The notes below the pieces were generated by a model. That model saw nothing but the letters and a program-made list of their open reading frames with translations. It ran no database searches and was not told where the DNA came from. A program made the position numbers and the translations under genes. A stretch of DNA of 64,000 nucleotides from contig OX359191.1 of assembly GCA_947172415.1 (NCBI GenBank), positions 3,720,001 to 3,784,000 on the forward strand, in the 5' to 3' direction. Of this stretch, positions 1-64,000 are shown one piece after another (within the stretch, counting starts at the first letter, position 1; each line of letters opens with the position of its first letter). Origin of the DNA: Chondrosia reniformis. Lineage: Eukaryota; Porifera; Demospongiae; Chondrillida; Chondrillidae.

Positions 1-152
1 GCTTTCTACATAGTTGATAAAGAGTTAAATAAGCTGTCACTGTTAAAGTTACATCACATATTATATTTATACACCTTGTACATAAAACACAGTGTCCATA
101 CACAGTACGTAGATGTGTACATACCTGAGTCAAGTTCACAAGTGACCTTGGC

Positions 153-1384
153 TCAAATTCTTTCTGTGCTATTTTCACGGACAAGTATAATTTCCCGTTC
201 AGGGATCATTGGTAGTTGCGCTTTAATGAATGCTTGAATATCACCATCTGATACTTGCTTAAGGTGACCAGAGGTTGTAGTGATGATGATATAGGAACCA
301 GACATCTCATCCATACGAAGCGTACGTAGTAGCTACATGGGACAACATTAATCATATGAATCATGAATCAAAATATAAACCCTTTTAATAAGTGTTACCT
401 CAATAATCCACCACAATTGGTTCAAGGAAAAATGTGGTAGAAAAGTGGGGTTGGTGGATTAAAGATGTCAGCAGGATATAATTACTTACTAGATCAAAGA
501 CATAAATTATTTATATACGTACTAATAACAATACTTATAGATACATGTTTGCAGCAACTATGAATGTTTAATGTATATCTCCCAACACTGGCATGGTTTC
601 AAGCACAAAGGGAAAAAGCACTGTAGCAACGCCAACAAGAATGATCCAGAACCACGTTTTCAATTTTTGATGGAGACAGAATTTCACACAATGAAGGAAG
701 GACACACGCCCATTAACACAGAGAGAAGCACAATTACTGGCATTGTAAATGGTTATTTTACTCCTTCCTCATTTGGGCATGATATAACAGCCCTGTGATG
801 ATTATGCTTTTTGTTATACGTATGTCATATCCCAGCTATATCTTGGTACAGTACATACAGCAAACATATAGTCCTCAGGTTGTGAACAATGTGGTGGACT
901 TGAAGTAGAATATTCCTTCAAGCACTTTGATTAGTAGATAGTAGGATAATTGGTGGATTATTACCTAAATGCAGCTATATGATATAGAATCTTAAATTGT
1001 CTTCAACACCACTCACTTGATGGCTTGTTTCTGTTTGTGTTTCACTATCCCTTGACATCATAAAAGCACACTACATGGAGAGGAGAATATTGAACACAAA
1101 TAAATCCATCAATCATACCAATACTCTATGAAATGTTGACAGTTTAATACACTGCTATGATGAGGCATGCATTATGCATGATTTATCATAAATACCTTTG
1201 TATCAATCTCAATAATTTTGGAAAGGCCTTTCAGATTAGCTTCTCTGTTCCTTAGTTCCTCATCCCTGTGTTTCAGTTTGACTTTGAGGGCTTCAATCTC
1301 AATACACTTAGATTCCGCTTCCTCCAGTTCCAAATTCTTAGCCTTCAGCTCACCTTCTAGGTCCTCAATCTTTATACTTTGTTC
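153..1384 (-). CDS. 3' exons of an unidentified coiled-coil protein gene
   Basis: Four exons can be chained on the minus strand, all in phase 0 with GT-AG borders: 1384-1196 (63 codons), 1070-1017 (18 codons, after a strong pyrimidine tract ending ATGTAG), 924-859 (22 codons) and 332-153 (59 codons plus TGA). The first exon is strongly heptad-like and rich in Glu, Lys and Leu, for example LEGELKAKNLELEEAESK, so it should form a coiled coil. The second is short and polar (SRDSETQTETSHQ). The last is mixed alpha/beta and includes SGSYIIITTTSGHLKQVSDG. A consensus-like donor (CAG|GTATGT) at 125/124 could begin a 3' UTR intron. I do not recognise the family. All joins being in phase with open frames supports real exons; the 5' part lies at higher coordinates and may be the exons at 13.3-13.7 kb, which is not shown. 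Confidence 0.5.
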
Positions 1385-1612
1385 CTGCATTATACGTACA
1401 TACTGTAGTAAATGCATTTACATATAGGTTACTATCTACTATACGTAGGTATAGTAAATGATTTGATATATTTAAACTAAATTTCCTTGTTCTATATAAA
1501 TAGTCAACTGAACATTTGCATGTACGTATGTCACATTATAAATACACTGTATATTTAGTATAATCCAATGGTATTTAATATTAGAAGTTTATCTCTAATT
1601 CACAGGAAAATG

Positions 1613-1943
1613 GAGGACTAATAAAAAATTTCTGTTAAATTATAATCATCGCCCTATGTTTGAGTCTGGTATCTCTGTTGATGAACCCGGCAAGTCACTC
1701 AACCAGAGAATGAGTGAACATGAAAGAGCTGTTTCAAGAATGGATCCAAACAACTCATTAGCAGCACATCTACAATCAACATTACACTACATAGACTGGG
1801 ATGGGGCCACAGTGCTACAATGTGAACAAAACAGAACAAGAAGGAAGATCAAAGAGGCCATACACATCAGAACCACACCATGCATGAACATGGATCAGGG
1901 GATGCACTTGGATTCCATTTGGGACGACATCATCGCCAACTAA
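1613..1943 (+). mobile_element. C-terminal fragment of a Penelope-like element (GIY-YIG endonuclease region)
   Basis: An open frame ending at 1943 contains KSLNQRMSEHERAV and later RRKIKEAIHIRTTPCMN followed by DQGMHLDSIWDDI. This pattern (arginine helix, then an R-K-x-x-E-A-I-x-I block and N-x-D-x-G) is familiar from the GIY-YIG endonuclease at the C-terminus of Penelope-like retroelement proteins. No reverse transcriptase part is visible, so this is only the tail of one copy, and it looks eroded at its left end. The sequence match is from memory, not from a search. Confidence 0.65.
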
Positions 1944-3230
1944 CTCATTAACACTCTATTCAGTCCACTAATTACCCACTCATTAACCACTTAAATCATT
2001 TTTTGGGGCACGGCAGGCACCCCTATATTGTTTTCAGAAATTATGTTAACGTATGGCTTCCTGTTCGTAGTCTTGTATATATATATATATAATACACAGG
2101 AAGTGCTTTACATTAAACATTGTAAGTCATATAGGGAGGATTCCTTAATGGAATGCTGTACAAACAAGGAACAGGAAGTGGTACATCCTGAAAACATAAA
2201 ATATAAATCAAGCAGAAAGTACATATCAAAAGTCAGTGATGGATACTACATACATGTACATCGTACATATATCCACTGCCCAATAAGGTGATATACATAT
2301 TGAAAACCATTTGGGGGCAATCTATCACAGTAAAAGCATTTAAACAACAATTTGTCTTATCTTAGACACACATCTCCATTATATCACTCTGACTTCCTTG
2401 GCTTAACTAGCCTATTCTATAAATTATTCAAGACATTCTTTTGGTGATGTGGGCATAATGACATGACTGCATACAAGTACAAAGACATATTCAACCATGA
2501 TTTCAAACACCACAAATCCCACATTCACTCCTAAACCTTTGCAGCTGGTGAGCATATACTCAAGTGACAGGAACAAATTGCATTAAAGAGATAGTTATCA
2601 CAATGAATAATTGAAGTCATAATCGAGGAGTTCTAATCCTTCTCAGTCATCATAAGGAGGAAAAACCATGTAATAAGCAATTTCTGAGAACTGAACCCAA
2701 CTGCTTATGACTCTGTCACTGATCTACAATAGCTACAACAATTCTCCATACATATTATTTATTTCCCTTCTTGTATTAACTACAAGGATTTAGTCTTTAT
2801 TCACCAACTAGTGGTGATTCTCTTTCAGAACAAGATGGCAATCAAGATCAACATTTAATGCATACTGTATGCACACTACATCGGAAGAAACAATAGGAGG
2901 TATTTTGTTGCATTCATAATGGATGAAAAGGTAGGTATATCAGCAACACTTATATTTGAGAAACAAGAGATTTGAATGTTTTGACCTGTAGGTCTTCTTC
3001 AGCACTGATGCTCAAATATATACCTACGTTTTCACTACATTGGAAGCATATGTGTTATGAGAGCTTATATAAATAGTTTAATGACAAGGAAGGAAGCACT
3101 CATGAAGTATCACATGTTTCTGATTCCTGTTACTTCACAGTTACTAAAGCTACCTACCATTATATCAAAACCACAGTAGTTTTCTGGGTACAGTTGCATC
3201 ACTGCTAGCAAATAGAGACAGTTCCAAAAG
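1944..3230. other. Gene-free stretch with a degenerate hairpin element
   Basis: No exon was recognised on either strand. At 2005-2023 there is a short GC-rich near-palindrome starting GGGGCAC and ending GCACCCC, isolated in AT-rich DNA. At about 2925-3030 an imperfect hairpin (arms of the type GTAGGTATAT/ATATACCTAC) carries at its tip a degenerate hammerhead-like core on the minus strand. The rest is AT-rich, repeat-like sequence. Confidence 0.5.
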
Positions 3231-3403
3231 CATGAAACATTTAATATACCATTTTCTGACATGCTATACCTATTCTGTAAAAAAGCCTATAGGGGAACTA
3301 AACCTTAAGAGAGCTTTGGATGAAGATACAGGAGTCTTTTCTTAATTCTTTCATCTTCTCTTTATCTTGATCTTCTGTGAATCCTTGGCATGCTTTTTAA
3401 ATA
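3231..3403 (-). repeat. Dispersed repeat family, copy 1 (left arm of inverted pair)
   Basis: This segment is the reverse complement of 3945-4190. Shared blocks include the pieces around CATGAAACATTTAATATACC and AGAGCTTTGGATGAAGATAC. It lacks an internal stretch of roughly 80 bp that holds the hammerhead-like core in the other arm. The two arms are separated by about 540 bp and could fold on each other. Confidence 0.7.
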
Positions 3404-3944
3404 AACATATGTATGTCTAACCTTTAAGTGGATAGATAAAATCATATAGGCTTATTGTTAACTGTGTACTTTGTAAATGTTAAAGACCATGTTTTGATAA
3501 TTAGAAAAGCACTTAAATCATGGGTATGCAACCCAAATAGCCTCTTTGTTAATTTATGAGCTGTTAATTGATAATACATAGAACAGGGCAGCCATGTTTC
3601 TTTTGGTCATTCCTAGTGAGTGCACTTAAAGAAACACAATCTTAATTACATTCCAATGTCCATACCAGCAATAGAAATATAAAAATCATTTAAAAAGAAT
3701 ACATACCTACAGTACTTTAAGTATCAAATATTAGGTGTATTTCATTTTAACTGGTAAGACTTATATAGTCAATGCCTTCTATAAATGTAGAGGCATTCTA
3801 ATTAGTCAGTATGTAACATACAACAGGAAATGATATCCTCTTCATACAGAAGTTCCAGATCAATTGCTGTGGACTGTAACACTGAACAGCACATTGTACG
3901 TACGTATTGGTATATCTTGTGAAAATCCAACAACAAAGATTTTT

Positions 3945-4190
3945 ATGCATGCATGCAAGGATTCACAGAAGATCAAGATAAAAAAGACAAAGACTCCCAG
4001 GATCACTGATGAAGGGTGGAATTCCCAGAAACAGCTGTCTGACCCAGTGGAGATGAAAGAGAGGAAGAGAAGAAAGAAAAGACTCCTGTATCTTCATCCA
4101 AAGCTCTCTTCAGGTTTAGTTCCCCTATAGGCTTTTTTTATATAATAGGCATAGCATGTCGGAAAATGGTATATTAAATGTTTCATAGTC
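3945..4190 (+). repeat. Dispersed repeat family, copy 2 (fullest copy)
   Basis: This is the longest of four copies of a family seen at 3231-3403, here, 6281-6373 and 15541-15660. Landmarks are GACTCCTGTATCTTCATCC, AAAGCTCTCT and GTTTAGTTCCCCTATAGGC. It includes a purine-rich stretch (GAAAGAGAGGAAGAGAAG) that can be read as a basic peptide, but no gene structure is visible. A hammerhead ribozyme core lies at 3992-4053. Confidence 0.7.
3992..4053 (+). ncRNA. Candidate type I hammerhead ribozyme
   Basis: All invariant core positions are present in order: CUGAUGA at 4006-4012, GAAAC at 4028-4032 and GUC at 4037-4039, with predicted self-cleavage after 4039. Helix II is GGG/CCC (4014-4016 with 4024-4026) flanked by an A-A mismatch. 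Helix III is a two-pair stem (AC/GU) closed by AGCU. Helix I is open: 3992-4005 pairs with 4040-4053 as UGA/UCA next to the core, then CC/GG, then a further G-C and a run of GGAG/CUCC with small bulges. The layout is that of the type I hammerheads reported in animal retroelements. Activity is not shown and the helix II closing mismatch weakens the case. Confidence 0.45.
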
Positions 4191-5267
4191 TGTGTAGCTT
4201 GACATAAAAATGCTTTAAATTTAGAGTGTGTTCCAATGTTAAATATTAGCAGAGTTGTTACATGACATAAAAAAGAATACAGCATATAAAAAGCTATATA
4301 CATACTTTGTGTTCAGCAAAATCAACTTGTGGCTAAGAAAGTGGCATACGTACATACATATATTTATGTAAATGAAATTTATGTAAACACTAGAGTTGCG
4401 TGTAAAAAGCCTTTAAAATAATATAAAATGCCTTCATCTAGGAAATGAAATTATCTATGTAGAATCTACTTTAGTAACTGAAACCCATTTAGGGGCTTTC
4501 AAGTGAAAATGGAAAATCCCCAAATTCATTGATTAGGTGGTAACAGTTATTGGGCATGGGAGCAAGGAAGAGAAGAAGATTGTATTCTCATTGTGTGATT
4601 GTATTTTGCGTGCACACTAGCTCTAGCAGTGAGCCTAGAAAGGAAATGGCGTCCTTAGAAATACACATACATACTTAGGTACAGTATTGTAGCTAATAAT
4701 CAGGAACTATGTAATATATAGTATATAGCCAGTTTGCTAGCATTAAGTCATGAAAAGATACAGATGTACTGTTATTATGAACTTTATAAAGATCACCCTA
4801 CAATAAAACTATTTCCGATGCTCGCAATTTGGCCCTATTCCAATGAAAGTTCAAATTTCCTACAACCAGATATAGCACTACGCCAAATATCCTATTTGTG
4901 ATGTGATGTATACAGAGAGATTTTAGTTCAAGTAACTTCACTGTGTTCTCAAAAATCTATTAAATGAATCCCATAATATGGGGTCAAAGGATAATCATAG
5001 AAACTAGAAAGATTTTGTACAAAGCAACATTGACACTAAGATTTCAAGATCATTAGGATTTGCACATAACTTAAAGATATTCCTTTCTAACAACAAAGCA
5101 CCTTAATGGGACACCAAAACAGATATAAGTAAACTTTTTGTACAAGGATCTAGTTAAGGAGCTTCTACAAACAGTTTACATAACAAGTAGGAATCTGGTA
5201 ACCTAGACAACATAAGATCACAGTTCAAGCCCTATAAAGACATTTTCAATATACACACATGACCAAT

Positions 5268-5365
5268 ACAAATCTCCATTGGTCGCCAAGGAAACCCATA
5301 CAAAGTCTCCATTGGTTGCCAAGGAAACCCTTACAAAGTCTCCATTGGTCACCAAGGAAACCTAT
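5268..5365 (+). repeat. Three tandem 33-bp units, each with an RFX X-box-like site
   Basis: Units start at 5268 (32 bp), 5300 and 5333 (33 bp each). Each carries TCCATTGG followed by a variant of GTTGCCAAGGAAAC: GTCGCC, GTTGCC and GTCACC before AAGGAAAC. This is close to the RFX X-box pattern GTTRCCATGGYAAC, and ATTGG is an inverted CCAAT box. Two further half-site-like motifs (CCTAGCAAC and GGTTGCTAAG) lie at about 5403-5440. The regulatory role is inferred from the motif only. Confidence 0.6.
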
Positions 5366-6280
5366 GGATCATATATAATCACATGTGGTTGAACTAACAT
5401 GTGCCTAGCAACGTCTCAGTAGCAGGGTGGTTGCTAAGAGCCTAATGGGTAGTTCAGCCAGGGTTACCTATTAACTACACAAAAATGAAATGCCCACACA
5501 ATAACAATATGTGGATAATAATAGGACGTGTGTGATTGATGTCTAATGACACTATAAGTCAACAGCTGGACTAACAGAAGGTACCATAGATACGTACGTC
5601 CATCTGTTCCTAGAATTAGCACTCAGTTCAAATGTGATACCTTCACATTCATATATGAGTTCACACGAAATAGTGAAGGCCAATTGTTCCATTCATCATG
5701 AATATGTACATATATTTTAGCATCAGCAAAAGAACACTTCAAAAAACCGAAATTTGAATGTCTCAAGCCGCTGGTCTTCTTCACCACTGAAGGAGATGAT
5801 TAGATGTAATAAAAAGACACCAGAAGATATACAAGGATAGACATAAACACACGCTATCTGAATGCAAGCGGATCCTTTGTATTACTATTGTTACATTCAG
5901 AGCAAACTATTTAATACTTACTTACAGCATTTATATAACTGTACAGACGTTAGCAAAACCTTGGAGTATCAGCTATAGTACACACACACATAAATAGCTA
6001 TATATGTACATGTTCACATATGAAAGGGTGTCTCCTAGTTTTCAACTTCCTCATACAACTTCTGAAGTGAAAGTAAAGTAACTCCAATAAAAATCAAATC
6101 TGACATTATACACTATATGGTTTCAAACTACTGTATGCCACAAGTTACAGGAATATTCCGTGAGAAACTTTTAAGACCAAGTGACACTATTGATTAGAGA
6201 TCATTAGTCTATTTTGAACTGAAATTCAAATTCTACCAACGTAATTATTTAGCTGTATACATGTGGTGCAAATGTAGAAA

Positions 6281-6373
6281 ATAAAGACTCCTGCTGCATC
6301 TTGATCCAAAGCTCTCTACAGGTTTAGTTCCCTATAGGCTTTTTTAATTTATTATAGAGTAGGCATAGCATGT
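6281..6373 (+). repeat. Dispersed repeat family, copy 3 (short)
   Basis: The copy shares AAAGCTCTCTACAGGTTTAG and TTCCCTATAGGCTTTTTT with 3945-4190, and ends in the same GGCATAGCATGT block. Only the 3' third of the family is present. Confidence 0.65.
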
Positions 6374-7138
6374 ATTATTAGACTATTTATGTACCCTGGA
6401 TGTATGTACTATATACGTACACCTACGTATAAGTCTCCTAACTATAATTCTATAACTGATAGAAGCAATACTATTACATAATCTCCTTCAGGCATAAGAT
6501 AACCACTGCTTCAATGCTATATGTACAAACAGTAGGAATCACAAATTGCATAATCAGAACTAAGCATTACATTTAGTCCTGACAAATTAGTTTAGGATTG
6601 TATTTCAAACTGCTACAATATCAAATTACATATAAATTATAGAAGTACAAACTCAGTGGTCAGTTCCATTTAGCTTATGCAATCAACACAACCCAGTGTA
6701 AACAGAAAACAGTAGACATTGTGTTACTGAAAAGGTACTGAAAGTTTAGGGGAACTTTCAATGTATATAGCTCGTATAACCATCTACAAGTTATATAAAA
6801 AATCTTTTAAATGATTTTAGAAGTAGGGATGGCAGAGCTGCAACAGCATGACTAGCACATCTGGAAGAAGTAATGAAATAAGATAATGATCATGTGATAA
6901 GGCTAACCATACAGAAGTGGCGTACTGAAATTTAAGCGACTTTAAACCAACACACCATTTCCGTGCTTAGGCATACCATGATAGCTGAAGTATGGTTGGA
7001 TGATCTGCCAAAGTGAATCGGGGAATCTTTCAATGTAAATAGCTAACATATACATCTGTAGACATACACTCTCTTAACTGGAAATAGATTTTTATTCAAT
7101 ACATATAAACTGTAAAACAAGGAGTTCGAGTTTAAAAA

Positions 7139-7430
7139 TCTCGTGGGGCGCCAGGCGCCCCTAAGTAAACTTGAACTACTTGGCTGGTTCTCATAGATAT
7201 ACGGTTAACCGATTTCCGATCGACTCTTGCTGGCCGTCAATTTTTCAAGGCCATATCTCGTAGAAAACGTTTTTGCGCAAGCTTTACGTTACATAGTATT
7301 AGTAAGGGTGGTTTTTAAGTCCATTTCGTTCGTTCAAGGTTCTACGCTAAGGAAGAGAAAGCTAATTTTAAGCTAGAAAACGAAAGCTAGCCGAACGTCC
7401 GCCATTTTTTGACAGATATATACATATATA
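7139..7430. other. CpG-richer repeat-like segment with a perfect GC palindrome
   Basis: It begins with GGGGCGCCAGGCGCCCC (7145-7161), a perfect 8-bp-arm palindrome with a one-base centre, in otherwise AT-rich DNA. The following sequence has clearly more CpG than its surroundings (for example CGATTTCCGATCGACTC) and no convincing reading frame. It abuts the foldback element exactly. It is probably the end of a mobile element or a small RNA-derived repeat; I do not recognise it. Confidence 0.35.
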
Positions 7431-8459
7431 TACAGTAACGAAATTGCTTATAGCGAATGTCTATAAGTATAGTGAAATACTTTGTTAGCTAATTACACTC
7501 AAGTACACTACACAGTGCAAGTTACTAGCAAATATATAAAATATTAAATTACAATCAAGTACTACACAGTACAAGTTACAAATTTAAGAGATCCAAGTGA
7601 CTATGTAATATTAAAATTACAATCAAGTACTAGCTACACAGTGCAAGTTACAAATTTAAAGAGATCCAAGTGACCCCTAGGATAATCAGTATTTTAAACA
7701 GTACAAGACTTTAGTCACACTAGTACTGTTGCAGGCTTTGAAATCCTCAACTACTGCATAGAGAGTAGTAGTTGATACAGATCATCCAATTGCAAGGTGG
7801 AACACATGGCCTACCAATTACCTTTAGGGAAATCATATACGTATATAAAGGCCTTGGCCTTTTATGTCCCTTGTGTACAAGTTACAAAATGGTCTCTAAC
7901 CCTGTTGATTATGCCAATGCATGCAACCAACCGTCGGTGTTCTTAGCTCCCTCACAAGGCAAATCAAATCTGCTGTGGTTATTAGCTGAGACCCCTTTAA
8001 TACTGAAGCCTTTGTTGATATATGGCATGCAGATGCATCATCTTCAGTCTATACTAAGGTGTGAAAAGGTAATTGGTAGGCCATGTGTTCCACCTTGCAA
8101 TTGGATGATCTGTATCAACTACTACTCTCTATGCAGTAGTTGAGGATTTCAAAGCCTGCAACAGTACTAGTGTGACTAAAGTCTTGTACTGTTTAAAATA
8201 CTGATTATCCTAGGGGTCACTTGGATCTCTTTAAATTTGTAACTTGCACTGTGTAGCTAGTACTTGATTGTAATTTTAATATTACATAGTCACTTGGATC
8301 TCTTAAATTTGTAACTTGTACTGTGTAGTACTTGATTGTAATTTAATATTTTATATATTTGCTAGTAACTTGCACTGTGTAGTGTACTTGAGTGTAATTA
8401 GCTAACAAAGTATTTCACTATACTTATAGACATTCGCTAAAAACAATTTCGTTACTGTA
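7431..8459. repeat. Palindrome A of foldback copy 1
   Basis: The left arm starts TACAGTAACG at 7431 and the right arm ends CGTTACTGTA at 8459. The arms (about 7431-7829 and 8063-8459) match over roughly 400 bp with few mismatches. The centre (7830-8062) is the unpaired half of a longer palindrome seen complete in the copy at 20693, so the inner left arm has been lost here. The arms hold three direct units of about 60-80 bp built around GTACTACACAGTRCAAGTTAC. Confidence 0.75.
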
Positions 8460-8523
8460 TGTAGTACACATGGAAAACGTACTAACATGGATAAGAATAA
8501 AGCCTAATTGAAAGTCAGCAATA

Positions 8524-8628
8524 TGAATTTACTAATTCTGGACGTTTCGACCCAGAGGTCTTCATGCATCAGCAATATATGAGGAGTGGGAATACAATTC
8601 AGTATAAATAGGAAATTAGTAAATTCAT
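8524..8628 (-). ncRNA. Hammerhead-like hairpin with interrupted core
   Basis: On the minus strand the order is helix I 5' strand (rc of 8611-8628), CUGAUG, an extra CAUG, then A-GACC-UCUG-GGUC as a good helix II, GAAAC, GUC and the helix I 3' strand CAGAAUUAGUAAAUUC. The flanking arms extend helix I to about 40 bp, out to AATAAAGCC/GCTTTATT. The four extra bases inside CUGAUGA should abolish cleavage. The same version occurs at 21868-21972. Confidence 0.5.
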
Positions 8629-8689
8629 GTTGCTGACACTCAACAAAGCTTTATTCTCGTAATGATCGCAACAAACACTCCTAATTCCT

Positions 8690-10250
8690 ACACATGGACA
8701 AGTAAAAATATTAACAGATAACGTAAGAAGAGAAGACAGAGCTTAAATTACCAAAGTAATACGGTCGACCAAACGAATCCAGTCTTTCGCATCAATATAG
8801 GAACAACTCTGCCTCAAACTTGACGGGAACGTATACAAAAACGCTTTATCTAACCTTCGCTACAACTCGCCTGTTCGGTAGCTCCTTCTCGTAGGAGAGC
8901 GTCGACTTGTCATAGCCGTTCTCGAAGGATGATCTTCTTTAGCAACGAGTCGGTGACGTTTACGCAACGTCACATGATTCACTAAATGTGTGTACGGAGC
9001 GACATACGAAGGTGTTGGTGACGCATTAGAAGAACATCATAATACATCACCAGCTTGCGCAATCGTAACTTTGAATTCTTCATTATATCTTGATTATTTT
9101 GCTCATTTAATTAAGCAAAACTTCGTCAGACGTTTCTTATACACATGTACCATGACATATGTTGATTTCACAGTTATCTGACAAATTGAAATTTTTTATC
9201 AATATAACACATTGTTTGCATATAAATTTCCCATAGGTTTTCTATAGTCCTATGGCCTTTTATATGCAGACTTTGTCCTCTGTTTTCTAACAAACGGAGG
9301 CCTAAATTAAAAATCCCTTAATTTAAAATGAGTTTTATACCCTAAACTTTATGATGATATGCCCATTTTGTTTCTAGGTCCTTTCTTGGAGCCATATGAA
9401 TTATTTAATTAATTAATTAATTATATTATATTATATTATTTATTTATATTAGATTACCTTAGTATATTGTAACTTGCACTGTATATACAGTGCAAGTTAC
9501 AATATACTAAGGTAATCTAATATAATACAAATAAATAAATAATATAATTAATTCATATGGCTCCAAGAAAGAACCTAAAAACAAAATGGGCATATCATCA
9601 TAAAGTTTAGGGTATAAAACTCATTTTAAATTAAGGGATTTTTAATTCAGGTCTCCGTTTGTTAGAAAACAGAGGACAAAGTCTTCATATAAAAGGCCAT
9701 AGGACTATAGAAAACCTATGGGAAATTTATATGCAAACCACGTGTTATATTGATAAAAATTGTCAGTTTGTCAGATAACTGTGAAATCAACATATATCAT
9801 GGTACATGTGTATAAGAAACGTCTGGCGAAGTTTTGCTTAATTAAATGAGCAAAATAATCAAGATATAATGAAGAATTCAAAGTTACGATTGCGCAAGCT
9901 GGTGATGTATTGTGATGTTTTTCTAATGCGTCACCAACACCTTCGTATGTCGCTCCGTACACACATTTTGTGAATCATGTGACGTTGCCAAAACGTCACC
10001 GACTCGTTGCTAAAGAAGATCATCCTTTCGAGAATGGCTATGACAAGTCGACGCTCTCCTACGAGAAGGAGCTACCGAATAAGCGAGTTGTAGCGAACGT
10101 TAGATAAAACGTATTTGTATACGTTCATGCTAAGTTTAAGCCAAAAGTGTAAAGAAATAAAAGAAATTCGTTTAGACGACCGTAGTAAAACTGTGGTACT
10201 TTAAGCTCCGTCATCTCTGCTTATGTTTTCTATTACTTATCCATGTGTGT
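8690..10250. repeat. Palindrome B (about 790-bp arms, spacer-free centre)
   Basis: The centre lies between 9484 and 9485 in GCACTGTATATACAGTGC. The arms are alike to about 8760 on the left and 10210 on the right, then diverge. The left arm also exists alone at 12060-12893 and 22040-22829, so here the element end has been duplicated in inverted orientation. The distal arms are CpG-rich (GAGCGTCGACTTGTCATAG) and the centre is a (TA/TTA) low-complexity run. Confidence 0.75.
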
Positions 10251-10369
10251 ACGTGTGCAGGAGTGTAATTGGATACGTAGGGGTGGATTTGGATAAATAT
10301 ATATATATATATATACTTGCAATTGTCCATGTGTAGGAATAAGGAGTGTTATATATTATGCTTGTTTAA

Positions 10370-10856
10370 ATACAATCAAGTACTACACAGTGCAAGTTAC
10401 AAATTTATACACGGATGCAAGTGACTCCCAAGATAATCACACTGAGGTATATAATATAATACGGATGCAAATGACTCCCAAAATAATCACAATCAGGTAT
10501 ATTAAACGCTACAAGACTTTAGCCACACTGAAATTCTCAACTGCTGCATACAGAGTAGTAGTCTCTACAGATCATATAAGGTTAAATACATGGCCTTCCA
10601 ATTACCTTTTCACACCTAAGTATAGACTGAAGATGATGCATCTGGATGCCATTATCAGCAAAAATTCCAGTCTCATGCAGGGGATCTCAGCCAATAATCA
10701 CCACAGATTTGACTTGCCTTGAGTGTCAGCTAGGAGTACCATTGGTTGCTTGCATGCATTCACATAAACAACAGGGTTAGAGACGATTTGGTAACTTGCA
10801 CACAAGGGACATTGTTCATGAAATAAATTAAAGGCCCCAGCCTTTATGTCCCTGTA
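10370..10856. mobile_element. Diverged half copy of the foldback element (left arm)
   Basis: This is a single arm of palindrome A in the orientation ATACAATCAAGTACTACACA onward, ending in TTTATGTCCCTG next to a (TA)n run. It differs from the other copies by many substitutions and small indels, so it is an older insertion. Confidence 0.65.
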
Positions 10857-10874
10857 TTTTATATATATATATAT

Positions 10875-12893
10875 AAAATACTAAAATTACAGTCAAGTAC
10901 TACACAGTACAAGTTACAAATTTAAGAGGGCCAAGTGACCCCTATAGGATAATCAGTATTTTAAATAATACGTATAGTTGCAGACTTTCAAATGCTCAAC
11001 TACTGCATAGAGAGTAGTAGTTGATACAGATCATCCAATTGCAAGGTAGAACACATGGCCTACCAATTACCTTTTCACACCTTAGTATATAGACTGAAGA
11101 TGATGCGTCTGCATGCCATATATCAACAAAGGCTCCAGTATTAAAGGGGTCTCAGCTAATAACCACAGCAGATTTGATTTGCCTTGTGAGGGAGCTAAGA
11201 ACACCGACGGTTGGTTGCATGCATTGGCATAATCAACAGGGTTAGAGACCATTTTGTAACTTGTACACAAGGGACATAAAAGGCCAAGGCCTTTATATAC
11301 ATATGTGATGTCCCTTGTGTACAGGTTACAAAATGTTCTCTAACCCTGTTGATTATACGAATGCATGCAACCAACCGTCGGTGTTCTTAGCTCCCTCACA
11401 AGGCAAATCAAATCTGCTGTGGTTATTAGCTGAGACCCCTTTAATACTGGAGCCTTTGTTGATATATGGCATGCAGATGCATCATCTTCAGTCTATACTA
11501 AGGTGTGAAAAGGTAATTGGTAGGCCATGTGTTCTACCTTGCAATTGGATGATCTGTATCAACTACTACTCTCTATGCAGTAGTTGAGGATTTCAAAGCC
11601 TGCAACAGTACTAGTGTGACTAAAGTCTTGTACTGTTTAAAATACTGATTATCCTAGGGGTCACTTGGATCTCTTTAAATTTGTAACTTGCACTGCATGT
11701 TTAGCTAGTACTTGATTGTAATTTTAATATTAGTCACTTGGCCCTCTTAAATTTGTAACTTGTACTGTGTAGTACTTGATTGTAATTTTAATATTGCCAG
11801 TAACTTTCACTGTGTAGTGTCCTTGAGTGTAATTAGCCTCACTATACTTAAGACATTGACTATGAGCAATTTCGTTATGAGATTCTACTGTACACATGGA
11901 AAATGTACACACATGGATAAGAATAAAGCCTTGTTGAACATCAGTAACATAAATTTACTAATTCTGGACGTTTCAACCAGGAAGTCTTCATCAGTAATAC
12001 AGGAATGGGAATATCAAGTAGGAAATTAGTAAATTCTTGTTCCTGAAGCTCAACAAGGCTTTATTCTCATAATGATCGCAACAAACACTCCTAATTCCTA
12101 CACATGGACAAGTAAAAATATGAACAAAAAGCGTAAAGAGAAGACAGAGCTTCAATTACCAAAGTTTTATTAAGGTCGACTAAACGAATTTCTTTTGCAT
12201 CAATATAGGGACAATTCTGCCTCAAACTTAACGGAAACGTACACATATACGCTTTATCTAACCTTCGCTACAACACGTTTATTCCGTAGCTCCTTCTCGT
12301 AGTAGAGCGTCGACTTGTCATAGCCGTTCTCGAAAGGATGATCTTCTTTTGCAACGAGCCCTGACGTTTTCCAACGTCACATGATAATCCATTAAATATG
12401 TACCGAGCGACATACGAGAGGTGTTGGTGACGCACTAGGGAAACATCATAATACATCACCAGATTGCGCAATAGTAAACTTGTATTCTTCATTATATCTT
12501 GATTGTTTTGCAACTTTAATTAAGCAAAACTTCGCCAGACGTTTGTCATACACATGTACCATGATATATGTCGGTTTCACAGTGATCTGATCCATTGATA
12601 ATTTTTATTAATATAACACTTGGTTTCAATATAAATTTCATATAGGTTTTCTATCGTCCTATGGCATTTTATATGCAGACTTTGTCCTCCGTTTTCTACC
12701 AAACGGAGACCTAAATGAAAAATCCCTTATTTAAAAATGAGTTTTATACCCTAAACTTTATGATACTATGCCCATTCTGTTGCTAGGTCCTTTCCTGGAG
12801 TCAAATGAATTATTTATATTATATTATTTATTTATATTATTTATATTATATTAGATTATCTTAGTATATTGTAACTTGTACTGTATATATCCG
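10875..12893. mobile_element. Composite foldback element, copy 3
   Basis: It has the same order as the copy at 20693-22829: a complete palindrome A (arms about 10880-11280 and 11310-11790, centre near 11297), then the hammerhead hairpin (11920-12060), then a single arm B (12060-12893) ending TTGTAACTTGTACTGTATATA. It is more diverged than copies 1 and 2. Both edges lie in TA-rich sequence. Confidence 0.7.
11951..12036 (-). ncRNA. Candidate hammerhead ribozyme with intact core
   Basis: On the minus strand: helix I 5' strand (12036-12021), CUGAUGA (11994-11988), a weak helix II from GACU/GGUU around UCCU, GAAAC (11974-11970) and GUC (11969-11967), with predicted cleavage after 11967. Helix I re-forms with CAGAAUUAGUAAAUU (11966-11952), 13-14 pairs, and continues outward to about 40 bp. 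GAAAC runs straight into GUC, leaving no loop in helix III. A single molecule could not close it, but two could pair through the self-complementary ACGU. Very short helix III of this kind is described for hammerheads of Penelope-like elements and newt satellite RNA. Confidence 0.5.
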
Positions 12894-13289
12894 TAACATG
12901 AAGCCATACATAAATCGCGTTATGAAAACAATAGAGGGGCTGCTTAAAAGGGTCCAATGTATATATAGCAATAGCACATATGTCAAGTAACATAAATTAA
13001 AGGAACACTTAAACCATGATACATAATACAAACAGCAGCATACACATACCAAGCTAGCTATCAGTGTATATACTCACGAACCTTTCACTCAATCACTCCT
13101 TACTACTATTATTAGGGTTTCTCTGAGAAATATATCACCAAGGTGGGAAAATACAACATAGCAAAGCTTTGAGGAGCCATCCTAGTTTAATTTGCTAATA
13201 GTAATTATTGATAATTGACTTTCTTCAAGGGGGAGGGGGAAATATTGAAATTACCCTCACTAAAATGAACCATGAGTACACTGACGTAC
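12894..13289. other. Likely intron sequence between foldback copy 3 and exon 3
   Basis: No exon was recognised. It follows, in minus-strand sense, the donor of the exon ending at 13290 and is AT-rich with no clear repeat. Confidence 0.4.
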
Positions 13290-13683
13290 CTTTCGTTCAA
13301 TCAGATGGTCCTTACTATCAGCTTTCAGAAGAACAGGTGTCAGCAAACGGTGCAATACACTTTCAAACATTTCATCGGAGTCGGCTAGGGCAATCTGCCA
13401 AAACGCTCTTTCAACTAGTTCTAAAAGTATTCAATGCACGTAACAATAAATATAAACAGAGAAAATGTAGCCTCAGATATATCCTCTCCTTCGGTCATAC
13501 ACTGAAGAGTAGCGAGGATGTCTTTCAGAGAAGCTTACCTATTTCACTTGTCACTGGCTCAGGTTGCCTAAATATACATAAAATGAAACATTCGCAGTAC
13601 TGATAGTAATTTTCGTGCACAATAATGCTTTAGAAATAAAGATCTAAATATGCAACGTACTTCGTATTTGTTTGGCCGGCCAT
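13290..13683 (-). CDS. First three coding exons of an unidentified gene, with a 29-base microexon
   Basis: Exon 1 is 13683-13661, ATGGCC in good context with donor GAA|GTACGT. Exon 2 is 13567-13539, only 29 bases, acceptor TATATTTAG and donor ATAG|GTAAGC. Exon 3 is 13384-13290, acceptor TGCCCTAG and donor AAAG|GTACGT. The phases fit exactly (23, 29 and 95 bases), giving a 49-residue start. It begins MAGQTNTKQPEPVTSEI, and exon 3 gives the amphipathic helices FESVLHRLLTPVLLKADSKD and HLIERK. The helix pattern recalls either the N-terminus of the proteasome adaptor ECM29 (PVLLK) or a CARD-like death-fold; neither can be decided from 49 residues. Downstream exons are not seen next to it, and the 5.5 kb beyond are foldback elements. 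Confidence 0.5.
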
Positions 13684-13689
13684 TTTCTG

Positions 13690-14160
13690 CTACATGTACT
13701 AGGGCATACACTGAGGTGCAGAAGAAGCCTCGCTGTGAGGTCTGACAGTCTGAAGTGTATATGTAGCCCTGAAGAGTGATCAGAGCACACATATGTAATG
13801 CTATTCCAGACAGACTAAGCGCACAAAGCAAGATGACTACAGCTACGCCCCCCTGTGCAGCTGCTGGCCGTTTTGTGCCCGTGTAATGAGGGATTTTTCG
13901 TACCGGGACGTGGGCAGAAAATGGCCGTCGCAACCTTTCCGCCAGGAAGTTGCGGGAAACGCACAAACACAGGTCCAGCGAGGAAGCATTCCCAACGTGA
14001 AACGATATCTCAACGATCTGAGCCGATGTGTAGCCACTGCGGGCAATAAGCTCCTTGTGAGCTCGTGGCAATCACGCGTAAACTGTTTACACATTCCTTC
14101 GCTAATCCGTCTGGCTAGTTATACGCATGCGCAAGTGGCTAGCCAGGTGTGATCTGTCTC
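13690..14160 (-). promoter_or_regulatory. CpG-rich promoter-like region upstream of the microexon gene
   Basis: The stretch is markedly richer in G+C and CpG than everything around it and lies directly upstream (minus sense) of the ATG at 13683. At 14124-14133 it has CGCATGCGCA, a close match to the NRF1 site typical of CpG promoters, and at 13920-13928 ATGGCCGTC resembles a YY1-type element. No TATA box stands out. The overlapping short frames on both strands are a consequence of the base composition. The 5' UTR is probably inside this interval. Confidence 0.45.
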
Positions 14161-14208
14161 TAGTGTGAACAAAGCGGACAAAGTTGTTCCGAGTCCGCGT
14201 GCCATGAG

Positions 14209-14727
14209 ACATAAAAGGCCAAGGCCTTTACATATGTACGTATGTCATATGATGTCCCTTGTGTACAAGTTACAAAATGATCTCCAACCCTGTTGATTAT
14301 GTGAATGCATGCAACCAACTGTCGGTATTCTTAGCTCACTCACAAGGCAAATCAAATCTGCTGTGGACGTGGTTATTAGCTGAGACCCCTTTAAGACTGG
14401 AACCTTTGTTGATAATGGCATGCAGATGCATCATCTTCAGTCTATATACCAAGGTGTGAAAAGGTAATTGGTAGGCCATGTGTTCTACCTTGCAATTGGA
14501 TGATCTGTATCAACTACTACTCTCTATGCAGTAGTTGAGTATTTTGAAAGTCTGCAACTATACGTACTATTTAAAATACTGATTATCCTATAGGGGTCAC
14601 TTGGATCTCTTTAAATTTGTAACTGGAACTGTGTAGCTAGTACTTGATTGTAATTTTAATATTGTATAGTCAGTTGGCTCTCATAAATTTGTAACTTGTA
14701 CTGTGTAGTATTTGATTGTAATATATA
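14209..14727. mobile_element. Half copy of the foldback element (right arm)
   Basis: It runs from the palindrome A centre (AAAAGGCCAAGGCCTTT) through the right arm to GTGTAGTATTTGATTGTA and stops in a (TA)n run. It is diverged from copies 1 and 2 by scattered substitutions and a small insertion, so it is older. Confidence 0.65.
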
Positions 14728-14744
14728 TATATATATATACATAC

Positions 14745-14905
14745 AGACGCACGGTGAGACTGGCATCCAGATTACTTGCCTCGCCTTCCGGCTCGGCAAT
14801 AAAGGGAACAATCCCTTGGTGCTCGAGCATTGGTGCTTTGATCTTGAGCTTTGAAAGTAAATCATTTACCGTGCTGCAGTGGTCCCAGCTACACTCTATA
14901 GTCAT
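14745..14905 (-). CDS. Possible isolated exon, gene unknown
   Basis: A minus-strand open frame contains STVNDLLSKLKIKAPMLEHQ followed by GIVPFIAEPEGEASNLDAS, with codon use and GC content unlike the surrounding AT-rich DNA. It ends at a strong donor (CGTCT|GTATGT) at 14745. Candidate acceptors (GTGTAG, ACTGCAG) lie near its start. The GIVPFIAEPEGEA part faintly resembles the I-region of XPG/FEN-type nucleases, but that is only a resemblance. It could also be a captured exon carried next to the foldback fragment. No partner exon was found. Confidence 0.3.
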
Positions 14906-15340
14906 GCTATTAGAAGACTTAGCTAGTCATATACATAACAATACCATATCTAGTCGAAGAGGAATTTTTAGCGATCAAATATAAACTAAATCTTGTTATC
15001 TCCTTTTAGGATATAGTGTTGCAAGGGTTAGAGGACTCGTTCAAAGTAATTTTGTACCTCTATTAAAATCATAGCCATGGCAAGTTGAGATGGGACTTAA
15101 CTATATATGTATGATTACATACGTAGTATACGGTGCACAGAACTGTAAAGTGTATGTAGTAATATTGTTAGTAACTTGTTCATGATTGTTATTCAAATAA
15201 TCCAACACACGCAAAACACTCTAATTTAGTAATTTAGCAATGATACAAACCAGTTCAACTAGTAATCAAGCAAATTGTCAAGTATATAGAAGGTAGTTCA
15301 CACTCAACCTATATAGTTTACAATTAACTACCATATCAAA
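14906..15340. other. AT-rich intergenic stretch
   Basis: No gene, repeat family member or clear regulatory motif was recognised between the isolated exon and the phosphatase polyadenylation signal. Confidence 0.4.
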
Positions 15341-15350
15341 CAGTCCAGTG

Positions 15351-15356
15351 TTTATT
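15351..15356 (-). terminator. AATAAA polyadenylation signal of the phosphatase gene
   Basis: AATAAA is read on the minus strand about 20 bases past the TAA at 15376-15378, the usual position for a short 3' UTR. Confidence 0.55.
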
Positions 15357-15375
15357 GTCACCATCTTGCAATTGG

Positions 15376-18053
15376 TTACTTGAAATTGGCATATGTGTCA
15401 AAAGACTCCAGATAGCTAAGAAGTATTTCATGGCACACCTCATAATCGACCTACATTTAATATTCAAGGCATATACGTACATCATGTACTGTTAGTACAT
15501 GAGTTGTCTAAAAACGTTTTCCTACATACGTACTCCATCCATTCTATAATGAAAGGCCTGTAGGGAACTAAACCTAGTGAGAGCTTTGGATGAGGATACA
15601 GGAGTCTTCTCTTTCTTCTTCTGCCCTACTGGGTCACAGAGCTTTTTCAAATACCAAGATGAATTATATGTAAAATAGGTTGATTACTATGGACCATAAT
15701 TTATTTATAATAATTATATAAATTACCAGACATGTTACACTATACACATCTTACAGCTGATGACACCATGTGTGGTCTGCTAGCACGGAGAGACTTAACC
15801 CTCTGAAATATGTCCATCATTCCTTCCACTTTGATCCTCTCAATTTCAGACATTGCACATAGGAATACCCCAGTCCTTGACATACCATCACTGAAGGAAT
15901 AAATGTTATGTCAGGCTGTATTATACATACCTGTTCATGTTAAATTTATACTAACCAATTAGAATAGGAAATATGTATATATAGCATTATTGAAAAGGAG
16001 GTATGTGTTTTTAGAGTTGTATATGGAATATACATATATTAGTCTAGAAAACATCTATTCTAAGTTTCTTTCCTCAGCCTTAATGATGTCAACTGTAGGA
16101 AAATGCATATGGCTTTGTAGATTATTCATGGCTTATGTTTAGTGCCTAAAAATACACTGAGATACAATATGCATAGAAAGCTATATACATATATATGTAG
16201 GTTGTTATTGTTTAATTGCAATGTATCTAGGTTCAGTGTGTGTGCTTGCTCTACTGTGAATGTATGTATAAGAGGCGTACTCGCACATGATGATCACTGG
16301 AGCATGTGTTTTGTAGTGTGTCCTCTCAATGTCACCAATCATTGTCAGAAGACCTGGTGTCCTTGGATGACCATCCCTTGGCCAACCATAGTAATGGTAC
16401 AGATGCACAGTCAGTGTCACCTTCTCGGTAGTGCTCTATATACGTATTTATGTAGGTAAATATAATTTATTCATATTTATATGTACGTACGTACATACTG
16501 TATATTTGTACGTACATACATATGTACCATTTATAAGAGTGTACAGCTACATATCAGTATTTATGGAGTCAGTTTAATGTGCATTATATGTTTGGGCTTC
16601 ATTTAGGGGACAGGGGCATTCCTACCCTGTTAAATCTGATACCCCCTTGGTATAAGTAAGTACACTTGGATACCTCCCAGTAACAAGTTTTGTCCATTAT
16701 TGATTGGTGAAATATGTACTTGTGTGAAGTTACAAGCTTATACAGTGTAATTTAAAACTTTTCTCAGGAACCCATGCCCCAGACCTCCTTATACGTAAGG
16801 ACAACAAGGGAATCCCCCCTCCCAACATTTTCATGAAAACTGTTTTCACCCCTCCACCCTTGATATTTTTGTTAATAAAGCCCTGATTATACACTTACAT
16901 TTGAATAATCTGTTACTGTCAGCTTATACATATTAAAGTCTATTTCTTTGCTTTTAAAATTTAGATCAACTTCTATGTCACCAAACTGCATCTTATTAGT
17001 CTCTTCCACTGGCCAAAAGTGATTACAAGTTGACTGTATGGAAACAAAGTGAGTCCCTATAATAGTCTCTGCAGTACATTACAGTGCAGTTATTAGGATA
17101 GGAATTGGATGCAGGAGTAGTATTTCACAAGCAACTGTGTATTCTCTCACTTACCTCCTCTGCTTCAACAAAGTTGGCCAGTACAATTATAGTTGGACAT
17201 TTGTTGTTTGCAATGACTTTCCAGACATCTTCTGTGTGTTTCATTGGTGCTTGTGCAGCAATATATTTCTTCCCACCATATCCCTTCCTAGTACGTAGTG
17301 TAATGGGTACAGTACGTATATATACAAAATGGTTTATGTGTAGATACAGTTCTGTCAATTGCATATAAATATGTACGTATATACTTATTATTTGATTAGT
17401 GGATTCCATATAAGCATCCAGAGAGATATCCTTTTGCTGATGAAGACTTTCATGGTCTAAATCTTCAATAACTTGTATAAAAGATACTGTTGCTGATGCT
17501 CATATGAAATCCACTGATCAACAATGAAAGCAACAAATAAGCCATATCACTACATTGTTAGTTATATTATACGTATGTACATACGTATGTCATAATCTTT
17601 ATTATTCCCATGTAACATACGTACATACGTGCATAGTTGCTTCTGTTAACGTTAATATTAATATCTGAACACACAGTGTCTATATGTAGCAAATCCTACG
17701 TAGTGTGTATACGTATTTATATGTTTACCTTAGATAATATTATAGGAATAATTAGGTGATGTACTCTGCTAACTTTACATGTATACCTAGTAAGTTATAC
17801 ATAGAGCCAAACCTCAATTAAAGTAGCATTCACATAGTTCTCCCCCTCATTCTCACTTTCTTCATCAATTAACACAAACTTGTTAGCATCTTTATAGATG
17901 ATACATGTATTGTACATACAATTCATAAGTGTCTACAGCCACAATAAACTCACAAGGAAATTTGTCTTGGTACCTATTCCTTGTTGATATCAACTCTGAT
18001 GAAGCAAACTTTTTATATTCATCAGAAATGTCTAATGACAAGCTTTCAACCAA
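15376..18053 (-). other. Phosphatase domain D2 (open, probably inactive)
   Basis: Seven exons from LVESLSLDISDEY to the C-terminus SYLESFDTYANFK join in phase throughout. Landmarks are ENYVNATLIE, KKYIAAQAPMKHTEDVWKV, NHFWPVEE, YYGWPRDGHP and the P-loop IIMC|DDGMSRTGVFL. The catalytic cysteine and arginine are kept. However, the WPD aspartate position reads R (WPRDG), and the P-loop H and SAGV are replaced by M and DDGM. D2 domains of receptor phosphatases are commonly weak or dead and act in regulation; this one fits that pattern. An extra sign of past selection is that all intron phases match. Confidence 0.8.
15541..15660 (-). repeat. Dispersed repeat family, copy 4
   Basis: It matches 3231-3403 and the reverse of 3945-4190 through GGGAACTAAACCT, GAGAGCTTTGGATGA and GATACAGGAGTCTTCTCTTT. 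It includes the sequence 3' of the hammerhead cleavage site (GACCCAGT on the minus strand) but not the ribozyme core. It lies in the last intron of the phosphatase gene. Confidence 0.6.
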
Positions 18054-18299
18054 CTGAACACAAAATGATGAAACTTTGACACTATAATGTATTTACATAT
18101 ATATAATGAATTATAGTCACTTTGTAGTACTGCACTGTATACAGTAACAGACATATATGTATATATAGCTGGCAACAGACATTTTCAAAGAAGCGAATCA
18201 TTTTACCAAATGCATTTTGTATTCTATGAAAAAATAGGGAACTTTAAGATCACTATAAGATGTAGCATAAACTACATGTTCCAAATTCCTTGTGTCCCT

Positions 18300-18346
18300 A
18301 TGTGTGTATGCATGTATGTGTGTGTGCATGTATGTGTGTATGTGTA
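18300..18346 (+). repeat. TG/CATG microsatellite
   Basis: Alternating TGTGTGTATG and CATGTATGTG units make up the run. It lies in the intron just downstream (minus sense) of exon 18499-18352. Confidence 0.7.
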
Positions 18347-18351
18347 TTCAC

Positions 18352-19976
18352 TTCAAAGTGCTTCTGAAATCCACTTAACAGTTTCATTGTCAGTAACTTG
18401 TAAAAGACTGATTGTATTCTGCAGATCCCTCACAGGCATGGATGTGTCTCCAATAGTTAGAAAGTCATTAATGCCATTGTGGACATAAATATATTGAATC
18501 TATTTAGGGAATTGAAAGAGGTGCACATTTCTTAGGTATATTTTAGGTATATTATATATACAACAAACCAGATATGCTTACATTCAGCAGCTTATACAAT
18601 TAAATAATGGTTCTCAAATCTACCAGAGTTGACACTTTCACAATCTCCTTACTTTACTTTGATTATGTGATACATACAGTATAGATAAATATAGTTAATA
18701 AGATGACCGACTATTTGTAGTAATGCACCCATGCCACTGTCTGTACGTACCACATTCTGAATCATGTATGTCCTTCTAGTCCTCATGTACTGGACATAGT
18801 TATAAATGTCAAGCTTCCAACTTTTGAAGCATGTAATCAGTGGATATGAATGTACCTGTTCTGCCAACTCCAGCGCTATCAAGAAAGTTTAGATTAACTG
18901 TACCAAAAATACTGTAATATTAAATCCATCATGCTGTAATAGTATGTAGCAGAGAATATTAATGGGTTATATATTATACTGACTATTCAATAATAAAATG
19001 ATATACTCATGTACGTACATACGTATGTTATTTCCTAACTGTTCAAGATATATAGATGACTGTTTGCATGGGTTCCACTGTTTATATACGTACATACGTA
19101 CATGTATAAGTTGTGTTAAAGATATGCAGTAAATTTATGTACGTACGTACATACCTGCAATGTACTACCATTGGTGCTGTACTGTTTCCATATGCAGGTC
19201 GGATTTGTTGTCTAATGAATCTGACAATTGCTGAAGAAAGTTTAGGTACACCATGATCAGGCCAAGCTGTGTAGAGAAAGTGTTTCACTTCAAGTGGCTC
19301 CACCGATCCCTGCTTTCTCTAATATAAAAACCAGAAGGATATGTGGTAATAGCTACAGTATGTATAATCTTACATTTGGTATACAGTATATATAGTCATT
19401 TGTGTTATACCTAATAGCTATTGCTTGGACATGGTTAATCTTGTAAACTTCATTGTACAAATTATCCTTTAATGTTTTCCTTAAGTTCTACACAGATACA
19501 TAGCAGAGTAACCCACTTACAACTCTAAATGTTCTCAGGTCGTACTCTGGAAATACTTCATACTTGACAGTCATAATCTCCAGATTTCTACCTGGTTTGT
19601 ATACTGCATTTATTTCATCTTCCCAATATTGAGCACATTTGTTCTAAAAAAACAGATAGTAGATAATTATGCCACTACATTAGCTCAAACGATAGACTAC
19701 AGAAAGATTTTTCATTCTATTTTGTATAAATGCAGGTATATAGACAATGTAGCTATTAGGTATTGGCTTTCAATATGAACTTGGAAAGAATTTTAATAAT
19801 TATATACATGTGGTTACATGTTTGGTTGGTACTTTAAGTTTGTCAGGGTGCAGATGATAAATACTGAAGTGGCCTTACTCGATTGTTCTCTACCAGTCCT
19901 GTCAACATGACAATTACTGTTGATCTCTGTTCCCAAATCATTTGCCAAAAGTCAGCTGTTGTGTCAGGAGTTGCAC
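18352..19976 (-). other. Phosphatase domain D1 (partial, frame disturbed in two exons)
   Basis: In order: [20 protein letters not shown], then KCAQYWEDE, then the WPD loop TAWPDHGVPKL, then the P-loop VVHC|SAGVGRTG split by an intron after the second base of the serine codon. Next come DIYNYVQYMRTRRTYMIQN, QYIYVHNGINDFL and SGFQKHFE. In exon 18875-18751 the frame of SAGVGRTGTFISTDYMLQ runs into a stop, and the expected DIYNYVQYM follows one base out. The exon is 125 bases where 124 (or 127) would keep phase. In exon 18499-18352 the frame again shifts by one between DLQNTISLLQ and SGFQKHFE (148 bases where 147 would fit). Both shifts are supported by length and by protein pattern. Confidence 0.8.
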
Positions 19977-20067
19977 CTACGTACGTATATTACATGAGTA
20001 ATCAATACATTATTTATTTTTCTTACATGCTTCGTATACATAGTAAAAGGCCTATGGGTATATAGGT

Positions 20068-20692
20068 TCCAAAATATATGTTGTAAATGAAGTCCTATTT
20101 ATATACCACTCACTTTTGACTCTACATATATATGCAATATATAAGATATATAATATGCATATAATATATATACAATATATATTACATATAAGATATATAA
20201 TACATATATAAGATGTATGCTTTTTTTTCTTTTTTTCTTTTTTCAGGACCCAACCTCGTATTGAACCAGGGCATCCGCGCACCTTGTATCCAGACGATGT
20301 CATCTGTAACACCATCAGTCACGTAGGTCCCACAATTTATGTTGTAAATGAAGTCCTATTTATATACCACTCACTTTTGACTCTACATATATATGCAATA
20401 TATAAGATATATAATATGCATCTAAGATATATAATATGCATATAAGATATATACAATATATATTCCATATAAGATATATAATACATATATAAAATGTATG
20501 CTTTTTTTCTTTTTTTTCTTTTTTCAGGACCCAACCTGGTATTGAACCAGGGCACCCGCGCACCTTGTATCCAGACGATGTCATCCGTAACACCATCGGT
20601 CACGTGGGTCACCCAATATATGTTGTAAATGAAGTCCTATTTATATACCACTCACTTTTGACTCTACATATATATGCAATATATATATATAT
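20068..20692 (+). repeat. Satellite array, first segment (about 2.5 monomers)
   Basis: The array starts abruptly near 20068, about 90 bp upstream (minus sense) of the first phosphatase exon present. The first identifiable block is the TATATGTTGTAAATGAAGTC part of a monomer, so the first monomer is truncated. The segment is cut by a foldback element inserted in the TA-rich half of the third monomer. Confidence 0.85.
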
Positions 20693-22829
20693 ATAATATT
20701 AAATTACAATCAAGTACTACACAGTACAAGTTACAAATTTAAGAGATCCAAGTGACTATGTAATATTAAAATTACAATCAAGTACTAGCTACACAGTGCA
20801 AGTTACAAATTTAAAGAGATCCAAGTGACCCCTAGGATAATCAGTATTTTAAACAGTACAAGACTTTAGTCACACTAGTACTGTTGCAGGCTTTGAAATC
20901 CTCAACTACTGCATAGAGAGTAGTAGTTGATACAGATCATCCAATTGCAAGGTAGAACACATGGCCTACCAATTACCTTTTCACACCTTAGTATAGACTG
21001 AAGATGATGCATCTGCCATATATCAACAAAGGCTTCAGTATTAAAGGGGTCTCAGCTAATAACCACAGCAGATTTGATTTGCCTTGTGAGGGAGCTAAGA
21101 ACACCGACGGTTGGTTGCATGCATTGGCATAATCAACAGGGTTAGAGACCATTTTGTAACTTGTACACAAGGGACATAAAAGGCCAAGGCCTTTATATAC
21201 GTATATGATTTCCCTTGTGTACAAGTTACAAAATGGTCTCTAACCCTGTTGATTATGCCAATGCATGCAACCAACCGTCGGTGTTCTTAGCTCCCTCACA
21301 AGGCAAATCAAATCTGCTGTGGTTATTAGCTGAGACCCCTTTAATTCTGAAGCCTTTGTTGATATATGGCATGCAGATGCATCATCTTCAGTCTATACTA
21401 AGGTGTGAAAAGGTAATTGGTAGGCCATGTGTTCTACCTTGCAATTGGATGATCTGTATCAACTACTACTCTCTATGCAGTAGTTGAGGATTTCAAAGCC
21501 TGCAACAGTACTAGTGTGACTAAAGTCTTGTACTGTTTAAAATACTGATTATCCTAGGGGTCACTTGGATCTCTTTAAATTTGTAACTTGCACTGTGTAG
21601 CTAGTACTTGATTGTAATTTTAATATTACATAGTCACTTGGATCTCTTAAATTTGTAACTTGTACTGTGTAGTACTTGATTGTAATTTAATATTTCATAT
21701 ATTTGCTAGTAACTTGCACTGTGTAGTGTACTTGAGTGTAATTAGCTAACAAAGTATTTCACTATACTTATAGACATTCGCTAAAAACAATTTCGTTACT
21801 GTATGTAGTACACATGGAAAACGTACTAACATGGATAAGAATAAAGCCTAGTTGAAAGTCAGCAATATGAATTTACTAATTCTGGACGTTTCGACCCAGA
21901 GGTCTTCATGCATCAGCAATATATGAGGAGTGGGAATACAATTCAGTATAAATAGGAAATTAGTAAATTCATGTTGCTGACACTCAACAAAGCTTTATTC
22001 TCGTAATGATCGCAACAAACACTCCTAATTCCTACACATGGACAAGTAAAAATATTAACAGATAACGTAAGAAGAGAAGACAGAGCTTAAATTACCAAAG
22101 TAATACGGTCGACCAAACGAATCCAGTCTTTCGCATCAATATAGGAACAACTCTGCCTCAAACTTGACGGGAACGTATACAAAAACGCTTTATCTAACCT
22201 TCGCTACAACTCGCCTGTTCGGTAGCTCCTTCTCATAGGAGAGCGTCGACTTGTCATAGCCGTTCTCGAAGGATGATTTTCTTTAGCAACGAGTCGGTGA
22301 CGTTTACGCAACGTCACATGATTCACTAAATGTGTGTACGGAGCGACATACGAAGGTGTTGGTGACGCATTAGAAGAACATCATAATACATCACCAGCTT
22401 GCGCAATCGTAACTTTGAATTCTTCATTATATCTTGATTATTTTGCTCATTTAATTAAGCAAAACTTCGTCAGACGTTTCTTATACACATGTACCATGAC
22501 ATATGTTGATTTCACAGTTATCTGACAAATTGAAATTTTTTATCAATATAACACATTGTTTGCATATAAATTTCCCATAGGTTTTCTATAGTCCTATGGC
22601 CTTTTATATGCAGACTTTGTCCTCTGTTTTCTAACAAACGGAGGCCTAAATTAAAAATCCCTTAATTTAAAATGAGTTTTATACCCTAAACTTTATGATG
22701 ATATGCCCATTTTGTTTCTAGGTCCTTTCTTGGAGCCATATGAATTATTTAATTAATTAATTAATTATATTATATTATATTATTTATTTATATTCGATTA
22801 CCTTAGTATATTGTAACTTGTACTGTATA
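20693..22829. mobile_element. Composite foldback element, copy 2, inserted in the satellite array
   Basis: Left edge: TATATATAATATT running into AAATTACAATCAAG. Right edge: TTGTAACTTGTACTGTATATA running back into the satellite (TAATATGCATATAAG). It has a complete palindrome A (arms about 20697-21190 and 21209-21700, centre near 21198), the hammerhead-like hairpin (21868-21972) and one arm B (about 22040-22829). It is almost identical to 7533-9480. The ends share ACAGTACAAGTTACAA in inverted orientation. No coding capacity for a transposase was seen. Confidence 0.75.
21868..21972 (-). ncRNA. Hammerhead-like hairpin with interrupted core, second copy
   Basis: It has the same structure as 8524-8628: strong helix II (GACC/GGUC), GAAAC, GUC and long helix I, but with CAUG inserted in CUGAUGA. 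It is therefore predicted inactive. Confidence 0.5.
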
Positions 22830-25800
22830 TAATATGCATATAAGATATATATAATATATATTACATATAAGATATATAATACATATATAAGATATATGCT
22901 TTTTTTTCTTTTTTCGGGACCCAACCTGGTATTGAACCAGGGCATCCTCATACCTTGTATCCAAACGATGTCATCCGTAACACCATCGGTCACGTGGGTA
23001 ACACAATATATGTTGTAAATGAAGTCCTATTTATATATTACTCACTTTTGACTCTACATATATGTAATATGTAAGATAAATAATATGCATATAAGATATA
23101 TACCATATATATTTTATATGATATATAATACATATATAAGATATATGCTTTTTTTTCTTTCTTCAGGACCCAACCTGGTATTGAACCAGGGCATCCTTGC
23201 ACCTTGTATTCAGACAATGTCATCCGTAACACCATCGGTCACGTGGGTAACACAATATATGTTGTAAATGAAGTCCTATTTATATATTACTCACTTTTGA
23301 CTCTACATATATGTAATATGTAAGATATATAATATGCATATAAGATATATACCATATATATTATATATGATATATAATACATATATAAGATATATGCTTT
23401 TTTTTCTTTCTTCAGGACCCAACCTGGTATTGAACCAGGGCATCCTTGCACCTTGTATTCAGACAATGTCATCCGTAACACCATCGGTCACGTGGGTAAC
23501 ACAATATATGTTGTAAATGAAGTCCTATTTATATATTACTCACTTTTGACTCTACATATATCTAATATGTAAGATGTATAATATGCATATAAGATATATA
23601 CCATATATATTAAATATGATATATAATACATATATAAGATATATGCTTTTTTGTCTTTCTTCAGGACCCAACCTGGTATTGAACCAGGGCATCCTCGTAC
23701 CTTGTATCCAGACGATATTATCCGTAACACGATTGGTCACGTGGGTTCCACAATATATGTTGTAAATAAAGTCCTATTTATATACCACTCACTTTTGACT
23801 CTACATATATATATATAATATATAAGATATATAATATGCATATAAGATATAAACAATATATATTACATATAAGATATATATTACATATATATGTTGTATG
23901 CATTTTTTCTTTTTTTTCTTTTTTCAGGACCCAACCTGGTATTGAACCAGGGCATTCTCGTACCTTGTATCAAGACGATGTCATCCGTAACACCATCGGT
24001 CACGTGGGTCACCCAATATATGTTGTAAATGAAGTCCTATTTATATGCCACTCACTTTTGACTCTACGTATATATGCAATATATAAGATATATAATAGGC
24101 ATATAAGATCTATACAATATATATTACACAAAAGATATATTATACATATATAAGATTAGTCAGGACCAAACCTGGTATTGAACCAGGGCATCCTCGTACC
24201 TTGTATCCAGACGATGTTATCCGTAACACGATCGGTCACGAGGGTTCCACAATATATGTATTAAATGAAGGCCTATTTATATACCACTCACTTTTGACTC
24301 TACATATATATGCAATATATAAAATATATAATATACTTATAAGATATAAACAACATATAAGATATATAATACATATATAAGTTGTAGGCTTTTTTTTTTT
24401 TCTTTTTTTTCAGGACGCAACCTGGTATTGAACCAGGGCATCCTCGTGCCTTGTATCCAGACGATGTCATCCGTAACACCATCGGTCACGTGGGTCACCC
24501 AATATATGTTGTAAATGAAGTCCTATTTATATACCACTCACTTTTAAATCTACATATATATGCAATATATATGTATATATAATATGCATATAAGATATAT
24601 ATAATGCATACATAAGATGTCTGCTCTTTTTTCTTTTTTCGGGACCCAACCTGGTATTGAACCAGGGCATCCTCGTACCTTGTATCAAGACGATGTCATC
24701 CGTAACACCATCGGTCACGTGGGTCACCCAATATATGTTGTAAATGAAGTCCTATTTATATACCACTCACTTTTAACTCTACATATATATGCAATATATA
24801 AGATATATAATATGCTTATAAGATATAAACAATATATAATATGCATATAAGATATATATAATACATACATAAGATGTCTGCTCTTTTTTCTTTTTTCGGG
24901 ACCCAACCTGGTATTGAACCAGGGCATCCTCGTACCTTGTATCCAGACAATGTCATCCGTAACACCATCGGTCACGTGGGTCACCCAATATATGTTGTAA
25001 ATGAAGTCCTATTTATATACCACTCACTTTTGACTCTACATATATATGCAATATACACATATATATAATATGCATATGAGATATATACAATATATATTAC
25101 ATATAAGATATATAATATATATATATAAGATGTATGCTTTTATTTCTTTTTCGGGACCCAACCTGGTATTAAACCAGGGCATCCTCGTACCTTGTATCAA
25201 GACGATGTCATCCGTAACACCATCGGTCACGTGGGTTCCACAATATATGTTGTAAATGAAATCCTATTTATATACCACTCACTTTTGACTCTACATTTAT
25301 ATGCAATATATAAGATATATAATATGCATATAAGATATATACAATATATATTACATATAAGATATATAATATGCATATAAGATATAAACAATATATATTA
25401 CATATAAGATATATAATACATATATAAGATGTATGCTTTTTTTCTTTTTTCAGAACCCCACTTGGTATTGAACCAGGGTATCCTCGTCCCTTGTATCCAG
25501 ACGATGTCATCCGTAACACCATCGGTCACGTGGATTCCACAATATATGTTTTAAATGAAGTCCTATTCATATACCACTCACTTTCGACTCTACATATATA
25601 TGCAAATTATAAGGAATATAATATGCATATAATATATATATAATATATATTACATATAAGATATATAATACATATATAAGATGTATGCTTTTTTTTCCTT
25701 TTTCTGGACCCAACCTGGTATTGAACCAGGGCATCCTCGTACCTTGTATCCAGACGATATTATCCGTAACACGATTGGTCACGTGGGTTCCACAATATAT

Positions 25801-27885
25801 GTTGTAAATGAAGTCCTATTTATATACCACTCACTTTTGACTCTACATATATATATAATATATAAGATATATAATATGCATCTAAGATATTTACAATATA
25901 TATTATATAGAAGATATATAATACATATATAAGATGTAGGCTTTTTTTCTTTTTTCAGGACCCAACCTGGTAGTGAACCAGGGCATCCTCGTACCTTGTA
26001 TCCAGACGATGTCATCCGTAACACCATCGGTCACATGGGTTCCACAATATATGTTGTAAATGAAGTCCTATTTATATACCACTCCCTTTCGACTCTACAT
26101 ATATATGCAAATTATAAGGTATATAATATCCATATAAGATAGATATAATATATACTACATATAAGATATATTATACATATATAAGATGTATGCTTTTTTT
26201 CTTTTTTCAGGACCCAACCTGGTATTGAACCAGGGCATCCTTGTACCTTGTATCCGACGATGTCATCTGTAACACAATCGGTCACGTGGGTTCCACAATA
26301 TATGTTGTAAATGAAGTCCTATTTATATACCACTCACTTTTGACTCTACATATATATGCAATATATAAGATGTATAATAGGCATATAAGATATTTACAAT
26401 ATATATTACATATAAGATAAATAATACATATATAAGATGTATGCTCTTTTTTCTTTTTTCAGGACCCAACCTGGTATTGAACCAGGACATCCTCGTACCT
26501 TATATCCAGACGATGTCATCCGTAACACCATTGGTCACGAGGGTTCCACAATATATGTTGTAAATGAAGTGCTATTTATATACCACTCACTTTTGACTCT
26601 ACATATATATGCAATATATTAGGTATTTAATATGCATATAAGATATATACAATATATATTACATATAAGATATATAATACATATATAAGATGTATGCTTT
26701 TTTTCTTGTTTCAGGACCCAACCTGGTATTGAACCAGGGCATTCTCGTACCTTGTATCCAGATGATGTCATCCGTAACACCATCAGTCACGTGGGTCACC
26801 CAATATATTTTATAAATGAAATCCTATTTATATACCGCTCACTTTTGACTCTACATATATATGCAATATATAAGATATATAATATGGATATTAGATATAT
26901 ACAATATATATTACATATAAGTTATATAATACATATATAAGATGTATGCTTTTTTTATTTTTTCAGGACCCAACCTGGTATTAAACCAGGGCATTCTCGT
27001 TCCTTGTATCCAGATGATGTCATCCGTAACACCAGCGGTCACGGGGATTCCACAATATATGTTGTAAATGAAGTCCTATTTATATACCACTAACTTTTGA
27101 CTCTACATATATATGCAATATATAAGATAAATAATATGCATATAAGATATTTACAATATATATTACATATAAGATATATAATACATATATAAGAATTATG
27201 CTTTTTTTCTTATTTCAGGACCCAACCTGGTATTGAACCAGGGCATCCTCGTACCTTGTATCCAGACGATGTCATCCGTAACACTATCAGTCACGTTGGT
27301 CACCCAATATATTTTATAAATGAAATCCTATTTATATACCACTCACTTTTGACTCTACATATATATGCAATAAATAAGATATATAATATGGATATTAGAT
27401 ATATACAATATATATTACATATAAGTTATAAAATACCTATATAAGATGTATGCTTTTTTTCTTTTTTCAGGACCCAACCTGGTATTGAACCAGGGCATTC
27501 TCGTACCTTGTATCCAGATGATGTCATCCGTAACACCATCGGTCACGGGGATTCCACAATATATGTTGTAAATGAAGTCCTATTAATATACCACTCACTT
27601 TTGACTCTACATATATATGCAATATATAAGATATATAATATGCATATAAGATATTTACAATATATATTACATATAAGATATATAATACATATATAAAATG
27701 TATGCTCTTTTTTCTTTTTTCAGGACCCAACCTGGTATTAAATCAGGGCATCCTCGTACCTTGTATCCAGACGATGTCATCCGTAACACCATCGGTCACG
27801 TGGGTTCCACAATATATGTTGTAAATGAAGTCCTATTTATATACCAATCACTTTTGACCCTACGTATATATGCAATATATAAGGA
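22830..27885 (+). repeat. Satellite array, diverged edge segment (about 20 monomers)
   Basis: Monomers of about 240-260 bp differ from each other at many positions, with loss or gain of AT-rich subrepeats. Only short local duplications are seen, for example the 249-bp neighbours at about 23038-23535 and a two-monomer (504 bp) duplication around 26700-27450. Variants of the conserved block include GCATCCTTGCACC and AACACGATTGG. Confidence 0.85.
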
Positions 27886-28015
27886 TAGTAAATGTCAGAT
27901 ATAATACATTTTATAATAAAAAAATTAAATATATCATTTAGTATGATATGTGCATAATCATTCTAAATAGTCAAATAGTCAAATAAAAACATTGGCTGTT
28001 GGGGAGAGGTACCCC

Positions 28016-28444
28016 TCACTGCGGCCGCGTTGCCCCGCTGGACAGCCACCGCATTACTTGCATCAGGCACTGCAAGGAGCGTGGCTCCCCTGTCTCAGCC
28101 CTGATCCTGTGACCCAGCTCCTTGATGAAAGTAATGGCCTCTTGCCCAAAAACCCCTGATGTTTCGATTGCAAATGGTACGAAATGGTGGCTGGAACCAA
28201 GAAGGGCGTACTTCTGGGTTTTTGCCTTCTCTGCTTGGCTGGCCACCAGCCCTGCAGCGAGGGCTACGTGGGAAGGGGCGAATGTATCAGGACAAGTGAC
28301 ATCCCATACCAGTGTCCGTCCGTTCCTCCAGGGCATCACTGAGATCCCATCCGGCCTTCTTCCATCAGAGCGTGCGATGCCCGTGGGCTCCAGGAGAGAG
28401 GGGATCTTTGCTGAGGCCAGTGACCGTTTGAGAAGGTCATTCAC
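28016..28444 (-). pseudogene. LINE restriction-like endonuclease domain
   Basis: The frame holds EPTGIARSDGRRPDGISVMP, then GRTLVWDVTCPDTFAPS and SQAEKAKTQKYALL. This is the PD...(D/E)-x-x type core of the restriction-like endonuclease (RPDG, then WDVT, then K residues), which nicks target DNA in this LINE class. The domain ends at the element's C-terminus SSGATRPQ. It looks open from end to end. Confidence 0.75.
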
Positions 28445-28468
28445 TGCTGCATGTCTTGGGTGCCGGCC

Positions 28469-28738
28469 CTAACTCCTCCTGCAGCTAAGGCCGTGCAAAC
28501 TCAAATGGTCCACTTCAGCGCCACACTGATGACATTTGTGGGGTCTGCAAAGGGCAACCCCTAGGCGGAGCCCCACTGCTACTCGAAGCACCTCATCGTC
28601 CATTCGGAGACCAATAGCCGACATTGGAGGTGCATGTAGCCATTCACCCGACTCCTTCCTCTGAGATGCCAGCAGACGAGCTTGAGCTAACTCATCAGGA
28701 GATTCCCTCACAAGGGCTTCTGCTGCTGCTGTCACCAC
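28469..28738 (-). pseudogene. LINE protein, CCHC knuckle ahead of the endonuclease
   Basis: CHQCGAEVDHLSLHGLSC gives C-x2-C-x7-H-x4-C, the zinc knuckle that precedes the endonuclease in R2-type proteins. Its frame differs from that of the reverse transcriptase piece. Confidence 0.65.
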
Positions 28739-28756
28739 GGGGCCATCCCAAGCCTT

Positions 28757-29893
28757 CTAATGAGAAGAGTCAGGGGCACATGGAGCTGGTTCTTTGTGGC
28801 CCTGATGCCAGACTACCAATGCCTCTGTGGCTGCTGGGAATGGGGAGTTCAGCAGTGTTTGGGGCAAGATCTGCTGGACAAGCTGTGCACAACCCGCAGC
28901 CGATGCTAAATAAGCAGAAGGTGCAAGCTGGGTTGTGCTACGAACTCCCAGCCCACCAACTCGGACTGGGAGAGACGCTTGGGTCCATGCAGAGTCAGAG
29001 AGGTTGACATTTAGGATGGTGCTCAGCAAAAATCTAAGGAGGGAGTCAAAATCATGCAGGGCCGGGACGAGGAAGCATGGTGAGGTGCGCAGGATGTATA
29101 GCACCTTGGGGATGGCCAGGGCATTACGTAGAAGACAGAAGGCATTGTGGGCACGTAAAAGCTGTAACCTGCTCCCCAGGGTCTGAAGTGACTTTGTTCT
29201 CTTTAGGATGGTGTCTTGAATGCCACTGGCAGTGCCAATGGGAGACCCAAGCAAAGTGGAATGGCCTCGCTCTGTCACACTGAGACCTGGGACAGCACGA
29301 AGCATGGCTGACCTTGTGGTGCTGTCATCACAAATGACTTCTGACTTGTCTCGATTGAGTTGGAGACCTAGCTCCCCCGCCATTCGTTCCACAGTGCTGA
29401 AATCCTCAAGGACCTCCTCCAAGCTGCCACCAAGTGTGCCATCATCTAAGAAGAAAACATTGAACTCGCTTTGCAACTGTTGCACCAAGTCATGGATAGC
29501 AAGGCAGAAGAGCAATGGGCCGAGGGGGTCACCCTGTTGCACACCTTCTGAGGATGGTATAATGTCTTCCCCAAAGAAAAGGAAGGAAGGAGCACTGTAG
29601 GCACAGGTGACCAAAGGGAGCAACTCAGGTGCCAGCTGCTTCACAGCAGCAATCATCTTATCTCGACGAAGGCAGTTAAAAGCATTCCTGAAATCAAGCT
29701 TCAAGATGAGGTGCCCAGGCTGCAGGTTGTGGAGGAAGATGCAGCTGGCATGAACAGCGGCCTCCGCTCCCAAGGGTACACCAAATCCCAATTGGTGAGG
29801 TGCCAGGAGTGCTCCCATGGCTTCCTTCACGCAGGCACCTGCGTACTTTGCCACAAGGCGACGCAATGTGCACCCAACGGCGATTGGTCTCAA
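28757..29893 (-). pseudogene. LINE reverse transcriptase palm
   Basis: A long frame begins at GGGLRPIAVGCTLRRLVAKY. Motif A is ILKLDFRNAFNCLRRDKM, motif B is SEGVQQGDPLGPLLFCLAIH and motif C is VFFLDDGTLGG, i.e. FLDD in place of the common YADD. The thumb follows. Catalytic aspartates are kept. The frame continues to about the knuckle region and then breaks. Confidence 0.8.
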
Positions 29894-29962
29894 ACCTCCA
29901 CCTTTTTGTTCAAAGCAATCAGGGTGGCTCCAAAGAAGGAGGCCCGAGCCGGGACAGCAGTT

Positions 29963-30640
29963 TCACCTCTCAGCACACAATTCACAAAAAAGGTGACAGA
30001 TCGAAGCAACATCTGCCCACCCCCCCAGGGCTGACTTACTTATCATGTCCTTCAGGTGTTGCGGACGCAGGGCATCTGGGCCACCAGCGGAACCACAAGG
30101 GAAAGAGCAGATGGCTCTTGCTACCTCGTCCTCTGATACCTGGACTGGCATTGGTTGATCCTCGGTGGACACTAGTGGAATAGCAGAATCCGGGTGGGGC
30201 AGAGGATACTTTTCCCAAAGGGTGGCAAGCGTTTCACTGCTAGGGACTGCAATACTGTCTTCAGAAGAGGCAAGACGAACTGCCCCTTTAAAATCTCCTT
30301 CCTCTAGTTTAGCAGAAACTCTCCCTGCTAAAGTGTCTACTGGATCGCGAGTGAATTTACCTGTTCGTCTGTTAGGGGCAGACTGGACGAAGGTAGGGTC
30401 CGCTTCCTCTTTGATAAGCTGGTTGGTGTGTGAAGCCAAGCTTCTGCGATGGCCGCCTCTATCTGGCACTCGTAGGCATCGGGCAGAGAAACAGAACAGG
30501 CAATCCCAGGAAGACTCCGAGCCATCTGATGAGACGCGATCGAGGATTGCGGCCAATTTTCTCACCGACAGATCACGGGAGGGGCGAGGGACTCTCTTCA
30601 GGATCTTTACTGAGAACCTGCGTAGCTTGAAGGCCTGCGC
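29963..30640 (-). pseudogene. LINE protein, second finger and start of reverse transcriptase
   Basis: The piece contains KRVPRPSRDLSVRKLAAIL, a second finger-like segment WDCLFCFSARCLRVPDRGGH, and then CSFPCGSAGGPDALRPQHLK, the conserved block just ahead of the polymerase fingers in this LINE group. The frame is lost before the palm. Confidence 0.65.
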
Positions 30641-30662
30641 GGTATCCGCGATTTCAGGGATG

Positions 30663-30833
30663 TTACCGCGATGACAGGTGCTGAATTAACACTTGGCCAT
30701 GAACGCGGATAAGTCCCAATCTAGTAACGGGCATTGATCGGTGACAAACTGTACATAGGGAGCGGAAAGAGGCAGACTCTTCTGGAGCTTCATCCTCAAT
30801 CAGAGCGGTCTCACCCTCACCGTCATCCGCCAT
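30663..30833 (-). pseudogene. LINE protein, N-terminal zinc-finger piece
   Basis: It starts MADDGEGETALIEDEAPEES and continues CTVCHRSMPVTRLGLIRVHG, a finger-like C-x2-C...H pattern usual at the start of R2-like proteins. The frame stops at 30663-30665, and the continuing sequence (FKLRRFSVKILKRVPRPSRD) lies in another frame. Confidence 0.6.
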
Positions 30834-31996
30834 CTTATTTCTCTTTTATATATCAAATTAAATCATATAAGATATATAATATGCATATAAGATATATGCA
30901 ATATATATTACATATAAGATATATAATATGCATATAAGATATATACAATATATATTATATATAAGATATATAATACATATATAAAATATATTCTTTTTTT
31001 CTTTTTTCTGGACCCAACCTGGTATTGAACCAGGGCATCCTCGTACCTTGTATCCAGAAGATAACATCCGTAACACCATCGGTCACGTGGGTTCCACAAT
31101 ATATGTTGTAAAAAAAGTCCTATTTATATACCACTCACTTTTGCCTCTACATATATATGCAATATATAAGATATATAATATGCATATAAGATATATACCA
31201 TATATATTACACATTAGATATATAATACATATATAAGATGTATGTTTTTTTCTTTTTTCAGGCCCCAATCTGGTATTGCACCAGGGCATCCTCGTACCTT
31301 GTATCCAAACGATGTCATCCGTGACACCATCGGTCACGTGGGTCACCCAATATAGGTTGTAAAAGAAGTCCTATTTATATACCACTCACTTTTGACTCTA
31401 CATATATATGCAATATATAAGATATATAATATGCATATAAGATATATATATTACATATAAGATATATAATACATATATAAGATGTATGCTTTTTTTCTTT
31501 TTTCAGGACCCAACCTGGTATTGAACCAGGGCATCCTCGTACCTTGTATCCAGACGATGTCATTAGTAACACCATCGGTCATGTGGGTCACCCATTATAT
31601 GTTGTAAATGAAGTCCTATTTATATACCACTCACTTTTGACTCTACATATATATGCAATATATAAGATATATAATATGCATATAAGATATATACAATATA
31701 TATTACATATAAGATATATAATACATATATAAGGTGTATGCTTTTTTTCTTTTTTCAGGACCCAACCTGGTATTGAACCAGGGCATCCTCGTACCTTGTA
31801 TCCAGACGATGTCATCCGTAACACAATCGGTCACGTGGGTTTCATAATATATGTTGTAAATGAAGTCTTATTTATATGCCACTCACTTTTGACTCTACAT
31901 ATATATGCAATATATAAGATATATAATATGCATATCAGATATATACAATATATATTACATATAAGATATATAATACATATATAAGGTGTATGCTTT

Positions 31997-32065
31997 TTTT
32001 TTTTCAGGACCCAACCTGGTATTGAACCGCCCTGGTTCAATACCAGGTTGGGTCCTGAAAAAAAT
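31997..32065. repeat. Palindrome from an inverted duplication inside one monomer
   Basis: The T-tract plus CAGGACCCAACCTGGTATTG is followed, after a 5-bp spacer (32029-32033), by its own reverse complement ending in an A-run. The monomer then resumes with GGGCATCCTCGTACC. The arms are about 30 bp and perfect across the CAGGACCC...GAACC part. Confidence 0.85.
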
Positions 32066-33781
32066 AAAAATTATGATAGGGCATCCTCGTACCTTTTATC
32101 CAGACGATGTCATCCATAACACCATCGGTCACGTGGGTTCCATAATATATATTGTAAATGAAGTCCTATTTATATACCACTTACTTTTGACTCTACATAT
32201 ATATGCAAAATATGAGATATATAATATGCATATCAGATATATACAATATATATTACATATAAGATATATAATACATATATAAGATGTATCCTTTTTTTTC
32301 TTTTTCTGCACCCAACCTGGTATTGAACCAGGGCATCCTCGTACCTTGTATCCAGACGATGTCATCCGTAACACCATCGGTCACGTGGGTCACCCAATAT
32401 ACTTTGTAAATGAAGTCCTTTTATATACCACTCACTTTTGACTCTACATATATATGCAATATATTATATGCATATAAGATATATGCAATATATATTACAT
32501 ATAAGATATATAATACATATATAAAATATATTCTTTTTTCTTTTTTCTGGATCCAACCTGGTATTGAACCAGGGCATCCTCGTACCTTGTATCCAGAAAA
32601 TAACATCCGTAACACCATCGGTCACGTGGGTTCCACAATATATGTTGTAAAAAAAGTCCTATTTATATACCACTCACTTTTGACTCTGCATATATATGCA
32701 ATATATAAGATATATAATATGCATATAAGATATATACCATATATATTACATATAAGATATATAATACATATATAAGATGTGTTTTTTTCTTTTTTCAGGA
32801 CCCAACCTGGTATTGAACCAGGGCATCCTCGTAACTTGTATCCAGACGATGTCATCCGTAACACCATCGGTCATGTGGGTCACCCATTATATGTTGTAAA
32901 TGAAGTCCTATTTATATACCACTCACTTTTGACTCTACGTGTATATGCAATATATAAGATATATAATATGCATATAAGATATATACAATATATATTACAT
33001 ATAAGATATATAATACATATATAAGATGTATGCTTTTTTTCTTTTTTCAGGACCCAACCTGGTATTGAACCAGGGCATCCTCGTAACTTGTATGCAGACG
33101 ATGTCATCCGTAACACCATCGGTCATGTGGGTCACCCATTATATGTTGTAAATGAAGTCCTATTTATATACCACTCACTTTTGACTCTACGTGTATATGC
33201 AATATATAAGATATATAATATGCATATAAGATATATACAATATCTATTACATATAAGATATATAATACATATATAAGATGTATGCTTTTTTTCTTTTTTC
33301 AGGACCCAACCTGGTATTGAACCAGGGCATCCTCGTACCTTTTATCCAGACAATGTCTTCCATAACACCAAGGGTCACGTGGCTTCCATAATATATGTTG
33401 TAAATGAAGTCCTATTTATATACCACTCACTTTTGACTCTACATATATATGCAATATATAAGATATATAATATGCATATAAGATATATACAATATTTATT
33501 ACATATAAGATATATAATACATATATAAGAGGTATGATCTTTTTTCTTTTTTCAGGACCCAAACTGGTATTGAATCAGGGCATCCTCGTACCTTGTATCC
33601 AGACGATGTCGTCCGTAACGCCATCGGTCACGTGGGTCACCCAATATATGTTTTATATGAAGTCCTATTTATATACCACTCACTTTTGACTCTACGTATA
33701 AATGCAACATATAAGATATATCATATGCATATAAGATATATACAATATATATTATATATAATATATATAAAACATATATAG

Positions 33782-36700
33782 GATGTATGCTTGTTTTTCT
33801 TTTTTCAGGTGACCCACCTTGGTATTGAACAAGAACATCCTCGTACCTTTTAACCAGACGATGTCATCCGTTACACCATCGGTCATGTGGGTCACCCATT
33901 ATATGTTGTAAATGAAGTCCTATTTATATACCACTCACTTTTGACTCTACATATATATGCAATATATAAGATATATAATATGCATATAAGATATATACAA
34001 TATATATTATATATAATATATATAATACATATATAAGATGTATGCTTGTTTTTCTTTTTTGAGGTGACCCAACTTGGTTTTGAACCAGGGCATCCTCGTA
34101 CCTTTTATCCAGACGATGTCATCCGTAACACCTTCGGTCATATGGGTCACCCATTATATGTTGTAAATGAAGTCCTATTTATATACCACTTACTTTTGAC
34201 TCTACGTATATATGCAATATATAAGATATATAATATGCATATAAGATATATACAATATATATTACATATAAGATATATAATACATATATAAGATGTATCC
34301 TTTTTTTTCTTTTTTCAGGACCCAACCTGGTTTTGAACCACGGCATCCTCGTACCTTGTATCCAGACGATGTCATCCGTAACACCATTGGTCACGTGGCT
34401 TCCATAATATATGTTTTAAATGAAGTCCTATTTAACTTTTGACTCTACATATATATGCAATATATAAGATATATAATATGCATATAAGATATATAACATA
34501 CATATTACATATAAGATATATATTACATAAAAGATATATATTACATATATAAGATGTATGCTCTTTTTTCTTTTTTCAGGACCCAAACTGGTATTCAATC
34601 AGGGCATCCTCGTAACTTGTATCCAGACGATGTCATCCGTTACACCATCGGTCACGTGGGTCACCCAATATTTATTGTAAATGAAGTCCTATTTATAAAC
34701 CACTCACTTTTGACTCTACATATATATTCAATATATAAAATATATAATATACATATAAGATATATACAATATATATTACATATAAGATATATAATATATA
34801 TATAAGATGTATGCTTTTTACTTTTTTCAGGGCCCTACCTGGTATTGAACCAGGGCATCCTCATACCTTGTATCCAGACGTTGTCATCCGTAACACCATC
34901 GGTCATGTGGGTCACCCATTATTGTTGTAAATGAAGTCCTATTTATATACCACTTACTTTTGACTCTACATATATATGCAATATATAAGATATATAATAT
35001 GCATATAAGATATATACAATATATATTACATTTAAGATATATAATACACATATAAGATGTATGCTTTTTTTTCTTTTGTCAGGACCCAACTTGGTATTGA
35101 ACCAGGTTATCCTCGTACCTTGTATCAAGACGATGTCATCCGTAACATCGTCGATCACGTGGCTACCATAATATATGTTTTAATGAAGTCCTATTTATAT
35201 ACCACTCACTTTTGACTCTACATATATATGCAATATATAAGATATATAATATGCATATAAGATATATACAATATATATTACATATAAGATATATAATACA
35301 TATATATGATGTATGCTCTTTTTTCTTTTTTCAAGACCCAAACTGGTATTGAATCAGGGCATCCTCGTACCTTGTATCCAGACGATGTCATCCGTAACAC
35401 CATCGGTCACGTGGGTCACCCAATATATGTTGTAAATGAAGTCCTATTTATATACCACTCACTTTTCACTCTACATATATATATGTATACAATATATAAG
35501 ATATATAATATGCATATAAGATATATACAATATATATTACATATAAGATATATAATACATATATAAGATGTATCCTTTTTTTTCTTTTTTCAGGACCCAA
35601 CCTTGTTTTGAACCACGGCATCCTCGTACCTTGTATCCAGACGATGTCATCCGTAACACCATTGGTCACGTGGCTTCCATAATATATGTTTTAAATGAAT
35701 TGCTATTTAACTTTTGACTCTACATATATATGCAATATATAAGATATATTATATGCATATAAGATATATACAATATATATTACATATAAGATATATAATA
35801 CATATATAAGATGTATGCTCTTTTTTCTTTTTTCAGGACCCAAACTGGTATTGAATCAGGGCATCCTCGTAACTTGTATCCAGACGATGTCATCCGTTAC
35901 ACCATCGGTCACGTGGGTCACCCAATATTTGTTGTAAATGAAGTCATATTTATAAACCACTCACTTTTGACTCTACATATATATGCAATATATAAGATAT
36001 ATTATATGCATATAAGATATATACAATATATATTACATATAAGATATATAATACACAAATAAGATGTATGCTTGTTTTTCTTTTTTCAGGTGACCCACCT
36101 TGGTATTGAACAAGAACATCCTCGTACCTTTTAACCAGACGATGTCATCCGTTACACCATCGGTCATGTGGGTCACCTATTATATGTTGTAAATGAAGTC
36201 CTATTTATATACCACTCACTTTTGACTCTACATATATATGCAATATATAAGATATATAATATGCATATAAGATATATACAATATATATTATATATAATAT
36301 ATATAATACATATATAAGATGTATGCTTGTTTTTCTTTTTTGAGGTGACCCAACTTGGTTTTGAACCAGGGCATCCTCGTACCTTTTATCCAGACGATGT
36401 CATCCGTAACACCTTCGGTCATATGGGTCACCCATTATATGTTGTAAATGAAGTCCTATTTATATACCACTTACTTTTGACTCTACGTATATATGCAATA
36501 TATAAGATATATAATATGCATATAAGATATATACAATATATATTACATATAAGATATATAATACATATATAAGATGTATCCTTTTTTTTCTTTTTTCAGG
36601 ACCCAACCTGGTTTTGAACCACGGCATCCTCGTACCTTGTATCCAGACGATGTCATCCGTAACACCATTGGTCACGTGGCTTCCATAATATATGTTTTAA

Positions 36701-38343
36701 ATGAAGTCCTATTTAACTTTTGACTCTACATATATATGCAATATATAAGATATATAATATGCATATAAGATATATAACATACATATTACATATAAGATAT
36801 ATATTACATAAAAGATATATATTACATATATAAGATGTATGCTCTTTTTTCTTTTTTCAGGACCCAAACTGGTATTCAATCAGGGCATCCTCGTAACTTG
36901 TATCCAGACGATGTCATCCGTTACACCATCGGTCACGTGGGTCACCCAATATTTATTGTAAATGAAGTCCTATTTATAAACCACTCACTTTTGACTCTAC
37001 ATATATATTCAATATATAAAATATATAATATACATATAAGATATATACAATATATATTACATATAAGATATATAATATATATATAAGATGTATGCTTTTT
37101 ACTTTTTTCAGGGCCCTACCTGGTATTGAACCAGGGCATCCTCATACCTTGTATCCAGACGTTGTCATCCGTAACACCATCGGTCATGTGGGTCACCCAT
37201 TATTGTTGTAAATGAAGTCCTATTTATATACCACTTACTTTTGACTCTACATATATATGCAATATATAAGATATATAATATGCATATAAGATATATACAA
37301 TATATATTACATTTAAGATATATAATACACATATAAGATGTATGCTTTTTTTTCTTTTGTCAGGACCCAACTTGGTATTGAACCAGGTTATCCTCGTACC
37401 TTGTATCAAGACGATGTCATCCGTAACATCGTCGATCACGTGGCTACCATAATATATGTTTTAATGAAGTCCTATTTATATACCACTCACTTTTGACTCT
37501 ACATATATATGCAATATATAAGATATATAATATGCATATAAGATATATACAATATATATTACATATAAGATATATAATACATATATATGATGTATGCTCT
37601 TTTTTCTTTTTTCAAGACCCAAACTGGTATTGAATCAGGGCATCCTCGTACCTTGTATCCAGACGATGTCATCCGTAACACCATCGGTCACGTGGGTCAC
37701 CCAATATATGTTGTAAATGAAGTCCTATTTATATACCACTCACTTTTCACTCTACATATATATATGTATACAATATATAAGATATATAATATGCATATAA
37801 GATATATACAATATATATTACATATAAGATATATAATACATATATAAGATGTATCCTTTTTTTTCTTTTTTCAGGACCCAACCTTGTTTTGAACCACGGC
37901 ATCCTCGTACCTTGTATCCAGACGATGTCATCCGTAACACCATTGGTCACGTGGCTTCCATAATATATGTTTTAAATGAATTGCTATTTAACTTTTGACT
38001 CTACATATATATGCAATATATAAGATATATTATATGCATATAAGATATATACAATATATATTACATATAAGATATATAATACATATATAAGATGTATGCT
38101 CTTTTTTCTTTTTTCAGGACCCAAACTGGTATTGAATCAGGGCATCCTCGTAACTTGTATCCAGACGATGTCATCCGTTACACCATCGGTCACGTGGGTC
38201 ACCCAATATTTGTTGTAAATGAAGTCATATTTATAAACCACTCACTTTTGACTCTACATATATATGCAATATATAAGATATATTATATGCATATAAGATA
38301 TATACAATATATATTACATATAAGATATATAATACACAAATAA
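33782..38343 (+). repeat. Higher-order tandem duplication, 2 x 2,281 bp (9 monomers each)
   Basis: 33782-36062 and 36063-38343 are almost identical. One difference noticed is CACCCATT against CACCTATT. Unusual monomer variants (TTGAGGTGACCCAACTTGG, the short TATTTAACTTTTGAC form, the GTATACAATATA insertion) recur at exactly +2,281. Confidence 0.9.
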
Positions 38344-38596
38344 GATGTATGCTTTTTTTTCTTTTTTCAGGACCCAACCTGGTATTGAACCTGGTTTTCC
38401 TCGTACCTTGTATCAAGACGATGTCATCCGTAACATCATCGGTCACGTGGCTACCATAATATATGTTTTAATGAAGTCCTATTTATATACCCCTCACTTT
38501 TGACTCTACATATATATGCAATATATAAGATATATAATATGCATATAAGATATATACAATATATATTACATATAAGATATATAATACATATATAAG

Positions 38597-41500
38597 GTGT
38601 ATGCTCTTTTTTCTTTTTTCAGGACCCAAACTGGTATTGAATCAGGGCATCCTCGTACCTTGTATCCAGACGATGTCATCCGTAACACCATCGGTCACGT
38701 GGGTCACCCAATATATGTTGTAAATGAAGTCCTATTTATATACCACTCACTTTTGACTCTACATATATATATATATATACAATATATAAGATATTTGATA
38801 TGCATATAAGATATATATACAATATATATTACATATAAGACATATAATACATATATATATAAGATGTATGCTTTTTTTCTTTTTTCAGGACCCAACCTGG
38901 TATTGAACCAGGGCATCCTCCTACCTTGTAGCCAGACGATGTCATCTGTAACACCATCGGTCACGTGGGTTCCACAATATATGTTGTAAATGAAGTCCTA
39001 TTGATTTACCACTCACTTTTGACTCTACATATATATGCAATATATAAGATATATAATATGCATATAAGATATATTACATATATATTACATATAAGATATA
39101 TAATACATATATAAGATGTATGCTTGTTTTTCTTTTTTCAGGTCACCCAACTTCGTATTGAACCAGGGAATCCTCGTACCTTGTATCCAGACGATGTCAT
39201 CCGTAACACCATCAGTCATGTGGGTCACCATTATATATTGTAAATGAAGTCCTATTTATATACCACTTACTTTTGACTCTACGTATATATGCAATATATA
39301 AGATATATAATATGCATATAAGATATATACAATATATATTACATATAAGATATATAATACATATATAAGATGTATGTTTTTTACTTTTTCAGGACCCAAC
39401 CTGGTATTGAACAAGGGCATCCTCGTATGTACCTTGTATCCAGACGATGTCATCCTTAACACCATCGGTTACGTGGGTCACCCAATATATGTTGTAAATG
39501 AAGTCCTATTTATATACCACTCACTTTTGACTCTACATATATATATATATATACAATATATAAGATATTTGATATGCATATAAGATATATATACAATATA
39601 TATTACATATAAGACATATAATACATATATAAGATGTATGCTTTTTTTCTTTTTTCAGGACCCAACCTGGTATTGAACCAGGGCATCCTCGTACCTTGTA
39701 TCCAGACGATGTCATCTGTAACACCATTGGTCACGTGGGTTCCACAATATATGTTGTAAATGAAGTCCTATTGATTTACCACTCACTTTTGACTCTACAT
39801 ATATATGCAATATATAAGATATATAATATGCATATAAGATATATACAATATATATTACATATAAGATATATAATACATATATAAGATGTATCCTTTTTTT
39901 CTTTTTTCAGGACCCAACCTTGTTTTGAACCACGGCATCCTCGTACCTTGTATCCAGACGATGTCATCCGTAACACCATTGGTCACGTGGCTTCCATAGT
40001 ATATGTTTTAAATGAAGTCCTATTTAACTTTTGACTCTACATATTTATGCAATATATAAGATATATAATATGCATATAAGATATATAACATATATATTAC
40101 ATATAAGATATATATTACATATATATGATGTATGCTCTTTTCTCTTTTTTCAGGACCCAAACTGGTATTGAATCAGGGCATCCTCGTACCTTGTATCCAG
40201 ACGATGTCATCCGTAACACCATCGGTCACGTGGGTCACCCAATATATGTTGTAAATGAAGTCCTATTTATATACCACTCACTTTTCACTCTACATATAAA
40301 TATGTATACAATATATAAGATATATAATATGCATATAAGATATATACAATATATATTACATATAAGATATATAATACATATATAAGATGTATCCTTTTTT
40401 TTCTTTTTTCAGGACCCAACCTTGTTTTGAACCACGGCATCCTCGTACCTTGTATCCAGACGATGTCATCCGTAACACCATTGGTCACGTGGCTTCCATA
40501 ATATATGTTTTAAATGAAGTGCTATTTAACTTTTGACTCTACATATATATGCAATATATAAGATATATTATATGCATATAAGATATATACAATATATATT
40601 ACATATAAGATATATAATACATATATAAGATGTATGCTCTTTTTTCTTTTTTCAGGACCCAAACTGGTATTGAATCAGGGCATCCTCGTAACTTGTATCC
40701 AGACGATGTCATCCGTTACACCATCGGTCACGTGGGTCACCGAATATTTGTTGTAAATGAAGTCCTATTTATAAACCACTCACTTTTGACTCTGCATATA
40801 TATGCAATATATAAGATATATTATATGCATATAAGATATATACAATATATATTACATATAAGATATATAATACACAAATAAGATGTATGCTTTTTTTTCT
40901 TTTTTCAGGACCAAACCTGGTATTGAACCTGGTTATCCTCGTGCCTTGTATCAAGACGATGTCATCCGTAACATCATCGGTCACGTGGCTACCATAATAT
41001 ATGTTTTAATGAAGTCCTATTTATATACCCCTCACTTTTGACTCTACATATATATGCAATATATAAGATATATAATATGCATATAAGATATATACAATAT
41101 ATATTACATATAAGATATATAATACATATATAAGGTGTATGCTCTTTTTTCTTTTTTCAGGACCCAAACTGGTATTGAATCAGGGCATCCTCGTACCTTG
41201 TATCCAGACGATGTCATCCGTAACACCATCGGTCACGTGGGTCACCCAATATATGTTGTAAAAGAAGTCCTATTTATAAACCACTCACTTTTGACTCTGC
41301 ATATATATGCAATATATAAGATATATTATATGCATATAAGATATATACAATATATATTACATATAAGATATATAATACACAAATAAGATGTATGCTTTTT
41401 TTTCTTTTTTCAGGACCCAACCTGGTATTGAACCTGGTTATCCTCGTACCTTGTATCAAGACGATGTCATCCGTAACATCATCGGTCACGTGGCTACCAT

Positions 41501-43940
41501 AATATATGTTTTAATGAAGTCCTATTTATATACCCCTCACTTTTGACTCTACATATATATGCAATATATAAGATATATAATATGCATATAAGATATATAC
41601 AATATATATTACATATAAGATATATAATACATATATAAGGTGTATGCTCTTTTTTCTTTTTTCAGGACCCAAACTGGTATTGAATCAGGGCATCCTCGTA
41701 CCTTGTATCCAGACGATGTCATCCGTAACACCATCGGTCACGTGGGTCACCCAATATATGTTGTAAATGAAGTCCTATTTATATACCACTCACTTTTGAC
41801 TCTACATATATATATATATATACAATATATAAGATATTTGATATGCATATAAGATATATATACAATATATATTACATATAAGACATATAATACATATATA
41901 TATAAGATGTATGCTTTTTTTCTTTTTTCAGGACCCAACCTGGTATTGAACCAGGGCATCCTCCTACCTTGTAGCCAGACGATGTCATCTGTAACACCAT
42001 CGGTCACGTGGGTTCCACAATATATGTTGTAAATGAAGTCCTATTGATTTACCACTCACTTTTGACTCTACATATATATGCAATATATAAGATATATAAT
42101 ATGCATATAAGATATATTACATATATATTACATATAAGATATATAATACATATATAAGATGTATGCTTGTTTTTCTTTTTTCAGGTCACCCAACTTCGTA
42201 TTGAACCAGGGAATCCTCGTACCTTGTATCCAGACGATGTCATCCGTAACACCATCAGTCATGTTGGTCACCATTATATATTGTAAATGAAGTCCTATTT
42301 ATATACCACTTACTTTTGACTCTACGTATATATGCAATATATAAGATATATAATATGCATATAAGATATATACAATATATATTACATATAAGATATATAA
42401 TACATATATAAGATGTATGTTTTTTACTTTTTCAGGACCCAACCTGGTATTGAACAAGGGCATCCTCGTATGTACCTTGTATCCAGACGATGTCATCCTT
42501 AACACCATCGGTTACGTGGGTCACCCAATATATGTTGTAAATGAAGTCCTATTTATATACCACTCACTTTTGACTCTACATATATATATATATATACAAT
42601 ATATAAGATATTTGATATGCATATAAGATATATATACAATATATATTACATATAAGACATATAATACATATATATATAAGATGTATGCTTTTTTTCTTTT
42701 TTCAGGACCCAACCTGGTATTGAACCAGGGCATCCTCCTACCTTGTAGCCAGACGATGTCATCTGTAACACCATCGGTCACGTGGGTTCCACAATATATG
42801 TTGTAAATGAAGTCCTATTGATTTACCACTCACTTTTGACTCTACATATATATGCAATATATAAGATATATAATATGCATATAAGATATATTACATATAT
42901 ATTACATATAAGATATATAATACATATATAAGATGTATGCTTGTTTTTCTTTTTTCAGGTCACCCAACTTCGTATTGAACCAGGGAATCCTCGTACCTTT
43001 TATCCAGACGATGTCATCCGTAACACCATCAGTCATGTTGGTCACCATTATATATTGTAAATGAAGTCCTATTTATATACCACTTACTTTTGACTCTACG
43101 TATATATGCAATATATAAGATATATAATATGCATATAAGATATATACAATATATATTACATATAAGATATATAATACATATATAAGATGTATGTTTTTTA
43201 CTTTTTCAGGACCTAACCGGGTATTGAACAAGGGCATCCTCGTATGTACCTTGTATCCAGACGATGTCATCCTTAACACCATCGGTTACGTGGGTCACCC
43301 AATATATGTTGTAAATGAAGTCCTATTTATATACCACTCACTTTTGACTCTACATATATATATATATATACAATATATAAGATATTTGATATGCATATAA
43401 GATATATATACAATATATATTACATATAAGACATATAATACATATATAAGATGTATGCTTTTTTTCTTTTTTCAGGACCCAACCTGGTATTGAACCAGGG
43501 CATCCTCGTACCTTGTATCCAGACGATGTCATCTGTAACACCATTGGTCACGTGGGTTCCACAATATATGTTGTAAATGAAGTCCTATTGATTTACCACT
43601 CACTTTTGACTCTACATATATATGCAATATATAAGATATATAATATGCATATAAGATATATACAATATATATTACATATAAGATATATAATACATATATA
43701 AGATGTATCCTTTTTTTCTTTTTTCAGGACCGAACCTTGTTTTGAACCACGGCATCCTCGTACCTTGTATCCAGACGATGTCATCCGTAACACCATTGGT
43801 CACGTGGCTTCCATAATATATGTCTTAAATGAAGTCCTATTTAACTTTTGACTCTACATATATATGCAATATATAAGATATATAATATGCATATAAGATA
43901 TATAACATATATATTACATATAAGATATATATTACATATA
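38597..43940 (+). repeat. Higher-order duplications of 3,043 bp and 774 bp
   Basis: Variant monomers at 38597, 38704, 39256 and 39374 recur at +3,043 (41640, 41747, 42299, 42417). A three-monomer block then repeats at +774 (42521, 43073, 43191), after which the order resumes at +3,817. A separate 505-bp duplication links 40630 and 41135. Confidence 0.8.
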
Positions 43941-45714
43941 TATGATGTATGCTCTTTTCTCTTTTTTCAGGACCCAAACTGGTATTGAATCAGGGCATCC
44001 TCGTAACTTGTATCCAGACGATGTCATCCGTTACACCATCGGTCACGTGGGTCACCCAATATTTGTTGTAAATGAAGTCCTATTTATAAACCGCTCACTT
44101 TTGACTCTACATATATATGCAATATATAAAATATATAATATACATATAAGATATATACAATATTTATTACATATAAGATAGATAATATATATGTAAGATG
44201 TATGCTTTTTTCTTTTTTCAGGGCCCTACCTGGTATTGAACAAGGGCATCCTCATACCTTGTATCCAGACGTTGTCATCCGTAACACCATCGGTCATGTG
44301 GGTCACCCGTTATTGTTGTAAATGAAGTCCTATTTATATACCACTCACTTTTGACTCTACATATATATGCAATATATAAGATATATAATATACATATAAG
44401 ATATATACAATATATATTACATATAAGATATATAATACACATATAAGATGTATGCTTTTTTTTCTTTTTTCAGGACCCAACTTGGTATTGAACCAGGTTA
44501 TCCTCGTACCTTGTATCAAGACGATGTCATCCGTAACATCGTCGGTCACGTGGCTACCATAATATATGTTTTAATGAAGTCCTATTTATATACCCCTCAC
44601 TTTTGACTCTACATATATATGCAATATATAAGATATATAATATGCATATAAGAAATATATCTTATATATTACATATAAGATATATAATACACATATAAGA
44701 TGTATGCTTTTTTTTTTTTTTCAGGACCCAACTTGGTATTGAACCAGGTTATCCTCGTACCTTGCATCAAGACGATGTCATCCGTAACATCGTCGGTCAC
44801 GTGGCTACCATAATATATGTTTTAATGAAGTCCTATTTATATACCCCTCACTTTTGACTCTACATATATATGCAATATATAAGATATATAATATGCATAT
44901 AAGATATATATCTTATATATTACATATAAGATATATAATACATATATAAGATGTATGCTCTTTTTTCTTTTTTCAGGACCCAAACTGGTATTGAATCAGG
45001 GCATCCTCGTACCTTGTATCAAGACGATGTCATCCTTAACACCATCGGTCACGTGGTTCACCCAATATATGTTGTAAATGAAGTCCTATTTATATACCAC
45101 TCACTTTTGACTCTACATATATATATATATACAATATATAAGATATATAATATGCATATAAGATATATACAATATATATTACATATAATATATATAATAC
45201 ATATATAAGATGTATGCTTGTTTTTCTTTTTTCAGGTGACTCAACTTGGTATTGAACCAGGGCATCCTCGTACCTTATATCCTGACGATGTCATTCGTAA
45301 CACCATCGGTCACATGGGTCACCCAATATTTGATGTTAATGAAGTCCTATTTATATACCACTCACTTTTGACTCTACATATATATGCAATATATAAGATA
45401 TATAATATGCATATAAGATATATACAATATATATTACATATTATATATATAATACATATATAAGATGTATGCTTGTTTTTCTTTTTTCAGGTGACTCAAC
45501 TTGGTATTGAACCAGGGCATCCTCGTACCTTATATCCTGACGATGTCATTCGTAACACCATCGGTCACATGGGTCACCCAATATTTGATGTTAATGAAGT
45601 CCAATTTATATACCACTCACTTTTGACTCTACATATATATGCAATATATAAGATATATAATATGCATATAAGATATATACAATATATATTACATATAATA
45701 TATATAATACATAT

Positions 45715-48700
45715 ATAGTATGTCTGCTTGTTTTTCTTTTTTCAGGTGACCCAACTTAGTATTGAACCAGGGCATCCTCGTACCTTGTATCCAGACGATG
45801 TCATCCGTAACACCATCGGTCATGTGGGTTCCATAATATATGTTGTAAATGAAGTCCTATTTATATACCACTTACTTTTGACTCTACATATATATGCAAT
45901 ATTTAAGATATATAATATGCATATAAGATATATAACATATATACTACATATAAGATATATAATACATATATAAGATGTATGCTCTTTTTTCTTTTTTCAG
46001 GACCCAAACTGGTATTGAATCAGGGCATCCTCGTAACTTGTATCCAGACGATGTCATCCGTTACAGCATCGGTCACGTGGGTCACCCAATATTTGTTGTA
46101 AATGAAGTCATATTTATAAACCACTCACTTTTGACTCTACATATATATGCAATATATAAGACATATAATATGCATATAAGATATATACAATATATATTAC
46201 ATATAAGATATATAATACACAAATAAGATGTATGCTTTTTTTTCTTTTTTCAGGACCCAACCTGGTATTGAACCTGGTTATCCTCGTACCTTGTATCAAG
46301 ACGATGTCATCCGTAACATCATCGGTCACGTGGCTACCATAATATATGTTTTAATGAAGTCCTATTTATATACCCCTCACTTTTGACTCTACATATATAT
46401 GCAATATATAAGATATATAATATGCATATAAGATATATACAATATATATTACATATAAGATATATAATACATATATAAGATGTATGCTCTTTTTTCTTTT
46501 TTCAGGACCCAAACTGGTGTTGAATCAGGGTATCCTCGTGCCTTGTATACAGACGATGTCATCCGTAACACCATCGGTCACGTGGGTCACCCAATATATG
46601 TTGTAAATGAAGTCCTATTTATATACCACTCACTTTTGACTCTACATATATATATATATATATACAATATATAAGATATTTGATATGCATACAAGATATA
46701 TATACAATATATATTACATATAAGACATATAATACATATATAAGATGTATGCTTTTTTTTTTTCAGGACCCAACCTGGTATTGAACCAGGGCATCCTCGT
46801 GCCTTGTATCCAGACGATGTCATCTGTAACACCATCGGTCACGTGGGTTCCACAATATATGTTGTAAATGAAGTCCTATTGATTTACCACTCACTTTTGA
46901 CTCTACATATATATGCAATATATAAGATATATAATATGCGTATAAGATATATACAATATATATTACATAAAAGATATTTAATACATATATAAGATGTATG
47001 CTCTTTTTTCTTTTTTCAGGACCCAAGCTGGTATTGAATCAGGGCATCCTCGTACCTTGTATCCAGACGATGTCATCCGTAACACCATCGGTCACGTGGG
47101 TCACCCAATATATGTTATAAATGAAGTCCTATTTATATACCACTCACTTTTGACTCTACATATATATATATATATATATACAATATATAAGATATATAAT
47201 ATGCATATAAGATATATACAATATATATTACATATAAGATATATAATACATATATAAGATGTATCCTTTTTTTTTTTTTTCAGGACCCAACCTTGTTTTG
47301 AACCACGGCATCCTCGTACCTTGTATCCAGACGATGTCATCCGTAACACCATTGGTCACGTGGCTTCCATAATATATGTTTTAAATGAAGTCCTATTTAA
47401 CTTTTGACTCTACATATATATGCAATATATAAGATATATAATATGCATATAAGATATATAACATATATATTACATATAAGATATATATTACATATATAAG
47501 ATGTATGCTCTTTTTTCTTTTTTCAGGACCCAAACTGGTATTGAATCAGGGCATCCTCGTAACTTGTATCCAGACGATTTCATCCGTTACACCGTCGGTC
47601 ACGTGGGTCACCCAATATTTGTTGTAAATGAAGTCCTATTTATAAACCACTCACTTTTGACTCTACATATATATGCAATATATAAAATATATAATATACA
47701 TAAAAGATATATACAATATATATTACATATAAGATATATAATATATATATAAGATGTATGCTTTTTTCTTTTTTCAGGGCCCTACCTGGTATTGAACCAG
47801 GGCATCCTCATACCTTGTATCCAGACGTTGTCATCCGTAACACCATCGGTCATGTGGGTCACCCAATATTTGTTGTAAATGAAGTCCTATTTATAAACCA
47901 CTCACTTTTGACTCTACATATATATGCAATATATAAAATATATAATATACATAAAAGATATATACAATATATATTACATATAAGATATATAATATATATA
48001 TAAGATGTATGCTTTTTTCTTTTTTCAGGGCCCTACCTGGTATTGAACCATGGCATCCTCATACCTTGTATCCAGACGTTGTCATCCGTAACACCATCGG
48101 TCATGTGGGTCACCCGTTATTGTTGTAAATGAAGTCCTATTTATATACCACTTACTTTTGACTCTACGTATATATGCAATATATAAGATATATAATATAC
48201 ATATAAGATATATACAATATATATTACATATAAGATATATAATACACATATAAGATGTATGCTTTTTTTCCTTTTTCAGGACCCAACTTGGTATTGAACC
48301 AGGTTATCCTCGTACCTTGTATCAAGACGATGTCATCCGTAACATCGTCGGTCACGTGGCTACCATAATATATGTTTTAATGAAGTCCTATTTATATACC
48401 CCTCACTTTTGACTCTACATATATATGCAATATATAAGATATATAATATGCATATAAGATATATAATACATATATAAGATGTATGCTCTTTTTTCTTCAT
48501 TCAGGACCCAAACTGGTATTGAATCAGGGCATCCTCGTACCTTGTATCAAGACGATGTCATCCGTAACACCATCGGTCACGTGGGTCACCCAATATATGT
48601 TGTAAATGAAGTCCTATTTATATACCACTCACTTTTGACTCTACATATATATATATATATACAATATATAAGATATATAATATGCATATAAGATATATAC

Positions 48701-51700
48701 AATATATATTACATATAATATATATAATACATATATAAGATGTATGCTTGTTTTTCTTTTTTCAGGTGACCCAACTTGGTATTGAACCAGGGCATCCTCG
48801 TACCTTGTATCCAGACGATGTCATCCGTAACACCATCGGTCACGTGGCTTCCATAATATATGTTGTAAATGAAGTCGTATTTATATACCCCTCACTTTTG
48901 ACTCTACATATATATGCAATAAATAAAATATATAATATGCATATAAGATATATACAATATATATTACATAAAAGATATATAATACATATATAAAATGTAT
49001 TCTCTTTTTTCTTTTTTCAGGACCCAAACTGGTATTGAATCAGGGCATCCTTGTACCTTGTATCCAGACGATGTCATCCGTAACACCATCGGTCACGTGG
49101 GTCACCCAATATTTGTTGTAAATGAAGTCCTATTTATATACCACTCACTTTTGACTCTACATATATATGCAATATATAAAATATATAATATGCATATAAG
49201 ATATATACAATATATATTACATATAAGATATATAATATATATATAAGATGTATGCTTTTTTCTTTTTTCAGGACCCAACTTGGTATTGAATCAGGGCATC
49301 CTCGTACCTTGTATCCAGACGATGTCATCCGTAACACCATCGGTCACGTGGGTCACCCAATATTTGTTGTAAATGAAGTCCTATTTATATACCACTCACT
49401 TTTGACTCTACATATATATGCAATATATAAAATATATAATATGCATATAAGATATATACAATATATATTACATATAAGATATATAATATATATATAAGAT
49501 GTATGCTTTTTTCTTTTTTCAGGACCCAACTTGGTATTGAACCAGGTTATCCTCGTACCTTTTATCAAGACGATGTCATCCGTAACATCGTCGGTCACGT
49601 GGGTCACCCAATATTTGTTGTAAATGAAGTCCTATTTGTAAACCACTCACTTTTGACTCTACATATATATGCAATATATAAGATATATAATATGCATATA
49701 AGATATATACAATATATATTACATATAAGATATATAATACACAAATAAGATGTAAGCTTTTTTTTCTTTTTTCAGGACCCAACCTCGTATTGAACCTGGT
49801 TATTCTCGTACCTTGTATCAAGACGATGTCATCCGTAACATCATCGGTCACGTGGCTACCATAATATATGTTTTAATGAAGTCCTATTTATATACCCCTC
49901 ACTTTTGACTCTACATATATATGCAATATATAAGATATATAATATGCATATAAGATATATACAATATATATTACATATAAGATATATAATACATATATAA
50001 GATGTATGCTCTTTTTTCTTTTTTCAGGACCCAAACTGGTGTTGAATCTGGGCATCCTCGTGCCTTGTATACAGACGATGTCATCCGTAACACCATCGGT
50101 CACGTGGGTCACCCAATATATGTTGTAAATGAAGTCCTATTTATATACCACTCACTTTTGACTCTACATATATATATATATATATACAATATATAAGATA
50201 TTTGATATGCATACAAGATATATATACAATATATATTACATATAAGACATATAATACATATATAAGATGTATGCTTTTTTTTTTTCAGGACCCAACCTGG
50301 TATTGAACCAGGGCATCCTCGTGCCTTGTATCCAGACGATGTCATCTGTAACACCATCGGTCACGTGGGTTCCACAATATATGTTGTAAATGAAGTCCTA
50401 TTGATTTACCACTCACTTTTGACTCTACATATATATGCAATATATAAGATATATAATATGCGTATAAGATATATACAATATATATTACATATAAGATATA
50501 TAATACATATATAGTATGTCTGCTTGTTTTTCTTTTTTCAGGTGACCCAACTTAGTATTGAACCAGGGCATCCTCGTACCTTGTATCCAGACGATGTCAT
50601 CCGTAACACCATCGGTCATGTGGGTTCCATAATATATGTTGTAAATGAAGTCCTATTTATATACCACTTACTTTTGACTCTACATATATATGCAATATTT
50701 AAGATATATAATATGCATATAAGATATATAACATATATACTACATATAAGATATATAATACATATATAAGATGTATGCTCTTTTTTCTTTTTTCAGGACC
50801 CAAACTGGTATTGAATCAGGGCATCCTCGTAACTTGTATCCAGACGATGTCATCCGTTACAGCATCGGTCACGTGGGTCACCCAATATTTGTTGTAAATG
50901 AAGTCATATTTATAAACCACTCACTTTTGACTCTACATATATATGCAATATATAAGACATATAATATGCATATAAGATATATACAATATATATTACATAT
51001 AAGATATATAATACACAAATAAGATGTATGCTTTTTTTTCTTTTTTCAGGACCCAACCTGGTATTGAACCTGGTTATCCTCGTACCTTGTATCAAGACGA
51101 TGTCATCCGTAACATCATCGGTCACGTGGCTACCATAATATATGTTTTAATGAAGTCCTATTTATATACCCCTCACTTTTGACTCTACATATATATGCAA
51201 TATATAAGATATATAATATGCATATAAGATATATACAATATATATTACATATAAGATATATAATACATATATAAGATGTATGCTCTTTTTTCTTTTTTCA
51301 GGACCCAAACTGGTGTTGAATCAGGGTATCCTCGTGCCTTGTATACAGACGATGTCATCCGTAACACCATCGGTCACGTGGGTCACCCAATATATGTTGT
51401 AAATGAAGTCCTATTTATATACCACTCACTTTTGACTCTACATATATATATATATATATACAATATATAAGATATTTGATATGCATACAAGATATATATA
51501 CAATATATATTACATATAAGACATATAATACATATATAAGATGTATGCTTTTTTTTTTTCAGGACCCAACCTGGTATTGAACCAGGGCATCCTCGTGCCT
51601 TGTATCCAGACGATGTCATCTGTAACACCATCGGTCACGTGGGTTCCACAATATATGTTGTAAATGAAGTCCTATTGATTTACCACTCACTTTTGACTCT

Positions 51701-54700
51701 ACATATATATGCAATATATAAGATATATAATATGCGTATAAGATATATACAATATATATTACATATAAGATATATAATACATATATAAGATGTATGCTCT
51801 TTTTTCTTTTTTCAGGACCCAAGCTGGTATTGAATCAGGGCATCCTCGTACCTTGTATCCAGACGATGTCATCCGTAACACCATCGGTCACGTGGGTCAC
51901 CCAATATATGTTATAAATGAAGTCCTATTTATATACCACTCACTTTTGACTCTACATATATATATATATATATATACAATATATAAGATATATAATATGC
52001 ATATAAGATATATACAATATATATTACATATAAGATATATAATACATATATAAGATGTATCCTTTTTTTTTTTTTTCAGGACCCAACCTTGTTTTGAACC
52101 ACGGCATCCTCGTACCTTGTATCCAGACGATGTCATCCGTAACACCATTGGTCACGTGGCTTCCATAATATATGTTTTAAATGAAGTCCTATTTAACTTT
52201 TGACTCTACATATATATGCAATATATAAGATATATAATATGCATATAAGATATATAACATATATATTACATATAAGATATATATTACATATAAAAGATGT
52301 ATGCTCTTTTTTCTTTTTTCAGGACCCAAACTGGTATTGAATCAGGGCATCCTCGTAACTTGTATCCAGACGATTTCATCCGTTACACCGTCGGTCACGT
52401 GGGTCACCCAATATTTGTTGTAAATGAAGTCCTATTTATAAACCACTCACTTTTGACTCTACATATATATGCAATATATAAAATATATAATATACATAAA
52501 AGATATATACAATATATATTACATATAAGATATATAATATATATATAAGATGTATGCTTTTTCTTTTTTCAGGGCCCTACCTGGTATTGAACCAGGGCAT
52601 CCTCATACCTTGTATCCAGACGTTGTCATCCGTAACACCATCGGTCATGTGGGTCACCCAATATTTGTTGTAAATGAAGTCCTATTTATAAACCACTCAC
52701 TTTTGACTCTACATATATATGCAATATATAAAATATATAATATACATAAAAGATATATACAATATATATTACATATAAGATATATAATATATATATAAGA
52801 TGTATGCTTTTTTCTTTTTTCAGGGCCCTACCTGGTATTGAACCAGGGCATCCTCATACCTTGTATCCAGACGTTGTCATCCGTAACACCATCGGTCATG
52901 TGGGTCACCCGTTATTGTTGTAAATGAAGTCCTATTTATATACCACTTACTTTTGACTCTACGTATATATGCAATATATAAGATATATAATATACATATA
53001 AGATATATACAATATATATTACATATAAGATATATAATACACATATAAGATGTATGCTTTTTTTTCCTTTTTCAGGACCCAACTTGGTATTGAACCAGGT
53101 TATCCTCGTACCTTGTATCAAGACGATGTCATCCGTAACATCGTCGGTCACGTGGCTACCATAATATATGTTTTAATGAAGTCCTATTTATATACCCCTC
53201 ACTTTTGACTCTACATATATATGCAATATATAAGATATATAATATGCATATAAGATATATAATACATATATAAGATGTATGCTCTTTTTTCTTTATTCAG
53301 GACCCAAACTGGTATTGAATCAGGGCATCCTCGTACCTTGTATCAAGACGATGTCATCCGTAACACCATCGGTCACGTGGGTCACCCAATATATGTTGTA
53401 AATGAAGTCCTATTTATATACCACTCACTTTTGACTCTACATATATATATATATATACAATATATAAGATATATAATATGCATATAAGATATATACAATA
53501 TATATTACATATAATATATATAATACATATATAAGATGTATGCTTGTTTTTCTTTTTTCAGGTGACCCAACTTGGTATTGAACCAGGGCATCCTCGTACC
53601 TTGTATCCAGACGATGTCATCCGTAACACCATCGGTCACGTGGCTTCCATAATATATGTTGTAAATGAAGTCGTATTTATATACCCCTCACTTTTGACTC
53701 TACATATATATGCAATAAATAAAATATATAATATGCATATAAGATATATACAATATATATTACATAAAAGATATATAATACATATATAAAATGTATTCTC
53801 TTTTTTCTTTTTTCAGGACCCAAACTGGTATTGAATCAGGGCATCCTCGTACCTTGTATCCAGACGATGTCATCCGTAACACCATCAGTCACGTGGGTCA
53901 CCCAATATTTGTTGTAAATGAAGTCCTATTTATATACCACTCACTTTTGACTCTACATATATATGCAATATATAAAATATATAATATGCATATAAGATAT
54001 ATACAATATATATTACATATAAGATATATAATATATATATAAGATGTATGCTTTTTTCTTTTTTCAGGACCCAACTTGGTATTGAATCAGGGCATCCTCG
54101 TACCTTGTATCCAGACGATGTCATCCGTAACACCATCGGTCACGTGGGTCACCCAATATTTGTTGTAAATGAAGTCCTATTTATATACCACTCACTTTTG
54201 ACTCTACATATATATGCAATATATAAAATATATAATATGCATATAAGATATATACAATATATATTACATATAAGATATATAATATATATATAAGATGTAT
54301 GCTTTTTTCTTTTTTCAGCACCCAACTTGGTATTGAACCAGGTTATCCTCGTACCTTGTATCAAGACGATGTCATCCGTAACATCGTCGGTCACGTGGGT
54401 CACCCAATATTTGTTGTAAATGAAGTCCTATTTGTAAACCACTCACTTTTGACTCTACATATATATGCAATATATAAGATATATAATATGCATATAAGAT
54501 ATATACAATATATATTACATATAAGATATATAATACACAAATAAGATGTAAGCTTTTTTTTCTTTTTTCAGGACCCAACCTCGTATTGAACCTGGTTATT
54601 CTCGTACCTTGTATCAAGACGATGTCATCCGTAACATCATCGGTCACGTGGCTACCATAATATATGTTTTAATGAAGTCCTATTTATATACCCCTCACTT

Positions 54701-57700
54701 TTGACTCTACATATATATGCAATATATAAGATATATAATATGCATATAAGATATATACAATATATATTACATATAAGATATATAATACATATATAAGATG
54801 TATGCTCTTTTTTCTTTTTTCAGGACCCAAACTGGTGTTGAATCTGGGCATCCTCGTGCCTTGTATACAGACGATGTCATCCGTAACACCATCGGTCACG
54901 TGGGTCACCCAATATATGTTGTAAATGAAGTCCTATTTATATACCACTCACTTTTGACTCTACATATATATATATATATATACAATATATAAGATATTTG
55001 ATATGCATACAAGATATATATACAATATATATTACATATAAGACATATAATACATATATAAGATGTATGCTTTTTTTTTTTCAGGACCCAACCTGGTATT
55101 GAACCAGGGCATCCTCGTGCCTTGTATCCAGACGATGTCATCTGTAACACCATCGGTCACGTGGGTTCCACAATATATGTTGTAAATGAAGTCCTATTGA
55201 TTTACCACTCACTTTTGACTCTACATATATATGCAATATATAAGATATATAATATGCGTATAAGATATATACAATATATATTACATATAAGATATATAAT
55301 ACATATACAAGATGTATGCTCTTTTTTCTTTTTTCAGGACCCAAGCTGGTTTTGAATCAGGGCATCCTCGTACCTTGTATCCAGACGATGTCATCCGTAA
55401 CACCATCGGTCACGTGGGTCACCCAATATATGTTATAAATGAAGTCCTATTTATATACCACTCACTTTTGACTCTACATATATATATATATATACAATAT
55501 ATAAGATATATAATATGCATATAAGATATATACAATATATATTACATATAAGATATATAATACATATATAAGATGTATCCTTTTTTTTTTTTCAGGACCC
55601 AACCTTGTTTTGAACCACGGCATCCTCGTACCTTGTATCCAGACGATGTCATCCGTAACACCATTGGTCACGTGGCTTCCATAATATATGTTTTAAATGA
55701 AGTCCTATTTAACTTTTGACTCTACATATATATGCAATATATAAGATATATAATATGCATATAAGATATATAACATATATATTACATATAAGATATATAT
55801 TACATATAAAAGATGTATGCTCTTTTTTCTTTTTTCAGGACCCAAACTGGTATTGAATCAGGGCATCCTCGTAACTTGTATCCAGACGATTTCATCCGTT
55901 ACACCGTCGGTCACGTAGGCCACCCAATATTTGTTGTAAATGAAGTCCTATTTATAAACCACTCACTTTTGACTCTACATATATATGCAATATATAAAAT
56001 ATATAATATACATAAAAGATATATACAATATATATTACATATAAGATATATAATATATATATAAGATGTATGCTTTTTTCTTTTTTCAGGGCCCTACCTG
56101 GTATTGAACCAGGGCATCCTCATACCTTGTATCCAGACGTTGTTATCCGTAACACCATCGGTCATGTGGGTCACCCAATATTTGTTGTAAATGAAGTCCT
56201 ATTTATAAACCATTCACTTTTGACTCTACATATATATGCAATATATAAAATATATAATATACATAAAAGATATATACAATATATATTACATATAAGATAT
56301 ATAATATATATATAAGATGTATGCTTTTTTCTTTTTTCAGGGCCCTACCTGGTATTGAACCAGGGCATCCTAATACCTTGTATCCAGACGTTGTCATCCG
56401 TAACACCATCGGTCATGTGGGTCACCCATTATTGTTGTAAATGAAGTCCTATTTATTTACCACTTACTTTTGACTCTACATATATATGCAATATATAAGA
56501 TATATAATATACATATAAGATATATACAATATATATTACATATAAGATATATAATACACATATAAGATGTATGCTTTTTTTTCTTTTTTCAGGACCCAAC
56601 TTGGTATTGAACTAGGTTATCCTCGTACCTTGTATCAAGACGATGTCATCCGTAACATCGTCGGTCACGTGGCTACCATAATATATCTTTTAATGAAGTC
56701 CTATTTATATACCCCTCACTTTTGACTCTACATATATATGCAATATATAAGATATATAATATGCATATAAGATATATAATACATATATAAGATGTATGCT
56801 CTTTTTTCTTTTTTCAGGACCCAAACTGGTATTGAATCAGGGCATCCTCGTACCTTGTATCAAGACGATGTCATCCGTAACACCATCGGTCACGTGGGTC
56901 ACCCAATATATGTTGTAAATGAAGTCCTATTTATATACCACTCACTTTTGACTCTACATATATATATATATACAATATATAAGATATATAATATGCATAT
57001 AAGATATATACAATATATATTACATATAATATATATAATACATATATAAGATGTATGCTTGTTTTTCTTTTTTCAGGTGACCCAACTTGGTATTGAACCA
57101 GGGCATCCTCGTACCTTATATCCTGACGATGTCATTCGTAACACCATCGGTCACATGGGTCACCCAATATTTGATGTTAATGAAGTCCTATTTATATACC
57201 ACTCACTTTTGACTCTACATATATATGCAATATATAAGATATATAATATGCATATAAGATATATACAATATATATTACATATAATATATATAATACATAT
57301 ATGGGATGTCTGCTTGTTTTTCTTTTTTCAGGTGACCCAACTTGGTATTGAACCAGGGCATCCTCGTACCTTGTATCCAGACGATGTCATCCGTAACACC
57401 ATCGGTCACGTGGCTTCCATAATATATGTTGTAAATGAAGTCGTATTTATATACCCCTCACTTTTGACTCTACATATATATGCAATAAATAAAATATATA
57501 ATATGCATATAAGATATATACAATATATATTACATAAAAGATATATAATACATATATAAAATGTATTCTCTTTTTTCTTTTTTCAGGACCCAAACTGGTA
57601 TTGAATCAGGGCATCCTCGTACCTTGTATCCAGACGATGTCATCCGTAACACCATCGGTCACGTGGGTCACCCAATATTTGTTGTAAATGAAGTCCTATT

Positions 57701-58920
57701 TATATACCACTCACTTTTGACTCTACATATATATGCAATATATAAAATATATAATATGCATATAAGATATATACAATATATATTACATATAAGATATATA
57801 ATATATATATAAGATGTATGCTTTTTTCTTTTTTCAGGACCCAACTTGGTATTGAATCAGGGCATCCTCGTACCTTGTATCCAGACGATGTCATCCGTAA
57901 CACCATCGGTCACGTGGGTCACCCAATATTTGTTGTAAATGAAGTCCTATTTATATACCACTCACTTTTGACTCTACATATATATGCAATATATAAAATA
58001 TATAATATGCATATAAGATATATACAATATATATTACATAAAAGATATATAATACATATATAAAATGTATTCTCTTTTTTCTTTTTTCAGGACCCAAACT
58101 GGTATTGAATCAGGGCATCCTCGTACCTTGTATCCAGACGATGTCATCCGTAACACCATCGGTCACGTGGGTCACCCAATATTTGTTGTAAATGAAGTCC
58201 TATTTATATACCACTCACTTTTGACTCTACATATATATGCAATATATAAAATATATAATATGCATATAAGATATATACAATATATATTACATATAAGATA
58301 TATAATATATATATAAGATGTATGCTTTTTTCTTTTTTCAGGACCCAACTTGGTATTGAATCAGGGCATCCTCGTACCTTGTATCCAGACGATGTCATCC
58401 GTAACACCATCGGTCACGTGGGTCACCCAATATTTGTTGTAAATGAAGTCCTATTTATATACCACTCACTTTTGACTCTACATATATATGCAATATATAA
58501 AATATATAATATGCATATAAGATATATACAATATATATTACATATAAGATATATAATATATATATAAGATGTATGCTTTTTTCTCTTTTCAGGACCCAAC
58601 TTGGTATTGAACCAGGTTATCCTCGTACCTTGTATCAAGACGATGTCATCCGTAACATCGTCGGTCACGTGGGTCACCCAATATTTGTTGTAAATGAAGT
58701 CCTATTTGTAAACCACTCACTTTTGACTCTACATATATATGCAATATATAAGATATATAATATGCATATAAGATATATACAATATATATTACATATAAGA
58801 TATATAATACACAAATAAGATGTAAGCTTTTTTTTCTTTTTTCAGGACCCAACCTCGTATTGAACCTGGTTATCCTCGTACCTTGTATCAAGACGATGTC
58901 ATCCGTACCATCATCGGTCA
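45715..58920 (+). repeat. Higher-order repeat of 4,796 bp (about 19 monomers), two full copies and a partial third
   Basis: Copy 1 is about 45715-50510 and copy 2 about 50511-55306. At least twenty landmark variants keep the spacing of 4,796, including GTTACAGCATCGG and a monomer head in TATAGTATGTCTGCTTG. From 55312 a third, rearranged copy follows at +3,516 to +4,274 with inserted or lost monomers and a 504-bp doublet (57561 and 58065). Confidence 0.85.
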
Positions 58921-59071
58921 CGTGGCTACCATAATATATGTTTTAATGAAGTCCTATTTATATACCCCTCACTTTTGACTCTACATATATATGCATTATA
59001 TAAGATATATAATATGCATATAAGATATATACAATATATATTACATATAAGATATATAATACATATATAAG

Positions 59072-62000
59072 ATGTATGCTCTTTTTTCTTTTTTCAGGAC
59101 CCAAACTGGTATTGAATCAGGGCATCCTCGTACCTTGTATCCAGACGATGTCATCCGTAACACCATCGGTCACGTGGGTTCCACAATATATGTTGTAAAT
59201 GAAGTCCTATTGATTTACCACTCACTTTTGACTCTACATATATATGCAATATATAAGATATATAATATGCATATAAGATATATTACATATATATTACATA
59301 TAAGATATATAATACATATATAAGATGTATGCTTGTTTTTCTTTTTTCAGGTCACCCAACTTCGTATTGAACCAGGGAATCCTCGTACCTTGTATCCAGA
59401 CGATGTCATCCGTAACACCATCAGTCATGTGGGTCACCATTATATATTGTAAATGAAGTCCTATTTACATACCACTTACTTTTGACTCTACGTATATATG
59501 CAATATATAAGATATATAATATGCATATAAGATATATACAATATATATTACATATAAGATATATAATACATATATAAGATGTATGTTTTTTTTCTTTTTC
59601 AGGACCCAACCTGGTATTGAACAAGGGCATCCTCGTATGTACCCTGTATCCAGACGATGTCATCCGTAACACCATTGGTCACGTGGCTTCCATAATATAT
59701 GTTTTAAATGAAGTCCTATTTATATACCCCTCACTTTTGACTCTACATATATATGCAATATATAAGATATATATTACATATAAGATATATAATACATATT
59801 TAAGATGTATGCTTTTTTTTTCTTTTTCAGGCCCCAAACTGGTGTTGAATCAGGGCACACATCGTACCATGTATCCAGACGATGTCATCCGTAACACCAT
59901 CGGTCACGTGGGTCACCCAATATTTGTTGTAAATGAAGTCCTATTTATATACCACTCACTTTTGACTCTACATATATATGCAATATATAAAATATATAAT
60001 ATACATAAAAGATATATACAATATATATTACATATAAGATATATAATATATATATAAGATGTATACTTTTTTCTTTTTTCAGGGCCCTACCTGGTATTTA
60101 ACCAGGGCATCCTCATACCTTGTATCCAGACGTTGTCATCCGTAACACCATCGGTCATGTGGGTCACCCATTATTGTTGTAAATGAAGTCCTATTTATAT
60201 ACCACTCACTTTTGACTCTACATATATATGCAATATATAAAATATATAATATGCATATAAGATATATACAATATATATTACATATAAGATATATAATACA
60301 TATATAAGATGTATGCTCTTTTTTCTTTTTTCAGGACCCAAACTGGTATTGAATCAGGGCATCCTCGTACCTTGTATCCAGACGATGTCATCCGTAACAC
60401 CATCGGTGACGTGGCTTCCATAATATATGTTGTAAATGAAGTCGTATTTATATACCCCTCACTTTTGACTCTACATATATATGCAATAAATAAAATATAT
60501 AATATGCATATAAGATATATACAATATATATTACATAAAAGATATATAATACATATATAAAATGTATTCTCTTTTTTCTTTTTTCAGGACCCAAACTGGT
60601 ATTGAATCAGGGCATCCTCGTACCTTGTATCCAGACGATGTCATCCGTAACACCATCGGTCACGTGGGTTCCACAATATATGTTGTAAATGAAGTCCTAT
60701 TGATTTACCACTCACTTTTGACTCTACATATATATGCAATATATAAGATATATAATATGCATATAAGATATATTACATATATATTACATATAAGATATAT
60801 AATTCATATATAAGATGTATGCTTGTTTTTCTTTTTTCAGGTCACCCAACTTCGTATTGAACCAGGGAATCCTCGTACCTTGTATCCAGACGATGTCATC
60901 CGTAACACCATCAGTCATGTGGGTCACCATTATATATTGTAAATGAAGTCCTATTTACATACCACTTACTTTTGACTCTACGTATATATGCAATATATAA
61001 GATATATAATATGCATATAAGATATATACAATATATATTACATATAAGATATATAATACATATATAAGATGTGTGTTTTTTTTCTTTTTCAGGACCCAAC
61101 CTGGTATTGAACAAGGGCATCCTTGTATGTACCTTGTATCCAGACGATGTCATCCGTAACACCATTGGTCACGTGGCTTCCATAATATATGTTTTAAATG
61201 AAGTCCTATTTATATACCCCTCACTTTTGACTCTACATATATATGCAATATATAAGATATATATTACATATAAGATATATAATACATATTTAAGATGTAT
61301 GCTGTTTTTTCTTTTTCAGGCCCCAAACTGGTGTTGAATCAGAGCATACATCGTACCATGTATCCAGACGATGTCATCCGTAACAACATCGGTCACGTGG
61401 GTCACCCAATATTTGTTGTAAATGAAGTCCTATTTATATACCACTCACTTTTGACTCTACATATATATGCAATATATAAAATATATAATAAGAATATAAG
61501 ATATATACAATATATATTACATATAAGATGTATAATATATATATAAGATTTATGCTTTTTTTCTTTTTTCAGGACCCTACCTGGTATTGAACCAGGGCAT
61601 CCTCGTACCTTGTATCCAGACGATGTCATCCGTAACACCATCGGTCACATGGGTCACCCAATGTATGTTGTAAGTTAAGTCCTATTTATATACCACTCAC
61701 TTTTGACTCTACATATATATGCAATATATAAGATATATAATATGCATATAAGATATATACAATATATATTACATATATGATATATAATACATATATATGA
61801 TGTAGGCTCTTTTTTCTTTTTTCAAGACCCTAACTGGTATTGAATCAGGGCATCCTCGTACCTTGTATCCAGACGATGTCATCCGTAACACCATCGGTCA
61901 CGTCGGTCACCCAATATTTGTTGTAAATACAGTCCTATTTATATACCACTCACTTTTGACTCTACATATATATGCAATATATAAGATATATAATATTCAT

Positions 62001-63575
62001 ATAAGATATATAAAATATATAATACATATAAGATATATAATACATATATAAGATGTAGCCTTTTTTTTCTTGTTTGAGGACCCAACCTGGTATTGAACTA
62101 GGGTATCCTCGTACCTTGTATCCAGACGATGTCATCCGTAACACCATCGGTCACGTGGGTTCCACAATATATGTTGTAAATGAAGTCCTATTTATATACC
62201 ACTCACTTTTGACTCTACATATATATACAATATATAAGATATATAATATGCATATAAGATATATACAATATATACTACATATAAGATATATAATACATAT
62301 ATAAGATGTTTGCTCTTTTTCTTTTTTCAGGACCCAAACTGGTATTGAATCAGGGCATCCTCGTACCTTGTCTCCAGACGTTGTCATCCGTAACACCATC
62401 GGTCGCGTGGGTTCCACAATATATGTTGAAAATGAAGTCCTGTTTATATACCACTCACTTTTGACTCTACGTATATATGCAATATATAAGATATATAATA
62501 TTCATATTAGATATATACAATATATATAACATATAAGGTATATAATATATATATATAAGATTTGTGCTTTTTTCTTTTTTCAGGACCCAACCTGGTATTG
62601 AACCAGGGCATCCTCGTACCTTGTATCCAGACGATGTCATCCGTAACACCATCGGTCACCTGGCTTCCATAATATATGTTTTAAATGAAGTCCTATTTAT
62701 ATACCCCTCACTTTTGACTCTACATATATATGCAATATATAAGATATATAATATGCATATGAGATATATACAATATATATTACATATAAGATATATAATA
62801 CATATATAAGATGTATGCTCTTTTTTCTTTTTTCAGGACCCAAACTGGTATTGAATCAGGGCATCCTCGTACCTTGTCTCCAGACGTTGTCATCCGTAAC
62901 ACCATCGGTCGCGTGGGTTCCACAATATATGTTGAAAATGAAGTCCTGTTTATATACCACTCACTTTTTACTCTACGTATATATGCAATCTATAAGATAT
63001 ATAATATTCATATTAGATATATACAATATATATAACATATAAGGTATATAATATATATATATAAGATGTGTGCTTTTTTCTTTTTTCAGGACCCAACCTG
63101 GTATTGAACCAGGGCATCCTCGTACCTTGTATCCAGACGATGTCATCCGTAACACCATCGGTCACCTGGCTTCCATAATATATGTTTTAAATGAAGTCCT
63201 ATTTATATACCCCTCACTTTTGACTCTACATATATATGCAATATATAAGATATATAATATGCATATGAGATATATACAATATATATTACATATAAGATAT
63301 ATAATACATATATAAGATGTATGCTTGTTTTTCTTTTTTCAGGTCACCCAACTTGGTATTGAACCAGGGCATCCTCGTACCTTGTATCCAGACGATGTCA
63401 TCCGTAACACCATCGGTGACGTGGCTTCCATAATATATGTTGTAAATGAAGTCGTATTTATATACCCCTCACTTTTGACTCTACATATATATGCAATAAA
63501 TAAAATATATAATATTCATATAAGATATATACAATATATATTACATAAAAGATATATAATACATATATAAAATGT
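59072..63575 (+). repeat. Higher-order duplications of 1,490 bp and 506 bp
   Basis: Variant monomers at 59072-60057 recur at +1,490 (60562-61546). Two monomers with CTTGTCTCCAGACGTTGTC and GTCACCTGGCTTCC recur at +506 (about 62310-62815 and 62816-63321). Confidence 0.75.
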
Positions 63576-64000
63576 ATTCTCTTTTTTCTTTTTTCAGGAC
63601 CCAAACTGGTATTGAATCAGGGCATCCTCGTACCTTGTATCCAGACGATGTCATCCGTAACATCATCGGTCACGTGGGTCACCCAATATTTGTTGTAAAT
63701 GAAGTCCTATTTATATACCACTCACTTTTGACTCTACATATATATGCAATATATAAAATATATAATATGCATATAAGATATATACAATATATATTACATA
63801 TAAGATATATATATATAAGATGTATGCTTTTTTCTTTTTTCAAGGCCCTACCTGGTATTGAACCAGGGCATCCTCGTACCTTGTATCCAGACGATGTCAT
63901 CCGTAACACCATCGGTCATGTGGGTCACCCATTATTGTTGTAAATGAAGTCCTATTTATATACCACTTACTTTTGGCTCTACGTATATATGCAATATATA

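What the first reader, a model, noticed from the sequence alone, without database searches (positions are those of the whole stretch)
20068..64000. A 44-kb satellite array with young core and old edge
About 150 monomers of about 253 bp, diverged and insertion-bearing near 20-31 kb but homogenised into near-identical higher-order blocks from about 33 kb on. This age gradient is the known signature of centromeric or other large satellite domains expanding by unequal exchange. The array continues past the window, so its full size is unknown. I do not recognise the monomer as a described satellite.
Basis: partly seen in the sequence, partly recalled or inferred. Interest (0 to 1): 0.7.

Follow-up and report, generated by a model that had tools for sequence, protein, structure and literature searches.

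The report
Sponge pericentromeric satellite inside giant palindrome
A 56-kb block of a 253-bp repeat in a sponge chromosome appears to belong to the region where the centromere is expected, and a mirror-image copy of the block shows how such DNA is rewritten from its core.

Summary
Window 20,055-64,000 carries 147 full monomers of about 252 bp (mean identity 91%); 98 of 98 at 33.8-59 kb have a partner of 97% or more, against 2 of 19 at the left edge. The array ends 12 kb past the window (56 kb); the right edge is intermediate (12 of 23). All listed copies, on 11 of 14 chromosomes, lie in one interior zone per chromosome (lists capped). A 13-bp minisatellite beside the array marks such a zone on all 14 (complete list of one exact 57-mer, one outlier array). 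No listed tRNA gene (0 of 60) or kinase match (0 of 131) lies in these zones. This supports a (peri)centromeric satellite; CENP-A binding is untested. Unexpectedly, the array lies in one arm of a palindrome of at least 306 kb in the assembly. Flanks next to the two arrays are 99.5-99.6% identical and array edges still correspond between arms, but the sampled core monomers match better within their own arm (0.991) than across (0.968): the cores were rewritten separately. A retained haplotype is not excluded for the palindrome.

The parts
1..20054 (.). Inner flank of the array; part of the palindrome's right arm (window 1 mirrors about C3:3,656,807, window 20,055 mirrors C3:3,640,652). Holds a protein-tyrosine-phosphatase fragment (17125-17499, - strand) and foldback-type repeats (7.4-14.7 kb).
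20055..20686 (+). Outermost left satellite monomers
20687..22811 (.). 2.1-kb insertion of a repetitive foldback element, parts of which are also present at 7.4-14.7 kb
22812..27884 (+). Old left edge of the satellite array (2 of 19 monomers at 20-28 kb have a partner of 97% or more)
27885..30863 (-). Inserted element with a reverse transcriptase (RVT_1) fragment
30864..33807 (+). Array right of the insertion, still mostly old (3 of 11)
33808..59094 (+). Young core: 98 of 98 full monomers have a partner of 97% or more
45745..55334 (+). Two tandem copies of a 19-monomer, 4,796-bp block, 99.64% identical
33808..38367 (+). Two tandem copies of a 2,281-bp block, 99.90% identical
59095..64000 (+). 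Array continues (14 of 19); true end 12 kb beyond the window at C3:3,796,005

Best explanation
This is a (peri)centromeric satellite array of the sponge Chondrosia reniformis. The 253-bp repeat, together with a 13-bp minisatellite, occupies one gene-poor interior zone per chromosome that most likely contains the centromere. The array renews itself mainly in its core: blocks of several to 19 monomers are duplicated in tandem, most likely by unequal exchange or break-induced copying, while the edges change less. On chromosome 3 the array, its flanks and duplicated genes exist as a mirror-image copy, and the two array cores have been rewritten separately. Shown: the map from capped lists, the age gradient, the block duplications, the mirror copy in the assembly, and separate cores in the stretches read. 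Inferred: the exchange mechanism and centromere function.
For: Satellite copies listed only in interior zones on C2-C8, C10, C11, C13, C14. The 13-bp minisatellite gives 69 exact 57-mers at 43 loci on all 14 chromosomes; on the 11 chromosomes with two or more loci the mean span is 9% of the chromosome (5.8% without one outlier) against 53% for independent random placement, minimum 26% in 20,000 trials. The zones total 13.8 Mb (11.7% of the genome) and hold 0 of 60 listed nuclear tRNA genes (7.0 expected, P 6e-4; P 1.3e-3 as 53 clusters) and 0 of 131 listed kinase matches (65, 55 or 37 clusters, P 3e-4, 1e-3 or 1e-2 by merging distance). Block duplications in the core. Comparison of the arms: flanks next to the arrays 99.5% and 99.6% identical; edge monomers find better partners in the other arm (mean 0.991 and 0.981) than in the left pieces read (0.951 and 0.937), whereas the 24 left-core monomers find better partners in their own arm (0.991, 23 of 24 at 97% or more) than in the right (0.968, 7 of 24).
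Against: No CENP-A, Hi-C or cytology data. The 253-bp repeat was not listed on C1, C9 or C12. Arrays met are tens of kb and can lie about 1 Mb apart on one chromosome. Genes (macro/WWE, adaptin-like and PTP fragments) lie between the two C3 arrays. The edges are not inert: 12 of 23 right-edge monomers have a partner of 97% or more, and variant patterns in the left arm's outer edge recur at a spacing of about 2,536 bp. The four insertions met in the right array lie outside its core stretch, but the 9-kb sample of the left core holds a non-satellite gap of about 2.5-2.8 kb, so insertions are not confined to edges. Mean monomer identity between chromosomes (0.876-0.907, the C3 right-edge samples left aside) is close to that within samples (0.877-0.923), so there is no strong chromosome-specific homogenisation outside young blocks.
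Confidence: 0.75

Rival explanations
1. The 253-bp satellite is pericentromeric heterochromatin only; the kinetochore sits on another sequence in the same zone (13-bp minisatellite, a retroelement, or unique DNA between arrays).
For: The 13-bp repeat is on all 14 chromosomes, the 253-bp repeat on 11 in the lists seen; arrays are interrupted and differ in orientation; genes lie between the C3 arrays.
Against: The 253-bp array has a clear young core with block duplications, as expected of centromeric satellites; the 13-bp stretches read look degenerate (by eye).
Confidence: 0.4
2. The arrays are interstitial heterochromatic blocks (knob-like) with no link to the centromere.
For: No functional data; not listed on three chromosomes; arrays of modest size.
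Against: One interior zone per chromosome, shared with the 13-bp repeat on all 14 chromosomes, and free of the listed tRNA genes and kinases.
Confidence: 0.1
3. The C3 palindrome is an assembly artefact: the second haplotype was kept and joined in reverse, so the two arrays are alleles.
For: Arms differ by about 0.5% beside the arrays, of the order of heterozygosity (about 1%, my hand arithmetic from the k-mer completeness values in PMC12181767). The assembly was hifiasm --primary with purge_dups and manual removal of duplicate sequences.
Against: Axis and both inner arms lie on one N-free 170-kb stretch; identity falls to 96-97% beside the axis; the same stretch also holds direct 14.7-kb duplications at about 99.5%, which alleles do not explain.
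Confidence: 0.2

Closest known systems
Alpha satellite of primate centromeres (recalled)
   Same: Monomer array with near-identical higher-order blocks in the core and older, insertion-bearing monomers at an edge
   Different: Monomer length 253 bp against 171 bp (recalled; sequences not compared); blocks in two or three copies of varied size, no long regular higher-order array; tens of kb instead of megabases; no CENP-B-box match (best 5 of 9 fixed positions)
Candidate centromere tandem repeats of animals and plants (Melters et al. 2013, PMC4053949; abstract and passages seen)
   Same: Tandem repeat with higher-order structure as candidate centromere DNA
   Different: That study takes the most abundant repeat as candidate, which was not tested here; its main text has no occurrence of sponge, Porifera or Amphimedon
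Inverted-repeat-flanked central-core centromeres of fission yeast (recalled)
   Same: Mirror-image repeats around a central region on C3
   Different: Shown on one chromosome only; far larger; genes in the inner arms; function untested
Large palindromes of mammalian sex chromosomes (recalled)
   Same: Arms over 100 kb, mostly above 99% identical in the stretches compared, carrying duplicated genes
   Different: In a (peri)centromeric zone, with satellite arrays in the arms and at the axis

Membership tests
Centromeric satellite DNA | Long head-to-tail arrays of one monomer with recent block homogenisation | tested here: met
Centromeric satellite DNA | One location per chromosome | tested here: met
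   All listed copies in one interior zone per chromosome, several arrays within it, spans up to about 1.2 Mb; lists capped or partial except, so copies elsewhere are not excluded
Centromeric satellite DNA | Present on every chromosome | tested here: inconclusive
   253-bp repeat listed on 11 of 14; none on C1, C9, C12. The 13-bp repeat is on 14 of 14
Centromeric satellite DNA | Zone poor in genes | tested here: met
   0 of 60 listed nuclear tRNA genes and 0 of 131 listed kinase matches in 11.7% of the genome; but genes do occur between the C3 arrays
Centromeric satellite DNA | Bound by CENP-A / kinetochore; at the primary constriction | not testable with these tools
   needs ChIP, CUT&Tag, FISH or Hi-C
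Centromeric satellite DNA | Most abundant tandem repeat of the genome | not tested
Alpha-satellite-type higher-order array | One multimonomer unit repeated many times | tested here: not met
   Blocks occur in two or three copies with different periods
tRNA-derived repeat (SINE-like) | Recognisable tRNA head | tested here: inconclusive
   B-box-like GGTTCAATACC 88 times on the - strand of the array and GGTTCGATACC in axis copies, but no tRNA by ARAGORN or Rfam and only a marginal alignment to 30 of the 63 tRNAs (37 against a 99% shuffle level of 34 and a shuffle maximum of 46)
Protein-coding tandem exon | Third codon positions most variable | tested here: not met
   Third positions are the least variable (0.031 against 0.094 and 0.067)

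The most novel reading that the evidence does not exclude
The centromere region of sponge chromosome 3 is a real palindrome of more than 300 kb, in which mirror-image satellite arrays flank a gene-bearing central region: an animal centromere with an inverted-repeat architecture. The two arms, about 0.5% diverged beside the arrays, act as an internal clock showing that satellite cores are replaced while edges and flanks still correspond.
Probability: 0.25. Interest if true: 0.8.

Novelty: new member of a known kind. Interest (0 to 1): 0.6.

Why it matters
My searches of the open-access library found no description of a sponge centromere repeat, and sponges branch early among animals. This gives candidate DNA for one sponge, with a 13-bp repeat marking all 14 chromosomes, testable by FISH or CENP-A profiling. 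The duplicated array on chromosome 3 is also a natural experiment: two copies with nearly identical flanks whose cores have been rewritten separately, so satellite turnover can be measured against neighbouring sequence instead of being assumed from the age gradient.

Tried and rejected
Coding exon: the repeat has a TTTTTTCAG/G acceptor-like stretch and an open frame, but third codon positions vary least: rejected. tRNA gene or tRNA-derived SINE: ARAGORN and Rfam find no tRNA, alignment to 30 sponge tRNAs is marginal: left as a lead. The miRNA matches at the axis are below their gathering scores and fall mostly on a GC-rich hairpin repeat: taken as spurious. CENP-B box: best 5 of 9 positions: no. 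The fuzzy-regex monomer count found only 23 on the + strand and was replaced by a profile search. Self-BLAST for blocks returned no rows and was replaced by the monomer matrix. A perfectly symmetric old-young-old gradient and insertions confined to edges: my first reading, not borne out. Scattered short-array family: not what the capped genome lists show.
Full report
What is there. A profile search finds the 253-bp repeat from 20,055 to the window's end, all on the + strand, 161 matches of which 147 are full monomers, with two insertions. Mean pairwise identity is 91%. The young part is sharply defined: 98 of 98 full monomers between 33.8 and 59 kb have a partner of at least 97%, against 2 of 19 at 20-28 kb, 3 of 11 at 30.8-33.8 kb and 14 of 19 at 59-64 kb. 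The partners come in ordered runs: 19 monomers repeated at a shift of 4,796 bp with 99.64% identity, a 2,281-bp block at 99.90%, and others at shifts from 770 to 9,070 bp. Shuffled monomer order never gave a run longer than 4 in 200 trials. These are recent block duplications of varied size, in two or three copies, not one regular higher-order unit.

Where it is. The window is C3:3,720,001-3,784,000 of a 117.4-Mb genome in 15 contigs. Contig lengths include 8,459,200 and 6,903,244, exactly the scaffold N50 and N90 given for Chondrosia reniformis odChoReni1.1, and those seen agree with the paper's chromosome table (PMC12181767: outline with abstract, sections 7 and 15, and passages). Total length (117,379,552 against 117,390,217) and longest scaffold (10,409,357 against 10,413,042) differ slightly from the paper's figure legend. 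The species is identified by these lengths, not by a sequence comparison.

The full array. It continues to C3:3,796,005, about 56 kb in all, interrupted at C3:3,785,536 by a transposon with DDE_1 (E 2.4e-35) and Tc5-type HTH (E 8.7e-14) domains, pogo/Tigger-like by recalled features, and at about 3,790,696 by an element whose 379-aa frame has no Pfam match. Right of the first insertion the monomers form a distinct subfamily with lower mutual identity. Over the whole array the numbers with a partner of 97% or more are, from left to right, 2 of 19, 5 of 11, 98 of 98, 14 of 24 and 12 of 23: young in the core, old on the left, intermediate on the right.

Genome map. A 38-mer of the conserved part has 1,651 copies within three mismatches, none for the reversed control; in the window the same test catches 128 of about 150 monomers, so this is a lower bound. 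Place lists stop at 100 except, and one search scored 15 of 318 candidates, so I used several subfamily patterns. Listed copies lie on C2, C3, C4, C5, C6, C7, C8, C10, C11, C13 and C14, always interior, for example C2 4.83-6.02, C8 3.58-3.63, C10 3.11-3.65, C14 3.04-3.44 Mb. None was listed on C1, C9 or C12. Majority sequences of samples from C2, C3, C6, C10 and C14 differ at only a few positions; the C3 right-edge samples differ most.

A second repeat marks the same zones. Outside the array lies a degenerate 13-bp minisatellite, CATACAACTAGTA (by eye). The complete list of one exact 57-mer (69 matches, 43 loci) covers all 14 chromosomes, each in one interior zone, except one short array at C3:7.0035 Mb. 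Three chromosomes (C1, C2, C14) have a single locus in that list. On the other 11 the mean span is 9% of the chromosome (5.8% without the outlier); independent random placement gives 53%, never below 26% in 20,000 trials. Local duplication makes loci less independent than that null assumes, but it does not explain one zone on each of 14 chromosomes. The first 100 of 283 exact 44-mers (C1 to C6) show the same zones.

Gene content. The zones, drawn from the listed hits of both repeats, add up to 13.8 Mb, 11.7% of the genome. None of the 60 nuclear tRNA genes listed (7.0 expected; P 6e-4, or 1.3e-3 as 53 clusters) and none of the 131 kinase matches listed (65, 55 or 37 clusters; P 3e-4 to 1e-2) lies in them. 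These lists hold only the best-scoring candidates (63 of 5,542 and 126 of 1,147 scored). One zone per chromosome, rich in tandem repeats and poor in these genes, is what a centromere region looks like in an assembly.

An unexpected palindrome. The array's flanks have mirror copies on the same chromosome: C3:3,578,286-3,582,270 matches 3,799,991-3,796,009 inverted at 99.5%, and 3,640,652-3,646,772 matches 3,740,055-3,733,929 at 99.6%. Samples further out match at 97.5% (3,566,001), 99.5% (3,556,001) and 99.4% (3,536,001 against 3,842,209), so at least 306 kb in all; at 3,496 against 3,880 kb only 84% over 470 bases was found. The axis, near 3,689,000, carries a small inverted pair of old 253-bp arrays (five matches on each strand) around a GC-rich hairpin repeat. 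C3:3,634,001-3,804,000 is N-free. The inner arms hold duplicated genes: macro and WWE domains, an adaptin fragment and a PTP fragment, with a direct 14.7-kb duplication as well.

What the palindrome tells. Aligned end to end, satellite edges are 97.5% (outer, 3,698 bases) and 96.3% (inner, 628 bases) identical between arms, flanks 99.5-99.6%. Monomer by monomer, the edges still correspond between arms: 14 outer and 15 inner left-arm monomers find partners of mean 0.991 and 0.981 in the right arm, but only 0.951 and 0.937 in the left pieces read. The core is reversed: 24 left-core monomers find 0.991 in their own arm (23 of 24 at 97% or more) and 0.968 in the right arm (7 of 24) (against the window alone 0.990 and 0.960, 3 of 24). 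The right arm's 4,796-bp blocks match 0.998 within the window and 0.952 in the left-core sample. So the core was rewritten in each arm while edges and flanks hardly changed. Caveats: only 9 kb of the left core was read, and gene conversion between arms could keep flanks alike and slow the clock.

Results against a simple core-only picture. Half of the right-edge monomers have close partners; in the left arm's outer edge the same variants recur at a spacing of about 2,536 bp, so an edge was amplified there too; and the left-core sample holds a gap of about 2.5-2.8 kb without satellite, so insertions do occur in a young core, although the four met in the right array lie outside its core stretch.

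Is the palindrome real? Heterozygosity, worked out by hand from the k-mer completeness values (69.43, 74.54, 93.73%, k = 31), is about 1%, so two alleles joined in reverse would look similar. Against that: no gap in the inner 170 kb, lower identity beside the axis (96-97%), and direct duplications at the same divergence in the same stretch. I put a real palindrome at about 0.8. The comparison of cores and edges holds for alleles too.

Function. The best reading is a (peri)centromeric satellite that renews itself mainly from the core by tandem block duplication. Whether the kinetochore sits on the 253-bp cores, on the 13-bp repeat or between them cannot be told here.

Literature. Searches for sponge with centromere and satellite terms (listings only, with passages read in PMC4053949 and PMC10232365) found no described sponge centromere repeat. 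The library is open-access only, and no repeat database was searched.

Noticed in passing
C3:3,536,001-3,842,209 (window is inside the right arm): Giant palindrome in the assembly, compared stretches mostly 99.0-99.6% identical (96-97% near the axis, 97.5% in one sample), axis near 3,689,000, with duplicated genes and arrays in both arms.
   Followed up: partly
L046 about 3260-4810 (axis, C3:3,688,260-3,689,810): GC-rich tandem hairpin repeat at the palindrome axis; gives below-threshold miRNA hits in Rfam.
   Followed up: no
window 7427-14743 and 20687-22811: Copies of a foldback element with long inverted arms (up to 99% complementary); one copy interrupts the satellite edge.
   Followed up: no
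C3:3,703,070-3,707,066 and 3,717,808-3,721,805: Direct 14.7-kb duplication next to macro-domain genes, both copies 99.4-99.5% to the left arm.
   Followed up: partly
C3:7,003,506-7,003,614: The only listed exact array of the 13-bp minisatellite outside the interior zones, about 110 bp and perfectly regular.
   Followed up: no
C7:3,754,927-3,791,460: Satellite blocks change orientation several times within 37 kb, and sets of + and - copies recur.
   Followed up: no
array, - strand of each monomer: B-box-like GGTTCAATACC (GGTTCGATACC in old axis copies) in a T-arm-like hairpin, with a TATAAATA stretch some 37 bases upstream of the tRNA-like part, read by eye; a Pol III origin is possible but unproven.
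   Followed up: partly
L064, C3:about 3,602,830-3,605,640: Non-satellite insertion inside the left arm's young core, unidentified (longest frames 174, 144, 112 aa).
   Followed up: no
C14:0.59-1.14 Mb: Dense cluster of kinase-domain genes, apparently a local expansion.
   Followed up: no
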